Positions 1-64,000 of a DNA stretch of 64,000 nt are shown here, one piece after another; the first letter of the stretch is position 1, and each line of letters opens with the position of its first letter. The notes beneath the pieces are model-generated. The model saw only the letters and a program-made list of their open reading frames with translations, did not search any database and was not told the origin of the DNA. The stretch comes from Anaerocolumna cellulosilytica (GTDB taxonomy: Bacteria > Bacillota > Clostridia > Lachnospirales > Lachnospiraceae), in contig NZ_AP023367.1 in assembly GCF_014218335.1 (NCBI RefSeq), positions 2,915,501 to 2,979,500 of the forward strand, read 5' to 3'. Position numbers and translations under genes: made by a program.

Positions 1-2988
1 GTTTAACATGTCCGTTATCCGTTGCTGAAAATCTGAGGTAAAGGTAACATTCGTGATTGAAGAATTAGCAAGCATCTCTTCCGCAAACTGCTTTTCATCT
101 AAGGTGATACCTTTTTCACTCTTTATATAAACCTTATTATATGCAGGTATACTTCCATACAGCTTTTCATAAAGAGCCGGTGACATAAAGATGTAATGAA
201 ACATATAATTTTCCATTACGGCTGTAATTGTGACTTCTACCCGTTTCTTATTACTGTCCTCCAGATATATGGTATCTCCTGTTTCTGCTTTAAGTAAAGA
301 AGCTAGCTTTTCCGTAATAATTACGCCGTTCTCTTTCAGCATATAACTCTCATGAGTAAGTCTGTTACGGAATACAACATAGTCATCAATCATCTTGATA
401 TTCTCAGGTACAAACAAATAGGATGACTTTACATTCTTTCCATATCCTGCATCTATAGTAGTATCCCTTACTAATAAGGTTTCCGCTATTCTCTCGTCTG
501 TTCCAAGTTCTTTTAAAAGACTGTCTTTTTCGCCTACTGTCATATCCTCATCTATTGACATAAAAGCGTCCTGATGCCATATGTTAACATATTGAATGTC
601 AGATATTGCTCCAATTGAATCCTTTATACCAAAGCCTACTAATAGTAAAGCCATACAGCTTCCGATACCAAATACGGTCATAAAAAATCTCTTTTTATAA
701 CGCAATAGGTTACGCACTGCTGCTTTACTGGTAAAGTTTAGTTTACCCCATATAAATGGCAGGTTTTCTAAAATAACACGCTTACCTAATTTAGGAGCAG
801 CCGGTCGCATAAGTTTAGCCGGATTTGCTGCCAGTTCTTTGTAACAGGAGAAAAATGTTGCTAGGGTGGTACACATTACTGCAACCAATGTAGACATGAC
901 ACCGTAGTATAAGTTATAAGGTGTAATTGCTTCCGGTAAAGACTGATACATAATTTTGTAAGCTTTGATAACAACCTGGGGAAGTATCTGCTGTCCAATT
1001 AAAACACCCAGCAGACTGCCCATTAAGCTGGCAGTTAACGCATACAGTATATACTTTCCGGCAATGGATTTCCTGCTATAACCCAAAGCTTTTAAGGTAC
1101 CAATCTGCGTTCTCTGTTCTTCCACCATACGGGTCATAGTGGTAAGACTCACAAGAGCCGCAACCAAAAAGAAAATAACCGGAAAAACCTTTCCGATATT
1201 ACCGATACGTTCCGAATCCTGACCGTATTCCACATATGTTTGCAAACTGTTACGGTCAAGAACATACCATTCCGGGAAATCTACGTCATCCAGTTCTTCT
1301 TCACCGTCTTTTATTTTCTTCTCTGCGTCTGCAATTTCTGTTTCAGCCTTTTCTTTTGCATCTGTATATTCTTTACGACCCTTTTCCAGTTCTTCCTTAG
1401 CTTCCTGTAATTCTTTGCTTTTTTCTGTTAGGGTTGCTTCACCATCTTTTATTTCTTGCGCAGCCTTATCAAGCTTCTGCTGTCCACTTTCTATCTGCTC
1501 TTTGCCGCTCTTTAATTCTCCTTCTTTCTCCTTAATCGTATCTTTGGCCGCATCAAGCTTTTGTTCCTCAGCCGTCAGCAATTTGTTCGCTTCCTCTAAT
1601 TTTAATTTTTGCTGGTCTAAAACCTGCTTAGCAGAAGTAAGCTGCTCTTTGACGGGCGATAATGCTTCCTTTTGTTCCGTTATTGTATTAAGCCCTTCTG
1701 TAAGCGCTGCTTCATTGTCCACTAATTCTTTCCACGCATCTGGATATAAATCTTTCACAGGTTCCAACGCGTTTTTTTGTTCCTGCACTTGTTTCATAGA
1801 AGCGTTCAGTTCCGTTTCTTTGCTCTGTAATTCTTTTAACCCTTTCTTGTATTGTTGATTTGAGGTATTCCATTCTGCTAAACCATCCTTTAGAGCCTTC
1901 GCACCTGTATTATACTCAGCACGCTTAACTTTAAGGGTTGCTTCACCAGCTTTTATATCCGTCTTAGCTTTCTCTAATTCTTTTTCACCTTTTTCTAATT
2001 CTGCTTTAGACTCTAACAACTTGATACGGTTGTTTTCAATTTCTGTCTTACCGTCCTTTAGCTTATTTAAGGCTTCTGTAATCTCTTTTTCACCCTCAGC
2101 AATTTTTTCCTCACCATCAATCAGTTTCTCTTCTGCTTCACTTAGCTTATCGTCTGCTTCTACTTTCGCATCCGCTAACTCTGCTTTCGCATCTTCAATT
2201 TCCTGTCTTGGCTCCTTTAATACCTCTTCATATCGGATTTCGCATCTGGCATCTGCGATGTCTTCGATACGATCTAAAACTTTCTCAACGCTGTCTTCGT
2301 ATTCTTTTGTATAGGTTGTCAGGCTCGCTGCCCCTTGAACAGATGCATAAATCTCTGTGTATTCCTCAGCCCTAAATTCTTCCGGAGATACTATTGCAAA
2401 AAAGTCTATATTTCCATTCCCAATGGAAGTATTTCCTCGATCGTGCGCTAAATATAATGGTGAATTACCACTACCAACAATTGTATAGGTATTTCCCTTA
2501 AGGCTCTCACTGAGCTCTTTATCATTCCCGGAACGAAAAGTAACGGTGTCACCGATTGTATAACCACTATATTCCATGAAAACAGAATCCAATAAACATT
2601 CATCCGATGCTTCCGGAAGCCTGCCTTCAACCAGCTTTATTTTATTCAAAGTATCTGTTCTTGAAATAAGCTTTACGACATTCTCCGATTCCTTAGTAGT
2701 ACATAATACATCCAAAGTCTTTACAGCCTCTGCATGACTGATACCTTCTACCGCCATAACAGCTTTTATATCATCCTCTGTCAGTCCCAATGTACTTATA
2801 ACACGGATATCCATAAGTGCAGTGTCATCATAATAACGGTCAGCAGATATCTGCATGTCCGGTTCAGAAGCACGAATACCCGAAAAAAAGGCTACTCCTA
2901 AGGCTACTATAATCAGAATGGACAAGTAACGGTTAAGACTGTTCTTAACCTCCATAGCAAAGTCTTTCCAAAGTGCTTTCTTTTTCAT
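1..2988 (-). CDS. FtsX-like ABC transporter permease with long coiled coil (3' end beyond window)
   Basis: Membrane subunit of an export-type (MacB/FtsX class) ABC transporter; the C-terminus lies outside the window. The protein starts MKKKALWKDF and has a transmembrane segment at about residues 20-40, then an extracytoplasmic region. A very long charged heptad-like stretch follows (roughly residues 220-580, full of EKELEKAK- and KLKDGKTEI-type runs), which should form a coiled coil. Next comes an FtsX block with three membrane helices around LVSLTTMTRMVEEQRTQIGT, typical of the family. A second extracytoplasmic part begins near the left edge. The ATPase gene at 3140-3841 lies just upstream and is its likely partner. 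Large permeases of this kind in Firmicutes often export peptides or lipids, but the substrate cannot be told here. The start is the first ATG of the frame with a fitting N-terminus. Confidence 0.88.
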   Translation of the reverse strand, partial: MKKKALWKDFAMEVKNSLNRYLSILIIVALGVAFFSGIRASEPDMQISADRYYDDTALMDIRVISTLGLTEDDIKAVMAVEGISHAEAVKTLDVLCTTKESENVVKLISRTDTLNKIKLVEGRLPEASDECLLDSVFMEYSGYTIGDTVTFRSGNDKELSESLKGNTYTIVGSGNSPLYLAHDRGNTSIGNGNIDFFAIVSPEEFRAEEYTEIYASVQGAASLTTYTKEYEDSVEKVLDRIEDIADARCEIRYEEVLKEPRQEIEDAKAELADAKVEADDKLSEAEEKLIDGEEKIAEGEKEITEALNKLKDGKTEIENNRIKLLESKAELEKGEKELEKAKTDIKAGEATLKVKRAEYNTGAKALKDGLAEWNTSNQQYKKGLKELQSKETELNASMKQVQEQKNALEPVKDLYPDAWKELVDNEAALTEGLNTITEQKEALSPVKEQLTSAKQVLDQQKLKLEEANKLLTAEEQKLDAAKDTIKEKEGELKSGKEQIESGQQKLDKAAQEIKDGEATLTEKSKELQEAKEELEKGRKEYTDAKEKAETEIADAEKKIKDGEEELDDVDFPEWYVLDRNSLQTYVEYGQDSERIGNIGKVFPVIFFLVAALVSLTTMTRMVEEQRTQIGTLKALGYSRKSIAGKYILYALTASLMGSLLGVLIGQQILPQVVIKAYKIMYQSLPEAITPYNLYYGVMSTLVAVMCTTLATFFSCYKELAANPAKLMRPAAPKLGKRVILENLPFIWGKLNFTSKAAVRNLLRYKKRFFMTVFGIGSCMALLLVGFGIKDSIGAISDIQYVNIWHQDAFMSIDEDMTVGEKDSLLKELGTDERIAETLLVRDTTIDAGYGKNVKSSYLFVPENIKMIDDYVVFRNRLTHESYMLKENGVIITEKLASLLKAETGDTIYLEDSNKKRVEVTITAVMENYMFHYIFMSPALYEKLYGSIPAYNKVYIKSEKGITLDEKQFAEEMLANSSITNVTFTSDFQQRITDMLN

Positions 2989-3139
2989 ATCTATACCCAA
3001 TTGCATATCGCAGGTTCGCCTGTCGATACTGCCACAAATACAACAGGTCGAAAGAATCCCTGTGTGGCATCCTTTCTATATTTCTAAATTTTCCTCCAAC
3101 CTTTTGACGGTTTTTTTAACCGGCTATGACATTGTATTT

Positions 3140-3841
3140 TTACCATTCAATTGTTTCAACAGAAACAGGATTTTCGTTCGTAGTCAATTTACTCACTCTA
3201 CCGTTTTTAATCTGAATCACTCGGTCGGCCATGGGAGCAATCTCTGAATTATGCGTAATTACAATAACCGTCATTCCTGTTTTTTTACAGGTGTCCTGCA
3301 ATAATTTCAAGATTGCCTTACCTGTATTATAGTCAAGTGCTCCTGTTGGCTCATCGCAAAGCAACAATTTAGGATTTTTGGCAAGAGCCCTGGCTATGGA
3401 AACCCTTTGCTGCTCACCGCCAGAGAGCTGAGCCGGAAAATTCTTTAGACGTTCTCCCAGACCAACTTCCGTTAAAACCTCTTTTGCATCCAACGGATTT
3501 TTACAGATTTGCAATGCCAGTTCAACGTTTTCCTGGGCCGTTAAATTCTGTACAAGGTTATAAAATTGAAATACAAAACCAATATCTTCTCTGCGATACA
3601 AAGTAAGCTGCTTTGCATTGTAACTGCTAATTTCCGTTCCATCCACAGTAATACATCCTTCACTGCAATTGTCCATACCTCCTAATATATTTAAGACCGT
3701 AGTTTTTCCAGCACCACTTGGTCCAACAATAACAACAAATTCGCCTTTTTCTATTTCAAAATTAACTCCATCTACCGCATGGATGGTAACTTCCCCCATT
3801 TTGTAATATTTTTTTACATCCTTAAGTTGTACAAATGACAT
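3140..3841 (-). CDS. ABC transporter ATP-binding protein, MacB/LolD type
   Basis: Cytoplasmic ATPase of about 233 residues that powers the neighbouring FtsX-like permease. It carries Walker A (GPSGAGKTT), a Q-loop (FVFQFYNL), the signature LSGGEQQR, Walker B ([12 protein letters not shown]) and the switch histidine (VITHNSE), all in the LolD/MacB arrangement. A longer ORF begins 19 codons upstream, but the ATG at 3841 follows TAGGAG with 7-base spacing and gives the family N-terminus MSFVQLKDV, so I chose it. The permease gene follows after about 150 bases on the same strand, so the pair is probably one operon. Confidence 0.93.
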
Positions 3842-4098
3842 GTTTTTACTCCTATCTTTCCATTCATTTTCTTGTATCTGTAGAATCAGAAGCATCACGC
3901 TAATGATTGAAAGCCGTTGTTTAGCATTATACTACTTCTTGTATTACTTTACTACCATAGGATAGTTAAAAAAGTATAAACCTTCTTATATTTTTATAAT
4001 CCGTTATGTAAAGGAATCCTATTGATTGTCAGTTTAAGAATCCATTACGGACTATACTAGTTGCTGCGAACGACCAATGAAAGGCTGATGGTATTGGA

Positions 4099-4129
4099 AA
4101 AGGCTGTACCACAAGGTACAGCCCTTTTC
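4099..4129. terminator. Hairpin downstream of the signal peptidase genes
   Basis: An inverted repeat pairs AAAAGGCTGTACC with GGTACAGCCCTTTT around a 4-base loop. It lies in the 358-base gap between the ABC ATPase start and the end of the signal peptidase gene. It would fold on either strand and probably ends the signal peptidase transcript. I see nothing else gene-like in this gap. Confidence 0.6.
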
Positions 4130-4199
4130 TATTTAAAACTCTAACAGATACTATTTATTTTTTATAGGATTCTACTTAAAATATATATTCTGCCTCTTC

Positions 4200-4856
4200 C
4201 TAATCAATAAGTCCAAACTTGGCAAAAGGCCATATACGCAAAAGGGCTTTACCGCCAATGTTTCTTTTATTAACAACACCAACCTCTTCATACCGACTAT
4301 CAAAGCTAACTTCCCGGTTATCACCCATAACAAAATATTCATCCTCACCAAGGGTAAGCGGCTCTGCTGCAATACCTGCATAAGTTATCGGATCTTTACC
4401 ATAGTTTTCATTTAATACTTCACCGTTAATATATATATCGCTGTCAATGATTTGTATGGTTTCGCCCGGAAGTCCGATAATACGTTTTACATAGTATTCT
4501 TCCATTTTCCGACCATAAGGATAAAAAACTATTATATCAAATCGACCCAGTGCATCAAAATGATAACTTACTTTTTCCACCATAAGCTGTTCTTCATTAT
4601 GAAGTGTATTTTCCATAGAGGGTCCATCAACGACTGTACGCTGTATAACATAAGTGGGTATCAAATACAGACAGGAGTATATAATTGCAGCGTAGATTAA
4701 TATATCAATTAAAATGGTGCGTACTTTCTTTTTTATATCTTTTTTATCTTTCGTACTCTCTGCTGTATAATTAATGTTGTTTTTGTCATAATCTATTGCC
4801 ATATCCTCCTTCTCCTCTGAGGATACAAATTCATCCTTGTTATTCTCTTCACTCAA
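4200..4856 (-). CDS. lepB: Type I signal peptidase (second copy)
   Basis: Membrane-anchored serine peptidase that removes signal peptides from secreted proteins. After a charged N-terminal tail of about 50 residues there is one hydrophobic anchor (ILIDILIYAAIIYSCLYLI). The catalytic Ser lies in the box GPSMENTL and the Lys in YYVKRIIGLPGE; the family box MGDNR follows. The start is TTG with GGGAG 8 bases upstream. It directly follows a paralogue at 4879-5592 with a similar catalytic half but a different N-terminal tail, so the two arose by tandem duplication and are probably cotranscribed. Low-GC Gram-positives commonly carry several SipS/SipT-like enzymes. Confidence 0.93.
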   Translation of the reverse strand: MSEENNKDEFVSSEEKEDMAIDYDKNNINYTAESTKDKKDIKKKVRTILIDILIYAAIIYSCLYLIPTYVIQRTVVDGPSMENTLHNEEQLMVEKVSYHFDALGRFDIIVFYPYGRKMEEYYVKRIIGLPGETIQIIDSDIYINGEVLNENYGKDPITYAGIAAEPLTLGEDEYFVMGDNREVSFDSRYEEVGVVNKRNIGGKALLRIWPFAKFGLID

Positions 4857-4878
4857 TTAAATCACTCCCTTTCATTTA

Positions 4879-5592
4879 CTACTGATGTTCTAACACTCCA
4901 AAGTCCTTAAATGGCCATATTCTTATCCAGGCACGGCCAATGATAGCTTCCCTTTTAACAGCACCGATACTCGTATCTCTGCTATCCTTACTGTTATTCC
5001 GATTATCTCCTAAAAGAAAATATTCGTCGCCGCCTAAGGTAATTGGTTCTTTTGCAGCGCCTCCATCAGCAATTGGATTATTACCGTAATTTTCATCAAT
5101 TTTCTCCCCATTGATAAAAATGTCACTGCCTATTATTTGCACCGTCTCTCCTGGCATACCAATAACTCGCTTAATATAATACGTTTCTTTTTCGTAACTG
5201 TAAGGACGGAATACAACAATGTCAAAACGTTTGGGAGCACCAATTTCATATGATATTTTTTCAAGTATTAAATGGTCCTCGTTATGTAAAGTACTTTCCA
5301 TGGAACTGCCGCTTACTTCAATCTGCTGCCCCACAAACTGGTGTATGAGTAAAACGGAAACGATTACTACTGCAAAATAAATTAGCATTTCCAGGATATC
5401 TTTACCTGTAGAAGATTTTTTTTCTTTCTTTCCTGGAACACTGGTGCTTTCATTTTCTAGAGAAGTATGATTAATTATGTTGTGTAAGTTGTCGAAGTTC
5501 TCTTCCCTGTTAACTGTATTAAATCCATCATAATTTTCAGATACATCAGGAGTAGAGGGATATCCATTCTCTTTATCATTATTTTCTGCCAT
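4879..5592 (-). CDS. lepB: Type I signal peptidase (first copy)
   Basis: Signal peptidase I of about 237 residues, first gene of the tandem pair. An acidic, Asn-rich cytoplasmic tail of about 75 residues precedes one membrane anchor (ILEMLIYFAVVIVSVLLI). The catalytic Ser is in GSSMESTL and the Lys in YYIKRVIGMPGE, with LGDNRNNSKDSR as the conserved box D/E region. The frame is open for 42 more codons upstream, but the ATG at 5592 (MAENNDKENG) has GGAG six bases before it and avoids an unlikely extra hydrophobic N-terminus. The gap to the second copy is only 22 bases. Confidence 0.93.
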   Translation of the reverse strand: MAENNDKENGYPSTPDVSENYDGFNTVNREENFDNLHNIINHTSLENESTSVPGKKEKKSSTGKDILEMLIYFAVVIVSVLLIHQFVGQQIEVSGSSMESTLHNEDHLILEKISYEIGAPKRFDIVVFRPYSYEKETYYIKRVIGMPGETVQIIGSDIFINGEKIDENYGNNPIADGGAAKEPITLGGDEYFLLGDNRNNSKDSRDTSIGAVKREAIIGRAWIRIWPFKDFGVLEHQ

Positions 5593-5759
5593 AGCAAACT
5601 CCAATCTGCGCATATGTACAAAATCAGTAATAATATAAAGCACCCCCGTATACGCAATATTAAAATTACCAGCTATGGCGCAGATTGTTAATACTGCCCT
5701 TACTGATATATACCACAATACGAAAGTGCAAACTATGCTGATTTCTATATTATATCATA

Positions 5760-6005
5760 TTATGCTTCATTTGTTTCATCATCGTTAAGTATTTTAACCT
5801 TAGCCTGATACATTTCATCAACAGCAACAGACAGCGGTTTACTGGAGCTTGAACGTACCAATGGGTCCACACCACTAATTAACTGCCTTGCTCTTTTAGC
5901 GGTTGCTAAGACAATGGAATAACGACTATTAACAACAGGTTGTTCACCTGGTTCTACCTCACTATTTACTACTCTCATTAAATCGGTATAGGATGGATGT
6001 AACAT
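5760..6005 (-). CDS. rpoZ: DNA-directed RNA polymerase omega subunit
   Basis: Small subunit of 81 residues that helps assemble and stabilise RNA polymerase. It begins MLHPSYTDLM, and NSRYSIVLATAKRARQLI is the characteristic omega helix with the conserved R-A-R-Q. The usual Firmicute order is yicC-remA-gmk-rpoZ. Here remA is followed by rpoZ after 106 bases with no guanylate kinase gene between them. The signal peptidase genes follow downstream. Confidence 0.93.
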   Translation of the reverse strand: MLHPSYTDLMRVVNSEVEPGEQPVVNSRYSIVLATAKRARQLISGVDPLVRSSSSKPLSVAVDEMYQAKVKILNDDETNEA

Positions 6006-6111
6006 ACAAATTACCTGCCTTTCTTAAACTTCTTATCAATTTACATATATTTTCAAATAATAATTTACCTACAAAATTGGTATAAAAATTTCGATATGGT
6101 TATTCTAACCA

Positions 6112-6387
6112 TTATAAATTAGTATATGCAGTACTATCTGCATTTTCTTTTGTTAGATTAATACGGTTGGCTATGGTTTCAGGCAAAAGCGCCGACAAAA
6201 CTAAATGACCGCTATCCATAACCAATACTGCTTTTGTCTTTCTGCCACAGGTAGCATCTATTGCATTACCGGCATCCTTGGCATTTTGAACCAATCTCTT
6301 AATTGGAGCAGCATCAGGACTGATTATTCCAACTATTTTATTCGAGTTGACTACATTACCAAAACCTACATTAATTAACCGGCTCAA
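6112..6387 (-). CDS. remA: Extracellular matrix regulator RemA (DUF370)
   Basis: DNA-binding protein of 91 residues in the RemA/YlzA family, known in Bacillus subtilis as an activator of matrix and osmoprotection genes. The N-terminus INVGFGNVVNSNKIVGIISP and the segment AIDATCGRKTKAVLVMDSGH are the family hallmarks. It sits between yicC and rpoZ, its conserved context, 24 bases after yicC. What it controls here cannot be read from the sequence. Confidence 0.93.
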   Translation of the reverse strand: MSRLINVGFGNVVNSNKIVGIISPDAAPIKRLVQNAKDAGNAIDATCGRKTKAVLVMDSGHLVLSALLPETIANRINLTKENADSTAYTNL

Positions 6388-6411
6388 TTTTGTACCTCTC
6401 TAAAAATACTG

Positions 6412-7290
6412 TTATTCTATATTTTGTATTTGCTCTCTGATTTTTTCAATATCAGTTTTTAAGTCAATGGCTATATTAGTAATCTCTATATCATTCACTT
6501 TTGAAAGTATGGTGTTTGCTTCCCGGTTCATCTCCTGGGCAATAAAGTCAAGCTTACGACCAATCTCTTCACCAGTTTCCAAAGCAGTACTCATATTTTT
6601 TATATGACTTCTTAGACGGACTGTTTCTTCATCAACACAGATTTTATCTGCAAAGATGGTGATTTCCGTAGCCAGTACTCCTTCATCAAGCTTTGTGTCA
6701 CCAAGTAATTCATTTACCTTTAAGGTAAGTTTATTACGATAATCAGTAACAATCTGAGGTGATCTTTCTTCTATAAAACGAATATATTCTGCCATACCAT
6801 CAAGCTTATGAAGTAAATCTTTTTTCAGGTTTTCTCCTTCTGCTCTTCTAGTCTCCACTAATTGCTCTGAAGCAGTTCTCACGGCCTTTTCTAACAGCTT
6901 CCACAATTCCTGTTCATCTATGGTTTGCTCTTCCAAAGTGAGTACATCTGGAAAACGTGACAAATTAGATACCTTAATATCATTATCAATCTCAAATGTT
7001 TCACTCATCTTCTGAAGATATTTTAGATACTCTCTGGCAATATCCTCATTATATCTTACACATATGTTATTCTCTGTATAATCTTCATACGTGATAAATA
7101 CATCCACTTTTCCACGTCCGATAAATTGCTTTAAAACATTTCTTATAGCTGACTCAAAGAAACTTAACTTCTTTGGCATTCTAATGGAAATGTCACAATA
7201 TCTATGGTTTACTGCCTTCATTTCTACAATTATCTTTCGTTCTTCATTTGCAACTTCACATCTTCCGAAGCCAGTCATGCTTTTTAACAT
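6412..7290 (-). CDS. yicC: YicC family endoribonuclease
   Basis: YicC/YloC-type protein of about 292 residues. Members have been described as endoribonucleases acting on structured RNA. The N-terminus MLKSMTGFGR is the family signature, and the C-terminal DUF1732 part ends with GRKLDFIAQEMNREANTI, also diagnostic. The frame is open six codons further (to 7308). I chose the ATG at 7290 because it matches the usual family start, although neither candidate has a strong ribosome-binding site. A good promoter lies 85 bases upstream, and remA and rpoZ follow, so this is the first gene of that operon. Confidence 0.92.
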   Translation of the reverse strand: MLKSMTGFGRCEVANEERKIIVEMKAVNHRYCDISIRMPKKLSFFESAIRNVLKQFIGRGKVDVFITYEDYTENNICVRYNEDIAREYLKYLQKMSETFEIDNDIKVSNLSRFPDVLTLEEQTIDEQELWKLLEKAVRTASEQLVETRRAEGENLKKDLLHKLDGMAEYIRFIEERSPQIVTDYRNKLTLKVNELLGDTKLDEGVLATEITIFADKICVDEETVRLRSHIKNMSTALETGEEIGRKLDFIAQEMNREANTILSKVNDIEITNIAIDLKTDIEKIREQIQNIE

Positions 7291-7374
7291 ATTCACACGT
7301 TCTTTCATATTCGTTTAAATTTTCCATAAATGCCGAATCCATATTAAGAGATTTTTCCAAAGGCATTTCAATTC

Positions 7375-7403
7375 ATTATAATTGATATGAAATCACAAGT
7401 CAA
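7375..7403 (-). promoter_or_regulatory. Sigma-A promoter of the yicC-remA-rpoZ operon
   Basis: On the minus strand TTGACT and TATAAT are separated by exactly 17 bases, close to the housekeeping consensus. It lies about 85 bases before yicC and points away from the rqcH promoter at 7431-7459, so the two operons are divergent. Confidence 0.75.
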
Positions 7404-7430
7404 TACAACTACACAAATTATTAAAATTTA

Positions 7431-7459
7431 TTGCACCGGTTGATAACAAATGGTATACT
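7431..7459 (+). promoter_or_regulatory. Sigma-A promoter for rqcH with extended -10
   Basis: TTGCAC and TATACT are 17 bases apart, with TGG just before the -10 (an extended -10). The start codon of rqcH is at 7698, leaving a leader of about 230 bases. In that leader I see no riboswitch or terminator I can name. Confidence 0.7.
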
Positions 7460-7697
7460 GTTTTTACTGTATTTCATGGATTTTTATGGATTACAGCAGG
7501 TCTAAATTAAAGCAGTTTAATATGATAGGTTTATGCCCTCTAAGATTCATACTTATAATTAATAAGTTCTTGCTTATTACTGTTTGCATACTCAGGACTG
7601 TAATACTTTAATCTACCGATTATGGATGAAAGAAGTAGTTCTTTTGCTGAATCATCCTGCTTTAAATAGAATAATTGTTTTAGGAAAGGTGTTTATT

Positions 7698-9458
7698 ATG
7701 GCTTTAGATGGATTTGTTATATCTAATATAGTAAAAGAATTAAAAGATACTCTAAAGGATGGGAGAATCAGTAAAATATCTCAACCTGAAAAGGATGAGT
7801 TAGTTTTAACAATAAAAAATAACCGGGAAAATTATAAGCTTTATTTATCTGCTAATGCAAGTCTTCCTCTGATATATTTAACCGAAGAGTCAAAGCAGAA
7901 TCCAATGACTGCGCCTGGCTTTTGTATGTTACTTAGAAAGCATTTAAACAGTGCAAGGATTCTTGATATTATTCAGCCCGGCTTAGAGAGGATTATCCGC
8001 ATTAAGATTGAGCATTTGAATGAAATGGGCGATTTATGTACTAAGTATCTCATTCTTGAGGTAATGGGTAAGCACAGTAATATTATTTTCTGTGACGAAG
8101 AAGATAAAATCGTTGACAGTATTAAGCACATCTCCCATTTGGTAAGTTCTGTAAGAGAAGTTTTACCCGGAAGAGATTATGTGCTGCCCTTAGCCGGTGA
8201 AAAAGCAGACCCCCTTTCTATTGACTGGGCGATTTTTAGAGAATTGGTTTTAAAGAAGCCGCTTCCTCTCGGTAAGGCTATCTATACTTCACTTACTGGT
8301 TTTAGCCCTTTAATGGCAAACGAACTATGTACTTTAGCTTCTCTGGACTCAGAAGTCTCTACCAGTTCTCTCACTGAGACAGAGGCACTGCATCTTTATA
8401 AGAATTATGAGCGTCTGATACAGGCAGTAAAAGACGGCAATTATAAACCCGGTATCGTTTATAAAGATGGTATACCGGTTGAATTTTCCTGTTTTGAGCT
8501 TACCTGCTATAAGGACCTGGAGCTTAAGATATTTCCTTCTATTTCCACGGTACTGGAACATTTTTATGCTACTAAAAATACAGTAGCAAGAATTCGTCAA
8601 AAGTCTGTGGATTTACGTAAAATTGTAACCAATGCTATAGAACGAAACACTAAAAAATATGACTTACAATTAAAACAGCTTAAGGATACAGAAAAGAGAG
8701 ATAAATACAGAGTATACGGCGAATTAATTAATACCTATGGCTACTCTGTGGAACCCGGGTCAAAATCTTTCACTGCATTAAATTATTATACCAATGAAGA
8801 AATCACCATTCCACTTGACCAGACATTAACCCCCATGGAGAATGCTAAACACTATTTTGAAAAATACAACAAGTTAAAACGTACCTATGAGGCATTATCA
8901 AACTTTATAGAAGAAACAAAAAATGATTTAATACACCTTGATTCAATCAGAACTTCCCTTGATATTGCTCTGGCTGAAGAAGATCTGGTGGAGTTAAAGG
9001 AAGAACTGATGGAATATGGCTATATGAAGCGCCGTTTTGTTCAAGGCAAGCCGGGTGCCAAAAATAAAGTTAGAAAGATTACCAGTAAACCCTTTCATTA
9101 TATCTCTTCTGACGGCTACCACATCTATGTAGGTAAAAACAACTACCAGAATGATGAGTTAACCTTTAAATTTGCTACCGGCAGCGACTGGTGGTTTCAT
9201 GCTAAAAAGATGGCCGGCTCTCATGTTGTGGTACAAGCCAATGGAAGCAGTGAACTTCCTGACCGTACGTATGAGGAAGCAGCAAGGCTAGCGGCATACT
9301 ATTCAAAAGGCAGGGATACTGATAAGGTAGAAATAGATTATACAGAACGAAAGAATGTCAAGAAACCCAATGGAAGCAAACCCGGCTTTGTAATCTATCA
9401 TACCAATTATTCTATGGTTGCTTCCCCTGATATAAATGGCATTACCCAGATATCTTAA
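7698..9458 (+). CDS. rqcH: Ribosome quality control factor RqcH (NFACT/FbpA family)
   Basis: Protein of about 586 residues that binds obstructed 50S subunits and adds C-terminal alanine tails to stalled chains in Firmicutes. Older annotations call it a fibronectin-binding protein. It has an NFACT-N domain (MALDGFVISNIVKEL onward), a long helical coiled-coil middle (about 300-430), and a C-terminal NFACT-R domain with the motif DWWFHAKKMAGSHVVV. The frame is open 38 codons upstream, but the ATG at 7698 has GAAAGGTG six bases before it and matches the family start. The PHP phosphatase gene follows by 61 bases and may be cotranscribed. Confidence 0.93.
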   Translation: MALDGFVISNIVKELKDTLKDGRISKISQPEKDELVLTIKNNRENYKLYLSANASLPLIYLTEESKQNPMTAPGFCMLLRKHLNSARILDIIQPGLERIIRIKIEHLNEMGDLCTKYLILEVMGKHSNIIFCDEEDKIVDSIKHISHLVSSVREVLPGRDYVLPLAGEKADPLSIDWAIFRELVLKKPLPLGKAIYTSLTGFSPLMANELCTLASLDSEVSTSSLTETEALHLYKNYERLIQAVKDGNYKPGIVYKDGIPVEFSCFELTCYKDLELKIFPSISTVLEHFYATKNTVARIRQKSVDLRKIVTNAIERNTKKYDLQLKQLKDTEKRDKYRVYGELINTYGYSVEPGSKSFTALNYYTNEEITIPLDQTLTPMENAKHYFEKYNKLKRTYEALSNFIEETKNDLIHLDSIRTSLDIALAEEDLVELKEELMEYGYMKRRFVQGKPGAKNKVRKITSKPFHYISSDGYHIYVGKNNYQNDELTFKFATGSDWWFHAKKMAGSHVVVQANGSSELPDRTYEEAARLAAYYSKGRDTDKVEIDYTERKNVKKPNGSKPGFVIYHTNYSMVASPDINGITQIS

Positions 9459-9519
9459 AAACAAGTACAAAGGACGTAACACTTAAAACCTTATAAACAT
9501 TACACGATAGGAGGTTTCT

Positions 9520-10329
9520 ATGATTACTGCTGACTACCACGTACATTCAAAGTTTTCCAGTGATTCCGAGAGTACAATGGAGAGCATGATTGAAAAGGCT
9601 ATCAGCCTTGGAATGGAACGAATTTGTTTTACTGACCATATGGACTATGATTTTCCAGTGTACAACGGATATACTTTTGTTTTTGACCCGGATGAATATT
9701 TTGATACACTAAATATTTTAAAGGTACGCTATCAGGATAAAATTAAAGTATTAATAGGCGTGGAACTCGGACTTCAACCTTACCTTGTAGATAGATACCA
9801 TCAATTACTCTCTAAATACCCTTTTGACTTTGCCATTGGTTCCTCCCATCTGGTAAATGGTATTGATCCTTATAGGAAAGAATACTGGGAAGGCAAAAGT
9901 AAAGAAGAAGGTATGCGACGCTATTTTCAAAGTATTATTGATAATGTGAAGACTTTTAAAGATTTTCAAATATATGGTCATTTGGATTATGCGATACGCT
10001 ATGCGCCTGATACCAATGAAGGGTATACCTATGAAAGGTTTTCTACTATCATTGATACCATGTTAAAGACAATAATAGAACATGACAAAGGTATAGAAAT
10101 AAATACTTCAGGATTTAAATACGGCCTAGGACACCCTCATCCTCACTCGGATATTGTAAGACGATATAAAGAACTCGGAGGCGAACTCATAACCATTGGT
10201 TCAGATGGACATAAACCGGAACACTTAGGATATGATTTTAAGAAGGCAGAGGAATTATTACTGTCACTTGGATTCCGTTATTATACAGTTTTTGAAAAAA
10301 TGAAGCCGATTTTTATTAAACTCAACTAA
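9520..10329 (+). CDS. hisK: PHP-domain histidinol-phosphatase-like phosphoesterase
   Basis: Metal-dependent phosphoesterase of 269 residues in the HisK/HisJ branch of the PHP family, which removes phosphate from histidinol phosphate in histidine synthesis. Metal ligands are visible in DYHVHSKFSSDS (near the N-terminus), CFTDHMDY, GSSHLVNG, YGHLDYAIRY and SDGHKPEHLG. It has a good GGAGG site. No other his genes are nearby, so the substrate is inferred from family only. A bidirectional terminator follows. Confidence 0.82.
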   Translation: MITADYHVHSKFSSDSESTMESMIEKAISLGMERICFTDHMDYDFPVYNGYTFVFDPDEYFDTLNILKVRYQDKIKVLIGVELGLQPYLVDRYHQLLSKYPFDFAIGSSHLVNGIDPYRKEYWEGKSKEEGMRRYFQSIIDNVKTFKDFQIYGHLDYAIRYAPDTNEGYTYERFSTIIDTMLKTIIEHDKGIEINTSGFKYGLGHPHPHSDIVRRYKELGGELITIGSDGHKPEHLGYDFKKAEELLLSLGFRYYTVFEKMKPIFIKLN

Positions 10330-10373
10330 GGAATGTTAAAATCACTATTCTAATACCTGAAAGTGTCAAAAAC

Positions 10374-10416
10374 ACCTCTCTAGTTCGACCTGTAATTCAA
10401 ACTAGAGAGGTATTTT
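10374..10416. terminator. Bidirectional terminator between the PHP phosphatase and mnmA
   Basis: The arms ACCTCTCTAGTT and AACTAGAGAGGT form a 12-base-pair stem with a 14-base loop. ATTTTAT follows on the plus strand, and A-rich sequence on the other side gives a U tract on the minus strand. The position between two converging genes fits a shared terminator. Confidence 0.82.
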
Positions 10417-10457
10417 ATACTCGCATATATCACTAAAATACATTATTGTCTACTTTA

Positions 10458-11540
10458 TTAATCTCGTAATATGGTTCCACCGCCCACAACATAATCACCA
10501 CTGTAAAATACGACTGCTTGTCCGGGTGTCACAGCTCTTTGAGGTTCTTCAAAGATACATTCCACCTTATCCGCTTCTACCTTACGTATAACACACTTAG
10601 AGCCTCTATGACTATACCGTATTTTAGCTTGTACCGTCATTTCACCCTCTAAGTCCTCAATAGACATAAAATTTAGATTACCTGCATACAATTTATTGCT
10701 GTATACTTCATCACTGTTTCCAATTACTACTTCATTCGTCTCAGGTCTTATAGCAAGTACAAAAACCGGATGACCCATGGAAAGGTTTAGACCCTTTCTT
10801 TGTCCTACAGTATAATGAATGATTCCTTTGTGCTTACCTATAATTTTACCTTCAGTTGTTACAAAGTTGCCTTCCTTAGGTGTTTCACCGGAATACTCTT
10901 TAATAAATTTTGCATAATCCTTATCCGGTATAAAACAGATTTCCTGACTATCCGGCTTATTTGCCACTCTTAAATTAATACCTTTTGCAATTTCACGTAT
11001 TTGATCTTTTGTGTATTCACCAACAGGCATTAATGTATGGGATAACTGAAATTGGGTTAAGTTGTATAAGGCATATGTCTGGTCTTTTTCTGCTGTTGCT
11101 GATTTTTGTAAGGTAAACCTGCCATTGACTAATTTAACCACTCTGGCATAATGACCTGTGGCAATAAAGTCAGCCCCAATGCCAAGCGATTTTGTCAGCA
11201 AAGATTCCCATTTTACATAACGATTACATGCAATACAGGGATTTGGTGTATTTCCTTTTAGATATTCTTCCGTAAAATAGTCCATTACTGCATTTTTAAA
11301 TTCACTCTTGAAGTTCATAACATAATAAGGGATATCAAGAGCAAATGCCACTCTTCTGGCATCGTCAACTGCACTTAAACCGCAGCAGCCTCCACTTTCT
11401 TCCTGTGCAGCCGTATCTTCGTCCTGCCATATCTGCATGGTAACACCGATTACTTCATAACCTGCTTCTTTTAATAGAAGTGCAGCTACCGAAGAATCAA
11501 CTCCACCAGACATACCTACGACTACTTTTTTCTTATCCAA
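10458..11540 (-). CDS. mnmA: tRNA-specific 2-thiouridylase MnmA
   Basis: Enzyme of 360 residues that makes 2-thiouridine at wobble position 34 of tRNA Lys, Glu and Gln, using ATP and persulfide sulfur. It has the PP-loop [15 protein letters not shown], the catalytic cysteine region [12 protein letters not shown] and the second cysteine in [13 protein letters not shown], plus the C-terminal beta-barrel. It is the last gene of the iscR-iscS-iscU operon, so IscS encoded upstream is the natural sulfur donor. The gap to iscU is 10 bases. Confidence 0.95.
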
Positions 11541-11550
11541 GATATACCTC

Positions 11551-11988
11551 CTAGTAGACTTCTTCTACTTCTTCCTCACTAATATCGGTTTTGGGTTTTT
11601 CAAGTCCCTCAATTACGATATTGTTTTTTGTAGCATAATCCCAGAGCGCTGCATGGATTGCTTCTTCTGCTAATAATGAACAATGTACCTTAACCGGTGG
11701 CAGACCATCTAAGGCATCCATAACCGCTTTATTGGTTACTTGAAGTGCTTCCTTTATACCTTTACCCTTAACCAGTTCCGTTGCCATACTGCTGGTAGCA
11801 ACTGCTGCACCACAGCCAAATGTTTTAAATTTAACATCATTAATGATGCCATTGTCATCAATATCCAGATATATTCTCATGATATCTCCACATTTGGCAT
11901 TTCCTACAGTACCTACTCCACTTGCATTTTCTATTTCTCCGACATTTCTTGGGTTGCTGAAATGATCCATTACTTTCTCAGTGTACAT
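11551..11988 (-). CDS. iscU: Iron-sulfur cluster scaffold protein IscU/NifU N-terminal type
   Basis: Scaffold of 145 residues on which IscS builds Fe-S clusters. The three cluster-binding cysteines are visible in [22 protein letters not shown] and [15 protein letters not shown]. The protein ends with an acidic tail ([10 protein letters not shown]). The alignment follows the NifU-like form found beside NifS/IscS in clostridia rather than the SufU form with its insertion. It lies between iscS and mnmA, all on the minus strand. Confidence 0.94.
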
Positions 11989-12039
11989 TTGCTTATTCCT
12001 CCTTAATAAATACCTGCATATATTTCTTATTAAAAGATA

Positions 12040-13236
12040 TTATATTCCTTCCTTGATATGCGAAATTTTAATAAAATCTTCATATAAAGGTGACATGGAT
12101 CGAAGTTTTTCTACGATTTCCTTAATCTTTTCTACAACATAATCAAGTTCTTCCTCTGTGTTATCTTCGCACAAAGTCAGGCGCAGGGAACCATGCGCTA
12201 TTTCATGAGGCAAACCAATAGCAAGCAGTACGTGAGAGGGATCTAAAGATCCCGATGTACAGGCAGAACCACTGGAAGCACAAATATTTTGCATGTCAAG
12301 CATAATCAGTAGAGATTCCCCTTCGATAAACTGAAAACTAAAATTAACATTATTGGGAAGTCTACTCGTTCTATGACCGTTTAATCTAACATAAGGAATT
12401 TCTGATAGCACTCGATTAATTAACCTATCTCTTAATGCTATTTCTTTTTCCTGACGTTCTTTTAAGGTTTCGATTGCGATTTCAACAGCCTTTCCAAAAC
12501 CTACAATTCCCGGTACATTCTCTGTTCCGGCTCTTCTATGCCTTTCCTGACCGCCGCCATGGACAAATGCTTTTAATTTTAGACCTTTGCGAATATATAA
12601 AAATCCAATTCCCTTGGGTCCATTTAATTTATGACCGCTGGCACTTAGCATATCAATGTTTAAGTCATTTACATCCATATCCAGTTGACCAAATGCCTGC
12701 ACAGCATCTGTGTGGAATAGAATTTTGTTTTCCTTTGCTAACTGCCCGATTTCCTTGATTGGCTGAACAGTTCCTATTTCATTATTGGCAAACATAACGG
12801 AGATTAAGATAGTCGTGGGACGAATAGCCTTTTTAAGCTCATCCAGTTTTATAATCCCATTTTCATCTACGTCAACATAAGTAACTTCAAAGCCTTTTGA
12901 CTCTAAATATTCACAGGTATGCAATACTGCATGATGCTCAATTTTAGATGTAATAATATGATTTCCTTTATCCCCGTAAGCTTCTGCTGTTGCTTTTATA
13001 GCCCAGTTATCGCTTTCTGTACCACCTGCTGTAAAATATATTTCAAAGGGTTCCGCCTTAAGCGCATTTGCTATTGTATTTCTGGCATCATCCACTGCTT
13101 TTTTATTTTGAGTTGCTAGTTCATACACGCTGGAGGGATTTCCGAAACTCTCCGTGAAAAAAGGAAGCATGGCCTCCACAACTGCTGGGCGTGTTTTGGT
13201 TGTAGCGGCATTATCCAAATAAATCTTTTTTTCCAT
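12040..13236 (-). CDS. iscS: Cysteine desulfurase IscS/NifS
   Basis: PLP enzyme of about 398 residues that takes sulfur from cysteine for Fe-S clusters and for tRNA thiolation. It begins MEKKIYLDNAATTKT. The PLP lysine is in SASGHKLNGPKG and the catalytic cysteine loop is SSGSACTSGSLDPSH, a class I arrangement. An ATG three codons upstream abuts the AGGAG sequence, so the ATG at 13236, nine bases from AGGAG, is the better start. It lies 24 bases after iscR. Confidence 0.95.
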   Translation of the reverse strand: MEKKIYLDNAATTKTRPAVVEAMLPFFTESFGNPSSVYELATQNKKAVDDARNTIANALKAEPFEIYFTAGGTESDNWAIKATAEAYGDKGNHIITSKIEHHAVLHTCEYLESKGFEVTYVDVDENGIIKLDELKKAIRPTTILISVMFANNEIGTVQPIKEIGQLAKENKILFHTDAVQAFGQLDMDVNDLNIDMLSASGHKLNGPKGIGFLYIRKGLKLKAFVHGGGQERHRRAGTENVPGIVGFGKAVEIAIETLKERQEKEIALRDRLINRVLSEIPYVRLNGHRTSRLPNNVNFSFQFIEGESLLIMLDMQNICASSGSACTSGSLDPSHVLLAIGLPHEIAHGSLRLTLCEDNTEEELDYVVEKIKEIVEKLRSMSPLYEDFIKISHIKEGI

Positions 13237-13260
13237 CTGTGTCATCTCCTAATATTTATT

Positions 13261-13740
13261 TTATTGCCCGCAAGAAGGCTTTTTACGGTTATCTGTTTCT
13301 AATATCCCGTGTTCAGTCCTAAGTTTCCTGCTTTCCTCCAATAATTCCGAGAGGAGCATGGTATCGACGGTACTGTTTATACTATCACTTATACGCATCC
13401 ATACATATTTTGTTACACATAAATCTGCACCGGTACAGGAGGAACCGCTGCCTAGTATCTCTGCACAGTCCACCGGATTTAGGTCACCTTCTAAAGCTCT
13501 TAATATATCTCCTACTGAAATATCCTCCGGCTTTTTAGCAAGAATATAACCTCCCTGCGCACCACGAATGCTGTTAACAATACCAGCTCTTTTAAGTTTC
13601 GCAATTAACTGTTCCAGGTAGCTTATAGAGATTCCCTGCCTTTCAGCAACCCCACTCAAGGCAACCGCTTCGCTTTCCCCGTTTAATGCCAAATCCAGTA
13701 CTGCGCGTAGACCATATCTGCCCTTTGTAGATAGTTTCAT
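13261..13740 (-). CDS. iscR: Rrf2/IscR-family transcription regulator
   Basis: Regulator of 159 residues with an N-terminal winged helix (MKLSTKGRYGLRAVLDLAL). Three cysteines in the segment PVDCAEILGSGSSCTG and ADLC fit the Fe-S ligand positions of IscR-type proteins. Leading an operon of iscS, iscU and mnmA, it most likely senses Fe-S status and represses its own operon. A near-consensus promoter and a matching dyad lie upstream. CymR-like cysteine control is an alternative, but the cysteines and context favour IscR. Confidence 0.88.
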   Translation of the reverse strand: MKLSTKGRYGLRAVLDLALNGESEAVALSGVAERQGISISYLEQLIAKLKRAGIVNSIRGAQGGYILAKKPEDISVGDILRALEGDLNPVDCAEILGSGSSCTGADLCVTKYVWMRISDSINSTVDTMLLSELLEESRKLRTEHGILETDNRKKPSCGQ

Positions 13741-13783
13741 TGTTAGCTCCCATCTGCGACCCCTGGTCGCGTATAAATCAAAA

Positions 13784-13806
13784 GGTTGAATACCTTCTAT
13801 TCAACC
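13784..13806 (-). terminator. Leader hairpin in the iscR 5' untranslated region
   Basis: GGTTGAAT and ATTCAACC form a perfect 8-base-pair stem. On the minus strand it is followed by TTTTGATTT, like a weak terminator or attenuator between the promoter and iscR. A second small hairpin (GCGACC/GGTCGC) lies between it and the start codon. Confidence 0.45.
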
Positions 13807-13841
13807 ATCCACCTTTCTGTGAATTTCGGATTTTAATTCCT

Positions 13842-13867
13842 ACTATTTCATTTCCTAGTAAAATAGT
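13842..13867. promoter_or_regulatory. Candidate IscR operator
   Basis: Perfect arms ACTATTT and AAATAGT are separated by 12 bases and lie just after the -10 of the iscR promoter. A repressor bound here would block initiation, which fits autoregulation by the Rrf2 protein. Confidence 0.5.
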
Positions 13868-13880
13868 GTGCATTTGTAAC

Positions 13881-13909
13881 ATAATATCACCGCAAAGTTA
13901 ATTTGTCAA
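13881..13909 (-). promoter_or_regulatory. Sigma-A promoter of the iscR-iscS-iscU-mnmA operon
   Basis: TTGACA and TATTAT on the minus strand are 17 bases apart, almost the consensus. The start of iscR is about 140 bases downstream, so the transcript has a leader with two hairpins. Confidence 0.8.
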
Positions 13910-13987
13910 CAGGATTCTGGTATTGTTTGCTATCCTGCGAATATATTTAAATAAGTTATTTAATTAGGAAGTGTTAGGAGTTTTTAT

Positions 13988-15544
13988 ATGACAAAAAACA
14001 AAAGCAATCTGATTAAAGGTACCTTGGTACTTACATTAGCAGGCGTTATTACCCGATTAATCGGTTTCTTTTATCGTATTTTTCTTTCTAATTCTATGGG
14101 ACCGGAGGTACTTGGAATATATCAATTGGTTTTTCCGGTATACGGTATTTGCTTTACCATATTTGCTTCGGGTATACAGACAGCTATCTCTACCCTGGTA
14201 GCCAATGAATTAGGTCAAAAACATTATGTTGGCATTTCAAAAGTACTAAAAAAGGGAATACTTATGTCAGTAAGTACAGCATTAGTATTATCCTTCTTAA
14301 CCTATCGTTATTCGGACTTTCTGGCAATAAGTGTATTAAGAGAAGCAAATTGTGTTTCTTCTATAAAATTATTAGCCTTGGCTTTCCCTTTTTGTGGTAT
14401 TACTTCTTGCATTAATGGTTACTATTATGGATTAAAAAAAGCCGGTGTTCCCGCTGCAACACAGTTATTAGAGCAGATAGTAAGAGTCATCACTGTTTTC
14501 TTTCTTGCTGGATACGCCGGTAATGGTGATATTAAAGTAACCAGTGACCTAGCAGTATTAGGTCTGGTTATTGGTGAATTTGCCTCTCAGTTGTATAACA
14601 TCGGCTCCATGTATTTTAACCGTACCTCTAAAGAAATTAATGCTCTGGCAGAGGCCTCTGAAAAACATAATGTACAAAATACTTGTGAAAAAGAGTCTAA
14701 ATCTCTGACTCTGCAATTATTTAAAATAAGTCTTCCACTCACAGCTAATCGTTTACTAATTAGTATTTTACATAGTGTGGAGGCCATCTTAATTCCCAGT
14801 ATGTTAAAATTATATGGCTTAAGCAGTTCTGAAGCCTTAAGTATATATGGAGTCCTGACAGGAATGTCCGTACCCTTTATCATGTTCCCTTCCGCCATAA
14901 CAAATTCCTTATCCGTACTCCTGCTGCCGACCATATCCGAAGCCCAGTCTTCTAAGAATACCGATATGATAAAGAAAACCACTTCTATTTCAATAAAATA
15001 TAGCTTGTTAATAGGCATTATCAGCAGCGGTTTATTTATAAGCTTTGGTCAGGAACTTGGTAATATTGTCTTCCATAACAAAATGGCAGGAAGTTTTTTA
15101 ACCACTCTGGCCTGGCTTTGTCCCTTTCTATACATAACAACTACTTTAAGCAGTATTATAAATGGGCTGGGTTTAGCCCACTTAACTTTTATTAATTCAG
15201 TAGTGGGTCTATCTGTCCGAATTCTTATGATTTTATACTTTGTTCCAAAACAAGGGATTACCGGTTACCTTACCTGTCTGCTAGTCAGTCAGTTAGTTAT
15301 AACCTGCTTTGACGGATTAATTGTAATGAAACATATTAAACCACCCTTTCAGGCATCGGACTTTATACTAAAGCCCAGTATTATTGTAGCCGGATGCAGT
15401 TATATCATGTATCGGATTTATGAATATTTTAGACCACAGATACAGGGTTTACCAGCCTTAATAGGCTTTTGCACTTTATTATGTGTTCTTATTGTTATAC
15501 TTTTAGGCATAACAAAAGCTGTTTCCTTAAAAGATTTTAAGTAA
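13988..15544 (+). CDS. SpoVB/MurJ-like polysaccharide flippase
   Basis: Integral membrane protein of 518 residues in the MOP flippase superfamily, with 12 to 14 hydrophobic segments. The N-terminal sequence TLVLTLAGVITRLIGFFYRI and the following MGPEVLGIYQL are typical of the stage V sporulation protein B group, which moves lipid-linked precursors across the membrane. It could act in spore cortex or cell-wall synthesis. It has a GGAG site and its own divergent promoter region. Its last eight bases overlap the end of the converging GGDEF gene. Confidence 0.85.
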   Translation: MTKNKSNLIKGTLVLTLAGVITRLIGFFYRIFLSNSMGPEVLGIYQLVFPVYGICFTIFASGIQTAISTLVANELGQKHYVGISKVLKKGILMSVSTALVLSFLTYRYSDFLAISVLREANCVSSIKLLALAFPFCGITSCINGYYYGLKKAGVPAATQLLEQIVRVITVFFLAGYAGNGDIKVTSDLAVLGLVIGEFASQLYNIGSMYFNRTSKEINALAEASEKHNVQNTCEKESKSLTLQLFKISLPLTANRLLISILHSVEAILIPSMLKLYGLSSSEALSIYGVLTGMSVPFIMFPSAITNSLSVLLLPTISEAQSSKNTDMIKKTTSISIKYSLLIGIISSGLFISFGQELGNIVFHNKMAGSFLTTLAWLCPFLYITTTLSSIINGLGLAHLTFINSVVGLSVRILMILYFVPKQGITGYLTCLLVSQLVITCFDGLIVMKHIKPPFQASDFILKPSIIVAGCSYIMYRIYEYFRPQIQGLPALIGFCTLLCVLIVILLGITKAVSLKDFK

Positions 15545-17066
15545 ACAGCTTGTAACCGTCTTTTCCACAATCCTTTACATCATACAATGCCTTATCCGCG
15601 CAATCTAATAGCTGATTGTAATTCAGACCGTCAGATGGATACATAGATACACCAATACTTCCTGATAACGAGATTTGATACCTTTCTTCAAGGTACACAG
15701 TCCGAAGTGTCCTACTAAGTAAGTCTGCCTTTGAAGCGATAACTTCCCGGCTTGTTATATTTCCAATAAATACAGCAAATTCATCTCCGCCTATGCGGCC
15801 AATAATTTCTCCGGCAGAAAAAATCATTTTGACTTGGTTGATAACAAAGGATAAAACCTTGTCTCCTTGTAAATGACCGTATCGGTCATTAATGCTCTTA
15901 AAGTCATCAATATCAACAATCATGAAGATATGCTTGGCTTCACTATGTTGTTCAATATAATGGTCAATCAAATCCTTAGTGGTACATTTATTATAAACAC
16001 CAGTCAGCGGATCTCGTTTTGCTTTGTTTTCTAAAGTTTGTAATTCCTTCTTATGAAGGTCTATATTGACAATCTTGCCTATTACCCGGGTGGGGCGCTT
16101 TTTATCACCATATAATGTCTTACCTCGGGTATGGCACCAAACATACTCCCCATTCACATCTCTTAACCGGAATTCCGATTCCACCATTTCTTTACCACTG
16201 GATAAAGCCCTCAGATACTCTGAAAATACTCCCATATCCTCATCATGTATCATAAATTTATCTTCCCTTAACACCTCTGAAAACTTGTATATTACCGGCT
16301 CTTTACCATACAATTCCTTATATTTGTCAGCAAAAATCATGGTGTCATTTTCAACGTCATATTCAAATAAAATGTCGTTGGAGATTTCTGCTGCTACCCG
16401 GTACCGTTCTTCTTCTAAAAGCAATTTCTCCTGCATGAGCCTGGATTCTGAAATGTCTATTATAACAGCTGACAATGTGGACTTCTTTTCTTTATCTTGT
16501 ATGTAATTACCATTAATAAGTATCCAGATGATTCTCCCGCTTTTCGTAACCAGACGCACTTCTTTTTGTACATACTCTCCATTTACAAAGCCGTCTGCTA
16601 AGGAGATGAACTTGTCCAAATCCTCTGCAATTGCAAGAGCAGTAAAATCATTATTAAATAGCTTCTTAATTTCATTCTTATCATAACCCACCAACTCATA
16701 AAAACCATTGCTGGCATAAATTATAGGATATCCCGGCTCCAGAATAAAATTAGCAAAACAGGCATGGATACTATTCGTAATATGCCTTAATTCCACAGAT
16801 GCTTCTCTAAGCTTATCTTCACTGGCTTTTTTTACCCTCCATATAACCATAGCCGATATACCAAGCATGATTAAAAATAACAAACACACAACCAGTAGAA
16901 TGGTAAAATAGTCAGGGACAAATCGATTTTCCATAAAACTTTCCTTAGCACTAACTATGTCATGTTTCAGCAAAACATTACCAGCTAACACCACGCTATA
17001 TAATACAATGACAAACCCGTTACGCAAAGCTTTGTGAAAAACGATACGAAAAGTCCGCTTTTTCAC
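15537..17066 (-). CDS. PAS-PAS-GGDEF diguanylate cyclase under c-di-GMP riboswitch control
   Basis: Membrane-bound protein of 509 residues that makes cyclic di-GMP. It has two N-terminal membrane helices (about 14-33 and 54-76), a coiled linker, two PAS domains (about 90-210 and 215-335) and a C-terminal GGDEF domain. The active site GRIGGDEFAVF is intact. The RxxD product-inhibition site normally five residues upstream is absent (the residues there read SAGE). The start is GTG with AAGGTG seven bases upstream. A c-di-GMP-I riboswitch and terminator lie in its leader, so the missing allosteric site may be replaced by RNA-level feedback. What the PAS domains sense is unknown. Confidence 0.92.
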   Translation of the reverse strand: MKKRTFRIVFHKALRNGFVIVLYSVVLAGNVLLKHDIVSAKESFMENRFVPDYFTILLVVCLLFLIMLGISAMVIWRVKKASEDKLREASVELRHITNSIHACFANFILEPGYPIIYASNGFYELVGYDKNEIKKLFNNDFTALAIAEDLDKFISLADGFVNGEYVQKEVRLVTKSGRIIWILINGNYIQDKEKKSTLSAVIIDISESRLMQEKLLLEEERYRVAAEISNDILFEYDVENDTMIFADKYKELYGKEPVIYKFSEVLREDKFMIHDEDMGVFSEYLRALSSGKEMVESEFRLRDVNGEYVWCHTRGKTLYGDKKRPTRVIGKIVNIDLHKKELQTLENKAKRDPLTGVYNKCTTKDLIDHYIEQHSEAKHIFMIVDIDDFKSINDRYGHLQGDKVLSFVINQVKMIFSAGEIIGRIGGDEFAVFIGNITSREVIASKADLLSRTLRTVYLEERYQISLSGSIGVSMYPSDGLNYNQLLDCADKALYDVKDCGKDGYKLFT

Positions 17067-17212
17067 TTCTTTTCACCTTCTTTATCGCATTTTAATTTAC
17101 ATTACTGTTTTCTCATTTGTTCAGTAAATATTTGTTACTGTAGCATTAATTATGACATTCTGTTGAGAACACCCTTAATTATAACTTCCATTACTTCAAG
17201 AGAAAAAATATA

Positions 17213-17242
17213 CAAAAAAAGCTCCATGTTATACACAGAGCT
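17213..17242 (-). terminator. Intrinsic terminator of the c-di-GMP riboswitch
   Basis: On the minus strand AGCTCTGTG pairs with CATGGAGCT (two G-U pairs) around TATAA, followed by seven T residues. It lies between the aptamer and the GGDEF gene. Seven bases overlapping its 5' arm (CTAAGCT, 17239-17245) are complementary to AGCTTAG inside the aptamer (17327-17333), giving a plausible antiterminator. Confidence 0.82.
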
Positions 17243-17260
17243 TAGCTTGCAAATAAGCAG

Positions 17261-17381
17261 TAATCCTAATTACTTTGTGCAACCGGCTATCATATCAGAA
17301 AACACTTTTGTTTTCCGGTTTAGACCCTAAGCTTTGCGTCCTTATCTTTCGATAAGTTTGCCCATACCAAATATAGGATTA
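17261..17381 (-). promoter_or_regulatory. Cyclic di-GMP-I (GEMM-I) riboswitch aptamer
   Basis: Read on the minus strand, the aptamer contains the class I landmarks in order: GGGCAAAC, a GAAA tetraloop closed by TTATC/GATAA, GGACGCAAAGC, GGGTCTAAACCGG, and GATAGCCGGTTGCAC. The outer stem can extend as TAATCCTA with TAGGATTA. The sequence matches the GEMM-I consensus closely. It has a promoter directly upstream and a terminator directly downstream, and the first gene after it is the GGDEF gene at 17066. It is therefore a transcription-level switch that senses the product of the enzyme it controls. Confidence 0.93.
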
Positions 17382-17409
17382 TTGTACTGCATATTAATGT
17401 ATATTGCAA
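17381..17409 (-). promoter_or_regulatory. Promoter of the riboswitch-GGDEF transcript
   Basis: TTGCAA and TACAAT on the minus strand are 17 bases apart. The expected start of transcription falls just before the aptamer, as usual for GEMM-I RNAs. Confidence 0.65.
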
Positions 17410-17607
17410 CAGTTTTTCTCTTCTTTATACAAATAAAAGGGCAAACTATCACTTTAACTTTTGGCTTTTTATTGAATATAATATATGAACCTATGTATGA
17501 CTCCCTATCTATAGCTTACATGTGCGTTTAAAAATGTAGTTTCTGCTTCGAATATATTTTCAATATATATATAATTGTTTGGGAACATATTGTACTTTAT
17601 AATCATT

Positions 17608-18219
17608 CTATTGTAAGATAAAAGATTCATAAACATTCTCAAAATAGTTATCTGATATACTATCTACATCAGAATAAATAATCATTTTGTCAGCTTTAAT
17701 TAAAAATGTTACTGCCAAAGACAATATTATACAGTCCTCAAAGCATTTATCTACAGAATTCCAATTCATATGTCCTATACAATCATTTTGTATTATGGGT
17801 ATGATTTGCATATGCAGCAAAAAATCAAGGGTTTTTAAAAGTTCTGCCTTTTTTTTTTCATTTTCAAAGTCTTTTATGTTTAATAATATTTGAGCAATCG
17901 TCTTATCATATTTACCAAAAGACTCAAAGTATAATTGTATAATTTTACATTGACCAATAGCACCGAAAAAACCTTGATTAATTAATTCATCTGATTTAAA
18001 TTCCATGTTAAGTTGATTTGCACCGCTTGCAATAGCTCCTGATGATACAATTATAATTTTATTTCCAGCATCCTGAATGTTTGATAACACTTTTATCAAC
18101 TGTTCAAAACGATTATATTTACAACCATTTTCATCAATTAGGCTTGTTATGTTGACCAATACAACAATTATATAATTGTCTAATACCATATTAACGTACA
18201 TTCCTTTCGCTTCGCTCAA
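17608..18219 (-). CDS. Truncated, degenerate glutamate 5-kinase-like amino acid kinase
   Basis: A 203-residue protein that resembles only the N-terminal two-thirds of ProB (about 260 residues plus an optional PUA domain). IIIVSSGAIASGANQL and GAIGQCKIIQLYFESFGKYD align well with ProB, and the ORF ends just after IIYSDVDSISD. Key sites are eroded: the nucleotide-binding VVKxGTS reads VVLVNIT, INEND reads IIQND, and GDND is gone. Catalysis is unlikely. Three in-frame starts are possible (TTG at 18219, ATG a few codons later); AAAGGA lies between them. It is the last gene on the cluster side and may be a decaying remnant or a non-catalytic protein. Confidence 0.55.
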   Translation of the reverse strand: MSEAKGMYVNMVLDNYIIVVLVNITSLIDENGCKYNRFEQLIKVLSNIQDAGNKIIIVSSGAIASGANQLNMEFKSDELINQGFFGAIGQCKIIQLYFESFGKYDKTIAQILLNIKDFENEKKKAELLKTLDFLLHMQIIPIIQNDCIGHMNWNSVDKCFEDCIILSLAVTFLIKADKMIIYSDVDSISDNYFENVYESFILQ

Positions 18220-18525
18220 AGCTCAAATCGTGATGAAAGAGAACAAGCGAATTTCTTCTTCACTTGATATAATTAACTAGAATAATATAAACATACTGCC
18301 GTATCTGTTGTGGTATCGACTTGCACAAAAAAATTATAATTACTGCCATTGCCATAACGTCTACTAAAAATTTTACTCCTCAAATAACAATAAACGTTTT
18401 GCCACTATTAATTCAGACTTATAAAATCTTAAGCATGCTATCTGTAAAGCAATACATCCTCTCTTGTAATACATTGACTCTGTATATGCCAATCACTTCT
18501 CAAAAAGTCTATAAAATCCATAAGG

Positions 18526-18680
18526 GATGAAGCCTTTACTTGTTCAGTGTGCAAATGACGCAAGCATGATTCCAAGAATCCATATCTTAAATTCAAGTAT
18601 GAGCATATCAAGAAACGCCATGGACACAAAATAGCTTAAAGCGATTGTACGAATGACGTTCACTGAATTTATCAAATAAT
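18526..18680 (+). pseudogene. Remnant of an IS110-family transposase C-terminus
   Basis: On the plus strand the reading MKPLLVQCANDAS, then after a frameshift SKNPYLKFKYEHIKKRHGHK, then after another break KAIVRM, reproduces in order the conserved C-terminal region of IS110/IS116/IS902 transposases. At least two frameshifts or stops interrupt it and no N-terminal DEDD domain is nearby. It lies in the 521-base gap between the kinase-like gene and the radical SAM-type gene, at the end of the biosynthetic cluster. It suggests past insertion-sequence activity at this boundary. Confidence 0.75.
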
Positions 18681-18740
18681 TTCTCTTTATACTAATAATA
18701 AGTTTCATGCAGCTGAATTTAATCTGAGTCGGTTAAGTTA

Positions 18741-19895
18741 CTATTTATTCTTACAATTAAATCTCATATTCTTATTAACTTTTTGATAAAATAATCTGCT
18801 AAATCTCAGTGCAGAATCAAAATTATTATAGTAGTCCCAATAAGCCCACTTGGGAAATGTATCTTCAGAATATAAACGACGATTTTCCGGTATATCAATT
18901 ATATTTGTATCCTTTATGTATACGAAATAATTCACCCTATGGTTTTCATCTTCTGCCTTAAGTAATTGTTTGTAATCCTTTCTTATCGTAGAGCCGCTGA
19001 CTCCCTCCTCATAAATACCAACATTTAAAATACACTTTGGAAATGCATGCAAAACCTTAATCATTGCATCTGTTGACATATTAGAATCAATTTCAACACT
19101 CATATCAATATCATAAAACTGACCTGTAAAGTCATAATTTTCTTCTGACATTATTAACATGCTTGCCTTTTCAAAATTGTTTTCAATCTTACCTAATAAA
19201 TGCATCAATGTATCATTCGACATCTTAACAGGAGGGCGATGATAAATATTATATAGCTCATTATGTTTAGATCCCATACAATTATTACAGCCCTGGTGCC
19301 TAGTCGTACAGCCTCCCTTTGAAGTAATTATCATTGGTAAGTTATATTGATCGTTGTATTCATATAATCTCAAATAGTTTTTGTCTTCCATATAGTAATC
19401 AGAAGTTCTGCTGACATACTTTAGATAAGAAGGAAACCAATCCAGATTAAATTCAAGATTTTTAAAATCATCTTCAGTAAACTTATACGTTACTGAATTA
19501 CGAAAAGTACGACTGACTAAATTAGGTATTTTTTTTATATGGACATCATTTAGTAAATAATCAATCGGTAACTCATTATCTCCCTGAATGTAGTAATCTA
19601 CATCTGAACGCTTAAAGATTTCTTCATATTTTAAAGCCGAATAAAGTCCCCCAAAAAGAATGCTTGCATTTTTATTCTTTTCTTTAATATAATCAACAAT
19701 TAGAAAAAATTCGTATAACTGAATAAACCAATTCAGTTCAACAATGAAAAAATCATATTCCTTAACGTATTCTTCATTAAGTTCAAAACTATATATTCCT
19801 TTTATCTTTTCCTTGTTTTTACTAAACAACCAACAAGATGGGGCTGAAAAAGAATAATTGTGCATTGTAATTGGGTAAACTACTAATGCTTTCAT
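18741..19895 (-). CDS. B12-binding/radical SAM-like protein with unusual cysteine spacing
   Basis: Protein of 384 residues. The first 130 resemble a cobalamin-binding Rossmann domain (LFGGLYSALKYEEIF, YYIQGDNELPIDYLL). The segment ITSKGGCTTRHQGCNNCMGS then occupies the place of the Fe-S loop of B12/radical SAM proteins, where a GCxxxCxxCGGS form is usual. Here the spacing is C196-x6-C203-x2-C206, so either a non-canonical cluster loop or an altered enzyme. The remainder (SMLIMSEENYDFTG and following) would be the barrel. It has AGGAGG nine bases before the ATG. It is the last apparently intact gene of the cluster. The reaction is unknown. Confidence 0.68.
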   Translation of the reverse strand: MKALVVYPITMHNYSFSAPSCWLFSKNKEKIKGIYSFELNEEYVKEYDFFIVELNWFIQLYEFFLIVDYIKEKNKNASILFGGLYSALKYEEIFKRSDVDYYIQGDNELPIDYLLNDVHIKKIPNLVSRTFRNSVTYKFTEDDFKNLEFNLDWFPSYLKYVSRTSDYYMEDKNYLRLYEYNDQYNLPMIITSKGGCTTRHQGCNNCMGSKHNELYNIYHRPPVKMSNDTLMHLLGKIENNFEKASMLIMSEENYDFTGQFYDIDMSVEIDSNMSTDAMIKVLHAFPKCILNVGIYEEGVSGSTIRKDYKQLLKAEDENHRVNYFVYIKDTNIIDIPENRRLYSEDTFPKWAYWDYYNNFDSALRFSRLFYQKVNKNMRFNCKNK

Positions 19896-19939
19896 CCGGT
19901 TTCCTCCTTTTAATTATAATAAACATCAAATATCTCACA

Positions 19940-21025
19940 TTATATAGCAGTTGCATATAATACAATGCTGTGAGCAACTGGTGTTTTTTGAGCTAAATAA
20001 ATTCTGTATTCAGGAACAATCGATTTGAGCCATAATGGAATCTGAATAATATCCTGATATTTATGATAAGCGCAAATTGCTAATTTAGGTTTAAATGTCT
20101 TAATCGTATTTATACCACCTTTTAAGGCTCTCAGCTCTGCACCTTCAATATCCATTTTAATAAAATCAACAGACTGCAACTTATTTTCCTCTACAAACGA
20201 ATCCATCGTGATGACTTCAATATACATTTCTCCCTCTGAAGTAATACATTTTGATGCATCTCCACTTTCAATAATCCCCAATTTAGTGCTTTCATCCCAC
20301 AGCCCTTTCTTCACTACTTGAATCGTAGTATCGAAACCATTGTTATAGATGTTATTTTCTAAGAACGACACATGTGATGGCATTATTTCGAACGAATATA
20401 CCTTTCCTGACTCGCCAACCTTTTTTGCAAACCAAATAGAAGTCTCACCTTTATATGCCCCAATATCTAAAACAATATCATTTTTTTGTGGTTCACATCT
20501 ATCTTCTAATAAATAGGTTTCACATATCCAGGTTTCAGAAATAAGATAGAGTTCTGTATTTAACAGATAATCTTCTATACAATACATTTCACCATTTTTT
20601 TTGATTTTTGATGCAGCAATTTTACCCAGCTCAATTCTGCTATGATTTGTAGGATAAGGATACATCCCTTCTACTATTGTAACACTTTGAATTATGGTTA
20701 ACGCTATTTTAAATTTTATATACCAGTCTAATACTAATTTTGATTCTTCATCTTCTAATCGTTCATATACAAGTATTAAATCTGAAACAAGAGACTCTTC
20801 TATATAGACTTCTCCAGTCTCTTTCCATTCCAAAAAAGATTTTGATATATTATCATAAAACAATTTGTCTTCTTCATAAAAAGGAATTATATCTGACAAT
20901 TGTTTTTTTATCTTTATCAAATCTGTTGATTGTTCTTTATCCAAACAATCCAAAAACACATTTTTGTATTGTTCACTAATCCGAGATCTGCACATTTTCC
21001 CCATCCTTTCAAGATAGTCAGCCAC
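19940..21025 (-). CDS. FkbM-family SAM-dependent methyltransferase
   Basis: Protein of 361 residues. The C-terminal half (from about 185) is an FkbM-type methyltransferase, with the SAM-binding motif DIVLDIGAYKGETSIWFAKKV, then VYSFEIMPSH and the family motif VDFIKMDIEGAELRALKGG. Such enzymes usually O-methylate small molecules or sugars. The N-terminal 180 residues are helical and unrecognised. The GTG at 21025 shares one base with the stop codon of the DUF362 gene (TAGTG), suggesting translational coupling; an ATG seven codons later (21004) follows GAAAGG and is an alternative. Likely a tailoring enzyme. Confidence 0.83.
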   Translation of the reverse strand: MADYLERMGKMCRSRISEQYKNVFLDCLDKEQSTDLIKIKKQLSDIIPFYEEDKLFYDNISKSFLEWKETGEVYIEESLVSDLILVYERLEDEESKLVLDWYIKFKIALTIIQSVTIVEGMYPYPTNHSRIELGKIAASKIKKNGEMYCIEDYLLNTELYLISETWICETYLLEDRCEPQKNDIVLDIGAYKGETSIWFAKKVGESGKVYSFEIMPSHVSFLENNIYNNGFDTTIQVVKKGLWDESTKLGIIESGDASKCITSEGEMYIEVITMDSFVEENKLQSVDFIKMDIEGAELRALKGGINTIKTFKPKLAICAYHKYQDIIQIPLWLKSIVPEYRIYLAQKTPVAHSIVLYATAI

Positions 21026-22137
21026 TATACATTTATTTTATGATTACTACTCAAATCCCAATAATGAAACTTCTCAATTTTTACTGCCTTTTCCGGACAT
21101 AATTCATGACAGCAATAACATTTTATACAAGACTCAAGTTGAATAGAAGGTTTTTTATTGATCATCTTAATTATTTGCGCAGGACAAACCTTGCTACATA
21201 TTCCACATCCTATACAAAGGGAATAATTAATAACTGGAACCGTATCTGTCTTATTGATTGTATCTGGAAGTATGAATGGCTTAATTTCCAAATCCTCGAA
21301 TGTTAAATCCATCATATCTATATCCTTAATGCTTCCAGTTATTAGTCCTCTTTTTATAGAGGATGAAATAGTAGGAACCTCAAAGGGATCAAATCCAACA
21401 ATTGTTGTTGCTGCCAAATCCACTATGTAAGGATTTTCAGATGCCATGACCAATCCCATATGTCTGACAATACCTGCTGAAGGACCATTCCCTTCCATAC
21501 AATCAATCGCATCAATAATTGATAGTGTAGGTTTTACATACTCGCAAATATCAACCAAATGTTCACCAAAAGTCCTTGCATCTTTCAACTTGTAATGGTA
21601 TTTCATCTTAATAATACCAGGAATCGTACCAAAAAGGTTTTTAACAGCACCTGTATACATCATCATCGCATGAGTCTTCAATTTAGCTGCGGATACTATT
21701 AAGTCAGCATCATATGCATACCTTGCCAAAGTCATTTTTTTCAAACATACGGATTCAACACTTTCCACATCAATAATGGATGTATCAAAATTTAAATTAC
21801 AACCTGTTTCATCAGCAACTTTTGACATTCCCGTTTCGTCATATACCGTTTTTAATATTTGTTTTGTAAAACCATGAGGAGCACCTGGGCTATCCGCGAT
21901 TGTAACTGCACAATGAAACGACTGAAAATATCTTACAATTGCCTTAACAACATTTGGATGTGTCGTTATTGCTTTCTCCGGTGTTTGATTGCTTACTAGA
22001 TTTGCTTTTACTACTACTTTCATCTCTTGTTTTATCTTTTGCTTTAATTCTGGTATTCTTTCCAAACAGTGAAAGATAGCATCTTCTACTCTCTGGTATT
22101 CATAGTTTTCGCATTTTGTTACGCATACTTTATGCAT
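21025..22137 (-). CDS. DUF362 protein with C-terminal two-[4Fe-4S] ferredoxin domain
   Basis: Protein of 370 residues. Residues 1 to about 290 are a DUF362 domain (VVVKANLVSNQTPEKAITTHP, DLIVSAAKLKTHAMMM, YTGAVKNLFGTIPG). The C-terminus has two cluster motifs, CIGCGICSKVCP and CIKCYCCHELCP, for two [4Fe-4S] clusters. DUF362-ferredoxin proteins are common in anaerobes but their reaction is not settled. Here it lies between EtfBA and a methyltransferase, so it may pass electrons between ferredoxin and the flavoprotein for a reductive tailoring step. That role is inferred from context only. Confidence 0.88.
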   Translation of the reverse strand: MHKVCVTKCENYEYQRVEDAIFHCLERIPELKQKIKQEMKVVVKANLVSNQTPEKAITTHPNVVKAIVRYFQSFHCAVTIADSPGAPHGFTKQILKTVYDETGMSKVADETGCNLNFDTSIIDVESVESVCLKKMTLARYAYDADLIVSAAKLKTHAMMMYTGAVKNLFGTIPGIIKMKYHYKLKDARTFGEHLVDICEYVKPTLSIIDAIDCMEGNGPSAGIVRHMGLVMASENPYIVDLAATTIVGFDPFEVPTISSSIKRGLITGSIKDIDMMDLTFEDLEIKPFILPDTINKTDTVPVINYSLCIGCGICSKVCPAQIIKMINKKPSIQLESCIKCYCCHELCPEKAVKIEKFHYWDLSSNHKINV

Positions 22138-22157
22138 ATCGTTCTCCTCTAGTTAAT

Positions 22158-24020
22158 TTATGTATCACTTATATTTATTTCTTTCATTAAAATGGGGATA
22201 AATTCTGCAGCATCAGCAACGATTCCATAATCAGCCGTTCCAAATATTGGGGCATGTCTATCCTTATTAATTGCTATTATTTTTTTCGAATTTGCCATAC
22301 CGACAATGTGCTGAATTGCTCCTGAAATCCCAATCGCTAGATACGTTTGTGGAACTACAGTTTTACCGGTTTGTCCAATCTGATGGTTATAATCTACCCA
22401 ACCTAAATCAACTAAAGCTCTCGTTGCACCAATTGCTCCACCCATTTTTTTTGCTAATTCTTCTACGAGGTGTATATTTTCAACAGTTCCAATCCCTTTT
22501 CCCATTGACACTATAATATTTGCTTGATTCAAATTAGTTTGTCTACCTTCTTCAAAAAAAGTCTTTAAGATTTTAGATTTAGTAAGATGTAGAATCTCAA
22601 CATTATTCATAATAATTTTTCCTGGCTTTATTTGCTTCTTAATGATATCTTTCATTACATTCGGCCTTACAGTTGCCATTTGGGGTCTTGCATGCGGACA
22701 AACAATCGTGGCTACTAAATTACCGCCAAATGCAGGTCTCGTTTGAAGAAGATATCTTTTTTCTCTATCAATATCCAATTTTGTACAATCTGCTGTTAAT
22801 CCAGTATTTAATGCAGACGCTACCCGTGAAGCTAAGGATTTGCCATACGTGGACGCCCCGAAAAGCATAATTTCTGGTTTGTATTTTTCTATTGTCTTTA
22901 TCAGTATATCAGCATATATTTCTTCATGTAAAACCTTTAATTTTATATTATCTGTCATATATACAATGTCTGCTCCATGCTCTGCTAAAAAAAGTGCATC
23001 TTTAGAAATATTCTCTCCTAAAAGGATTACGCTCAATGGAACACCAAGAGACTCTGCCAGCCTCTTTCCTGTACCTAAGAGTTCAATACTTACACTTGAC
23101 AAATACTTGTTTTCATACTCAACAAACAGGCATACTCCTCTATATTGTGAAGAAGAAGTATCATCATATATGTAACTGCGCGTATCCAGTGAAATAGTTT
23201 TATTAAAAGACTCTTTTTCCAGATTTTTTTTATCTGTGTCCTTGTTATCTTTCATTATATAATTTAATAGTCTTTTTGCTTGCTCTACATATGAACCTTC
23301 CAAAATATTACATTTATTTCGCATATCAGGCACGAACGTTTTAACTACTTTAGTCGGTGAACCTGTTAATCCACAAAAATTTTTGTTCACCTCAATTTTA
23401 TCTGCATTCCAAATATGCACGGGTATATTTTTTGCACGTAATTTATCCTTGATTCGTGGAATCCTAGGTTCGTTAATCCCTTTTACAACTGTAATTAATG
23501 CTGGCAAAGATGTCTCAATCATCTCATACCCAAAATCTGTAACCCGCTTACACCTTATTCTATTTGTCGATATATGTTCAATATCAAAAACACATGTGAT
23601 GTGCGGAATTGATAACTTTTGAGCAAGTTCAGGCCCAACTTGAGCGGTATCACCATCTATCGACTGCCTACCACAAATAATTAAATCAAATTTGCTAAGA
23701 TGTTCTATTCCTTTTGATAATACATAGGATGTAGCAAGCGTATCAGACCCAGCAAAGACTTTATCATTTAAGAGAACTGCATCATCTGCCCCCATGGCTA
23801 AAGCCTCTCTTAAAATTGATTCAGTAGATTTAACTCCCATACTTATAACCGTGACGCTCCCACCTATTTCTTCTTTTATTCTTAGACCAGCTTCAACTGC
23901 ATAAGCATCAAAAGGATTAAACTTTGATTTGTTTCCCTCTCTTATAATTGTATTTGTTTCTACATTAATTCTCATACTGGCAGATTCAGGCACAGCCTTA
24001 ACACAAACTATTATTTCCAG
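22158..24020 (-). CDS. Fused electron transfer flavoprotein, beta-alpha (EtfBA), CTG start
   Basis: Single chain of about 620 residues joining EtfB (about 1-250) to EtfA (about 285-620). The beta part shows NPFDAYAVEAGLRIKEE, ALAMGADDAVLL and GRQSIDGDTAQVGPELA. The alpha part ends with the FAD-binding segments GRQTNLNQANIIVSMGKGIG, GQTGKTVVPQTYLAIGISGA and DYGIVADAAEFIPIL. The first GTG (23993) would remove the strand 1 motif. Reading upstream gives EIIVCVKAVPESA, the normal EtfB N-terminus, beginning at CTG (24020) with AAGGAGG 8 bases before it and no ATG, GTG or TTG in frame. It should carry electrons to or from a partner dehydrogenase, perhaps the FAD oxidase or the DUF362 protein in this cluster. 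Confidence 0.9.
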   Translation of the reverse strand: MEIIVCVKAVPESASMRINVETNTIIREGNKSKFNPFDAYAVEAGLRIKEEIGGSVTVISMGVKSTESILREALAMGADDAVLLNDKVFAGSDTLATSYVLSKGIEHLSKFDLIICGRQSIDGDTAQVGPELAQKLSIPHITCVFDIEHISTNRIRCKRVTDFGYEMIETSLPALITVVKGINEPRIPRIKDKLRAKNIPVHIWNADKIEVNKNFCGLTGSPTKVVKTFVPDMRNKCNILEGSYVEQAKRLLNYIMKDNKDTDKKNLEKESFNKTISLDTRSYIYDDTSSSQYRGVCLFVEYENKYLSSVSIELLGTGKRLAESLGVPLSVILLGENISKDALFLAEHGADIVYMTDNIKLKVLHEEIYADILIKTIEKYKPEIMLFGASTYGKSLASRVASALNTGLTADCTKLDIDREKRYLLQTRPAFGGNLVATIVCPHARPQMATVRPNVMKDIIKKQIKPGKIIMNNVEILHLTKSKILKTFFEEGRQTNLNQANIIVSMGKGIGTVENIHLVEELAKKMGGAIGATRALVDLGWVDYNHQIGQTGKTVVPQTYLAIGISGAIQHIVGMANSKKIIAINKDRHAPIFGTADYGIVADAAEFIPILMKEINISDT

Positions 24021-24045
24021 TATATATCCCTCCTTAGAAAATCAA

Positions 24046-25224
24046 CTACATACAGGCTGTACTAAGTATTATATCCACGCATTGTTCAGTCCCACCATAT
24101 TTACTTAGTGTTTGAGAAAGCTCTCTGCATCTAAATCTGTAGTCGCCGTTCATTACTTCCTCTATAACTGAATTTAGTCGAGTCGGACGAAAAGCATGCA
24201 CTGGTAATTTCTTTGATGCTCCCAGTTCTGCAAGCTTAGATGAGTTATAATCCCTCTCATAATGTTGTCCAGGAATTGTTATACTTGGCACACCATGCAA
24301 CAACGAAGTCAACATTGTATCCTGTCCTCCGTGAAAAATAATTAAGCTTGTATCTTTAATAATTGCTGGCACAGATACATATCTCTCAAATTTGACGTTA
24401 GGCAAATTAGTCGGTAAAGATTTGAGTTGGTAGTGGTAACCACAGCCACAAATCACTCTAAAAGGTTTATCCTTAAATGTTTCTGTTATGACCTCACTAT
24501 ACAATACAGGGGATAAAGCACTGACACTTAGGTATATAAATATCTGTGGTAGTTTCAGCCAATTATCATACCAATTAGGCAAAGTGGAGTTGTCATTTTC
24601 AATATCTAATATATATCCCACAAATTTAATAGCTTCAATGTTTTTCATTTCTGGCTCTAATTCCGGCAAAGTCGGTGCAAGTTTTACATCTGCTCTCATG
24701 TAAAACAATTCTGTTAAATTATTAATCTCTTTCTGATTGTATTTTACTAATTGATTGTTATAAGCACGAATACTCCGTCCTGATTCTTTACTATTAAGTG
24801 GATGTTCAGGATTACAAGGCCAACTAGCAATCATTACTGTAGGGATAGAGGCAATCCTTGCCGATATGCTTGCGGTAGGTCTAGCTTCTGCGAAAATGAC
24901 ATCCGGCTTAAAGTCTCGTATTGCAGCTAACTCTGCCTTTATAGACTGTTCTATATATTCCTCATCTGTCATACCAGTCCATTCAATGAAATCAACTAAA
25001 TTATTAATTGTCTGTTCCTTTCCTGTAGGGATAGGTGCCTGATATTCGTACACTTTAAATCCCTGTTTACGAATAAAGTCACCCAAACTCCCTCCCATAA
25101 CGAAGCAGACTTTACATCCCCGTTTCACCAGCGCCCTAGCAATTCCTATAGATTTTGTTACTGATCCGATAGAGCCTGAGTTGGGCGGACTTGGTAAAAT
25201 CATTATTCTTCTCTCTCTCTCCAT
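24046..25224 (-). CDS. MGT/UDP-type glycosyltransferase
   Basis: Protein of 392 residues with the GT-B fold of GT1-like enzymes that glycosylate natural products. The N-terminal half has PSPPNSGSIGSVTKSIGIAR for acceptor binding. The C-terminal nucleotide-sugar region has LIIFHGGQDTMLTSLLHGVP followed by IPGQHYERDYNSSKLAELG, matching the donor-binding motif in which HGG, the small-residue loop and the D/Q pair bind the sugar nucleotide. The start has AGGAG nine bases upstream. No deoxysugar genes are close except a degenerate epimerase and an aminotransferase, so the donor is unknown. Confidence 0.85.
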   Translation of the reverse strand: MERERRIMILPSPPNSGSIGSVTKSIGIARALVKRGCKVCFVMGGSLGDFIRKQGFKVYEYQAPIPTGKEQTINNLVDFIEWTGMTDEEYIEQSIKAELAAIRDFKPDVIFAEARPTASISARIASIPTVMIASWPCNPEHPLNSKESGRSIRAYNNQLVKYNQKEINNLTELFYMRADVKLAPTLPELEPEMKNIEAIKFVGYILDIENDNSTLPNWYDNWLKLPQIFIYLSVSALSPVLYSEVITETFKDKPFRVICGCGYHYQLKSLPTNLPNVKFERYVSVPAIIKDTSLIIFHGGQDTMLTSLLHGVPSITIPGQHYERDYNSSKLAELGASKKLPVHAFRPTRLNSVIEEVMNGDYRFRCRELSQTLSKYGGTEQCVDIILSTACM

Positions 25225-25267
25225 TAAGTCATTCTCCTATTAATCTAAAAGTAACTAGTATTCATGT

Positions 25268-26689
25268 TTATATATATTTTATGGTCTGATTAGTTTCATA
25301 GCTGCTCTTATCTACTATTTTTCTTATGTAGCGCCGTAACTTAGAATCGTCCTTTTTACCTTGTAAGGAGAAGTACATATCCAATGTATCATCAGATATA
25401 CCCCAAAAATCTTTCATAATTAATGATGTATGTATGAAACTTTCTTCCCCATCCTTATAAATGCCAAAATCATTTAGTTTATCCTTAACTTGTTCATGAA
25501 GTTCTGTTCCTAAATATGGTACACAAATATTAATTACATAATTATCTGCATTAATTTTATAAAAGAACTCCCACATGTTTTTATAATCCTCATCTGTAAA
25601 TCCGGGGCATCCCAATAATACATATGCAGTTCTTTCAATACCGTATTCAGAAGCGATATGAAAAGCATGTTCAACCTCTTTTAAACTGATACCTTTCTTA
25701 ACTGCATTCAACATTTCCTGATCTGCCATCTCTACACCAAATTTTAAATGTCTGCATCCGGAATCTTTCATCATTTTTACAATCTCTTCTTTTGTTAGAG
25801 TATCCACTCTTGCTTCAGCCCACCAATTAAAATCCTGATAATCATTTTTTACATTTTTTAGCCGTTGTAACATTTCAACCGTTCGTGTATCTGCTCCCGG
25901 AACAAAATTCATATCTGAAAAGTAGAATCCTTTTAACCCAATTGTCTCAATTCGATATCTAAGTTCCCTTACAAACCGCTCCGGTGACATAGAGGACACA
26001 TTAAATCCTCTCATTCCCGGCTGATGACAAAATGCACATCGGTTCGGGCACCCTCTCATCGACATAATATAATCCCAATCCTCTTTCTGAGGTTTATAAT
26101 AAAGATAGTCACCTGTCAATATTGGCAAGTCATCAAGATTCTTACACCACTCGATAGGTACCTCGCCTCTTAGATTATTTTCCACAATTTTAATGGCTGC
26201 TGCTTCTCCTTCTCCACTTATAACAACATCCAAGCTTTCAAGTTCATGCTCTTTTGCATGTTTTAATAGATGTCCATAGCCGATACAAACTATATCCGAT
26301 CTTAATTCATTCTTTATTTTTTTTGCAAGAAATGCACATGATTGTGTGCTTCCTATTTCTACTGTAGGCATTAATACATCACCTGCACTCAGAAAAACAA
26401 AATCCGGTTTAAAATCTGACAATATCTTAATAATCTCGTCATATGATACATGTCCATTTTTATATCTTTCATTAAACAACCAACTATTTAACGTCATACT
26501 TAGTCTTTCTGCATAATCAACAGTATTGTCAATGTAATCCCCATTAATAAAAATAACCTCATGTCCTCGCCGATATAAAATTTCAGCAATATAGTGCATA
26601 GCCGGAGCTAATCGGTTATTCTTCGATTCAATTAATCTGTAAAATGGCGGCACAACACACGCAACTCGTTTTCTCTCATTATTATTCAT
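25268..26689 (-). CDS. Cobalamin-binding radical SAM enzyme
   Basis: Protein of 473 residues. An N-terminal B12-binding-like domain (about 1-175, with VCIGYGHLLKHAKE and VVISGEGEAAAI) precedes a radical SAM barrel with canonical cysteines C214, C218 and C221 (RGCPNRCAFCHQPG). The SAM-contact region LKFGVEMADQEMLNAV is also visible. Class B family members methylate unreactive carbons or phosphorus, and others rearrange carbon skeletons. It lies between the glycosyltransferase and the first 233-residue unknown. Substrate unknown. Confidence 0.9.
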   Translation of the reverse strand: MNNNERKRVACVVPPFYRLIESKNNRLAPAMHYIAEILYRRGHEVIFINGDYIDNTVDYAERLSMTLNSWLFNERYKNGHVSYDEIIKILSDFKPDFVFLSAGDVLMPTVEIGSTQSCAFLAKKIKNELRSDIVCIGYGHLLKHAKEHELESLDVVISGEGEAAAIKIVENNLRGEVPIEWCKNLDDLPILTGDYLYYKPQKEDWDYIMSMRGCPNRCAFCHQPGMRGFNVSSMSPERFVRELRYRIETIGLKGFYFSDMNFVPGADTRTVEMLQRLKNVKNDYQDFNWWAEARVDTLTKEEIVKMMKDSGCRHLKFGVEMADQEMLNAVKKGISLKEVEHAFHIASEYGIERTAYVLLGCPGFTDEDYKNMWEFFYKINADNYVINICVPYLGTELHEQVKDKLNDFGIYKDGEESFIHTSLIMKDFWGISDDTLDMYFSLQGKKDDSKLRRYIRKIVDKSSYETNQTIKYI

Positions 26690-26776
26690 TACCTTACCCC
26701 TTTCAAGTACGAAAAATAATACTATTTTACATTATCTCTCCCCTTTTTATATTGTAATAAGGAGGTACTGTCTACA

Positions 26777-27469
26777 TCAACCTAAATGTCTTTCTGGATG
26801 GATTCCATACCTTGCACCCAAATAGCTTGCAGAAAACTGGGGCATCCAGCCATGCACATTCAACGTATGAAATCTATCAAATCCTGCCATCAACATGCCG
26901 GAACGATCATATCTGCCTCTGGGCAGCCATATCCAGTACTCTGAATCTGGGGTTTTTCCGGTCAAATATCTCATACGCCCAATAAAAACAAGATATCTCT
27001 CAATGCTAAAGGGAAGCATATTCTCATCTTCACATTTACGCATTACTTCAATTCCAGTTGATTTCATATCAATTGGTGTCATGGACATGCTTGTTCTAAA
27101 CCAACAATCCTCTGTTTCCGTTGCTAGTGATACAACTGGATCGTGCAGTGCCCATGTATCCAATCGAAACAATTTTCCTAATAGTTCGCGTGTGATTCCG
27201 TTGGGAACACATAAAATAACTTCCTGCTTTTCATTGGCGTCTTGTATTTCTTCTTTTGTAAATGGGCAAGAAGAAAGAGAGAATTTTTCTCCTGTAATCT
27301 GTTCAATACCCATATTCTTATACCACTCTTCCATTTCATAATGTACATAATCCGGATCATTGAAATCATTATAATTCTTAACAAACTGTTTAAGATCCAT
27401 TGGCTTTAATATATTGCTATCCAATAACTCTCCTATTAAATTTAAAACTCTTTCTCTTGTATTAATCAT
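26777..27469 (-). CDS. Unrecognised 230-residue protein, first copy of a cluster-specific pair
   Basis: I do not recognise this family. It is clearly paralogous to the protein at 50862-51554, over the whole length. Shared blocks are DPDYVHYEMEEWYKNMGIE near the N-terminus, ILCVPNGIT, LDTWALHDP, TETEDCWFRT, RYLVFIGRMRYLTGKTPDS, GRYDRSGMLMAGFD and VHGWMPQFSASYLGARYGIHP at the C-terminus. The high Trp, Tyr, Arg and His content of the C-terminal half suggests a ligand-binding or catalytic pocket, but there is no known motif. The ATG at 27469 follows AAAGGTG by six bases. The next gene upstream encodes a FAD oxidase. Confidence 0.85.
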   Translation of the reverse strand: MINTRERVLNLIGELLDSNILKPMDLKQFVKNYNDFNDPDYVHYEMEEWYKNMGIEQITGEKFSLSSCPFTKEEIQDANEKQEVILCVPNGITRELLGKLFRLDTWALHDPVVSLATETEDCWFRTSMSMTPIDMKSTGIEVMRKCEDENMLPFSIERYLVFIGRMRYLTGKTPDSEYWIWLPRGRYDRSGMLMAGFDRFHTLNVHGWMPQFSASYLGARYGIHPERHLG

Positions 27470-27520
27470 GTTTATCACCTTTTCTTTTTATATGTACTCA
27501 ATTTCATATAGTAGAAATAT

Positions 27521-28690
27521 TTATATTTTAAACTTCTCAGATTTGTTTGTTTTATGTTTGCGAAACCTATCAATTCTTAAGGTATCAATATCTAAAGTAA
27601 CTGATTTTCCATGAAGTATTTCCTCACTTATCAGATGTCCGCAAACAGGACTGTGCATAAACCCGTGACCGTTGAAACCAGCACTACAATATAGACCTTC
27701 CACATCCGGTATCTTTCCCAAAATAGGATGAGAGTCAGGCGTTGTTTCGTAAAATCCAATCCAACTTGATTGAATTAATGAATTTTCCAAACTTGGTACC
27801 CGGTTAATTACCTTTTCGCAATTTATCAGCTCCCAATCATCGTCTACCGATAATTTATTAAAATCATACTCAGTTTTTTCCGGTGCCGCTTTTGTTAATC
27901 CTGTAAGCAAGCCTTTTCCTTCTTTATGCAGCCCTAATCCCTCGTTTACAAAAATAGTTACCGGAAAATCTTTTGTATCCCATGGAATATCAGAAATATA
28001 TGTAAGTTGTTGTGGTACAGGTGTTATCGGAATATCAATATTCACCATTTTCCCTATTTGAGCCGACCATGGCCCTGCTGCAATTACAACTGTTCTAGTG
28101 CTTATTTTTCCCTCAGAAGTGATGATACCACTTACTTTTTCATGTTCTGTATCGATGCCAATTACATTTACTCCTGCAAAGAATTCAACACCCATATTTC
28201 GTGCTTCGCTTATATATGCGTTGACCACACTACTTGGATCCAAAAGTCCGTCCTTTGGATAGTATGTACTTGCAACAATACCTTCTGTGCTGACCATAGG
28301 AATCATTTGCCGAATGCTTTTTTCAGTCAGCCATTCTGTTTTTATTCCCATTTTATTTTGTATTTCCACCGACTCTTTAAATGATTCAATATTATCATCT
28401 TCCGACAGTAAGAACATATATCCACAGGAATCCATTTCATAATTATATCCAAAACATTCTTTAAATCTTTGAAATTCTGCAATACTCCACTTTGATAATT
28501 CAATATTAACCGGGGTAGAAAACTGATGTCTGTATGCTCCAGCGCATCTGCTGGTTGTATGGCCTCCTAATTCTTTCTGATTTTCAATTACAATTATATT
28601 CGTACATCCTTTTTCGGCTAAATAATATGCAGTACAAATTCCCATTGAACCACCGCCGATAATAACAACCTCTGCTTTATTCGGAATCAT
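27521..28690 (-). CDS. FAD-dependent amine oxidoreductase of the DAO family
   Basis: Protein of about 389 residues resembling glycine oxidase and the sarcosine oxidase beta subunit. The FAD-binding GxGxxG is AEVVIIGGGSMGICTAYYLA near the N-terminus. SRCAGAYRHQF fits the flavin-proximal region, and a C-terminal GLYCSAGFNGHGFMHSPVCG matches the second dinucleotide-contact motif. Such enzymes oxidise secondary or primary amines to imines. In an anaerobe the electron acceptor is unlikely to be oxygen, so transfer to the EtfBA encoded downstream is attractive. The ATG at 28690 has AGGAG eight bases before it, better than an earlier codon at 28708. Confidence 0.88.
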   Translation of the reverse strand: MIPNKAEVVIIGGGSMGICTAYYLAEKGCTNIIVIENQKELGGHTTSRCAGAYRHQFSTPVNIELSKWSIAEFQRFKECFGYNYEMDSCGYMFLLSEDDNIESFKESVEIQNKMGIKTEWLTEKSIRQMIPMVSTEGIVASTYYPKDGLLDPSSVVNAYISEARNMGVEFFAGVNVIGIDTEHEKVSGIITSEGKISTRTVVIAAGPWSAQIGKMVNIDIPITPVPQQLTYISDIPWDTKDFPVTIFVNEGLGLHKEGKGLLTGLTKAAPEKTEYDFNKLSVDDDWELINCEKVINRVPSLENSLIQSSWIGFYETTPDSHPILGKIPDVEGLYCSAGFNGHGFMHSPVCGHLISEEILHGKSVTLDIDTLRIDRFRKHKTNKSEKFKI

Positions 28691-28752
28691 GTAATCACTC
28701 CTGTACAATTATGAACTCTGGCATCTATAAAATTATAATTAAATAAAATCAA

Positions 28753-29016
28753 TTAATTTTCATTACTACATAATGTATACATGGCTTGATAAAGAGAGCC
28801 TACCGTTTCAAATATCTCAGGTGTCAACATATTATCCGGAAACTGTATTTCAAGAGACTCCTCTAATTCGATAAGTACTTGCATTGATTTAAAAGAATTA
28901 ATGCCTAAATCCATAAGTTTTGTATTCATATCGACATTGTCGTACTGTATTTCGGAATTGCTCTTCAAGATTTGTATCAATATATCTCTTACATCAGTTG
29001 TTTCGTTATTATTCAT
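28753..29016 (-). CDS. Stand-alone acyl/peptidyl carrier protein (carrier 3)
   Basis: Carrier of about 87 residues. The segment LMDLGINSFKSMQVLIELEE has the phosphopantetheine serine in GINSF where acyl carriers have G-x-D-S-L, followed by the usual helix and the conserved hydrophobic spacing. It probably holds a pathway intermediate as a thioester. A GTG three codons upstream (29025) is possible, but neither start has a strong ribosome-binding site. It is the first gene of the lower operon, with a possible promoter about 90 bases upstream. Confidence 0.87.
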   Translation of the reverse strand: MNNNETTDVRDILIQILKSNSEIQYDNVDMNTKLMDLGINSFKSMQVLIELEESLEIQFPDNMLTPEIFETVGSLYQAMYTLCSNEN

Positions 29017-29107
29017 ATTTACCACATATAATCCATTTATCCTTTTGTATAGGGTGATTGAATTATATTTTCCCTTTCTTTTTTTTATAAATAAAACTTA
29101 TATACAC

Positions 29108-29138
29108 ATTATACTAAGGCACTGTGGATTCCACCCAA
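29108..29138 (-). promoter_or_regulatory. Candidate promoter with 19-base spacer and dyad, MerR-type
   Basis: In the 227-base gap before carrier 3, TATAAT on the minus strand is preceded at 19 bases by TTGGGT. The spacer holds GGAATCCAC, part of the dyad GTGGAATCCAC. Long spacers with a dyad between -35 and -10 are typical of promoters untwisted by MerR regulators, and a MerR-like gene sits at 51843. The -35 matches consensus only at its first three bases, so this is tentative. Confidence 0.35.
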
Positions 29139-29243
29139 AAATATAATGAGGGTAAACCGTCCCTATAACTTACATAGAAAGCAGCAGTAATCGGGGAAAT
29201 GAAACCTAACTTATGTATCTTATAGCATAAATCTATTCGTATA

Positions 29244-31811
29244 CTACATTGTACTGCTATTATTAAACAAATACTTACCTGTGATAGAACTCTGTATCCT
29301 AGCTATTTGTTCTTGTGTTCCTTCTGCTACAATCAAACCTCCTTGTTCTCCTCCCTCTGGTCCCATATCTATAATCCAATTTGCACTCTTAATAACCTCC
29401 ATATTATGTTCAATTACTACCACTGTGTTTCCCTCTTTAACCAAGTTTTGTAAAAGGGAAATAAGTTTCACAACATCGTAGGGATGCAAACCGGACGTGG
29501 GTTCATCCAATAAGTAAAGAGTATGTCCACTATTTCTTTTCCCTAATTCTTTTGCAAGTTTAATTCGTTGAGCCTCTCCACCCGATAATGTAGTAGCTGC
29601 CTGGCCCAGTTGCAGATACCCAATTCCTACTTCTGACATAACTGACAATCTATCGTAAACCGGTTTCACATCTTCAAAAATCTGCATGGCTTCACTAATG
29701 GTCATATTTAGAATGTCAGCAATATGGTATCCCTTATATTTGATATCTAATATATCTCTTTTGAAACGTTTTCCATGACATACCGGACAACACACCTGTT
29801 CGTCTGGTAAAAAGTGCATCGATATCGTCAATACTCCTGCACCTTGGCATTTTTCACATCTACCGCCAGGTACATTAAAAGAGAAATGCTTTAAAGTTAA
29901 CTTTTTCTTTTTTGCTTCTTCCAAGTTAGCATAAATAGTTCGTATCGAAGTAAACACATCCGTATACGTTGCTGCATTTGAACGGGGGGTACGCCCAATT
30001 GGTGTCTGATCTATTGTAATTACACGATTGATTTTTTCCCATCCTCTTATTTCGGTATGTTCACCAGGTTTTACATTTGCACCGTTATAATGTTGGTTTG
30101 CTGCTTTATCTAAAATATCAAAAATCAATGTAGATTTACCTGAACCAGATACCCCACTGATGACAGTAAATTGGTTAAGCGGGATATTAACATTAATATT
30201 TCTTAGATTATTTTCATTTGCTCCTATAATAGAAATACAATCCTTGCTAGGGGGCAAATCATTTTTTTGTGCCTGAATGTATCCTAAAAGACACTGCACG
30301 GTCACTGATTCTTTGCAAGATTCAATTTCTTTTGGTGTACCTGCGGTTACTAAATGCCCACCGTTTTTACCTGCACCTGGTCCAATATCAATAATATAAT
30401 CTGCAGCTTTCATCAGTTCCATATCATGTTCCACAACCAAGACTGTATTACCCAAGTCTCTTAACTGTCGTAACACTCGGATTAACTTTCCTGTATCCCT
30501 TTGGTGCAATCCTGTTGTCGGCTCATCCAAAACGTATAGTACCCCTGTTAAACCGGAACCTAATAGTGAAGCCAACCGAAGACGCTGATATTCTCCGGCT
30601 GATAAAGTAAATGAAGTTCTTCCCAGAGTTAAATAACCTACCCCCACATCAATTAATCGTTTTATCCTTTGTCTTAAATCGGATAAAATAGGATTCAAAA
30701 TTGTCTCCCATTTATCAGGGACTTGACTTGGTAAAGAGTTAAGCCAAATACTCAAGTTATCCAAAGATAACTTTGAAATATCAATTATAGACTTACCAGC
30801 AATTGTCACTCTTCTGCTTTCTTCACGTAACCTTGTTCCGTTACAATCAGGACACGTCCGCTGTATTAATAATTTTTCAATTTTTTTTCTATAATTTAAG
30901 TCATTTGCACGTTCTTTAAATCTGTTCATAATTATATTTACAATGCCGTCATAACGTCCGTCATCTACAGAGGTTGGATACTTAACATCTGGAAATCTAT
31001 GTTTAAAATGAGGTGTATAGATTCCATAAAGCAAGAAATTTCGTTGAAAGTCATCATATTCCTTAATCGGGATACTTGTATCAAAAGGAAAACCGAAATA
31101 TCTGCCCGCATTTTGCAAAGTATTTGAAAATCTCTTTATTTCTGCAGCATGCCATATACTAACCCCACCATCTAAAATGCTCAGTTCCTCATTTAACAGC
31201 TTTGATATATTTACACCGGTAGTCTCACCAATTCCCGAGCATGTCGGGCATGCTCCTTCCGGCTTATTAAATGAGAAATTAGACATCCTTATTTCAGGCA
31301 TATGTGTTTTACAATTAGGACATACCGAGAATGTATTAGGTATCTCATTATCTCTAAAAACATTTGATTCATCTTCCTCAGTTCCTATATCACGGTCCCA
31401 AAAGTTCAGAACATCTGCATCAACCTCAAACGGAGGCTCCACCATTGTATTGCATTTCGGACATGGACGGAGTCCTACTTTAGCGTAAAGTACACGAAGA
31501 TAAGTTAAAATCTCTGTAACAGTACCGACTGTAGAACGAGGACTGGAATTATAAACCCTCTGATCCACACTGATTGCCGGTGACAATCCTATAATTGATT
31601 CCACTTTCGGTTTACTCACATTTTCTGTTATCATCGCCATGGATTCCATATATTGCCTCTGGCATTCTTTTTGAAGAGTATCAAAAGCCAATGAAGACTT
31701 TCCGGAACCTGATACACCAGTAAGAACAATTAATTTATTTTTAGGTATATCCAATGTTATGTTTTTTAAATTATTTTCGTTAGCTCCTTTAATCCTAATA
31801 GAATCATTCAA
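29244..31811 (-). CDS. UvrA-like excinuclease paralogue (UvrA2/DrrC-type self-resistance)
   Basis: Protein of 855 residues, shorter than repair UvrA (about 940). It carries two ABC modules: Walker A GVSGSGKSS and GVSGSGKST, signatures LSAGEYQRLRLAS and LSGGEAQRIKLAKE, and Walker B LYVLDEPTTGLH and LYLLDEPTSGLH. It also has the zinc-finger cysteines CPTCSGIGE, CPDCNGTRL, CEKCQGAGVL and CPVCHGKRF. A compact region after the first Walker A suggests loss of the UvrB-binding domain, as in UvrA2. Such paralogues in antibiotic clusters (for example DrrC for daunorubicin) remove DNA-bound drug. The start is TTG, with AAGGAG eight bases upstream overlapping the end of the preceding gene. Confidence 0.9.
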   Translation of the reverse strand: MNDSIRIKGANENNLKNITLDIPKNKLIVLTGVSGSGKSSLAFDTLQKECQRQYMESMAMITENVSKPKVESIIGLSPAISVDQRVYNSSPRSTVGTVTEILTYLRVLYAKVGLRPCPKCNTMVEPPFEVDADVLNFWDRDIGTEEDESNVFRDNEIPNTFSVCPNCKTHMPEIRMSNFSFNKPEGACPTCSGIGETTGVNISKLLNEELSILDGGVSIWHAAEIKRFSNTLQNAGRYFGFPFDTSIPIKEYDDFQRNFLLYGIYTPHFKHRFPDVKYPTSVDDGRYDGIVNIIMNRFKERANDLNYRKKIEKLLIQRTCPDCNGTRLREESRRVTIAGKSIIDISKLSLDNLSIWLNSLPSQVPDKWETILNPILSDLRQRIKRLIDVGVGYLTLGRTSFTLSAGEYQRLRLASLLGSGLTGVLYVLDEPTTGLHQRDTGKLIRVLRQLRDLGNTVLVVEHDMELMKAADYIIDIGPGAGKNGGHLVTAGTPKEIESCKESVTVQCLLGYIQAQKNDLPPSKDCISIIGANENNLRNINVNIPLNQFTVISGVSGSGKSTLIFDILDKAANQHYNGANVKPGEHTEIRGWEKINRVITIDQTPIGRTPRSNAATYTDVFTSIRTIYANLEEAKKKKLTLKHFSFNVPGGRCEKCQGAGVLTISMHFLPDEQVCCPVCHGKRFKRDILDIKYKGYHIADILNMTISEAMQIFEDVKPVYDRLSVMSEVGIGYLQLGQAATTLSGGEAQRIKLAKELGKRNSGHTLYLLDEPTSGLHPYDVVKLISLLQNLVKEGNTVVVIEHNMEVIKSANWIIDMGPEGGEQGGLIVAEGTQEQIARIQSSITGKYLFNNSSTM

Positions 31812-31813
31812 TT

Positions 31814-33595
31814 TTATAACTCCTTAATATTTTCTAATTTTAATAACCAGGCAGGTGTTATTTCAGTATATACTTCTTTCCTTAGTAATGGATAATAGCT
31901 ATAACTTTCATTAAATGCCAGTAATATCTTACCTTTTATTTCTTTTGTTTCATTTAGCGATTCCATATCCCAGAACTTATTTTCATTATTCATTTCTTCA
32001 ACGCAATAATCTCCTTTCGTTGTTAAAAGTACAAAAGAAGAATTTTTCTCCCTTTTAGTCTTTAACCACGAAAAAAACAAGAGTGCTTTTGCCTTATTAT
32101 CACAAGTCTTATGTCTCACCACCTGATCTGCTGTCATAATTCGATCTTTCTCACAAAATATTGATTTTTGCCCATATTGCTTAATATCTTTTATAAACTT
32201 TAAAAATGTATCGTGCTCTGTTATGTAACTAGCAATTAAAGGGCTTTGCAAAGACCATATGGCGTAGGCCTGAGGTTTTGATACCAGAATTGTCTGAAAT
32301 GCATATTTGGCCCATGTATAAGGTGAATCAATGTACTCTCTGCTTTTGCTAAATATATGTTTCCTTATTTCCAGATTAAGTAATGATATATCATCCGCCC
32401 CTCCTACATCTGGCAGCCGATACTCAAAATCTTCAGGTATAGACATCACTCTTGCCTTAAATGACATATTAAAGTTAAAAATCGGTAGGCTGCATTTTAA
32501 ATAATTCATATATCTTTTACTGTCAATTTCATCTAGATTTGTAATGCCCTGTGATGTTAGAAACCAATAATCAGAAAAAACCTTAGTAACATCTTTATTA
32601 TAATAAATGGTTTTTTCAGTTATTTCTTCAATTTTTTCCGAAGTTATGAGATAATTTTTGCCTTCTGCTGTTAAAGTTAACACATCTTGATTACCTAATC
32701 TAAGCTGGACTACATCCTGCTTATCAAAACCGCCAAGACGAAGCATAGCATAAAGAAACGACATGTAAGACGAACAGTTACCACTGATTATGTCATCTTC
32801 ACTCAATGAAACCAATTCATCAAATCCATACCAGGGTGCAGTAAATTTACTAGACCATGTATTATCCCTATCATCTCTCACTAATTTCACTAATACCTTA
32901 TCTTTGGATGCATTATATACTGCTGAAAGGAAGTGTAAGCGGTTAAATCTATATAACTTTTTTGCTAATGATGTAAGCCTCAACGACATCATATTAGAGA
33001 GTATTGAAGCACACTCCAATGCCGAAATGGTTTCACGAAACCGGATATTTCTGGTCACTGCTCGGGCATAATTCATAGGTGAGTCTGGATCGCATATTCC
33101 ATAAGATAATTTTATCAGAGCCTCATTGCTCCACCACTCAGGATTTATATCAATTAAGTCCGCTTGAAACGTAAGTGACTGTGCTTCGAATTGTTCATCC
33201 ATGAAAGGCTTACGAATTTTATTCAACCATACAACCTTGTAATCATTTTGTACTTCTATGTAACGTATTGTATAGACATGGATTTCCTCAACTTTATTGA
33301 ATTTCTCATACTCAAGATTTATTTTACATTTTAAAATCAAGCTTGAATCGTGTACTGATACATTGATTATTTCAAACTCTGCAAAACAGGGCATCTTGTC
33401 CAGTAAATAACACTTGAACCAGATTATCTGAGCCTCATTTGCAATATCATCCTCAGAGTATATAGTCCTCAACCATAAATCCATGTCTCTATTCATTATC
33501 GATGCCCGAAGTTTGTCAGCAATTAAATCTGCAACTTCAACAAACGATTCAGAACACTCACAAGCAATATTTTGCTCAGTATTAGAAATCACCAT
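31814..33595 (-). CDS. Tandem transglutaminase-like protein, copy 2 (histidine lost)
   Basis: Protein of 593 residues paralogous to that at 33906-35690. The middle domain has a papain/transglutaminase-like cysteine, C274, in ISGNCSSYMSFLYAMLRLGG. The position of the catalytic histidine is replaced (RLGNQDVLTLTA reads Asn/Gln). A second, C-terminal transglutaminase-like repeat (TADQVVRHKTCDNKAKALLF, then KFWDMESL) also lacks the proper cysteine. It may therefore bind a thioester-bound chain without catalysing, or use a different residue. It lies between carrier 2 and the UvrA-like gene. In closthioamide biosynthesis, cysteine-protease-like enzymes make amide bonds on carriers; a similar role is possible but unproven. 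Confidence 0.72.
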   Translation of the reverse strand: MVISNTEQNIACECSESFVEVADLIADKLRASIMNRDMDLWLRTIYSEDDIANEAQIIWFKCYLLDKMPCFAEFEIINVSVHDSSLILKCKINLEYEKFNKVEEIHVYTIRYIEVQNDYKVVWLNKIRKPFMDEQFEAQSLTFQADLIDINPEWWSNEALIKLSYGICDPDSPMNYARAVTRNIRFRETISALECASILSNMMSLRLTSLAKKLYRFNRLHFLSAVYNASKDKVLVKLVRDDRDNTWSSKFTAPWYGFDELVSLSEDDIISGNCSSYMSFLYAMLRLGGFDKQDVVQLRLGNQDVLTLTAEGKNYLITSEKIEEITEKTIYYNKDVTKVFSDYWFLTSQGITNLDEIDSKRYMNYLKCSLPIFNFNMSFKARVMSIPEDFEYRLPDVGGADDISLLNLEIRKHIFSKSREYIDSPYTWAKYAFQTILVSKPQAYAIWSLQSPLIASYITEHDTFLKFIKDIKQYGQKSIFCEKDRIMTADQVVRHKTCDNKAKALLFFSWLKTKREKNSSFVLLTTKGDYCVEEMNNENKFWDMESLNETKEIKGKILLAFNESYSYYPLLRKEVYTEITPAWLLKLENIKEL

Positions 33596-33620
33596 AGTAT
33601 TGACCTCAATTTAAGAAACT

Positions 33621-33884
33621 TTATCCCTGACTACCATGTTCTATAAAATCGACTGCTTTATCTAGGGAATCAAGCATTTCAATAGCTACATTATCGTCCT
33701 CAATTATAATGCCGAAAACCTGTTCTATCTTTACAACAATTTGTAAAGCAATGAGTGAGTCAATATGAAACTTTTCTAATAAACCAGTGGTAGTTCCAAA
33801 ATCCTCCATTGACAATTCCCTCTCAAGTACCTGGCTATATATATTACATAATTCATTTTTGATATCATTTTTTTGTTCTAACAT
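33621..33884 (-). CDS. Stand-alone acyl/peptidyl carrier protein (carrier 2)
   Basis: Carrier of 87 residues with the best-conserved phosphopantetheine site of the three: LLEKFHIDSLIALQIVVKIE, with the attachment serine S43. The following helix and the segment FGIIIEDDNVAIEML fit the family. AGGAGG lies before the ATG. It sits between the two transglutaminase-like genes, suggesting they act on the same carrier-bound chain. Confidence 0.9.
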   Translation of the reverse strand: MLEQKNDIKNELCNIYSQVLERELSMEDFGTTTGLLEKFHIDSLIALQIVVKIEQVFGIIIEDDNVAIEMLDSLDKAVDFIEHGSQG

Positions 33885-33905
33885 ATCCTGCCTCCTAGCA
33901 TTAAA

Positions 33906-35690
33906 TTATTTTTCATTTAGCTCATACTCTGATGCTGATTCCCAGACATTCCAATTATTTTCTCTACTAAACGCTACAATAACACTTCCTTCAATTTCAT
34001 TAACCTGCGTAAGAGTGTTGCAGTCAAAAATGTTATACTTACTATTTTTATATAAAACTGCATAAGCTCCTATATCCGTTACAATTACCTCACTTTCCTC
34101 GCTAATGCAATTGAAATAGCTTAGAACTGAAAGAAGCATTGCTTTATCCTTTGGACTACCTTTTTTATGACGTATTGTTTGATCAGCAGTCATAATACGT
34201 TCTTCCTCTAAAAATATTGAACCTTCTTTGATATTGCCGCGTATCCAATCAAGTATCACCTCCAACGTATTCAATTTACTTGAAAGCATTTTTACTTCTT
34301 GTGACTTTAACGACGATAATATGTATACCTGCGGTTTTTTCACCATTAATGTTTGATATGAATAGATTGCCCAAGTAAAGGGGGAATCCGGATGCTTCAT
34401 GCTCATTTCAAATACATACTTTTTAAACCTCTTGTGAAGCTCCATTGGTGTCACACAATTATTAACATTAATATCTTTATCTGCCTCAAACGGCAGTATA
34501 TTCTGTTTAGAACTAGCTTCAGGCAGCTTGAATATAGGTATTCCTTCTTCATATTTTTTATACAGGTTACTCAATACTTCTTTTGGTATATTGGTCTGAC
34601 CTGAGGCGTCCAGGTAATAGATTGGAGAAACAATTCTACTAACATCCGTATCACCATATAATCGTTTCGGACTCATTCTCATTATTTCATTGGTGTTTTC
34701 TATATAATATGAATTACCTATTTTAAAATATGTAAGATAGTGAAACGGCTGTATCGTAACAAAGATGTTTTCCGATTTCATTCCCCCAAGACGCAGCATA
34801 TTTATATAAAAATTGGTTATTTCTACACAGCTGGCTTCAACCGGTAATTTTTCTTTTTTTAATGCATATAATTCATCAATATTATGTTGAGGAAGCAATG
34901 ACAATTCCTGAACTGTATAGGTATATCCAGTCTGATTTCCTACTTCTGAAGTCCTGAGTTTCATATTTATCTTAGCAAATTCATGGACATTCATAATAAG
35001 CTCTTCAATGCTACCGCTTTTAAAAAAGTAAGCTAGTGCTGCACTTCTATAAGACATCATATCAGAAAGGATTGCAGCACAATCAATCTCTGGATGGGTA
35101 TTCCTAAATCTGACAGACTTTGTTATAGATCTTGTATATAAATTTGCTTTTATAGTTTCTCTACTGTTTTTGCACAAATCAATTATTTCTTCATCTTTCC
35201 ACCACTTAATACTATTTTCCTGTATTGAACTAAAAAGTAATTTCTTATTTGTCTCAATATTGCCATTAACATTTCGTTTGTTAACAAGTGGATTGTAAAA
35301 TTGATTTTCGTTTTTTAAGCTTATATAGGAATCGATGATTGATATATTTTCCAATTCACTATTGTACTTAACTTTATATTGGAATATTGCTATCTCGGTA
35401 TCATATTTTTCGTAGTGCAATGCAATAAGAAGCAATACGTCATATAAACAATCAGAATGCTCATTAATCTGTAGAGACTGCATAACACAGTCTTTTGGAT
35501 TTACTACTTTGACTGTATAACCGCTAAACCACCTTTTTACATAATATTCCTCATAAGGATCTACACGAAACCATTGCATAAAAGACTCTATATCACCTTT
35601 TTCTAATGCTTTTACCTGTTCTTCTGCCATTATAATAATTAAGTCTCTTTTATTCCTTTTGTTTTCGTTTACATATTTACTCCTTAGCAT
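33906..35690 (-). CDS. Tandem transglutaminase-like protein, copy 1 (catalytic)
   Basis: Protein of 594 residues and paralogue of 31814-33595. The middle domain shows the full transglutaminase/cysteine-protease pattern: C288 in PVEASCVEITNFYINMLRLG, H317 in QPFHYLTYF and N332 in YYIENTN. A C-terminal repeat (TADQTIRHKKGSPKDKAMLL, then YNIFDCN) resembles the same fold with Pro in place of Cys. The N-terminal 180 residues are unrecognised. GAAAGG precedes the ATG at 35690; a second possible start is MAEEQV, 20 codons later. As the only copy with an intact triad, it is the better candidate for amide formation or chain transfer on carriers 1 and 2. Confidence 0.75.
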   Translation of the reverse strand: MLRSKYVNENKRNKRDLIIIMAEEQVKALEKGDIESFMQWFRVDPYEEYYVKRWFSGYTVKVVNPKDCVMQSLQINEHSDCLYDVLLLIALHYEKYDTEIAIFQYKVKYNSELENISIIDSYISLKNENQFYNPLVNKRNVNGNIETNKKLLFSSIQENSIKWWKDEEIIDLCKNSRETIKANLYTRSITKSVRFRNTHPEIDCAAILSDMMSYRSAALAYFFKSGSIEELIMNVHEFAKINMKLRTSEVGNQTGYTYTVQELSLLPQHNIDELYALKKEKLPVEASCVEITNFYINMLRLGGMKSENIFVTIQPFHYLTYFKIGNSYYIENTNEIMRMSPKRLYGDTDVSRIVSPIYYLDASGQTNIPKEVLSNLYKKYEEGIPIFKLPEASSKQNILPFEADKDINVNNCVTPMELHKRFKKYVFEMSMKHPDSPFTWAIYSYQTLMVKKPQVYILSSLKSQEVKMLSSKLNTLEVILDWIRGNIKEGSIFLEEERIMTADQTIRHKKGSPKDKAMLLSVLSYFNCISEESEVIVTDIGAYAVLYKNSKYNIFDCNTLTQVNEIEGSVIVAFSRENNWNVWESASEYELNEK

Positions 35691-35756
35691 CAGCTATTAT
35701 CCTTTCTCTATTGTCCTACTACTTTAAAAGCAATGTATACCTTTACAACAGACAAG

Positions 35757-36029
35757 TTAGTCCATGCATGTACTCTTCCAACTGTCATCCTTAATTAACT
35801 CCAGCTCGTTACAGATATATGAGCTTATAACACAAGCACTTGAAAATAATCCATGAAAAATATAACTGTCATCAACTTCTATTAAATATTTCTTTTCAAT
35901 TTTAGCCACAAGATTCAAAATCTGAATTGAGACAAGGTCTAGCTCATCCTCTAAATTTATATCATAACATTCCTTCTCTTCCCTAATCATAGTTAATATA
36001 TCCCTTTTAACTTCCTCGACATTATGCAT
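35757..36029 (-). CDS. Stand-alone carrier-protein-like, divergent (carrier 1)
   Basis: Protein of 90 residues with carrier-like helices. The putative attachment serine is S34 in LEDELDLVSIQILNLVAKIE, where VSI replaces the usual DSL while the hydrophobic pattern is kept. Its C-terminus (FSSACVISSYICNEL) continues the fold. GGAGG stands five to six bases before the ATG. Because the Asp before Ser is lost, modification by a typical phosphopantetheinyl transferase is not assured. Confidence 0.75.
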   Translation of the reverse strand: MHNVEEVKRDILTMIREEKECYDINLEDELDLVSIQILNLVAKIEKKYLIEVDDSYIFHGLFSSACVISSYICNELELIKDDSWKSTCMD

Positions 36030-36051
36030 AGGAACCTCCTTCAGAAATGCA

Positions 36052-37203
36052 TTATTTATTAACTAAGTTACTGCTTATTTCCTCAACCTGCAACAGTGCT
36101 TTGAAAACCATATCTTCGTTTGGAATACTAAGTACTTTATCAGCTATACGCTTACAATAACCACATAGAGTACATGACGTATCTCTGCAGTTAGCTCCTT
36201 TAAAATGTTCAATAAATCCACTCAATTTACTGTTGTCAATTGATACATTAAGATGCAAAAATGCTTTTACCATTTTCCTCATATTCTTTATCTCTTCATT
36301 TAATTTTGATGAGTCCACTATGCTGCCATTATGTATTTTATTATGAGTCTGCACAATATTTAATATATCTGCCAGATTACCTTCATATTTTCTCTCGCAA
36401 TAGCTCTTGATAACCTTAAGTAACCATTTTGTTGACTTTCCCCTGTCTGTGAGTTTAAATTTATCAATACCTATCGCTTCATAGACCGATAAATCTTCCG
36501 GACGTATCCAGCCGGACTTAATAATTTCCACAGGTTCTCTGAATTTTTTCGACACACATTTTAATATACAATAATCCGAAAATACCTTATTTGACTGCTC
36601 GTCCGATTGCGATCCATGGCTCATAACATTATCATGATAAAATTGATAGGGACAAAAGTGCAGACAAGTTTGATTAGCTAAAACCTGAATATCACATTTA
36701 ACGTTTTTTTGTATATTCTCAAGTAGCTTTAAATCTCTGTTAATGTTTTCTCTGACTGTGATCTCATCCACTCCCAAATCATCATACATTTTTGCCCTTT
36801 CAACACTTTCTACCATTGAAAAAGATGACAAACTTATTTTGAGATTCGGATATTTACTTTTACATATATCAATCATATAAGGATTTGCAATTGTAACCAT
36901 ATCAACACCGATAGATTCAAGCCATGCAAAACAATCAACAATTTCTTTGTACCTTGAGTTAGTAAACTCTTTATTTCCCATACATGAACTATTTAACAAA
37001 TAGTTAAATTTTATTTTGTTTTCATATGCTTTAGAAACCGCTTTTTCAATATCTGCTTTTGTAATTGGGGGCATACCAAATGTACTTCTTCCACTTCCAG
37101 TGACTTCACTACTTTGAGACCCAAATACATGTGTAACCGCACTATAGTCTTTTAATTCATCTAATAATCCTAAATCACCATTATAGGATATAGAAAATTT
37201 CAT
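36052..37203 (-). CDS. U32-peptidase-family Fe-S protein
   Basis: Protein of 383 residues of the U32 family (YhbU, UbiU/V, RlhA type). These are mostly O2-independent hydroxylases or RNA-modifying enzymes with a [4Fe-4S] cluster rather than peptidases. The barrel start and the segment LANQTCLHFCPYQFYHD, with cysteines followed by DYCILKCVSKKF, fit the cluster site; KSGWIRPEDLSVYEAIG is a hallmark. A C-terminal cysteine group (CRDTSCTLCGYCKR) may bind a second cluster. Its place between the carrier and epimerase genes suggests oxygen-independent tailoring. It has a GGGAG site. Confidence 0.85.
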   Translation of the reverse strand: MKFSISYNGDLGLLDELKDYSAVTHVFGSQSSEVTGSGRSTFGMPPITKADIEKAVSKAYENKIKFNYLLNSSCMGNKEFTNSRYKEIVDCFAWLESIGVDMVTIANPYMIDICKSKYPNLKISLSSFSMVESVERAKMYDDLGVDEITVRENINRDLKLLENIQKNVKCDIQVLANQTCLHFCPYQFYHDNVMSHGSQSDEQSNKVFSDYCILKCVSKKFREPVEIIKSGWIRPEDLSVYEAIGIDKFKLTDRGKSTKWLLKVIKSYCERKYEGNLADILNIVQTHNKIHNGSIVDSSKLNEEIKNMRKMVKAFLHLNVSIDNSKLSGFIEHFKGANCRDTSCTLCGYCKRIADKVLSIPNEDMVFKALLQVEEISSNLVNK

Positions 37204-37277
37204 ATAATTTCACTCCCTTCAGTATACCTAAAGCACAGTATCTTACGCATTTATCTTTTAACAATTATTACTGCTTG

Positions 37278-38180
37278 TTATTCAATGTTATTGAACTTAT
37301 TAAAAAGATATCTTAACCCCTTGTCATATGATTCAAAAAGAAATTTATAATTCAATGTACTTTTCAAATAACGATTTGACATCCTTAAAGATAATGCTTT
37401 TAAACCATGGATACTAGTCCTTATCCGTTCATCTACTGAGTCCAAAGGAACCCATTTGGGTAACGGTATGTTTGTTAGTTGGCATATTTCTTCATAATAT
37501 AGTTGCTGCTTTATAGGCAAATCATCCACAATATTATATATTTCACCAACTTTTAATTTACCCGGAGCAAGCACTAATATCTTGATAACATCATCACAAA
37601 AAACCTTTGATATGTAATTAGAACCATTACCCAAAATTTTAAGCCTGCTATTTACTGTTTTAAATGGGTTATACTCATCTGTCCCATATACCTCTCCAAT
37701 TCTAAGTATTACAGATGGAAACATACTATCTCGAAATCGTTTAAGCAGTAATTTTTCTGCTTTCATTGTTATTTTACCAAATGGATGTTCTGGCTCTACA
37801 CAATATGTCTCCTCTAAAAGTGTGTCACCACAATCTCCATACACCGCACCATTACTAGCCATGATAAACGCCTCCAGATTTGATGCCTTTATTGAATCAA
37901 TTAATGCCTCCGTTCCATTCACATATAGCCTCTCCATTTTATCTACAGAAGAATGTAAACCTGCCATATGGTACACAATTTTTACATCTTTTCCTATTCC
38001 TTTCAATGTCTCTGGTATTAAAAGGTCCCCTATGAATACTTCCATTCCTTTCTCTTTAAGAATTTCAGCTTTTTGGTACTCACTTCGAAGAGTCAACCCT
38101 CTGACTTTTTTCCCTTCGTTTAATAGTTGAGTTACTAATCGGCTTCCCAAATAGCCGGTGCACCCTGTAACTAATATCAC
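37278..38180 (-). CDS. NAD-dependent epimerase/dehydratase-like protein with altered active site
   Basis: Extended short-chain dehydrogenase of 300 residues. The N-terminal NAD(P) site VTGCTGYLGSR is intact, and the strand-helix pattern with ASNGAVYGD is typical. The catalytic pair YxxxK, expected after PEHP, reads FGKIT: F134 replaces Tyr and T138 replaces Lys. So it is either a non-redox homologue or uses other residues. It starts with GTG, GGAGG seven bases upstream, and overlaps no neighbour. It sits between the ligase and the U32 gene in the same operon. Confidence 0.83.
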   Translation of the reverse strand: MILVTGCTGYLGSRLVTQLLNEGKKVRGLTLRSEYQKAEILKEKGMEVFIGDLLIPETLKGIGKDVKIVYHMAGLHSSVDKMERLYVNGTEALIDSIKASNLEAFIMASNGAVYGDCGDTLLEETYCVEPEHPFGKITMKAEKLLLKRFRDSMFPSVILRIGEVYGTDEYNPFKTVNSRLKILGNGSNYISKVFCDDVIKILVLAPGKLKVGEIYNIVDDLPIKQQLYYEEICQLTNIPLPKWVPLDSVDERIRTSIHGLKALSLRMSNRYLKSTLNYKFLFESYDKGLRYLFNKFNNIE

Positions 38181-38200
38181 AATATTCCTCCAACCTAAAA

Positions 38201-39655
38201 TTATTTCCTTACTTTTTTCCCATATCTACTTGTGGGTATCTCTTTTACAAACTCAATATACCGTGGTATTTTAAAAGATTTTAGTTTTTCTTTACAAAAT
38301 TCATAAAGTTGGTTATCATCGATTTTATGTGCACTGTCTTTTAACAAGATATTTACCGCAACACGTTGTCCTAAATTAGTATCTGGAATCCCGTAAACTA
38401 GTGAATCCTCCACGAAAGGGTGTGCATTGATTACCTGTTCAACTTCCTCAGGATTTACTAAATGTCCACTTATATTAATAGTTTTGGATATCCTTCCTAT
38501 TATCTTCAGACAATTACTTTCATCCAATGCTCCCAAATCCCCCGACTTAACCCAATTATCAACAAATACAGATTTCTCTAGTACTTTCTGCATGTAATAT
38601 CCTGATGAGATTTGGAATCCACTTACATAGATTTCCCCGGGTTCATTGATATTTGCCAACTCCATTTTATCGTTTAGTATTTTTATTTTCACACCGGGTA
38701 ATGCTGTTCCTACCGTATTCCGATTTTTCTCTATATTCGAAAGACTATTAAATGTTATTGCCCCCCCTTCGGAAGAACAGTAAATAGAACGAATTGATAT
38801 ACCTGTATTCTCGTAAAAAGCATCAAAAATTGCTGGCTCTAAAAATGCTGAACTGGATATACACAGTCTCACATTATTCCACACATCTTTATATGAATTT
38901 GGGGATGTACTCAATAAGTCATATATATATGGGACTGCAAAAAAAATCGTTACCTTTTTTTCTTTTATAACTTTTAATATATTACCTCTCAATGCTGACA
39001 TAGATATTACTAATTTGGATCCTGTTGCAAGTGAGGGCAGTACTGCAGTTGCAATTGTTGCCGGAAGCATTGGTGACAGCGGTGTAAAAAATACATCGGT
39101 ATTATTCAGATTAATTACCTCCGCCAGTGAAAGTACACTTGCTGCCATCGCCATGTGAGAGAAAACAACACATTTGGGCAATCCCGTAGTTCCAGAAGTG
39201 TAAAAAAACAATGCTGAATCTCTTAATGTATTGTCTTCATCCTTAGCAATAAAATAATAGTTAACGGACAGATTAATTTTTGACATTTGTCTCGTTAATA
39301 AATTATTTTCCAATTCTAAACTTAAATCTAATGTTGATACTATATAATTACAACGGCTCGCATTAACTGCATTTTCCAATTCTTTTGAGTTAAGATTACC
39401 TTCTAAAGGTATCGGTATACAATTATTCTCCCAAAGAGCAAGCCAAATGGTTATAAAAACAACTGGATCATGAATCAAAAGTAACACTTTAGGGTTCCTT
39501 ACCTGGAATTTCAAACAAAATTCATCTGACCATTGTTTGATATTACTCTGAAGTTGATGATACGTAATACTTTGCTCTCCATATTCGATTGCAATTTTTT
39601 TTGAATTTTCATTAAATGATTTCTTGAATACCTGAGGTAAAGATTTATTATACAT
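38201..39655 (-). CDS. AMP-forming acyl/aminoacyl ligase 2
   Basis: ANL-superfamily enzyme of 484 residues that activates a carboxylate with ATP and loads it on a carrier. The phosphate loop is FFYTSGTTGLPK, the hinge region is KSGDLGALDESNCLKIIGR, and the catalytic lysine lies near the C-terminus in PTSRYGKK. Compared with NRPS adenylation domains it is stand-alone and lacks a carrier. It pairs with the radical SAM gene at 39692-41326 and mirrors the ligase at 44198-45655 (about the same length). GAGGGG lies upstream of the ATG. The substrate cannot be read by eye. Confidence 0.9.
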   Translation of the reverse strand: MYNKSLPQVFKKSFNENSKKIAIEYGEQSITYHQLQSNIKQWSDEFCLKFQVRNPKVLLLIHDPVVFITIWLALWENNCIPIPLEGNLNSKELENAVNASRCNYIVSTLDLSLELENNLLTRQMSKINLSVNYYFIAKDEDNTLRDSALFFYTSGTTGLPKCVVFSHMAMAASVLSLAEVINLNNTDVFFTPLSPMLPATIATAVLPSLATGSKLVISMSALRGNILKVIKEKKVTIFFAVPYIYDLLSTSPNSYKDVWNNVRLCISSSAFLEPAIFDAFYENTGISIRSIYCSSEGGAITFNSLSNIEKNRNTVGTALPGVKIKILNDKMELANINEPGEIYVSGFQISSGYYMQKVLEKSVFVDNWVKSGDLGALDESNCLKIIGRISKTINISGHLVNPEEVEQVINAHPFVEDSLVYGIPDTNLGQRVAVNILLKDSAHKIDDNQLYEFCKEKLKSFKIPRYIEFVKEIPTSRYGKKVRK

Positions 39656-39691
39656 ATTTTCCCCTCATCCTTTTCAAACTATATTATTTAA

Positions 39692-41326
39692 TTACGATAG
39701 AATCTGCACTTTTTTTCTTCTAAATTCCATATAGAATTTCATCCAAATCTTCTCAAGTTGCATGAAACCGCTGTCTAGAAGTTCTTCCCATCTATCTCCG
39801 AGTTCCGTGATTGATTGATCCGATTTATTAGTTTCAACACTCTCTATTAATTTTATAAATAAATCATACTGCTTTTTTCCCAACTCACTCTTAACCTGTT
39901 CATATAATTCTTTGTAGCGATTCATACTATCATCTATTAACTGAAGCATTTTGTCTTCATCTTTCCAGACATCATACAATAGAATCTCAAGTTTAATTTT
40001 TTCATTCGTATTTGCATATGACATACTTGATGTACTTGTACCTATTTTTCTTAGAATATGATTGATTCGCTCTATATTGCCGTTAGCATATGCATATTCA
40101 TAGAGATAACCCTTTTCTTCAGGTCCAATTAATAATCCATCCCGCACAACATCTGTAAATAATCTTGTATCTGGCCACAAATCCAAGGTCTGCCACCATG
40201 ACTGTGGATGATATGCCATGCCCACTTCCAACAGCATTGAAGCATTTTGTTTTAGCTCATCCAATGTTGTATATGGATGAAACATAATCAAAAATCCAAA
40301 TACATTAATATCACTCCTTTTAAATAGATTATATGCCATATAATTATCCTTAGACGTGGCTCTTTTATTAAATAACTCCAACGTTTCTGTTTTACTACTT
40401 TCATATCCTATACTGACCTCATATAAGCCTACACTCTTTAAATCCAGAATTAATTCCCAATCCTTCTCACTCCATGATTCCGCCCTTGTGAAACAAGTAA
40501 AAGGAATTTTAATGTTTTCAGCCTTCAGTAAACGAACAAGCTCCTTTAGTCTTAACTTTTCTTCAGGATCCGGGTCTTCAATTGAACTGTCTACAATCAT
40601 ATAAAATATCCGTTTATCAGAAAAAGACCTTATTAAATGCTTTATTTCATCAACAATATTTTGGGGACTCCTTCCCCTCCACCCCTCTACTTTCTTTCCT
40701 TTATAATACCGATTAGCTACGCAAAATGCACAACTTCCCATACAGCCTCTAGATGTTGATATACCCGGGAATACATAATTTGATTTTTGGGATTTTTCAA
40801 ATATACCATCAAGTGCCGGAAACGGCAGTTGATCCAAATCCTTAATTAACTTCCTGTTGGAATTTCGTATGATTTTATCATTCACTCTGTATGAAATACC
40901 CTCACAGTTTTCAAGACCTTCATCATTTTCAATTAAATCACAAAGTTCTAATAGTGTCTCTTCTCCTTCACCATTTATAACTATGTCTATACTTTTTTCT
41001 CTTTTTAACAAAGCACCAGTATGTAGAGTAGCAGTATGACCACCTAAAAATATCTTAATTTGTTTGTTAACGATTTTTAGTTTTCTAGTCAATTCGAATA
41101 TTGAGTCCTCATTTTCACGGTAAAAACTAATACCGACCAAATCCGGCTGAACACTTACTATTTTATCCAGGATAGTATCTGTATTATCTTCCTCAAATAT
41201 ATAATTCCACACCTGATAGCCAGCTTCCCTTAAAACAGATGTTAAATAATCAAGCCCCAATGTAAATTTATAAATTGTAATACTTTTACGGATTTCAAGA
41301 AGTACTATCTTTACATTTTTACTCAT
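39692..41326 (-). CDS. Cobalamin-binding radical SAM enzyme, duplicate B
   Basis: Protein of about 544 residues, paralogous end to end to that at 42546-44171. The N-terminal B12-binding domain includes IKIFLGGHTATLHTGALL. The radical SAM cysteines are C195, C199 and C202 (STSRGCMGSCAFC), followed by VEGWRGRSPQNIVDEI shared with the paralogue. The C-terminal 150 residues are helical and charged, a region specific to this pair. The earlier TTG (41347) has a nearby GAGG, but the ATG at 41326 aligns with the paralogue's start. A class B methylase or a rearrangement enzyme is likely; substrate unknown. Confidence 0.88.
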   Translation of the reverse strand: MSKNVKIVLLEIRKSITIYKFTLGLDYLTSVLREAGYQVWNYIFEEDNTDTILDKIVSVQPDLVGISFYRENEDSIFELTRKLKIVNKQIKIFLGGHTATLHTGALLKREKSIDIVINGEGEETLLELCDLIENDEGLENCEGISYRVNDKIIRNSNRKLIKDLDQLPFPALDGIFEKSQKSNYVFPGISTSRGCMGSCAFCVANRYYKGKKVEGWRGRSPQNIVDEIKHLIRSFSDKRIFYMIVDSSIEDPDPEEKLRLKELVRLLKAENIKIPFTCFTRAESWSEKDWELILDLKSVGLYEVSIGYESSKTETLELFNKRATSKDNYMAYNLFKRSDINVFGFLIMFHPYTTLDELKQNASMLLEVGMAYHPQSWWQTLDLWPDTRLFTDVVRDGLLIGPEEKGYLYEYAYANGNIERINHILRKIGTSTSSMSYANTNEKIKLEILLYDVWKDEDKMLQLIDDSMNRYKELYEQVKSELGKKQYDLFIKLIESVETNKSDQSITELGDRWEELLDSGFMQLEKIWMKFYMEFRRKKVQILS

Positions 41327-41351
41327 ATGCCTTCTCGTATAGTCCAATTAT

Positions 41352-41363
41352 CCTCTTAAGAGG
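41352..41363. promoter_or_regulatory. Perfect 12-base palindrome before radical SAM gene B
   Basis: CCTCTTAAGAGG lies 26 bases before the start of the radical SAM gene. A purine-rich GGAGGAAGGAG sequence with no start codon behind it lies just upstream. It may be an operator or processing site. Function not shown. Confidence 0.3.
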
Positions 41364-41483
41364 GTGTTTGGATTATTCTCCTTCCTCCCAACTTTTTTTT
41401 AAAAAATAAAATAAATATATTGCTAAGTAGTCAGCTTATCATGTCTTTAATCGGAATCGATACCAGGCATGAACAGATAATTA

Positions 41484-42494
41484 TTAGTGCGTTGCCTTTT
41501 TCATCAGTACACTAAAGATAGATTTCATTTCTACTTCTTCAAAAATACTTTGTTTCATTTCAACAATTGTAAAATGTCTACTAATAAAATTATTCAATTC
41601 ATTTTCCGAATAGTAATAGGACAAAACATCCTCTGTAAGATGAAAATTATCATTAGTAGCATATTTTAAAAAGAGTAACCCTTCCTCTTTGAGCAAAGAT
41701 TTTACCTTTTCGGCATATCTTTCGTAATGAGGCTTTCCAAGTGCATGTAAACACCCTCTATCAAAAATATAATCAAATTTTTTATTTAATCCTGTATTCA
41801 GAATATCATCCTGTAGAAAATGCACATTGGTATTTCTTTTTGCAGTTTCTTCAAATGCGGCGTATACTAAATCTGTAGCAGTCACATCAAAACCCAGCTC
41901 GAACAATTTCACTGCTTGTGTACCTGATCCAGTTCCCAAATCTAGAAAAGATCCACTACTTAAATTATTTTTCTGTAGATAGGCCAACAAATCCATGTCT
42001 AAAGTATCAATTGTCCAAGGCATATTTCGAGAATCTTCAAGCAAATAACCGATTTCATAACCAACATCCTTTAAATCAATGGTATGTATTTTTATCTCTA
42101 ATTTTCTGCATAGAATAGTAACTCTTTTTATTTCTTGCAATGGTACACGGTTGGTATAACCACTGATAATAAATATAACCTTTATCTTGTTTTTCTCATT
42201 CTTGGTTATATTTTCCATATCTTTTATAATATTAGTTGATCCGGTTAGAAAAACAACTATTTGAGGTTGCTCGCCATCAGGCACTTTTTGAAAGAAATCG
42301 GCTGCTGATTCATTGACTAATTTATAATCTATCAAATCTTTCTCATCAATTGCTTCTTTCCATCCACCAACTATATCTATGTCTTTTCCATTTATATCAA
42401 ATAGTTTTTTTATTCCCTTATAATTATTACTGTTCCAACCACCAATCGCCACCTTGTCACCATTCTTAATCTCTATAAAAGCTTTAGCTGACAT
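41484..42494 (-). CDS. Class I SAM-dependent methyltransferase with extra N-terminal domain
   Basis: Protein of about 336 residues. The C-terminal half (about 170-336) is a class I methyltransferase, with SAM-binding SGSFLDLGTGSGTQAVKLF, then DVTATDLVYAAFEET and FDYIFDRGCLHALGK. The N-terminal 160 residues form an alpha/beta domain with a phosphate-binding-like segment VVFLTGSTNIIKDMENI, of unrecognised family. The ATG at 42494 gives the run MSAKAFIEIKNG; GAGGAGG lies farther upstream and is separated from it by an out-of-frame ATG followed at once by TAA. It sits between the two radical SAM paralogues and may methylate their product. Confidence 0.82.
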   Translation of the reverse strand: MSAKAFIEIKNGDKVAIGGWNSNNYKGIKKLFDINGKDIDIVGGWKEAIDEKDLIDYKLVNESAADFFQKVPDGEQPQIVVFLTGSTNIIKDMENITKNEKNKIKVIFIISGYTNRVPLQEIKRVTILCRKLEIKIHTIDLKDVGYEIGYLLEDSRNMPWTIDTLDMDLLAYLQKNNLSSGSFLDLGTGSGTQAVKLFELGFDVTATDLVYAAFEETAKRNTNVHFLQDDILNTGLNKKFDYIFDRGCLHALGKPHYERYAEKVKSLLKEEGLLFLKYATNDNFHLTEDVLSYYYSENELNNFISRHFTIVEMKQSIFEEVEMKSIFSVLMKKATH

Positions 42495-42545
42495 TATATT
42501 ACATTCACCTCCTCTCCTACAATAACAGTGGATACAGTCGTACAC

Positions 42546-44171
42546 TTATAATATCTTAATCCCCTTTCTCATCAATTTTAGTCTTGAACTCATCCACTGC
42601 TGCTCCAACCTTACCTGATTATCGCTAAGCAGAGTATCCCACTCTTTTACTATGTTATCGCCGATATGGCTCAAAGTATCGTTTTCGGCAGCATCAATTA
42701 ACGTATTAAAGGTTTCATAAAGTCTTTTTCCTACTGCATCTGCCATTTCATGGTATCTAGTTTTATATTCACGCATCTCATCTGATATTTTTTCAAACTC
42801 CTCATACATGTCCTTCCATACTTCATATAATCTTAATTCATATGCTAATTTATCGCATGTGTTCTCAAATCGCCTTACACTATCAAGACCATTTATCTTA
42901 TTTATTAAAGCACTTAATTTTTCGATTCTGCCATCTTGGAACATATATGTATATTCGAAATCACTTTCATCCACACCTGTTATTAAACCATCCAGTGCAA
43001 TCCTTTGAAATATCTTAGTATCCGGAAAGACATAAAGTGAATGAAGCCAACTTAGTGGACGGTAAGCTACTCCAACTTTTACCAGAAAATCCGCGTTATG
43101 CCTCAAATCCTTAAATGTTACATAAGGATGAAACATGATTATTAAACCACATACGTCCACACCATTTTTAGAAAATACATCAAAAGCATTTAAATTATTT
43201 TCAACGGATGCACGTTTTCCAAATGAAATCAGAGAATTATCAGAACCACTTTCAAAACCCGGAGAAACGCTGAAAAGTCCGAGCTTTTTCATTCTCTTAA
43301 TTAATGCTGCATCTTTCGCATCCCATGACTCTGCTCTGGTCAAAAAGGAAAATGCAATTTTAATACCACTTTTCTCGATTAAATCCATCAACTCAATGAT
43401 ACGTTTTTTCCCCCTTGGATCTGGGTCTTCAAAACTACTGTCGACAAATTCCACTACAACCCGTTTATCAGGAAATGATTGTTGTAATTTAATCAGTTCT
43501 TCCAATATATTTTTTGGTGTTCGCCCCCTCCATCTGGAGTATTTTACCGCTTTACTTACCCGATGAGATACACAAAAATCACAATTTCCCAGACACCCTC
43601 TGGACGTTGAGACTGAAGTAAAGATATTTGGTGAATTACTGTTATTCAAAGTTCTAATAATATCTTCTGCTGGTAAAGGAAGAGAATCTAAATCATCAAT
43701 CTGATCCCTTGGAGAATTTCGTTTTATGTACCCATCTTTTCTATAATAAATACTTCTACAATCATCAAGTGACTTCCCAGCCTCTAGTCGTTGACATATA
43801 TCAATATATGTCAGCTCACTTTCTCCATATGTAATAATATCTATATTCTTTTGTTCTTTTAATATCTTGGCAGCATACAGTGTAGCAGTATGTCCACCCG
43901 AAATAACAACTATTTCAGGATTTTCCTTTTTTATCCTATCAGCAAGTTCATATACAACCTTTTTATTTTCAGGATATAGAGTCATTGCAACAATGTCAGC
44001 ATTAAATGACATAACCGCTTTATAAACTTCTTCAACAGTCTGTCCTTCAAACACATTAACAAATACATTATGCCCGGCCTTTCTTAATGATGCTGCAATA
44101 TACTGGATTCCCAAATTAATTCTCTGAAATAATGAACTATACGATCTCCACTCAAATATTACAATATTCAT
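42546..44171 (-). CDS. Cobalamin-binding radical SAM enzyme, duplicate A
   Basis: Protein of 541 residues and paralogue of 39692-41326. The N-terminal cobalamin domain has VVISGGHTATLYAAKIL. The radical SAM cluster cysteines are C193, C197 and C200 (STSRGCLGNCDFC), followed by SRWRGRTPKNILEELI as in the duplicate. The C-terminal 150 residues are charged helical sequence. Gene order is ligase 1 - this enzyme - methyltransferase - duplicate B - ligase 2, so the ligase/radical SAM unit is present twice. Its substrate may be a carrier-bound residue activated by ligase 1. Confidence 0.88.
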   Translation of the reverse strand: MNIVIFEWRSYSSLFQRINLGIQYIAASLRKAGHNVFVNVFEGQTVEEVYKAVMSFNADIVAMTLYPENKKVVYELADRIKKENPEIVVISGGHTATLYAAKILKEQKNIDIITYGESELTYIDICQRLEAGKSLDDCRSIYYRKDGYIKRNSPRDQIDDLDSLPLPAEDIIRTLNNSNSPNIFTSVSTSRGCLGNCDFCVSHRVSKAVKYSRWRGRTPKNILEELIKLQQSFPDKRVVVEFVDSSFEDPDPRGKKRIIELMDLIEKSGIKIAFSFLTRAESWDAKDAALIKRMKKLGLFSVSPGFESGSDNSLISFGKRASVENNLNAFDVFSKNGVDVCGLIIMFHPYVTFKDLRHNADFLVKVGVAYRPLSWLHSLYVFPDTKIFQRIALDGLITGVDESDFEYTYMFQDGRIEKLSALINKINGLDSVRRFENTCDKLAYELRLYEVWKDMYEEFEKISDEMREYKTRYHEMADAVGKRLYETFNTLIDAAENDTLSHIGDNIVKEWDTLLSDNQVRLEQQWMSSRLKLMRKGIKIL

Positions 44172-44197
44172 GATTCCCCTCTTTTCACACCATTTCG

Positions 44198-45655
44198 TTA
44201 ATTTACCCTGCGTATTTTTCCATAACGACTTTTGGGAAGACTCTCGACAATTTCGATTTTGCTTGGTATCTTATGTGGAAGAAGCATTGTTTTACAATAT
44301 TTAACGATATCGTCAATTTTAACTTCTGCCCCTGGCTTTAAGACTATCTTAGCCAAGATACGCTCTCCATAAATTTCATCTTTTTCTCCCAACATTACAG
44401 CTTCATATACTCCAGGATAAGATGTTAGTACAGTCTCCACCTCCTGAGGATTAACAAGGTGCCCGGCAATATTAACTGTGTTAGATAGACGACCTGTTAT
44501 ATAAAGGTATCCATCCTCGTCTAAATAACCTAAGTCACCGGTATGAATCCATCCATCTTTATAAACTTTTTCTTCTAACTCAGGACGGCAAAAATACCCT
44601 TTTGATTTATGGGTGCCCGAGACAAGGATTTCTCCTTCTTGCAAGTTATCTGTATTATTTCCTTCTTTATCAACTATACGTATTGAAACTCCTTTAAGTG
44701 GAATACCTACTGATTCACTTAACTTGTTTAAATCATCATAGGGATTAAAGGTGCAGTAAAATGCTTCAGAAGAACAAAATATCGACCTTATTGGAATATT
44801 AGTGAGTTCATAAAAATTACTAAACGTTTTCTTATCCAAGTATGCAGAAGTTGAAACACACAATCTTAAGTGTTCTAGTTTAGTATTTCTCACCTGCATA
44901 GCCTCAACCAACAATTTATAAAAATACGGAACACAAAATAATACTGTGGTTTTGGTCTCATTTAAGGCTTTTATCGTACGACTTGGTAGTGGTTCATTTA
45001 ATAATACAAGTGTTGAACCAGCTGATAGTGCTGGTAAGATAGCAGTAAAAATAACGGACGGAAGAGATGGTGACATTGGTGTCAATAATACATCCTTTTC
45101 AGTCAAATGAAACGCCTCAATCAACGACTCTAGAATTGCAACTGTTGCATCATTATCATACATAACACACTTAGGAGCACCTGAAGTACCCGAAGTGTAT
45201 GCGTAAAAAGCACTGTTTGGGATTGAATCTATTATTTCTTCTGAAACGATTGCTGCAATAATCCAATCTGGATGCAACTCATATTTATGCATGTTTGCTT
45301 CACTTAAAAGCTCAGCATGCTTTTTGTTCTCACTACATAGCCAATGCGGTTTTCCTGCCTCCAAAGCCCGTTCTAATTCAGCGTTATTGGAAGATGGTTC
45401 TAAAGGAATTGGAACTGCACCGATTTTCCAAAGTGATAACCAAAGTGCAATAAAATCATATTTATGATCCGTACTAATTATAAACCGCTCTCCTTTTTTT
45501 ACACCAATTGATAAGAGAAAATCAGTCCATTTGTTTATTCTACTATTTAAATCTTTATAAGTTATTTTCTCACTTGAAATTACAATTGCAGTTTTGTCAG
45601 GAAATTTTTTAATCTTTTCTTCAAATAAATTATACACATTATTAAAAGTATCCAT
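44198..45655 (-). CDS. AMP-forming acyl/aminoacyl ligase 1
   Basis: ANL-superfamily enzyme of 485 residues. It has the phosphate loop YAYTSGTSGAPK, the hinge region HTGDLGYLDEDGYLYITGR and the catalytic lysine in PKSRYGKIRR at the end. It is homologous in layout to ligase 2 and likely activates a related acid for carrier loading. GAGGAGG lies before the ATG. It is the first gene after a 547-base gap, so it may start its own transcript; a palindromic site lies 193 bases upstream. Confidence 0.9.
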   Translation of the reverse strand: MDTFNNVYNLFEEKIKKFPDKTAIVISSEKITYKDLNSRINKWTDFLLSIGVKKGERFIISTDHKYDFIALWLSLWKIGAVPIPLEPSSNNAELERALEAGKPHWLCSENKKHAELLSEANMHKYELHPDWIIAAIVSEEIIDSIPNSAFYAYTSGTSGAPKCVMYDNDATVAILESLIEAFHLTEKDVLLTPMSPSLPSVIFTAILPALSAGSTLVLLNEPLPSRTIKALNETKTTVLFCVPYFYKLLVEAMQVRNTKLEHLRLCVSTSAYLDKKTFSNFYELTNIPIRSIFCSSEAFYCTFNPYDDLNKLSESVGIPLKGVSIRIVDKEGNNTDNLQEGEILVSGTHKSKGYFCRPELEEKVYKDGWIHTGDLGYLDEDGYLYITGRLSNTVNIAGHLVNPQEVETVLTSYPGVYEAVMLGEKDEIYGERILAKIVLKPGAEVKIDDIVKYCKTMLLPHKIPSKIEIVESLPKSRYGKIRRVN

Positions 45656-45847
45656 TTGTTAATCCTCCTCATATGATTAAGTATATTAGTAAAATCAATA
45701 TTTTTACCCTATTTAAGCTTTAAATCTTAGGGAACAAACACCATTTGGTTATCTCTCTGAATACGATAGTAAATGGGTACACGAAAAAAACGTCTTTATT
45801 GACTTATATATCTTGTGTTTAACCTCCCCCTCTTAGATATTTAATCT

Positions 45848-45860
45848 TTACCAGTGGTAA
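45848..45860. promoter_or_regulatory. Palindrome TTACCAGTGGTAA in the 547-base gap
   Basis: Six-base perfect arms around one base form a classic operator shape, 193 bases upstream of ligase 1. No convincing promoter is near it. Besides this and a hairpin at 46157-46192, I see nothing identifiable in the gap 45656-46202. Confidence 0.3.
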
Positions 45861-46156
45861 CCCGGTTCCAAAAGGATATTTTGTCTACTTGAATCCAGTT
45901 TTATCATCTTTTACGTGAGCTATCTATGGTATAACTCTGAAAACCAAATTTATGTAACTAAATTCTAAATGAAATTAAACTCACATATCACGCCAGTTTA
46001 ACGCTCTGGTATTCATTAAGTACATTTGTAGAACTTCCCTATAGGCCAAATTTGCCAACATGAAAGGAGATTTCTCTTATAGTATTATGGTTTATTTTTA
46101 TTATGCAGGAAATTTTTAGTAAGAAATAGAATTTGATTAAACAATACAATTAGATT

Positions 46157-46192
46157 TATAGTTTTCAATTCCCAACGGAATTGAAAACTATA
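46157..46192. terminator. Perfect 16-base-pair hairpin after the ABC-2 permease
   Basis: TATAGTTTTCAATTCC and GGAATTGAAAACTATA flank CAAC. It starts 11 bases after the second permease gene ends. The U tract is poor, so it may act as a terminator, or a processing and stability element. Confidence 0.6.
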
Positions 46193-46202
46193 ATAGTAAA
46201 AA

Positions 46203-47006
46203 TTAGCTTGACGCACTAGAATACTTCTTTAAACTGATTTTAAATACTTTAGTAGATATAAAATAAATTATTATAGCAAATATGATACCTATTATTATTC
46301 TTTTTAAATCTATTCCGCCTAACAAGGCTTCTGCAGGTACAGTAACTATCAATCCTACCGGTATTATCCACGTAAGAATATTTTTTATAAACGTAGGATA
46401 TATCCGAACTGGATATCGTCCTAATTCCATAAAGCTGTCAAATATCCAAAGGAGCGGTGTACCTAAGTACCAAAATGCCGCAGAGGTCATTAATAGCATA
46501 ACAGAATATAAGATTACCAAACCCATAAGCAATGCAAAAAGGAATAATAATATATTTATTACTGAAATGTTACTACTGATATTAAAAACTGATATACCCA
46601 TGATTATCAAACTTAAAATAACATCAATAATAGAAAAAGGAGACCAATTCCTCAAACTTATATACAATTGGGTAGGCAATGGCTTTAAAAGAGTAAAATC
46701 GAAACTACCTGTCCATAACTCTCCACCAAGTCCAGATATAGAGGATAAACTAGGAGCAATTACAAGATTCTTCAAACTTTGTACAAACATAAAAACACCA
46801 GTTACCGTCAAAGTTTCATATAATCCCCAACCATTTATTGTATTTACCTGAGAAAAGAGTATTAAAATACCTGCAATATTTCCGACTACAGCCAAAATAG
46901 TATTTAATAGTTTTCCGAAGAAATCAATTCTAAAAGCCATATCTTGCTGTAATGTTATTTTAAAGTGTAATTTAGCTACTTTATTTATCAATTTTAAATT
47001 GCCCAT
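46203..47006 (-). CDS. ABC-2 type permease, second subunit
   Basis: Membrane protein of about 267 residues with six hydrophobic segments, resembling ABC2_membrane_6 (DUF990) proteins. The segment NLVIAPSLSSISGLGGELWT before DFTLLKPLPTQLYI is typical of this group. With the partner permease and the ATPase at 47796 it forms an exporter, probably for the cluster product. GGAGG lies five bases before the ATG at 47006. The frame upstream would overlap the previous gene and was rejected. Confidence 0.87.
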   Translation of the reverse strand: MGNLKLINKVAKLHFKITLQQDMAFRIDFFGKLLNTILAVVGNIAGILILFSQVNTINGWGLYETLTVTGVFMFVQSLKNLVIAPSLSSISGLGGELWTGSFDFTLLKPLPTQLYISLRNWSPFSIIDVILSLIIMGISVFNISSNISVINILLFLFALLMGLVILYSVMLLMTSAAFWYLGTPLLWIFDSFMELGRYPVRIYPTFIKNILTWIIPVGLIVTVPAEALLGGIDLKRIIIGIIFAIIIYFISTKVFKISLKKYSSASS

Positions 47007-47007
47007 T

Positions 47008-47799
47008 CTAACCTCCAATTGATGAATAGTGTTTTATTCCTCTACTCCAAACAAAGCGATTTACTATAATAACTATAATTATCCATATTAATTGAATTAT
47101 TAAACCGTAATTAATCTGTTCCGCACTGAGTTTGCCTTGAATCAATTCAATTGGAAAACCTAACATATATCTAAAAGGTGTAAACACAGAAATATGTCTA
47201 ATAATACCTGGTAAAAGTATGGTAGGTATAATCTGTCCTGCTAGAATATGAACTAGTATATCATTAACACTCAGAAATGAATTAATTTTACTCGTAATTA
47301 AACCTAGCAGGGCTAACGTGTAGCCAAACATAAAACGAAGTACCTGTGCCAAAATCAGGCTTACAATAAATAATAAGAAGTTCGTAATAGTCAATGATAA
47401 GCGAAAGCCAAACAAAAATACAATAATTACAATAAATATTACAATGAATGGAGCACAGGCTATTTTCAGCGCAATATCTGCTGCAATAGGTTCATAAATT
47501 ACTGGTAACGGTCTCAATAACCATGTTGAGAATGTTCCATTAAAAATATTATCCCCTACTGTCCAATGAGAAATTGGATACGTTAATTGGTTTACAAAAA
47601 TCAAAATAGTATAATAGGAAATAAAGTCACTTTGTTCAAAACCTGAAACAGAACCTTGACCAGCAATTACAACCCATACAAACATATAAATTAGTGGAGT
47701 CATCATCCATCCCAAAGCTAACGTCCAGTAGAATCCTCTTGAGGCAATATAGCTAAAAAATGATTTTTTAATTAAAGCAATTCCACCTCTTAAATTCAT
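47008..47799 (-). CDS. ABC-2 type permease, first subunit
   Basis: Membrane protein of 263 residues with six hydrophobic segments. IFNGTFSTWLLRPLPVIYEP is the conserved cytosolic loop after the second helix pair, as in DUF990-like ABC-2 permeases. It overlaps the ATPase stop by four bases (ATGA), a sign of translational coupling, and the second permease follows at once. These pairs usually export amphipathic natural products or lipids. Confidence 0.87.
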   Translation of the reverse strand: MNLRGGIALIKKSFFSYIASRGFYWTLALGWMMTPLIYMFVWVVIAGQGSVSGFEQSDFISYYTILIFVNQLTYPISHWTVGDNIFNGTFSTWLLRPLPVIYEPIAADIALKIACAPFIVIFIVIIVFLFGFRLSLTITNFLLFIVSLILAQVLRFMFGYTLALLGLITSKINSFLSVNDILVHILAGQIIPTILLPGIIRHISVFTPFRYMLGFPIELIQGKLSAEQINYGLIIQLIWIIIVIIVNRFVWSRGIKHYSSIGG

Positions 47800-48797
47800 A
47801 CATTCACCCCATTACTATAAACTAAATCAATTAAAGATTCAATTTCAGGGTCTTCAATTGTCAAATCATTAACAATAAAATTGCTAAGAATCGTATATGA
47901 GGTTTGTGATATGTCATCTTTTCGAGCTCTTATCAAAAAGGTCTGTTCATTCTGATTAACCAGCGTTAAATCACCTTTTACATGTTTCTTTATATCCTCA
48001 AATCTAATATTTGCATCGGAAAATACTACTTTTATTAATTTAAAAGGTAATAATTTATCCCCTAAATGCTGCAAATCTCCATCATACATTAATTCACCCT
48101 TATTAATTAATATGACTCTTGAGCATAGTGAGGTAATATCACTCATGTAGTGGCTGGTTAACAAAAAGGTTGTATTGTATCGTTTATTGTATTCCTTTAT
48201 AAAGCTGCGGAGGCGAAGTTGAATGGAAACATCCATTCCTAATGTAGGTTCATCTAAAAACACAATATCCGGACAATAAAGCAACGCCATTACGAATTCA
48301 CATTTTGCTCTTTCTCCCAGTGAGAGATTTCTTGAGAGTTTAGGCAGCAATTCTTCAATAGATAAAAGATCTACCAACTCACCCAATCTTCTTTTATAAT
48401 CCTCATCTGATATTTGATAAATCTCTTTTGTCACATAAAATGAATCCATAACTGTAATACTAGGGTTCATCTGGGATTTATTTCCCATAATCATACTAAT
48501 TTTTTTTAAATACTCTCTTTTTCTTTCATATGGTTTGTATCCTGCTACAGTAATGTTTCCGCTTGTAGGATAGAGCAGACCCGAAAGCATTTTCAATGTT
48601 GTTGTTTTGCCCGCGCCGTTTGGCCCAATAAAACCAACCATTTCCTCTTTCTGTATATCAAAACTAATATTATTAACTGCGCTCACCTCAGTATAAACAG
48701 GATGTATTAAACTCTTAAATGAAGATAATAGACCCTGACCCCTAACAGGAATTTTATATATTTTCCCCAAGTCTCTTACTGATATTTCTGATTGCAT
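47796..48797 (-). CDS. ABC-2 exporter ATPase
   Basis: ATPase of 333 residues with Walker A GPNGAGKTT, signature LSLGERAK (serine-rich variant), Walker B VFLDEPTLGMD and switch histidine LTSHYMSD. A C-terminal extension of about 90 residues follows, as in drug-exporter ATPases. It is transcribed with two DUF990-type permeases. The assembly would export the cluster product or a precursor, complementing the UvrA-like self-resistance. Confidence 0.92.
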   Translation of the reverse strand: MQSEISVRDLGKIYKIPVRGQGLLSSFKSLIHPVYTEVSAVNNISFDIQKEEMVGFIGPNGAGKTTTLKMLSGLLYPTSGNITVAGYKPYERKREYLKKISMIMGNKSQMNPSITVMDSFYVTKEIYQISDEDYKRRLGELVDLLSIEELLPKLSRNLSLGERAKCEFVMALLYCPDIVFLDEPTLGMDVSIQLRLRSFIKEYNKRYNTTFLLTSHYMSDITSLCSRVILINKGELMYDGDLQHLGDKLLPFKLIKVVFSDANIRFEDIKKHVKGDLTLVNQNEQTFLIRARKDDISQTSYTILSNFIVNDLTIEDPEIESLIDLVYSNGVNV

Positions 48798-49925
48798 TTA
48801 ATGTCCTCCATTTTTAATATTTTCAAGAGTATCTTGTAATACTGTAACAATATAATCTTGTTGTTCCACTGTTAAATCTTGATATATAGGCAAACATATA
48901 TGCCTGCTACATACATCATCTGCATTGGAAAAATCACCTTCAAAGCCTAATTGTACTGCAATTGGTTGACGATGCAACGGGACTCCATAGACTTCACCTT
49001 GCAGATTTACTCCTTTTTCCTTCATTTTTTGTTTCAGTAAATCTCGCTCTATACCTTTAGGTAATAATATTATATATTTATACCAATTACTATTACACAT
49101 TGGATTTATAAGTGTTAATTCGGAATTCGACTTTAGCATGTCCGTATATCGCTTAGCTATTGCTTCTCTTTCCTGTAAAATATTACCCAGTCGTTTTAAT
49201 TGAGAATACGCCATAATCGATGTAATCTCACTCATCCTATAATTAGCTCCCACTTGTGTATGGTATGTTTCCCATGGTTTTGGTTTTCCATGATTGCGAT
49301 ATAATCTCATCTTCTCTGTAAGTTCTTCACTATTTGTTACAATCGAACCACCTTCTCCGCTTGTAATAACCTTTGTTGCAAATAAAGAGTATTCACCTGC
49401 TATACCAAAACTACCTGCATGTTTACCATTTAAAGTACTGCCAAGGGCATGGGCTGCATCTTCAAATAACCAAATTCCTTCCTGTTTACACCACGCAGCA
49501 ATCTTATCTATTTCAGGAGTTATTATTCCACCTATATGAACGATAATTACTCCGGTTGTCTTTTTCGTAACTCGTTTTTTCAGTTCTTCTAAACTAACTG
49601 AGAATGTTTTAGGATCTGTATCTACTAACCTGACAACTCCTCCTGCAAGCAGGACACCCATCGCGGTTGCTAAAAATGTATTAGTCGGCACAAGAACTTC
49701 TTTACCTTCAACACCTAGTGTTCTCATCATAACCTCTATTGCACTACTACCTGAATTAACTGCAACTGCATGTTTGACTTTTACAAAACTGGCTAATTCT
49801 TCTTCAAATCTTAAAACCTTTGTTCCCTGACTAAGTTGTCCTGTCGTTAAACATTCCTCTATCTCCCTTAAAATAAAGCTTTTCTCTTCATCCTCAAACT
49901 TAATTTTCAATGAAGGTATATTCAT
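48798..49925 (-). CDS. DegT/DnrJ/EryC1-family PLP aminotransferase
   Basis: PLP enzyme of about 375 residues of the sugar aminotransferase group. The phosphate- and PLP-binding region has AVNSGSSAIEVMMRTLG and LFEDAAHALGSTLNGK. The PLP lysine lies in LFATKVITSGEGGSIV, normal for the group. It may aminate a keto-sugar or an acyclic keto intermediate. The ATG at 49925 has AGGGGG six bases before it, better than the ATG two codons earlier. It is the third gene of the upper operon. Confidence 0.9.
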   Translation of the reverse strand: MNIPSLKIKFEDEEKSFILREIEECLTTGQLSQGTKVLRFEEELASFVKVKHAVAVNSGSSAIEVMMRTLGVEGKEVLVPTNTFLATAMGVLLAGGVVRLVDTDPKTFSVSLEELKKRVTKKTTGVIIVHIGGIITPEIDKIAAWCKQEGIWLFEDAAHALGSTLNGKHAGSFGIAGEYSLFATKVITSGEGGSIVTNSEELTEKMRLYRNHGKPKPWETYHTQVGANYRMSEITSIMAYSQLKRLGNILQEREAIAKRYTDMLKSNSELTLINPMCNSNWYKYIILLPKGIERDLLKQKMKEKGVNLQGEVYGVPLHRQPIAVQLGFEGDFSNADDVCSRHICLPIYQDLTVEQQDYIVTVLQDTLENIKNGGH

Positions 49926-49973
49926 ATACATCCCCCTTTTTCAGATATAATATTTTATCTCCTGAACCCCTTC

Positions 49974-50843
49974 TCACCAATCATATATAAGTGCTTTCCC
50001 CATAAACTTATTCTCTATAATTGATTGATGTATCTCACCAACACACTCTGCATGAACGTGGAGAGCAATTAAATCTTTTACATACAACTCTCTACTTTGT
50101 AGTAACTGTATTGCTGTTGTTTGTACATCTCGATTAATTATTCCATAACTATTTCCCTCAAACGAATGTACCCATTGAACCATATTACAATAATCTGATG
50201 TTAAATTAATAACATTGTGATACTGATTGAAAAATGTTTCATCAATTTCTTTTTCGTATATAACTTTACTTGCACCATATTCCTTCAAGTATTTAACGTC
50301 CAAATCTTCTCCTGTTAACAAAACTGTTGAATCAGTATTTTCCAGATTTAACAATTTTAATATTATGGCACCCAATATATTGCAACCTATCAAAAGAATA
50401 GGTTTTGATTTTATTATCCTGTAATCTTCACATAACTCCAACGCTTTACATATTAGCGGAAGAAAAATTGCGTCTACAGGATCGATATCATCAGGTAAAA
50501 TTGAATAAAACCTACCCTCTGTTTTTAATGCACCTATATTGTCTATAATTGAGAATTTTTTAAATAATGGAGATAAAAGTATTCTACTTCCTATATCTAT
50601 AGAGAAGTTCTGTTCTCCTATATCTTCCACAACAGCAATACTTGAATATGCATAGTGCTTTGGTATTATATTAAAAAGACTCATTTTATTATTCATGGAT
50701 AAATTGAATAATATTGTCCCCATTAGCGTGAACATATTTCTTAATAAAACTTTATTTTGGTTTATTAAAAATTTATTTACTTCTGTTTTATAATTAGGAA
50801 TATTATTGTTTACTATAAGTGATATATTCTCTCGAGTTTTCAT
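49974..50843 (-). CDS. Divergent MDR/alcohol-dehydrogenase-like protein
   Basis: Protein of 289 residues with the general layout of medium-chain dehydrogenases. A GroES-like first half holds HYAYSSIAVVEDIGEQ and IGSRILLSPL, and a Rossmann-like region holds SKPILLIGCNILGAIIL followed by GASKVIYEK. The zinc-binding residues of alcohol dehydrogenases are missing and the C-terminal part is short, so it is not a standard zinc enzyme. It lies between the unknown 230-residue gene and the aminotransferase gene. AAGGTG precedes the ATG. Confidence 0.65.
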   Translation of the reverse strand: MKTRENISLIVNNNIPNYKTEVNKFLINQNKVLLRNMFTLMGTILFNLSMNNKMSLFNIIPKHYAYSSIAVVEDIGEQNFSIDIGSRILLSPLFKKFSIIDNIGALKTEGRFYSILPDDIDPVDAIFLPLICKALELCEDYRIIKSKPILLIGCNILGAIILKLLNLENTDSTVLLTGEDLDVKYLKEYGASKVIYEKEIDETFFNQYHNVINLTSDYCNMVQWVHSFEGNSYGIINRDVQTTAIQLLQSRELYVKDLIALHVHAECVGEIHQSIIENKFMGKALIYDW

Positions 50844-50861
50844 TTCATCACCTTTAATATA

Positions 50862-51554
50862 TTAAATATGATCCGGTATAAACACATAACGCCCACCAAC
50901 AAATGGAGAATGAAACTGTGGTAACCACCCATGTACTGTAAACCTTTTTTTCGAATCAAAGCCTGCTACTAGCATAGCATTCCTTTCATATCTTCCATTT
51001 ATAATCCAAATCTTATGTTTTGTGTCGGGAGTATCCCCAGTGAGATATCTCATTCTTGCCAAAAATACTAAGTATCGTTCTAAACTCATACCAAGTTTTC
51101 CTTCATTTTGATATACACGTTGAATTTCACGACCTTGGCTACCTAAATGTTCAGGCACAAAAGATTTTTTTGTCTTAAACCAGAAATCTTCTGATTCTGT
51201 AGTCTTACCAATCAACTCATCATCGAATGCCCAACAATCTAAATTGAATAATTGACCTAATTGTTTTTTGGTAATTCCCTTTGGAACACATAAAATAATT
51301 TCATTGTTATCATACGCCTCTTTAATTTCTTCTTTTGTGAAATAAGGCAATTTAAGGTTGAATTTTGCTTCAATTACATTTTCAATTCCTAAAGTCCGAT
51401 ACCAATTTTCCATCTCATAACAAACATACTCTGGATTCGTTACGTCCTCATTTTCATTCCTGAAGCGAATTAAGTCACTACTTGTTATGATTTTATCCTC
51501 AATCATTGCTTGAATGGTATCTATAGTATTCTTCCTTATATTATTTAGGGACAT
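50862..51554 (-). CDS. Unrecognised 230-residue protein, second copy of a cluster-specific pair
   Basis: I do not recognise this family. It is homologous over its full length to 26777-27469: NPEYVCYEMENWYRTLGIE, ILCVPKGIT, LDCWAFDD, TTESEDFWFKT, RYLVFLARMRYLTGDTPDT, GRYERNAMLVAGFD and VHGWLPQFHSPFVGGRYVF align block by block. The pair stands at both ends of the cluster's main gene set, this one at the start of the upper operon. GGTGGAG lies six bases before the ATG at 51554; the GTG four codons earlier is not needed. Confidence 0.85.
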   Translation of the reverse strand: MSLNNIRKNTIDTIQAMIEDKIITSSDLIRFRNENEDVTNPEYVCYEMENWYRTLGIENVIEAKFNLKLPYFTKEEIKEAYDNNEIILCVPKGITKKQLGQLFNLDCWAFDDELIGKTTESEDFWFKTKKSFVPEHLGSQGREIQRVYQNEGKLGMSLERYLVFLARMRYLTGDTPDTKHKIWIINGRYERNAMLVAGFDSKKRFTVHGWLPQFHSPFVGGRYVFIPDHI

Positions 51555-51645
51555 ATATAACTCCACCTTTCTGCAAATTTATTGCGTTAAAATGACGATA
51601 TCAGTTGGCCCAAACGAGTAGTTTTGCATTATATAAATATAGTCA

Positions 51646-51663
51646 TACGAGCTATACTCCGTA
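51646..51663. promoter_or_regulatory. Imperfect dyad before the first cluster gene
   Basis: On the minus strand TACGGAGTATAGCTCGTA (TACG/CGTA arms) is preceded by TTAACG, a -35-like hexamer at 51665-51670, and followed by AT-rich sequence. It may be the operator and promoter of the upper operon, about 92 bases before the first start codon. Only part of the symmetry is perfect, so this is tentative. Confidence 0.3.
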
Positions 51664-51774
51664 CCGTTAATTTTTTTCTATCACCATTTATCCCCCAATG
51701 TTGCTATAAACTTATATTATTTCAAATGCTTTTCTTGCAACATCTAAGTATAATCTTGAGTAAAGAACAGTAAA

Positions 51775-51821
51775 CACCACCTTCCTATGACAAACTATAA
51801 CATAAAAATAGGAGGGTGGTG
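51775..51821. terminator. Hairpin between the MerR-like gene and the cluster
   Basis: CACCACCTTCCTAT pairs with ATAGGAGGGTGGTG (13 of 14 plus one wobble) around a 19-base loop. On the minus strand it lies 21 bases after the MerR-like gene ends, so it may end that transcript or serve as an attenuator. T-rich sequence is weak. Confidence 0.5.
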
Positions 51822-51842
51822 TGCATATGTAAGGTTTAAATT

Positions 51843-52604
51843 TTATAACGTTTCCAACTCGTTAAAGATAGACGGTATCTTTTGAGCCGCATCCATAAGT
51901 TTCCACAACGCATGCAGCCAATGGTCACCAACGGAAATAAGTTCATCATATTCTGGATTGTTAAGTGCAGTTAAGACCATATTAGATTGCCCACTATTAT
52001 ATGTTGATATACTGTGATGAATAGCCGAAATACTATAACCAGCCTGACGTAACATATATACAATTCTTAATCTTTCTAAGTCTTTATTGTTATATAATTT
52101 TTCATTATTTATTCCAAGCGCATCAGAGGAAATCAAACCATTTCTTTCCCAATTTCGCACTGTCTCACCAGTAATTCCAAATAAATCCGCTATTTCCTTA
52201 CGGGAGAAATTTATCGGTTGTTCAGGATTTTCTATAATTCTTTTTGATAATGCCCACTTTTGTAATACTTCCGCCGCCTTTTCAGCTAAATCAATTTCCT
52301 GTTTGATTGTCTGTATATAATCACTTGCATACTGTTTGCCAAAATCCCATTGCTTTTTAGCTGCCGCCCACATGACCTCATTTCCAGTATCTCTAATATG
52401 CCTATTTGTAAAGGGATAGCCAAAAATACATCTGCATATTTTTACTTGTAAAACGTGTATCTTACTAAATTTACGATAGTTATTTGAAGTTCTCTCTGCT
52501 GGCGATATATAACCAAGTCGTTCATATAGCCTTATGGTATTTGGATGAATACCATATAGATAAGCTAATTCAACTGGTTTATAAAATTTTTTATTCTGTT
52601 GCAC
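51843..52604 (-). CDS. Double-MerR transcription regulator
   Basis: Protein of 253 residues with two MerR-type DNA-binding domains. The first, residues 1-75, is KPVELAYLYGIHPNTIRLYE with LGYISPAER. The second, about 130-200, is RKEIADLFGITGETVRNWER with NGLISSDALGI. Helical sequence lies between and after them. Ordinary MerR proteins have one such domain and dimerise, so this resembles a covalent dimer. It is just upstream of the cluster on the same strand, with the hairpin at 51775 between them. The likely start is GTG, with GGAGG 12 bases before it. It probably activates the cluster, though this is inferred. Confidence 0.85.
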   Translation of the reverse strand: MQQNKKFYKPVELAYLYGIHPNTIRLYERLGYISPAERTSNNYRKFSKIHVLQVKICRCIFGYPFTNRHIRDTGNEVMWAAAKKQWDFGKQYASDYIQTIKQEIDLAEKAAEVLQKWALSKRIIENPEQPINFSRKEIADLFGITGETVRNWERNGLISSDALGINNEKLYNNKDLERLRIVYMLRQAGYSISAIHHSISTYNSGQSNMVLTALNNPEYDELISVGDHWLHALWKLMDAAQKIPSIFNELETL

Positions 52605-52914
52605 TTCAACTATTCACCTCCATGTTTAATTTTTTTCTACCTCGTTTCTAACGTCCTTTTATATACTATCCAAGAGATATTACAATTATTATACTTTATT
52701 TTCCATAACTACACAATCCTGTCATTGTCATCCACTGTTGCTTTGTCAATGTGTTTCAAAACCTTTGAAGTAGTTATACCAAAGTTTTGATAAAATGCTT
52801 TAAGTTATCCTACAACCTTCGTAACGATACGTAAACCTTTGTAAAAAGTCCCACAAGTCATATACGTGTTGTAATCCGGCTTCCTATTAATATTTCGGAC
52901 CTAGATGGTTAAAA

Positions 52915-52969
52915 TATATATAGAGAAAGTGTGCTTCCATGTCCAAGAAACACACTTTCTCTATATATA
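52915..52969 (-). terminator. Strong terminator after the AraC gene
   Basis: A perfect 19-base-pair stem (TATATATAGAGAAAGTGTG with CACACTTTCTCTATATATA) encloses 17 bases. On the minus strand TTTT follows near the end. It lies 64 bases after the AraC gene and is the terminator of the carbon-use operon. Between it and the MerR-like gene (gap 52605-53032) I see no gene. Confidence 0.78.
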
Positions 52970-53032
52970 CTTTATTCTACCATATTCAAACGTCTTTTAC
53001 TGTGTCTAGTTATCAGAGTAAAAGTTAACTCG

Positions 53033-53872
53033 TCAGGTTATATCTACTTTTTCAAATAATGAGAACTTCTCCTTCTTCCTCCATGAAGTAGGAGTAACGC
53101 CCGTCACTTCTTTAAATACACGGCCAAAGTGACTGACGCTGGAAAAACCGGTATTCATACCTATATTAGTAATATTATCATCAGAACAGTATAAAAGCCT
53201 CTGTGCATTTATTATTCTTGTTTTATTTATATACTGGACAATTGTAGAATTGGTATACTTTTTAAATTCACGACATAAATAGAAGGGGCTGATATAAAAA
53301 TGTGCTGCTATTTCATTTACCGAAAGGTCATGCATATAATTGGCATTAATATAAGAAATAATACCTGTAATCTGATTCTTTTGAGCTTGTTTCAGCTTCT
53401 GGCGTTTATTTCGAAAAAGAATAATCAGCATCATATTTAGCAGACTTCTGCAATACTCATTGCTGTATTGCTGCGGATTTTGTTTTTCTATATTAATCAG
53501 ATTCATTAATTGATAAACCTGCTTTGCCTCTGTCTTTTGTAATCTATATGCACCGGAAGACCCATTAAGTGCCTGGTTGAGTTCATTTGACAGAATCTCA
53601 TCCTCACGAAAATAGACGATAAGACGGGAAAAGGGCACATCTTTATCACCGCAGGAATGATGAAGTACATACGGTTCAAATAACAGGAACTGCCCTCCCT
53701 CAATCGAATACATGTTATCATTTATAAGATGGTACCTCTGACCAGATTCCAGGTAATATAACTCATAAAATTCATGATAATGAGATGAAACCATATTATC
53801 ATTCATCCCACTGACACGCTCGGCTGCTGACAGCTCCCCATTTATCATACGCTTTTGTGCATAATCAATCAT
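53033..53872 (-). CDS. AraC-family regulator (cupin sensor)
   Basis: Regulator of 279 residues with an N-terminal cupin-like sensor (about 20-110, MVSSHYHEFYELYYLESG, EGGQFLLFEPYVLHHS) and two C-terminal helix-turn-helix motifs (HDLSVNEIAAHFYISPFYLC and NITNIGMNTGFSSVSHFGRV). It follows the dihydroxyacetone kinase gene on the same strand after 61 bases, with a hairpin between. It probably controls the glycerol/dihydroxyacetone genes, the inducer being unknown. Confidence 0.9.
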   Translation of the reverse strand: MIDYAQKRMINGELSAAERVSGMNDNMVSSHYHEFYELYYLESGQRYHLINDNMYSIEGGQFLLFEPYVLHHSCGDKDVPFSRLIVYFREDEILSNELNQALNGSSGAYRLQKTEAKQVYQLMNLINIEKQNPQQYSNEYCRSLLNMMLIILFRNKRQKLKQAQKNQITGIISYINANYMHDLSVNEIAAHFYISPFYLCREFKKYTNSTIVQYINKTRIINAQRLLYCSDDNITNIGMNTGFSSVSHFGRVFKEVTGVTPTSWRKKEKFSLFEKVDIT

Positions 53873-53918
53873 AGTACCCCCCTAGCCAAAATAAACCAGT
53901 ATCACTTTCTTTAGTATA

Positions 53919-53941
53919 AAGTGTGAGCCAGGCTCACACTT
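53919..53941 (-). terminator. Hairpin at the end of dhaKL
   Basis: AAGTGTGAGCC and GGCTCACACTT meet around one base, overlapping the stop codon of the kinase gene; the effective loop is about five bases. The following sequence is TTTATACT on the minus strand. It may partly terminate transcription between the kinase and AraC genes. Confidence 0.5.
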
Positions 53942-55694
53942 CTTCTATAACAGACTCAGCTATCTCTGTGAATATTATGCCTAATGCAAATGCGCCAGCA
54001 TCAGGAAAACCAAGGCTTCTCTCTCCTACTGTACCAGCCCGTCCCATACGAGCAACAATATCTTTTGTCTTGTCCGCACCTTGAACAGCAGCTCTTGCTC
54101 CACTTTCAAAGGCTTTTTTTACAGTATCTTCTCTTTGTGCAGATTTACTTAGTTCATTTACACAAGGCACTAGAGCATCTATTAACGTTTTATCTCCAAC
54201 AACAGCTCCCCTGCCAAAGGAACGTTCTCCGGTTTTTTGAATCCCGTCTACCGCTGCCTGCATTAAAGCAGCAAACTCTTCCAGTGTTACTTCTTTTTTC
54301 TCACCGGCACACTTCCCTGCCGCACGAAAAGCTGAACCCCAGATTGGCCCGGACGCACCACCACAGTATTCCATAATAACCATGGAGCAGCTTTCCAAAA
54401 ATGCGCCGATTGTAGAAGCATGGTTTTCTAAGATATACTCCCACTCCCGTTTTAATTGCTTAAAGCCTTTTGCAACACTCATACCAAAGTCACCGTCACC
54501 AGCATGAGAATCCAGTTCGCAAAAGTATACCTCATTTTTAATAATACAGTCACTCATCTTATCAACCAGGAAAATCAGATTATTTAAAGAAAGTTTGTTA
54601 TTCTGTATTTTGGCATACTCAGGACTTGTTGTTAAGCACATCTTGCTGTTTTTATGTTCTTCACTTGTCATGCTTATGTCCACATAAGGAATACTTTCTG
54701 CTTTGCCTGACACCTTAAAGGCCGGCGCATCACTGGTTTCATCTAATAATTCTTTCAGCTTAGAATCCATCTTCATAAGAGTTATAGAGGCCCCCAGCAT
54801 ATCAATGCTGGTCATATAATTTCCTACAAATGTACGATACACTGTTATATTTTTTTCATTCAGAATACGGGCTACCGAATTATTTAACACATACAATTCT
54901 TGTAAAGGTGTACTGCCAAAACCGTTAATTAATACGGTTACTTCCTCATCTTCTCTATGCAGTTCATCAAGTAACGAATTTACCATCCTTACAGCTAATT
55001 CGTCAGCACTTACAATTTTTTCCCTTTTAATACCGGGTTCTCCGTGGATACCAACGCCATATTCCATTTCTCCTTCAGCAATTTCAAAGGTTGGCGTACC
55101 TTTTGCCGGAACTGTACAGGAACTAAATGCACAGCCAATACTTTTAATATTTTTGTTTGCTTGCTCTGCGGCAATTTTGACTTCCTCTAAGGAAAGTCCT
55201 TTTTCTGCTGCCGCACCTGCTATTTTATGCACCAAAACAGTTCCTGCAACACCACGTCTTCCTACAGTATACAAACTGTCCTGAACCGCAATGTCATCAT
55301 CTACCTTAACATAATCTACCTTAATTCCATCTTCTTCTGCAAGATAAGCAGCATTTTTGAAATTCATCAAATCGCCGCTGTAATTCTTAATTATTAAAAG
55401 AGTTCCTTTATCACTGGCCGTTTCTTTAATTGCCTGATAAACCTGAACCTGGGAAGGTGAAGCAAAAATATCACCGCATACCGCTGCATCAAGCATTCCC
55501 TTTCCAACATAGCCTGCGTGAGCCGGTTCATGACCGCTTCCTCCGCCACTAATCAAACTAACTTTCTCTTTATTAATCTTTCTTTTCTTTATTACCTTAT
55601 ATTTAGGAATGAACTCTGTCTCTGGATGTGCCATGGCAATTCCATTGCACATCTCAATTACCATTGTTTCCGGACGATTCATTATTTTTCTCAT
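53934..55694 (-). CDS. Fused dihydroxyacetone kinase (DhaK-DhaL), ATP-type
   Basis: Single-chain kinase of about 586 residues that phosphorylates dihydroxyacetone with ATP. The DhaK part (1-330) has GGGSGHEPAHAGYVG, containing the histidine that binds substrate covalently, and NGFGSTPLQELYVL. The DhaL part (about 370-586) has the Mg-ATP loop ELDSHAGDGDFGMSVAKGF, then GGASGPIWGSAF and GDKTLIDALVPCV. Most bacteria use separate DhaK, DhaL and PTS DhaM; the fusion resembles the Citrobacter-type enzyme. The ATG at 55694 (MRKIMNRPETM) has GGGTG five bases before it, better than the upstream TTG. The glycerol dehydrogenase gene lies just upstream. Confidence 0.93.
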   Translation of the reverse strand: MRKIMNRPETMVIEMCNGIAMAHPETEFIPKYKVIKKRKINKEKVSLISGGGSGHEPAHAGYVGKGMLDAAVCGDIFASPSQVQVYQAIKETASDKGTLLIIKNYSGDLMNFKNAAYLAEEDGIKVDYVKVDDDIAVQDSLYTVGRRGVAGTVLVHKIAGAAAEKGLSLEEVKIAAEQANKNIKSIGCAFSSCTVPAKGTPTFEIAEGEMEYGVGIHGEPGIKREKIVSADELAVRMVNSLLDELHREDEEVTVLINGFGSTPLQELYVLNNSVARILNEKNITVYRTFVGNYMTSIDMLGASITLMKMDSKLKELLDETSDAPAFKVSGKAESIPYVDISMTSEEHKNSKMCLTTSPEYAKIQNNKLSLNNLIFLVDKMSDCIIKNEVYFCELDSHAGDGDFGMSVAKGFKQLKREWEYILENHASTIGAFLESCSMVIMEYCGGASGPIWGSAFRAAGKCAGEKKEVTLEEFAALMQAAVDGIQKTGERSFGRGAVVGDKTLIDALVPCVNELSKSAQREDTVKKAFESGARAAVQGADKTKDIVARMGRAGTVGERSLGFPDAGAFALGIIFTEIAESVIEEV

Positions 55695-55758
55695 TTTAAC
55701 ACCCGTGCCTTTCAATTTTTGATGACCTATTCGAAAAATTGAACAAGCCTAAATAGAA

Positions 55759-55783
55759 AGGTTGAAAATAATATTTTCAACCT
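55759..55783. terminator. Hairpin between gldA and dhaKL
   Basis: A perfect 11-base inverted repeat (AGGTTGAAAAT with ATTTTCAACCT, three-base centre) lies between the two genes. It probably tunes or partly ends the dehydrogenase transcript before the kinase. Confidence 0.5.
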
Positions 55784-55847
55784 AAGCGCACATCTGCGAC
55801 CTTAAACTAGCATACAAACCAAAAAATTGAATTTCATTTATTTAATC

Positions 55848-56984
55848 TTATAACATACCATTTTCTTTATATCTTCTTCCAAGTGCATCCGCCGTCTTGA
55901 TGGCTGCCACAACGCCTTCTATTGTAATCGGAAATGGCATGGCATGGATGGATTCCTCAGGAATACATGCTTTTTCTGCAACCTGATAAAGCTCTTCTTC
56001 TGTTATTTCTTCCACTCCTATATCTTCTAAGCAGATAGGTAAGCCAAGGGATGAGCAAAAGTCCATTACTTCCTCTAATTCTTCTACTGCTGCATTTTCA
56101 AGTGCTAATTGCGCCAGTGTGCCAAAAGCAACCTTCTCTCCATGGAAGTATTTATGTGTACCCTCTAAGATAGTGAGACCGTCATGAATGGCATGAGCAG
56201 CTGCAAGTCCACCACTTTCAAAGCCAATACCCGAAAGAAGTATATTTGTTTCAATTATATTTTCCAAAGCAGGCGTTACCTCATTGGCATCGCAAGCTAT
56301 TTTAGCTTTTACTCCATCTTTTAACAGGTTTTGATAACACAAAGTTGCCAGTGCAAATGCTGTCTGAGTACCTCTTGCTTCACCACATAAGCCTTCTCTG
56401 TATCCACAGGGAAGTCCTGCATTGACTTTGGTGTAAGAGGCAACATTTGCTCTTGCTTCAAAATAAGTTGATAGTGCATCTCCCATACCGGCAACTAAAA
56501 ACCGAGTCGGTGCCTTGGCTATTACCGTAGTATCCACTAATACCACACTTGGATTTTGTTTGAAGTATGCATAATCATCAAAGGCACCTTCCGGGGTGTA
56601 TAAAACCGCCGAATGACTAGTAGGTGCATCTGTCGCAGCAATAGTCGGAACAATAATTAATGCTTCACCCTCTGCCACACATTTTGCAGTATCAATAGCT
56701 TTTCCGCCTCCCAGACCAATGGTACATGTGCATTTTTTTTCCATTGCCAGTGCCTTTAATCTTTCTACCTCTTGTCTGGAACACTCACCGCAAAATCCGC
56801 TTTCTACAAAGGTTACCTGAAATTTCTCTGCTGTTTTGTTCAGTTTGTCCTGTACCCTCTGCACATCATCTTTATGCGCAATCAAAAGGGCCGATTTACC
56901 AAATGTTCTAATAAAGTATCCTAAATTTTCAATTTCGTTTTCACCCTGTACATATTTTGCAGGGGATATAAAAGCTTTTCTCAT
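55848..56984 (-). CDS. gldA: Glycerol dehydrogenase (iron/zinc alcohol dehydrogenase family)
   Basis: NAD-dependent enzyme of 378 residues that oxidises glycerol to dihydroxyacetone, which the adjacent kinase would then phosphorylate. GLGGGKAIDTAKCVA is the NAD loop. The metal ligands are in AGMGDALSTYFEA, AAHAIHDGLT and YFHGEKVAFGTL, in the gldA arrangement. The start MRKAFISPAKYVQGENEIE is standard. The two genes form the classical glycerol oxidation pathway beside the polyuronide operon. Confidence 0.92.
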   Translation of the reverse strand: MRKAFISPAKYVQGENEIENLGYFIRTFGKSALLIAHKDDVQRVQDKLNKTAEKFQVTFVESGFCGECSRQEVERLKALAMEKKCTCTIGLGGGKAIDTAKCVAEGEALIIVPTIAATDAPTSHSAVLYTPEGAFDDYAYFKQNPSVVLVDTTVIAKAPTRFLVAGMGDALSTYFEARANVASYTKVNAGLPCGYREGLCGEARGTQTAFALATLCYQNLLKDGVKAKIACDANEVTPALENIIETNILLSGIGFESGGLAAAHAIHDGLTILEGTHKYFHGEKVAFGTLAQLALENAAVEELEEVMDFCSSLGLPICLEDIGVEEITEEELYQVAEKACIPEESIHAMPFPITIEGVVAAIKTADALGRRYKENGML

Positions 56985-57220
56985 CTCTATTAATCCTCCT
57001 TTTAGGGGCTGTTACAAATCTAATGAAATCCGATAGAGTATGATTTCCTGCACTACACTGTCAAAATAATAGGTTGTCGGCTGTGTATGCTAATTACGCA
57101 CACTTTGTTGCATAATTGCATACACAACGGACAGGTATTTTAAATTCGACTTCAAAAAGGTATTCATACACTTCTACAATACAGAATAAATTGCAGCAGC
57201 CTTGGTATTTTTTTCTGTTG

Positions 57221-58483
57221 TTATTCTTCTTTAAGATCTGCTAAGGTCACATTAAATAAGGTATCCATGTCCTGAAGATATTCTTCAACGGTTATGTTTC
57301 CTGCTAAAACGGATGCAAGCTTGTCTCTAACTTCACCCTGTACAGCTCCTGTAAATGCTTGATAACCCCATTCTGAACCAGGTTGAGTTCCGGTTGCTGC
57401 TAATTCTTTTGAAAAGATTTCAAAGAACTCAGCACCATAATCATAATCTAATTTTTCATTTCCTTTTACCTGGGAAAGATAGCTGTTTTCCTGACAATAA
57501 ATTGCATTGTTCTCCGGCTGTGATATCCATTCGATGAATTCAGCAGCTTCCTTCTCTACACCAGAACCCTGAAAGGCAGCCAGATATTTTCCACCAGGTA
57601 CAGAGGATCTTGTTACTTCTTTTGGAAGATAAGTTACACCCCATTCAAAATCTGTGATTGCTTCTTTATAGTTCGCTATCATCCAGCTTCCGGAAAAATG
57701 CATTGCCACTTGGCCTGTACGGAATAATTCATTCGGATTTTCAGAACCGAGCCATACAGAATCAGGAGTAATCTTTTCATCATGAAGCTCCTTAAAGAAG
57801 CTAACTGCGCGATTCATTTCAGGCGTATTAAAATTAGAAGCGGTTAAGTCCTTATTCAGCATACTAGCTCCGGCTTGATACATTAAAGTACTGAATCTTT
57901 GTGCTGACTTATCATATACAAGTCCATATTTACAATCACTATTTTCCATTACCTTCTTCATTGCTGCCTTCCACTCATCCCAGGTCCATATCTCATCTTC
58001 TGATTGAGGAACAGATACGCCTGCCTTCTCAAAGGCCGTTTTGTTATAGATTAATCCATTTGCTGTAATATCCATAGGAGCTGCTAAAATCTTGTCATTA
58101 AATACGAATTTTAAGCCTTCACCAAAGCTATTCTTAAATGCATCTGCATCCGATACATATTCAGATAAATCTACGAGCTGGTTCTGAAATGCTCCAAGAT
58201 TTGTCAATCTTGCTAATGCCGGTGTTTGCTTTCCGTTAATCATGTTTTTGATTTTGCTTTCAATATCACCATACGGAACTTCAATTAATTCAATCTTTAC
58301 ATCCTTATGAGTCTCTTCATATGCACTTGCTAGTTTTTTAAAGGACTCATTTTCTTTTCCATCCGTAAACCATACAACATTTAGAGTTTTTACTTTATCA
58401 GTATTTCCTCCCTCTTTGCTACAAGCAGTAAATGTGCTTAAAACTACAACCATAATTAGTAGAATCGATAACACTTTTTTCAT
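57221..58483 (-). CDS. Carbohydrate ABC transporter substrate-binding lipoprotein
   Basis: Extracellular binding protein of 420 residues of family 1 (MalE-like). It has a lipoprotein signal peptide (MKKVLSILLIMVVVLSTF, lipobox TFTAC), then VKTLNVVWFTDGKENESF and the typical mixed alpha/beta domains. It belongs with the MalG-type permease at 63116 and would bind an oligosaccharide, perhaps a pectin fragment. It lies after an AraC gene rather than beside the permeases. The 236-base gap to gldA shows inverted repeats of uncertain meaning. Confidence 0.92.
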   Translation of the reverse strand: MKKVLSILLIMVVVLSTFTACSKEGGNTDKVKTLNVVWFTDGKENESFKKLASAYEETHKDVKIELIEVPYGDIESKIKNMINGKQTPALARLTNLGAFQNQLVDLSEYVSDADAFKNSFGEGLKFVFNDKILAAPMDITANGLIYNKTAFEKAGVSVPQSEDEIWTWDEWKAAMKKVMENSDCKYGLVYDKSAQRFSTLMYQAGASMLNKDLTASNFNTPEMNRAVSFFKELHDEKITPDSVWLGSENPNELFRTGQVAMHFSGSWMIANYKEAITDFEWGVTYLPKEVTRSSVPGGKYLAAFQGSGVEKEAAEFIEWISQPENNAIYCQENSYLSQVKGNEKLDYDYGAEFFEIFSKELAATGTQPGSEWGYQAFTGAVQGEVRDKLASVLAGNITVEEYLQDMDTLFNVTLADLKEE

Positions 58484-58561
58484 AAATTACTTCTCCTTTC
58501 TGTTTGTAAACCCATTTTAACAGTTATTTCGCATAAAAAATCGCATATTAATCATTAAATA

Positions 58562-59476
58562 TTATTCATTATTGCTATTTTTCTTTTCTTGCGCGTACTT
58601 TTTAGGTGTGATACCTGTACTTTTCTTAAAAGTTGCTATAAAATGACTATCACTATTGTAGGAAAGCTGGGCAGCAATGTCCGTAACAGAATAACCGCTT
58701 CTTAACTTAGCCTTAGCCTCTACAACCTTTCTATTTGTGATATACTGCTGTAAAGTAAAGCCCGTTTCTTTTTTAAAGTAATGACTGAGGTAATAACGGT
58801 TCATAAAAAATTCTTTTGCAATATCATCAAGTTCCAACTTCTCATTTACATGCTCTACAATATACTTTTTTATCTGTTCAATTCTTTCACGGTATAAAAT
58901 AGGGTCTTTAAACTCGAAGTCCGTTTCCTGGGAATTAATTGCTTTATTTGTCTCCTTTTGCTCTTTTAGAAAGAAACGATACATTTCATTAAGTTCTACA
59001 ATTAGATTTAAAATGCTTAACCTTAATTTAGCTTGTACTGCTTTATCATCACCTTCATTAATCTCTCTTTCAATATTCAAAAAAAGCTTTTCGACTTTCT
59101 TAAGATTTTCTTGAGACAAATTCAAGCGGTGTACGAAATTTTCCGGTCTGTGCTCAAAAAACTTATCGAATTCATATCCAAAAACCTCCGTACATCCCGC
59201 CAGATATAATTCCGGGTCAAACATCAATACATAACGGTTATGTGACTTCCCAACTGCTCCACTTGTTCTATGATATTCTTTGTTATTAAGAAGAAAAATA
59301 TCCCCCGTCTTTACATTATAAGAACGGTTTCCAACTTCAAGCAGTGCCCCATCGCTTAGAAATAATAAAATTTCATATTGCTTATGAAAATGGAATCCCT
59401 GCATCGCCCAATTTTGGGATGAGCCATGAAAATAATACAAAGAATCAAACTCCTCAAAAAACACCCTTTCCTTCAT
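58562..59476 (-). CDS. AraC-family regulator
   Basis: Regulator of about 304 residues with an N-terminal cupin (FHFHKQYEILLFLSDGA, VKTGDIFLLNNKEYHRT) and a C-terminal AraC pair of helix-turn-helix motifs (LELDDIAKEFFMNRYYLSHY and VTDIAAQLSYNSDSHFIAT). It lies between the GH105-like gene and the binding protein gene, and probably induces the polyuronide uptake and breakdown genes. The ATG at 59476 was chosen over a GTG four codons earlier because AAAGGTG is then at workable spacing. Confidence 0.9.
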   Translation of the reverse strand: MKERVFFEEFDSLYYFHGSSQNWAMQGFHFHKQYEILLFLSDGALLEVGNRSYNVKTGDIFLLNNKEYHRTSGAVGKSHNRYVLMFDPELYLAGCTEVFGYEFDKFFEHRPENFVHRLNLSQENLKKVEKLFLNIEREINEGDDKAVQAKLRLSILNLIVELNEMYRFFLKEQKETNKAINSQETDFEFKDPILYRERIEQIKKYIVEHVNEKLELDDIAKEFFMNRYYLSHYFKKETGFTLQQYITNRKVVEAKAKLRSGYSVTDIAAQLSYNSDSHFIATFKKSTGITPKKYAQEKKNSNNE

Positions 59477-59492
59477 GCAAAAACACACCTTT

Positions 59493-60572
59493 CTAGTGCC
59501 AATAATCTAATAATGCCTCCTGTAATAATAAAATCATTAGCGCCTGCCCATAGGTCATTGGACAACAAGGAATTTCTTTATAAAAATCACCGGATTCCCC
59601 AATTGGAGTACCATAAGAAACCTGCTCAACTGTTCCATCCTCAGCAATATATTGGACAATATGAGTCAAAGCCTTATCTATCTCATCAATATACTCACTT
59701 TTCGGCAAAATACCTAATCTTACTCCTTGCATAATTCCGCACAGAAAAGCTGCACTGGCTGATATCTCAACATAAGAGTCTGAATCATCTATAACGGTAT
59801 GCCAAAGACCTGTCTCTTTGTTACTATACAACTTTAGAGCCTTAACCTGATTTTTATATACTGTCAGGAAATAACGCTTTATTGCTTCGTTTAGCTCCAC
59901 TTCTTGTATGATTTCCATAACAGCTACTGTGTACCAGCTGTTACCTCTTCCCCACATAACTTTACCGTAATTATTGTTTCTGTTAAAATTAAACCCATGA
60001 TAAAATAATCCAACTTCCTTGTTGAGCAGGTACTTAATATGGTTAAGAATTTGATAGCTTGCCTCATCCTGACAATCCTTACGATTCAGAATTTTGCCCG
60101 CTCTATATAGGAACAAAAGAGTCATAAAAATCGTATCTATTAATATTTCACCATCATTTGGATCCCCTGTAATCATATGCTGAAAGCAGTCATCTCCTGT
60201 TCGAAGAAGCTTCTTATCCTTCATTATCCAGTCGACCCAATCCTCGATTAAGTTAAGATACTCAGCCTTATTAGTTTCTTCATATAGGTAGGTTAACGTA
60301 AGCATGGGAGCCGTAGTGTTTACATTTCTTTCCAGTATTCCTTCTTTTAGTCTTTCATCAAACCACTCTATTAAATACTCTAGGATTTCTTTTTTTCCGC
60401 TTACTTTATAGTATTTATATAAACCAAAGATACCTACTCCTTGCGGCCATTCCCAACAATCTATATCAATCAGGCTAATTGGAAATTTTTCTTCCATCCC
60501 ATTATTTTTAAGTGCCATCATCTTATCAGATACTAAATTCAATAAGACATCTATTTGTTGTTTATTAATCAT
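59493..60572 (-). CDS. GH105-type unsaturated rhamnogalacturonyl/glycuronyl hydrolase
   Basis: Cytoplasmic glycoside hydrolase of about 359 residues with the YteR-like alpha/alpha barrel. It releases the 4,5-unsaturated uronic acid left by polysaccharide lyases. Visible motifs are CWEWPQGVGIFGLYKYY, DDCFQHMITGDPNDG followed by EILIDTIFM (holding the catalytic Asp) and MWGRGNSWYTVAVMEII. Cytosolic use fits absence of a signal peptide. The ATG at 60572 has GGAGGA nine bases before it; the upstream ATG at 60590 would place this purine run inside the gene. It follows the large unknown gene closely. Confidence 0.88.
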   Translation of the reverse strand: MINKQQIDVLLNLVSDKMMALKNNGMEEKFPISLIDIDCWEWPQGVGIFGLYKYYKVSGKKEILEYLIEWFDERLKEGILERNVNTTAPMLTLTYLYEETNKAEYLNLIEDWVDWIMKDKKLLRTGDDCFQHMITGDPNDGEILIDTIFMTLLFLYRAGKILNRKDCQDEASYQILNHIKYLLNKEVGLFYHGFNFNRNNNYGKVMWGRGNSWYTVAVMEIIQEVELNEAIKRYFLTVYKNQVKALKLYSNKETGLWHTVIDDSDSYVEISASAAFLCGIMQGVRLGILPKSEYIDEIDKALTHIVQYIAEDGTVEQVSYGTPIGESGDFYKEIPCCPMTYGQALMILLLQEALLDYWH

Positions 60573-60577
60573 TTTGA

Positions 60578-63094
60578 TTATTCCTCCCATTGTATGATTC
60601 CCTGTACGGAAAGCGGATATTGATAAACAGTCTGACCATTTACTAAAAATTCATTATTACTATCAATCTGATAACTTGTTGTATTATCTATTATATTTAC
60701 TTGCTCATTTTCACTAAGATCAATTTGTATTTTTCTAAATTCCCTGAAAAAGTCATCTAAATTCTCATAGTCACAGCTTTTAACAACCTTTATAATCCAA
60801 ATATTTTCTCTTCCGGGACTAATGAATTCTTTGTATTGACAAGGTCCCTTTTCCTGAATTGATAGACCATTATTGGCATAGACCCCAATATAAGCACCGT
60901 CTTTTTCCAGTACAATTACATTTTTATCACCTATATACCGTTCAAATTCAATTAGCGGAATATATGCATGGGTATAGTCTATTCTATAGTTTGCTGCAAT
61001 TTTGTACTTTAATATACTGACATTTTTATATTGAGCAGCAAATGGCAGCACTCCGTTTCCTGCCCAGAAATTCGGTCTTCCGCTTCCATACGTATGAGAT
61101 TCACCGGGATGATTAACAAAAACCTGCGCTGTTTTATCAATGGCTGCCTGTACAATATGCTCCTGATATCCTGGCTGATAGGGTTTAAACCCAACAGCGG
61201 TAGATAGTACAACCTCAGAATTTTTATATAAATATAAATTTACATGCTGTTCAAATCCCTGTGTATTTTGGTGAATAAGCTGCTGGCTTCCTGTCAGCTT
61301 CAGATATTTTTTATATTCCTCAGGCGCTTCATAGTCACCTAAAGCAAGAGCGATATATCCTATTACAGCACGATTAAGATGCCCTGCGTTATAGGCAAGG
61401 TATAAAAGCGCAGTTGTACCGGCATTATAATTACCCTTTAACTCTTTTTCATAACTTCTACCAAAGCTGGTCATGACAGCACCCCTATGCTCATTAATAC
61501 TAAGTGCATAAAAAATCATATCTAGCGCAGTCTTTGCTTTGCTATGAAATTCATTTTCCGGCTCTGTTAGATTATAGAGTGTAGCAATACCGATTACATC
61601 AACCGGTATATATGCATTAGAATTCCATTCGGTGATAAACTCCTTAAAGAATTCCTCAAACCACTCTGTTAGTAGTTCGGCTCCTCTTTTTTCTACTTCC
61701 TTTCCAAGCCGGCTGCTGTTTGTAAAAAATTGTTCCGGAAGATACTTGCCTGCAAGATACTGGCAGATATGAAAAAGTAACGCATGATTCTCACTGAAAA
61801 ACCACATTACATCATCTCCAGGCTCATCAATCCAATAACGGAAATTCAGCATAGCCTCTTCAATCTCTTGTTTCAGCTTGTCTGATAAAACCTCATGAAA
61901 AGTACGGTAAATATATAATATAATTACAAAATGAAAATCACAGCAATCCTTTCTTTTACGTACTCCGGCCAATTCCTCTAAAATAATTGCTTCTGCCAAC
62001 TTAAAATCTCTTCCCAATTTAAAAAGTGCAGCTGATTTATAAACATTATTTACTCCAAACTGGATTACTGTCTCAAGGGCACGTCTTTTCCTATCCTCTA
62101 GTTTTTCCTCCTGGTAGCTTAAAAAATCCTTTCGGACTAATTGAGTCCCAATCTTACGTTTTAAAACAATGCCATCTACATTCATTTCAACGGTAAAATA
62201 ATAATACCCTGGATGAATCTCATCCGAATGCATTAATGTTAGCACCTGCTGTTCTGGCTGTAGCTCATAGTTTCTATATTGGATTAACTTCCAGTTCTCC
62301 TCCATTTTTTCTATAAACTCACCTGGAGTAATTGTTACCTTAACCTCCATTGGCTGCTTATTCATATTATTTAATCTAAGCTTTAAGGGTTCACTAATGT
62401 AGGCTTCCTTCTCAAAACAGATATTATCAAGCATTTTTTCTGATTCTAATACAAGCTCTGTCCTTACCTTTTCTGCAACTGGTAATAATACCGTAAGAGA
62501 TGCATTACCCATACGTTTTAAACGGAAATAATAATCGGTATCCCTTTCTGCCAAATCATCCAGACAGATTATAAACTTATTTTCACCTTTTCTTAGATTT
62601 ACAGTCACCGTTGTACTCTTTACAAGATTTCTGGTAAAGGGAATAAAATCCTCTACCAACTGGTCATTCACCCAAAGCGTTACTCCTCCGCAGGTTGTCA
62701 GTTCAAACTCAACCGTTTCCTCTTTTTCTGCTTTTAGTATTGCGTAGCTATAGGTTCTTAAATAAGTTGGTGTATAATAAAATCCGGACTCTTCCTGGGC
62801 AATATTACCAAAAGGCGCATAAAACTTAACCGGATGCACTTCACCAAATACTTCAACCTTTTCCCCCAGAGAATATTGGCTTAAGTCTAAATAAGGCGGC
62901 AGCTCTGCTTGTCTCTTAGCGACAAATTCTTTCCTGCATGGATTCTCATGAATCGAAAATCCCTTCTTTAGCCATTCATTTACCCTGCCTTTTAAAATTG
63001 CCTTTTCAAATTGCTGCGGCTTTGTATAAACCCCTGTAGTCAGGAAGTGATTTATAAATCCTTCCGCAAAAAGCGGATATTCTATATACTTCAT
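60578..63094 (-). CDS. Unrecognised large protein in polyuronide locus (beta-sandwich plus alpha-toroid-like)
   Basis: Protein of about 838 residues that I cannot place in a named family. The N-terminal 210 residues look like a sugar-binding beta-sandwich (CGGVTLWVNDQLVEDF, TVNLRKGENKFIICLDD, as in GH2/GH78 accessory domains). The middle (about 330-620) is all-helical with WFSENHALLFHICQYLAGK and TEWNSNAYIPVDVIGIATLY, suggesting an alpha/alpha toroid as in lyases and heparinase-like enzymes. The C-terminal part is beta-rich. It has no signal peptide. Position between the ABC permease and the GH105 enzyme suggests action on an imported oligosaccharide. AAAGGAG precedes the ATG at 63094. Confidence 0.82.
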   Translation of the reverse strand: MKYIEYPLFAEGFINHFLTTGVYTKPQQFEKAILKGRVNEWLKKGFSIHENPCRKEFVAKRQAELPPYLDLSQYSLGEKVEVFGEVHPVKFYAPFGNIAQEESGFYYTPTYLRTYSYAILKAEKEETVEFELTTCGGVTLWVNDQLVEDFIPFTRNLVKSTTVTVNLRKGENKFIICLDDLAERDTDYYFRLKRMGNASLTVLLPVAEKVRTELVLESEKMLDNICFEKEAYISEPLKLRLNNMNKQPMEVKVTITPGEFIEKMEENWKLIQYRNYELQPEQQVLTLMHSDEIHPGYYYFTVEMNVDGIVLKRKIGTQLVRKDFLSYQEEKLEDRKRRALETVIQFGVNNVYKSAALFKLGRDFKLAEAIILEELAGVRKRKDCCDFHFVIILYIYRTFHEVLSDKLKQEIEEAMLNFRYWIDEPGDDVMWFFSENHALLFHICQYLAGKYLPEQFFTNSSRLGKEVEKRGAELLTEWFEEFFKEFITEWNSNAYIPVDVIGIATLYNLTEPENEFHSKAKTALDMIFYALSINEHRGAVMTSFGRSYEKELKGNYNAGTTALLYLAYNAGHLNRAVIGYIALALGDYEAPEEYKKYLKLTGSQQLIHQNTQGFEQHVNLYLYKNSEVVLSTAVGFKPYQPGYQEHIVQAAIDKTAQVFVNHPGESHTYGSGRPNFWAGNGVLPFAAQYKNVSILKYKIAANYRIDYTHAYIPLIEFERYIGDKNVIVLEKDGAYIGVYANNGLSIQEKGPCQYKEFISPGRENIWIIKVVKSCDYENLDDFFREFRKIQIDLSENEQVNIIDNTTSYQIDSNNEFLVNGQTVYQYPLSVQGIIQWEE

Positions 63095-63115
63095 GTTAAT
63101 CTCCTTTATCAATTT

Positions 63116-63952
63116 TTATTCCTTGACGCCACCTGCGGTCATCCCTCCGATAATATATTTCTGAAGTGAAATAAATACGATAATTACCGGAATCATGGAT
63201 ATGACAGACATTGCCAAAAGGCTTTTCCAGTCAACGGAATATTCTCCTGAGAAGTTAGCAAGTGCAAGCTGTAAAGTGTATTTTGTCTTACTGTTGATAA
63301 CAAGCTTTGGCCAAAGATAATCATTCCATCTCCACATAAATGAGAAAATACAAAGAACTGAAATAATTGGTTTTGCCATGGGAAGCATGATTTTAGTAAA
63401 AATATAAAATTCAGAGGCTCCATCAATTCTAGCGGCTTCCATATAAGCACTGGTAATCCCCATGTAGTATTGTCTTACAAGAAATACAGCAGTAGGTGAA
63501 GCCACAGCCGGAATAATTAGTCCCCAAAGATTGTTATATAAATTAGTTGCTACAATTACTTTAAATACCGGAATCATTATAACTTCTAAAGGTACCATAA
63601 GTGTTGCAAGTACGATAGCAAATAATATCTTTTGACCTTTAAACCTGTATTTTGCAAATGCGTAGCCTGACATTACATTTACCATTACTGTCAAAATAGT
63701 TGCAACCACACTGGTAAACACGGTATTCATAAAGTATCTGATAAAATCGCCTTCGCTTAATGCATCCCGATAATTCTGAAAAGAAGGATTTTTACCAAGC
63801 AGGCTTGGAGGCCAAGAAAATAATTCTCCTGCATTTTTAAAGGATGAAAAAATAATCCAGACAATCGGCATAAGGAAAATAAAAGTCAATGTAAAAAGCA
63901 ACAAGGCAAGGAGTACTATCTTTCCTCCGCTTTTTAAGCTATTAGTTTTCAT
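63116..63952 (-). CDS. Carbohydrate ABC transporter permease (MalG/LacG type)
   Basis: Membrane permease of about 278 residues with six helices. The conserved cytoplasmic loop SAYMEAARIDGASEFYIF, followed by ILPMAKPIISVL, is the EAA motif that docks the ATPase. It pairs with the binding protein at 57221. Thirty bases upstream remain at the window edge, enough only to suggest that another gene (the MalF-type partner) ends just before it. No ATPase gene is present here; such systems often share MsmX-like ATPases encoded elsewhere. The ATG at 63952 has GGAGGAG six bases upstream. Confidence 0.93.
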   Translation of the reverse strand: MKTNSLKSGGKIVLLALLLFTLTFIFLMPIVWIIFSSFKNAGELFSWPPSLLGKNPSFQNYRDALSEGDFIRYFMNTVFTSVVATILTVMVNVMSGYAFAKYRFKGQKILFAIVLATLMVPLEVIMIPVFKVIVATNLYNNLWGLIIPAVASPTAVFLVRQYYMGITSAYMEAARIDGASEFYIFTKIMLPMAKPIISVLCIFSFMWRWNDYLWPKLVINSKTKYTLQLALANFSGEYSVDWKSLLAMSVISMIPVIIVFISLQKYIIGGMTAGGVKE

Positions 63953-64000
63953 CCTGTTCTCCTCCTTCATTTACTTTAAACTGTACTGATGTAAGAATTG

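What the first reader, a model, noticed from the sequence alone, without database searches (positions are those of the whole stretch)
17608..51554. Large biosynthetic cluster without PKS or NRPS modules, apparently undescribed
About 28 minus-strand genes in a row combine free-standing carriers, two stand-alone ligases, four B12/radical SAM-type proteins, tandem transglutaminase-like proteins, a U32 Fe-S protein, EtfBA, DUF362, a DAO oxidase, an aminotransferase, a glycosyltransferase, two methyltransferases, a UvrA2 and an ABC-2 exporter. I know no pathway with this set. The closest idea is the closthioamide type of thiotemplated assembly, where single carriers and cysteine-protease-like enzymes act without modules. 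The product is unknown.
Basis: partly seen in the sequence, partly recalled or inferred. Interest (0 to 1): 0.88.

Follow-up and report, generated by a model that had tools for sequence, protein, structure and literature searches.

The report
Unknown carrier-based antibiotic-like gene cluster
A block of 27 neighbouring bacterial genes, also found in much the same order in other Bacillota, probably builds and exports an unknown and possibly DNA-damaging small molecule on small stand-alone carrier proteins, without the usual giant assembly-line enzymes.

Summary
Twenty-seven minus-strand genes (18741-51566) form one biosynthetic block with three stand-alone carriers, two stand-alone ligases, and no NRPS or PKS gene among them. 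It is one evolutionary unit: in Acetivibrio mesophilus 26 of 27 genes have reciprocal best hits, 21 of them collinear; an unnamed Bacillota genome (G119) has 18 of 27; Lacrimispora algidixylanolytica has nine convincing ones. These nine are EtfBA, two 234-aa proteins (A, B), ligase, SDR, two carriers, a transglutaminase-like protein and a DAO flavoenzyme. The four congeners examined share gene order up to 17066 and not beyond, so the block looks acquired; the ProB fragment at 17608-18219 is not part of it. "Without NRPS" holds here only: A. mesophilus and G119 add one NRPS protein each. The 234-aa pair has no credible Pfam, NCBIfam or PDB match. Transglutaminase homology is suggestive, not proven. 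I infer a glycosylated, carrier-assembled amide, dehydrogenated without O2 by DAO plus EtfBA, exported, and perhaps DNA-reactive, because a short UvrA is conserved in three of four clusters. The product is unknown. It works like closthioamide assembly but is not a member: AANH and ATP-grasp are absent.

The parts
50862..51566 (-). 234-aa protein, subfamily A of a family new to the libraries searched; first gene of the block
   Evidence: No credible match in Pfam, NCBIfam, PDB sequences or PDB folds; orthologue in 3 of 3 relative clusters
49974..50843 (-). 289-aa protein, by eye a degenerate MDR-type dehydrogenase
   Evidence: No Pfam match; orthologues in A. mesophilus (35%) and G119 (26%), none shown in L. 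algidixylanolytica
48798..49931 (-). DegT/DnrJ/EryC1 sugar-type aminotransferase
   Evidence: Pfam 2e-98, best solved relatives are sugar/cyclitol aminotransferases; 61% and 57% in two relatives
47796..48797 (-). ABC exporter ATPase (DrrA-like, below that model's cut-off)
47008..47799 (-). ABC-2 permease
   Evidence: PF06182
46203..47018 (-). ABC-2 permease
   Evidence: PF06182
45656..46202 (-). 547-bp gap with a 17-bp hairpin just after the exporter gene; possible leader of the second half
   Evidence: overall fold z only -1.75
44198..45655 (-). stand-alone AMP-forming ligase, no FDxS amino-acid motif
   Evidence: Pfam 8e-53; alignment
42546..44171 (-). B12-binding radical SAM protein
   Evidence: both Pfam domains over cut-off
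41484..42545 (-). SAM methyltransferase
   Evidence: Pfam
39692..41347 (-). B12-binding radical SAM protein, paralogue of 42546 (39%)
38201..39655 (-). stand-alone AMP-forming ligase, no FDxS motif
   Evidence: Pfam 8e-49
37278..38180 (-). NAD-dependent epimerase/dehydratase (SDR)
   Evidence: Pfam; in 3 of 3 relatives
36052..37203 (-). U32-family protein with conserved Cys sets
   Evidence: Pfam 2e-12; Cys conserved in a four-sequence alignment
35757..36029 (-). third carrier (Ser retained in LVSIQILN)
   Evidence: weak NCBIfam carrier matches
33906..35690 (-). transglutaminase-like protein II (Cys and His retained)
33621..33884 (-). carrier
   Evidence: PP-binding; homologue in all 3 relatives
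31814..33595 (-). transglutaminase-like protein I (Cys274 invariant, His position is Asp)
   Evidence: 3 of 3 relatives
29244..31811 (-). UvrA lacking about 100 residues before the aligned core (UvrA2-like length); probable self-protection
28753..29025 (-). carrier
   Evidence: PP-binding; 3 of 3 relatives
27521..28708 (-). DAO flavoenzyme, sarcosine oxidase beta/ThiO-like
   Evidence: Pfam 2e-63; soxB is the best NCBIfam match, below its cut-off
26777..27478 (-). 233-aa protein, subfamily B of the 234-aa family
   Evidence: 45% to 50862; A/B split predates the four clusters
25268..26689 (-). radical SAM protein, B12 domain below cut-off
   Evidence: 74% and 62% orthologues
24046..25224 (-). 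macrolide-type glycosyltransferase
22158..23993 (-). fused electron transfer flavoprotein (EtfBA)
   Evidence: Pfam 6e-82 and 5e-33; 3 of 3 relatives, as two genes in G119 and L. algidixylanolytica
21025..22137 (-). DUF362 protein with ferredoxin domain
   Evidence: Pfam 4e-51; the only cluster gene without an A. mesophilus counterpart
19940..21025 (-). FkbM methyltransferase
18741..19895 (-). divergent radical SAM/B12-like protein with CX6CX2C; last gene
   Evidence: weak NCBIfam match; 78% orthologue
51843..52604 (-). tandem MerR-type regulator just upstream; possible but unproven part
   Evidence: 35% counterpart about 6.5 kb before the A. mesophilus cluster

Best explanation
A single, horizontally acquired natural-product cluster that assembles its product on free-standing carriers. 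The two ligases load carboxylic acids onto carriers. The transglutaminase-like proteins join an acyl group to an amine, either on another carrier or on an amino sugar. The DAO enzyme dehydrogenates the amine part and passes electrons to EtfBA instead of O2, with the 234A/234B pair acting at this stage. B12/radical SAM, methyltransferase, U32 and SDR enzymes decorate the scaffold. The aminotransferase and glycosyltransferase add a sugar, the ABC exporter secretes the product, and the short UvrA protects the producer's DNA. Shown here: gene content, unity, rarity in the samples searched, acquired position, and a 234-aa family without a match in the libraries. Inferred: every reaction, the DNA-reactive product, and the direction of electron flow.
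For: Unity: 26 of 27 genes in A. mesophilus, 21 collinear, 0 of 200,000 shuffles; G119 18 of 27, 16 collinear, 0 of 200,000. Nine-gene core in all four clusters, with DAO next to 234B in all four. Ser is invariant in the 12 carriers aligned; 6 of 6 ligases aligned lack the FDxS amino-acid motif. Acquisition: gene order of 4 congeners examined (of 14) matches up to 17066 and then ends; transglutaminase-like I is missing from the other 97 of 98 relatives (69 of the 98 were at least 90% complete and at most 5% contaminated); GC is 0.335 in the block against 0.369 left and 0.368 right. DAO resembles the sarcosine oxidase group; ETF as acceptor is established for sarcosine dehydrogenase (recalled). 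UvrA: conserved in window, A. mesophilus and G119 (61% and 50%); tilimycin's island carries a UvrA2-like self-resistance protein, UvrX (PMC9613472, passages). Transglutaminase: Cys-helix profile match P 3.7e-4, better than all 13 comparison runs against the same profile; one relative protein hits PF01841 at E 0.0042, under cut-off.
Against: No product, expression or enzyme data. Transglutaminase-like proteins do not reach Pfam's cut-off, their model is unusable (pLDDT 40), the C-terminal profile test was weak (P 0.036), and protein I has Asp where His is expected in 4 of 4. No gene here clearly activates an alpha-amino acid, so the amine partner is a guess. No UvrA orthologue was found in the 40-kb L. 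algidixylanolytica region, so DNA damage is not part of the shared core. The UvrA scores best against ordinary UvrA models and structures. One of four congeners examined (G006) has another short UvrA-like gene, 41% identical, a few kb past the same flank without any other cluster gene, so a short UvrA does not by itself mark such a cluster. U32 hydroxylase and B12 methylation roles rest on family knowledge only. The genome has NRPS elsewhere, which could contribute in trans.
Confidence: 0.6

Rival explanations
1. The cluster belongs to the NRPS world: the core makes a tailored building block that an NRPS extends and, in A. mesophilus, releases as an aldehyde. The window copy has lost its NRPS or borrows one encoded elsewhere.
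For: NRPS proteins sit inside the A. mesophilus and G119 clusters. G000 has 19 condensation-domain matches, none of them in the cluster.
Against: None of the 35 matches of the A. mesophilus NRPS in G000 reaches its reductase part (all end by residue 1097 of 1491); the long matches are generic, 28-37% identical. None of the 10 L. algidixylanolytica ORFs scanned has a condensation domain. The window copy is otherwise almost complete.
Confidence: 0.2
2. The product is not DNA-reactive: the UvrA homologue has another role (for example general stress) and the molecule is a metallophore, signal or other antibiotic.
For: UvrA is missing from the nine-gene core; best matches are ordinary UvrA models; a short UvrA-like gene also occurs outside such a cluster in congener G006.
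Against: UvrA lies within the block in three clusters and lacks the stretch before the aligned core; the tilimycin precedent.
Confidence: 0.42
3. The block makes a redox cofactor or modifies a cell component rather than a secreted natural product.
For: EtfBA and DUF362-ferredoxin are redox proteins and U32 proteins often bind Fe-S clusters.
Against: Rare in the samples searched, dedicated exporter, glycosyltransferase and UvrA, and variable decorations between clusters.
Confidence: 0.07

Closest known systems
Closthioamide (cta) pathway, Ruminiclostridium cellulolyticum
   Same: Anaerobic Bacillota; NRPS-independent, thiotemplated; free-standing carriers; stand-alone ligase; transglutaminase assigned to amide formation (PMC6772006, passages)
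   Different: None of AANH thioamide synthetase, ATP-grasp, decarboxylase or a CtaA-like chorismate enzyme among the 27 proteins; adds ETF/DAO, 234-aa pair, B12/radical SAM, U32, glycosyltransferase, UvrA
Andrimid (adm) transglutaminase AdmF
   Same: Transglutaminase homologue as condensation catalyst (Fortin 2007, title seen in a reference list; rest recalled)
   Different: Andrimid is a PKS/NRPS hybrid (recalled); no sequence comparison with AdmF was made
Tilimycin/pyrrolobenzodiazepine clusters
   Same: UvrA2-like self-resistance protein in the island (PMC9613472, passages); the A. mesophilus NRPS ends in a thioester-reductase-type domain
   Different: No anthranilate or propyl-proline genes were looked for; window copy has no NRPS
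Sarcosine/dimethylglycine dehydrogenase with ETF (recalled)
   Same: SoxB-like DAO flavoenzyme encoded with an ETF
   Different: Here encoded in a biosynthetic cluster beside carriers; the pairing is inferred from neighbourhood

Membership tests
NRPS-independent thiotemplated (closthioamide-type) pathway | Free-standing carriers with the phosphopantetheine Ser | tested here: met
   Three carriers in the window; Ser invariant in the 12 sequences aligned
NRPS-independent thiotemplated (closthioamide-type) pathway | Stand-alone ligase loading a carrier | tested here: inconclusive
   Two AMP-forming ligases present; loading not testable
NRPS-independent thiotemplated (closthioamide-type) pathway | Transglutaminase or cysteine-protease-like amide synthase | tested here: inconclusive
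   Cys-helix profile match P 3.7e-4; Pfam only below cut-off, in relatives
Closthioamide family proper | AANH thioamide synthetase (CtaC) | tested here: not met
   No such match among the 27 proteins
Closthioamide family proper | ATP-grasp loading enzyme (CtaD) | tested here: not met
   No ATP-grasp match among the 27 proteins
NRPS or PKS cluster | Condensation or ketosynthase domains | tested here: not met
   None among the 27; condensation domains present in two relatives
Genotoxin cluster with UvrA2-type self-resistance | UvrA paralogue without the UvrB-binding part | tested here: inconclusive
   855 aa, alignment to UvrA starts about 100 residues late; aligns to 2vf7 (UvrA2) over 177-848, but scores better against ordinary UvrA; the domain itself was not modelled
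Genotoxin cluster with UvrA2-type self-resistance | DNA-reactive product | not testable with these tools
   No product known
U32 O2-independent hydroxylases (UbiU/UbiV, RlhA, TrhP) | U32 domain with a four-Cys Fe-S motif | tested here: inconclusive
   U32 over cut-off; conserved Cys sets, but CX3C instead of CX6C (motif from PMC6747719, passages)

The most novel reading that the evidence does not exclude
The nine-gene core defines an unrecognised class of oxygen-independent, carrier-tethered pathway. An ETF-coupled DAO dehydrogenase and a new heterodimeric enzyme family (234A/234B) turn an amide-linked amine into a DNA-reactive imine warhead, which each lineage then extends by transglutaminases, an NRPS, carbamoyl or sugar transfer.
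Probability: 0.22. Interest if true: 0.82.

Novelty: new variant of a known kind. Interest (0 to 1): 0.63.

Why it matters
It would add a second, differently equipped system beside closthioamide to the thiotemplated pathways that work without modules, and searches keyed to NRPS or PKS modules would tend to miss it. The paired 234-aa proteins, one A and one B in each of the four clusters, have no credible match in the libraries searched, so their chemistry is open. The nine-gene core gives a genome-mining handle, and the named species A. mesophilus offers a cultured host in which to look for the product. If the UvrA is self-protection, the product is a DNA-acting compound from strict anaerobes.

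Tried and rejected
Transglutaminase fold by AlphaFold: model at pLDDT 40, so no fold search was made. 234-aa fold: model at pLDDT 71; Foldseek against the PDB gave nothing at E <= 0.001; the second aligner was not available. Relatives of the 234-aa family in viral contigs, and of two cluster proteins in plasmids: none. I first took L. algidixylanolytica gene 23248 as a homologue of 49974 by eye; a profile search does not support it (E 0.2), so it was dropped from the core and the order test rerun (8 of 9 collinear, reached by 95 of 200,000 shuffles; with it the test had given 9 of 10, reached by 10). An orthologue of the A. mesophilus NRPS elsewhere in G000: not found. ProB fragment as part of the cluster: rejected, no counterpart in A. 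mesophilus. Celluxanthene cluster reported for A. mesophilus: a PKS pathway, different (passages). AHBA/mitomycin idea for the aminotransferase: the best solved relatives are sugar or cyclitol aminotransferases, with AHBA synthase lower in the list. Amino-acid codes of the two relatives' NRPS A domains (G119 Ser-like, A. mesophilus Cys-like) were read by hand against recalled codes and carry no weight.


Full report
What is there. The window lies in a complete 5.43-Mb genome. Between 18741 and 51566 there are 27 minus-strand ORFs, 23 of 26 gaps being under 100 bp. Seven of 27 have no usable Pfam match. There is no condensation or ketosynthase domain among the 27.

It is one unit. A scan of genome contigs with the 234-aa pair returned two loci, in Acetivibrio mesophilus and Lacrimispora algidixylanolytica (strict peptide patterns, so a lower bound). 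A phylum sample with the transglutaminase-like pair added G119, and two proteins, in G469 and G286, that match only at the C-terminal end. With extended stretches (mechanical longest-ORF picks, so starts may be too far upstream), reciprocal best hits cover 26 of 27 cluster genes in A. mesophilus (27 of 31 genes compared, the extra one being the MerR regulator) and 17 in G119. The G119 carrier homologous to 33621 was missed by my ORF picker and found by tblastn and translation, which makes 18. L. algidixylanolytica has 14 of 31, of which nine are convincing core genes; the other five (25268, 36052, 41484, 47796, 53033 at 22-29% identity) may be family-level matches only. Longest collinear runs: A. 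mesophilus 21 of 26 and G119 16 of 18 (15 of 17 using BLAST hits alone), each reached by 0 of 200,000 shuffles; L. algidixylanolytica 8 of 9, reached by 95 of 200,000.

Core and decorations. The nine genes in all four clusters are EtfBA, 234A, ligase, SDR, carrier 33621, transglutaminase-like I, carrier 28753, DAO and 234B. DAO and 234B are neighbours in all four; EtfBA and 234A are neighbours in G119 and L. algidixylanolytica only. Window, A. mesophilus and G119 share in addition the aminotransferase, exporter, 49974, glycosyltransferase, U32, UvrA and radical SAM 25268. A. mesophilus adds a C-A-T-reductase NRPS and a NusG-like gene at the start. G119 adds an NRPS with C and A domains (T domain read by eye), a carbamoyltransferase, a second glycosyltransferase, another carrier and a phosphopantetheinyl transferase. 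L. algidixylanolytica adds two proteins with BtrH-like matches under cut-off, two more ligases that keep the amino-acid motif, two more carriers and a radical SAM protein with a weak B12 domain.

It is rare in the samples and looks acquired. Homologues of transglutaminase-like I were found in 1 of 98 relatives, the window's own genome (69 of 98 of good quality), and full-length in 2 of 398 phylum genomes, own and G119. The 234-aa family was found in 1 of 397 family genomes (own), 1 of 295 genomes of G119's family (G119 itself) and 2 of 391 class genomes (own and G1232, which by coordinates is probably A. mesophilus again). Four congeners, of 14 in the genus sample, share the gene order of 12040-17066 (11551-17066 in three of them) and then no cluster gene follows in the 14-15 kb seen, with one exception: G006 has a short UvrA-like gene in two or more pieces, 41% identical to 29244, a few kb further on (weak ABC-ATPase matches in G010 aside). 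GC is 0.335 in the block, 0.369 to the left and 0.368 to the right (per 2 kb).

The 234-aa pair. Subfamilies A and B each contain one protein per cluster. A-to-A identity from the window is 64, 54 and 48%, and B-to-B is 69, 56 and 47%, while A-to-B within a genome is 45, 46, 40 and 34%, so the split is older than the four clusters. Residues invariant in the eight sequences include Cys93, His212 and Asp204 of 50862. Pfam, NCBIfam, PDB-sequence and PDB-fold searches gave no credible relative. The fold model is only moderate (pLDDT 70.9, pTM 0.67, five sequences).

Transglutaminase-like proteins. Single sequences from the window do not match Pfam's transglutaminase model, and that family's own search of the genome does not ring on them. 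A C-terminal relative in G469 matches weakly (E 0.0042), as does A. mesophilus protein II (E 0.028), both under cut-off; G286 and three other relatives do not. A profile of the central region aligns its invariant Cys helix to the Cys helix of seven transglutaminase-core matches of the same genome with P 3.7e-4. The 13 comparison runs against that profile (three unrelated families, five column shuffles of each region) were worse, the closest being one shuffle of the same region at P 3.8e-3; the C-terminal region itself gave only 0.036. Protein II keeps a His after the Cys (2 of 2), while protein I has Asp there in 4 of 4.

Mechanism. Inferred from families: ligases load carboxylic acids, and the six aligned lack the FDxS amino-acid motif that the extra L. 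algidixylanolytica ligases keep. Transglutaminase-like enzymes make amides, as proposed for CtaJ and reported for AdmF (title, rest recalled). The DAO resembles the sarcosine oxidase group, whose dehydrogenase members use ETF (recalled), which suits an anaerobe. U32 relatives take part in O2-independent or prephenate-dependent hydroxylation, and UbiU and UbiV bind Fe-S clusters (PMC6599085 and PMC6747719, passages); the cluster's U32 protein has conserved cysteines at a different spacing. The UvrA lacks about 100 residues before the aligned core and aligns with D. radiodurans UvrA2, although ordinary UvrA structures score higher. UvrX of the tilimycin island is UvrA2-like by model and protects against that DNA alkylator (PMC9613472, passages). 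Hence the proposal of a DNA-reactive product, at about 45%; the short UvrA-like gene outside a cluster in G006 counts against it.

Known or new. Closthioamide (PMC6772006, passages) shares carriers, ligase and transglutaminase, but its AANH and ATP-grasp proteins are absent here, so this is not a member. No paper describing this cluster was seen in the listings (several capped), and the one paper naming A. mesophilus that I opened concerns a PKS pathway (PMC12144888, passages). The library holds open-access papers only and MIBiG was not available, so 'undescribed' is provisional. I rate it a new variant of a known kind.

Noticed in passing
17275-17372: c-di-GMP-I riboswitch on the minus strand, upstream of the gene 15537-17066, which reads by eye as a PAS-GGDEF protein: probable feedback control of a c-di-GMP enzyme.
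   Followed up: no
17608-18219: 203-aa fragment matching the first half of glutamate 5-kinase ProB, ending early, at the edge of the acquired block.
   Followed up: partly
45656-46202: 547-bp gap inside the cluster with a 17-bp hairpin and no T run right after the exporter gene; may be an attenuator or antiterminator site.
   Followed up: partly
18741-19895: Radical SAM-like protein with CX6CX2C in place of the usual CX3CX2C, kept in the 78% identical A. mesophilus orthologue.
   Followed up: partly
4200-5718: Two adjacent genes that read as signal peptidase I paralogues (by eye).
   Followed up: no
L024:8962-10062 and L025:9122-10456: Two proteins from high-GC (0.70 and 0.69) stretches of the same phylum carry only the C-terminal domain of the transglutaminase-like proteins; none of the five neighbours scanned matched a carrier or other biosynthetic family.
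   Followed up: partly
L033:8854-11213: Congener G006 has a short UvrA-like gene in pieces, 41% identical to 29244, a few kb past the shared flank and beside an AraC-like gene, with no other cluster gene.
   Followed up: partly
G000:C1 4.48-4.56 Mb and 2.03-2.08 Mb: Large NRPS regions elsewhere in the same genome.
   Followed up: no
L015:10924-11466: NusG-like (possibly LoaP-type) gene at the start of the A. mesophilus cluster, suggesting antitermination control.
   Followed up: no
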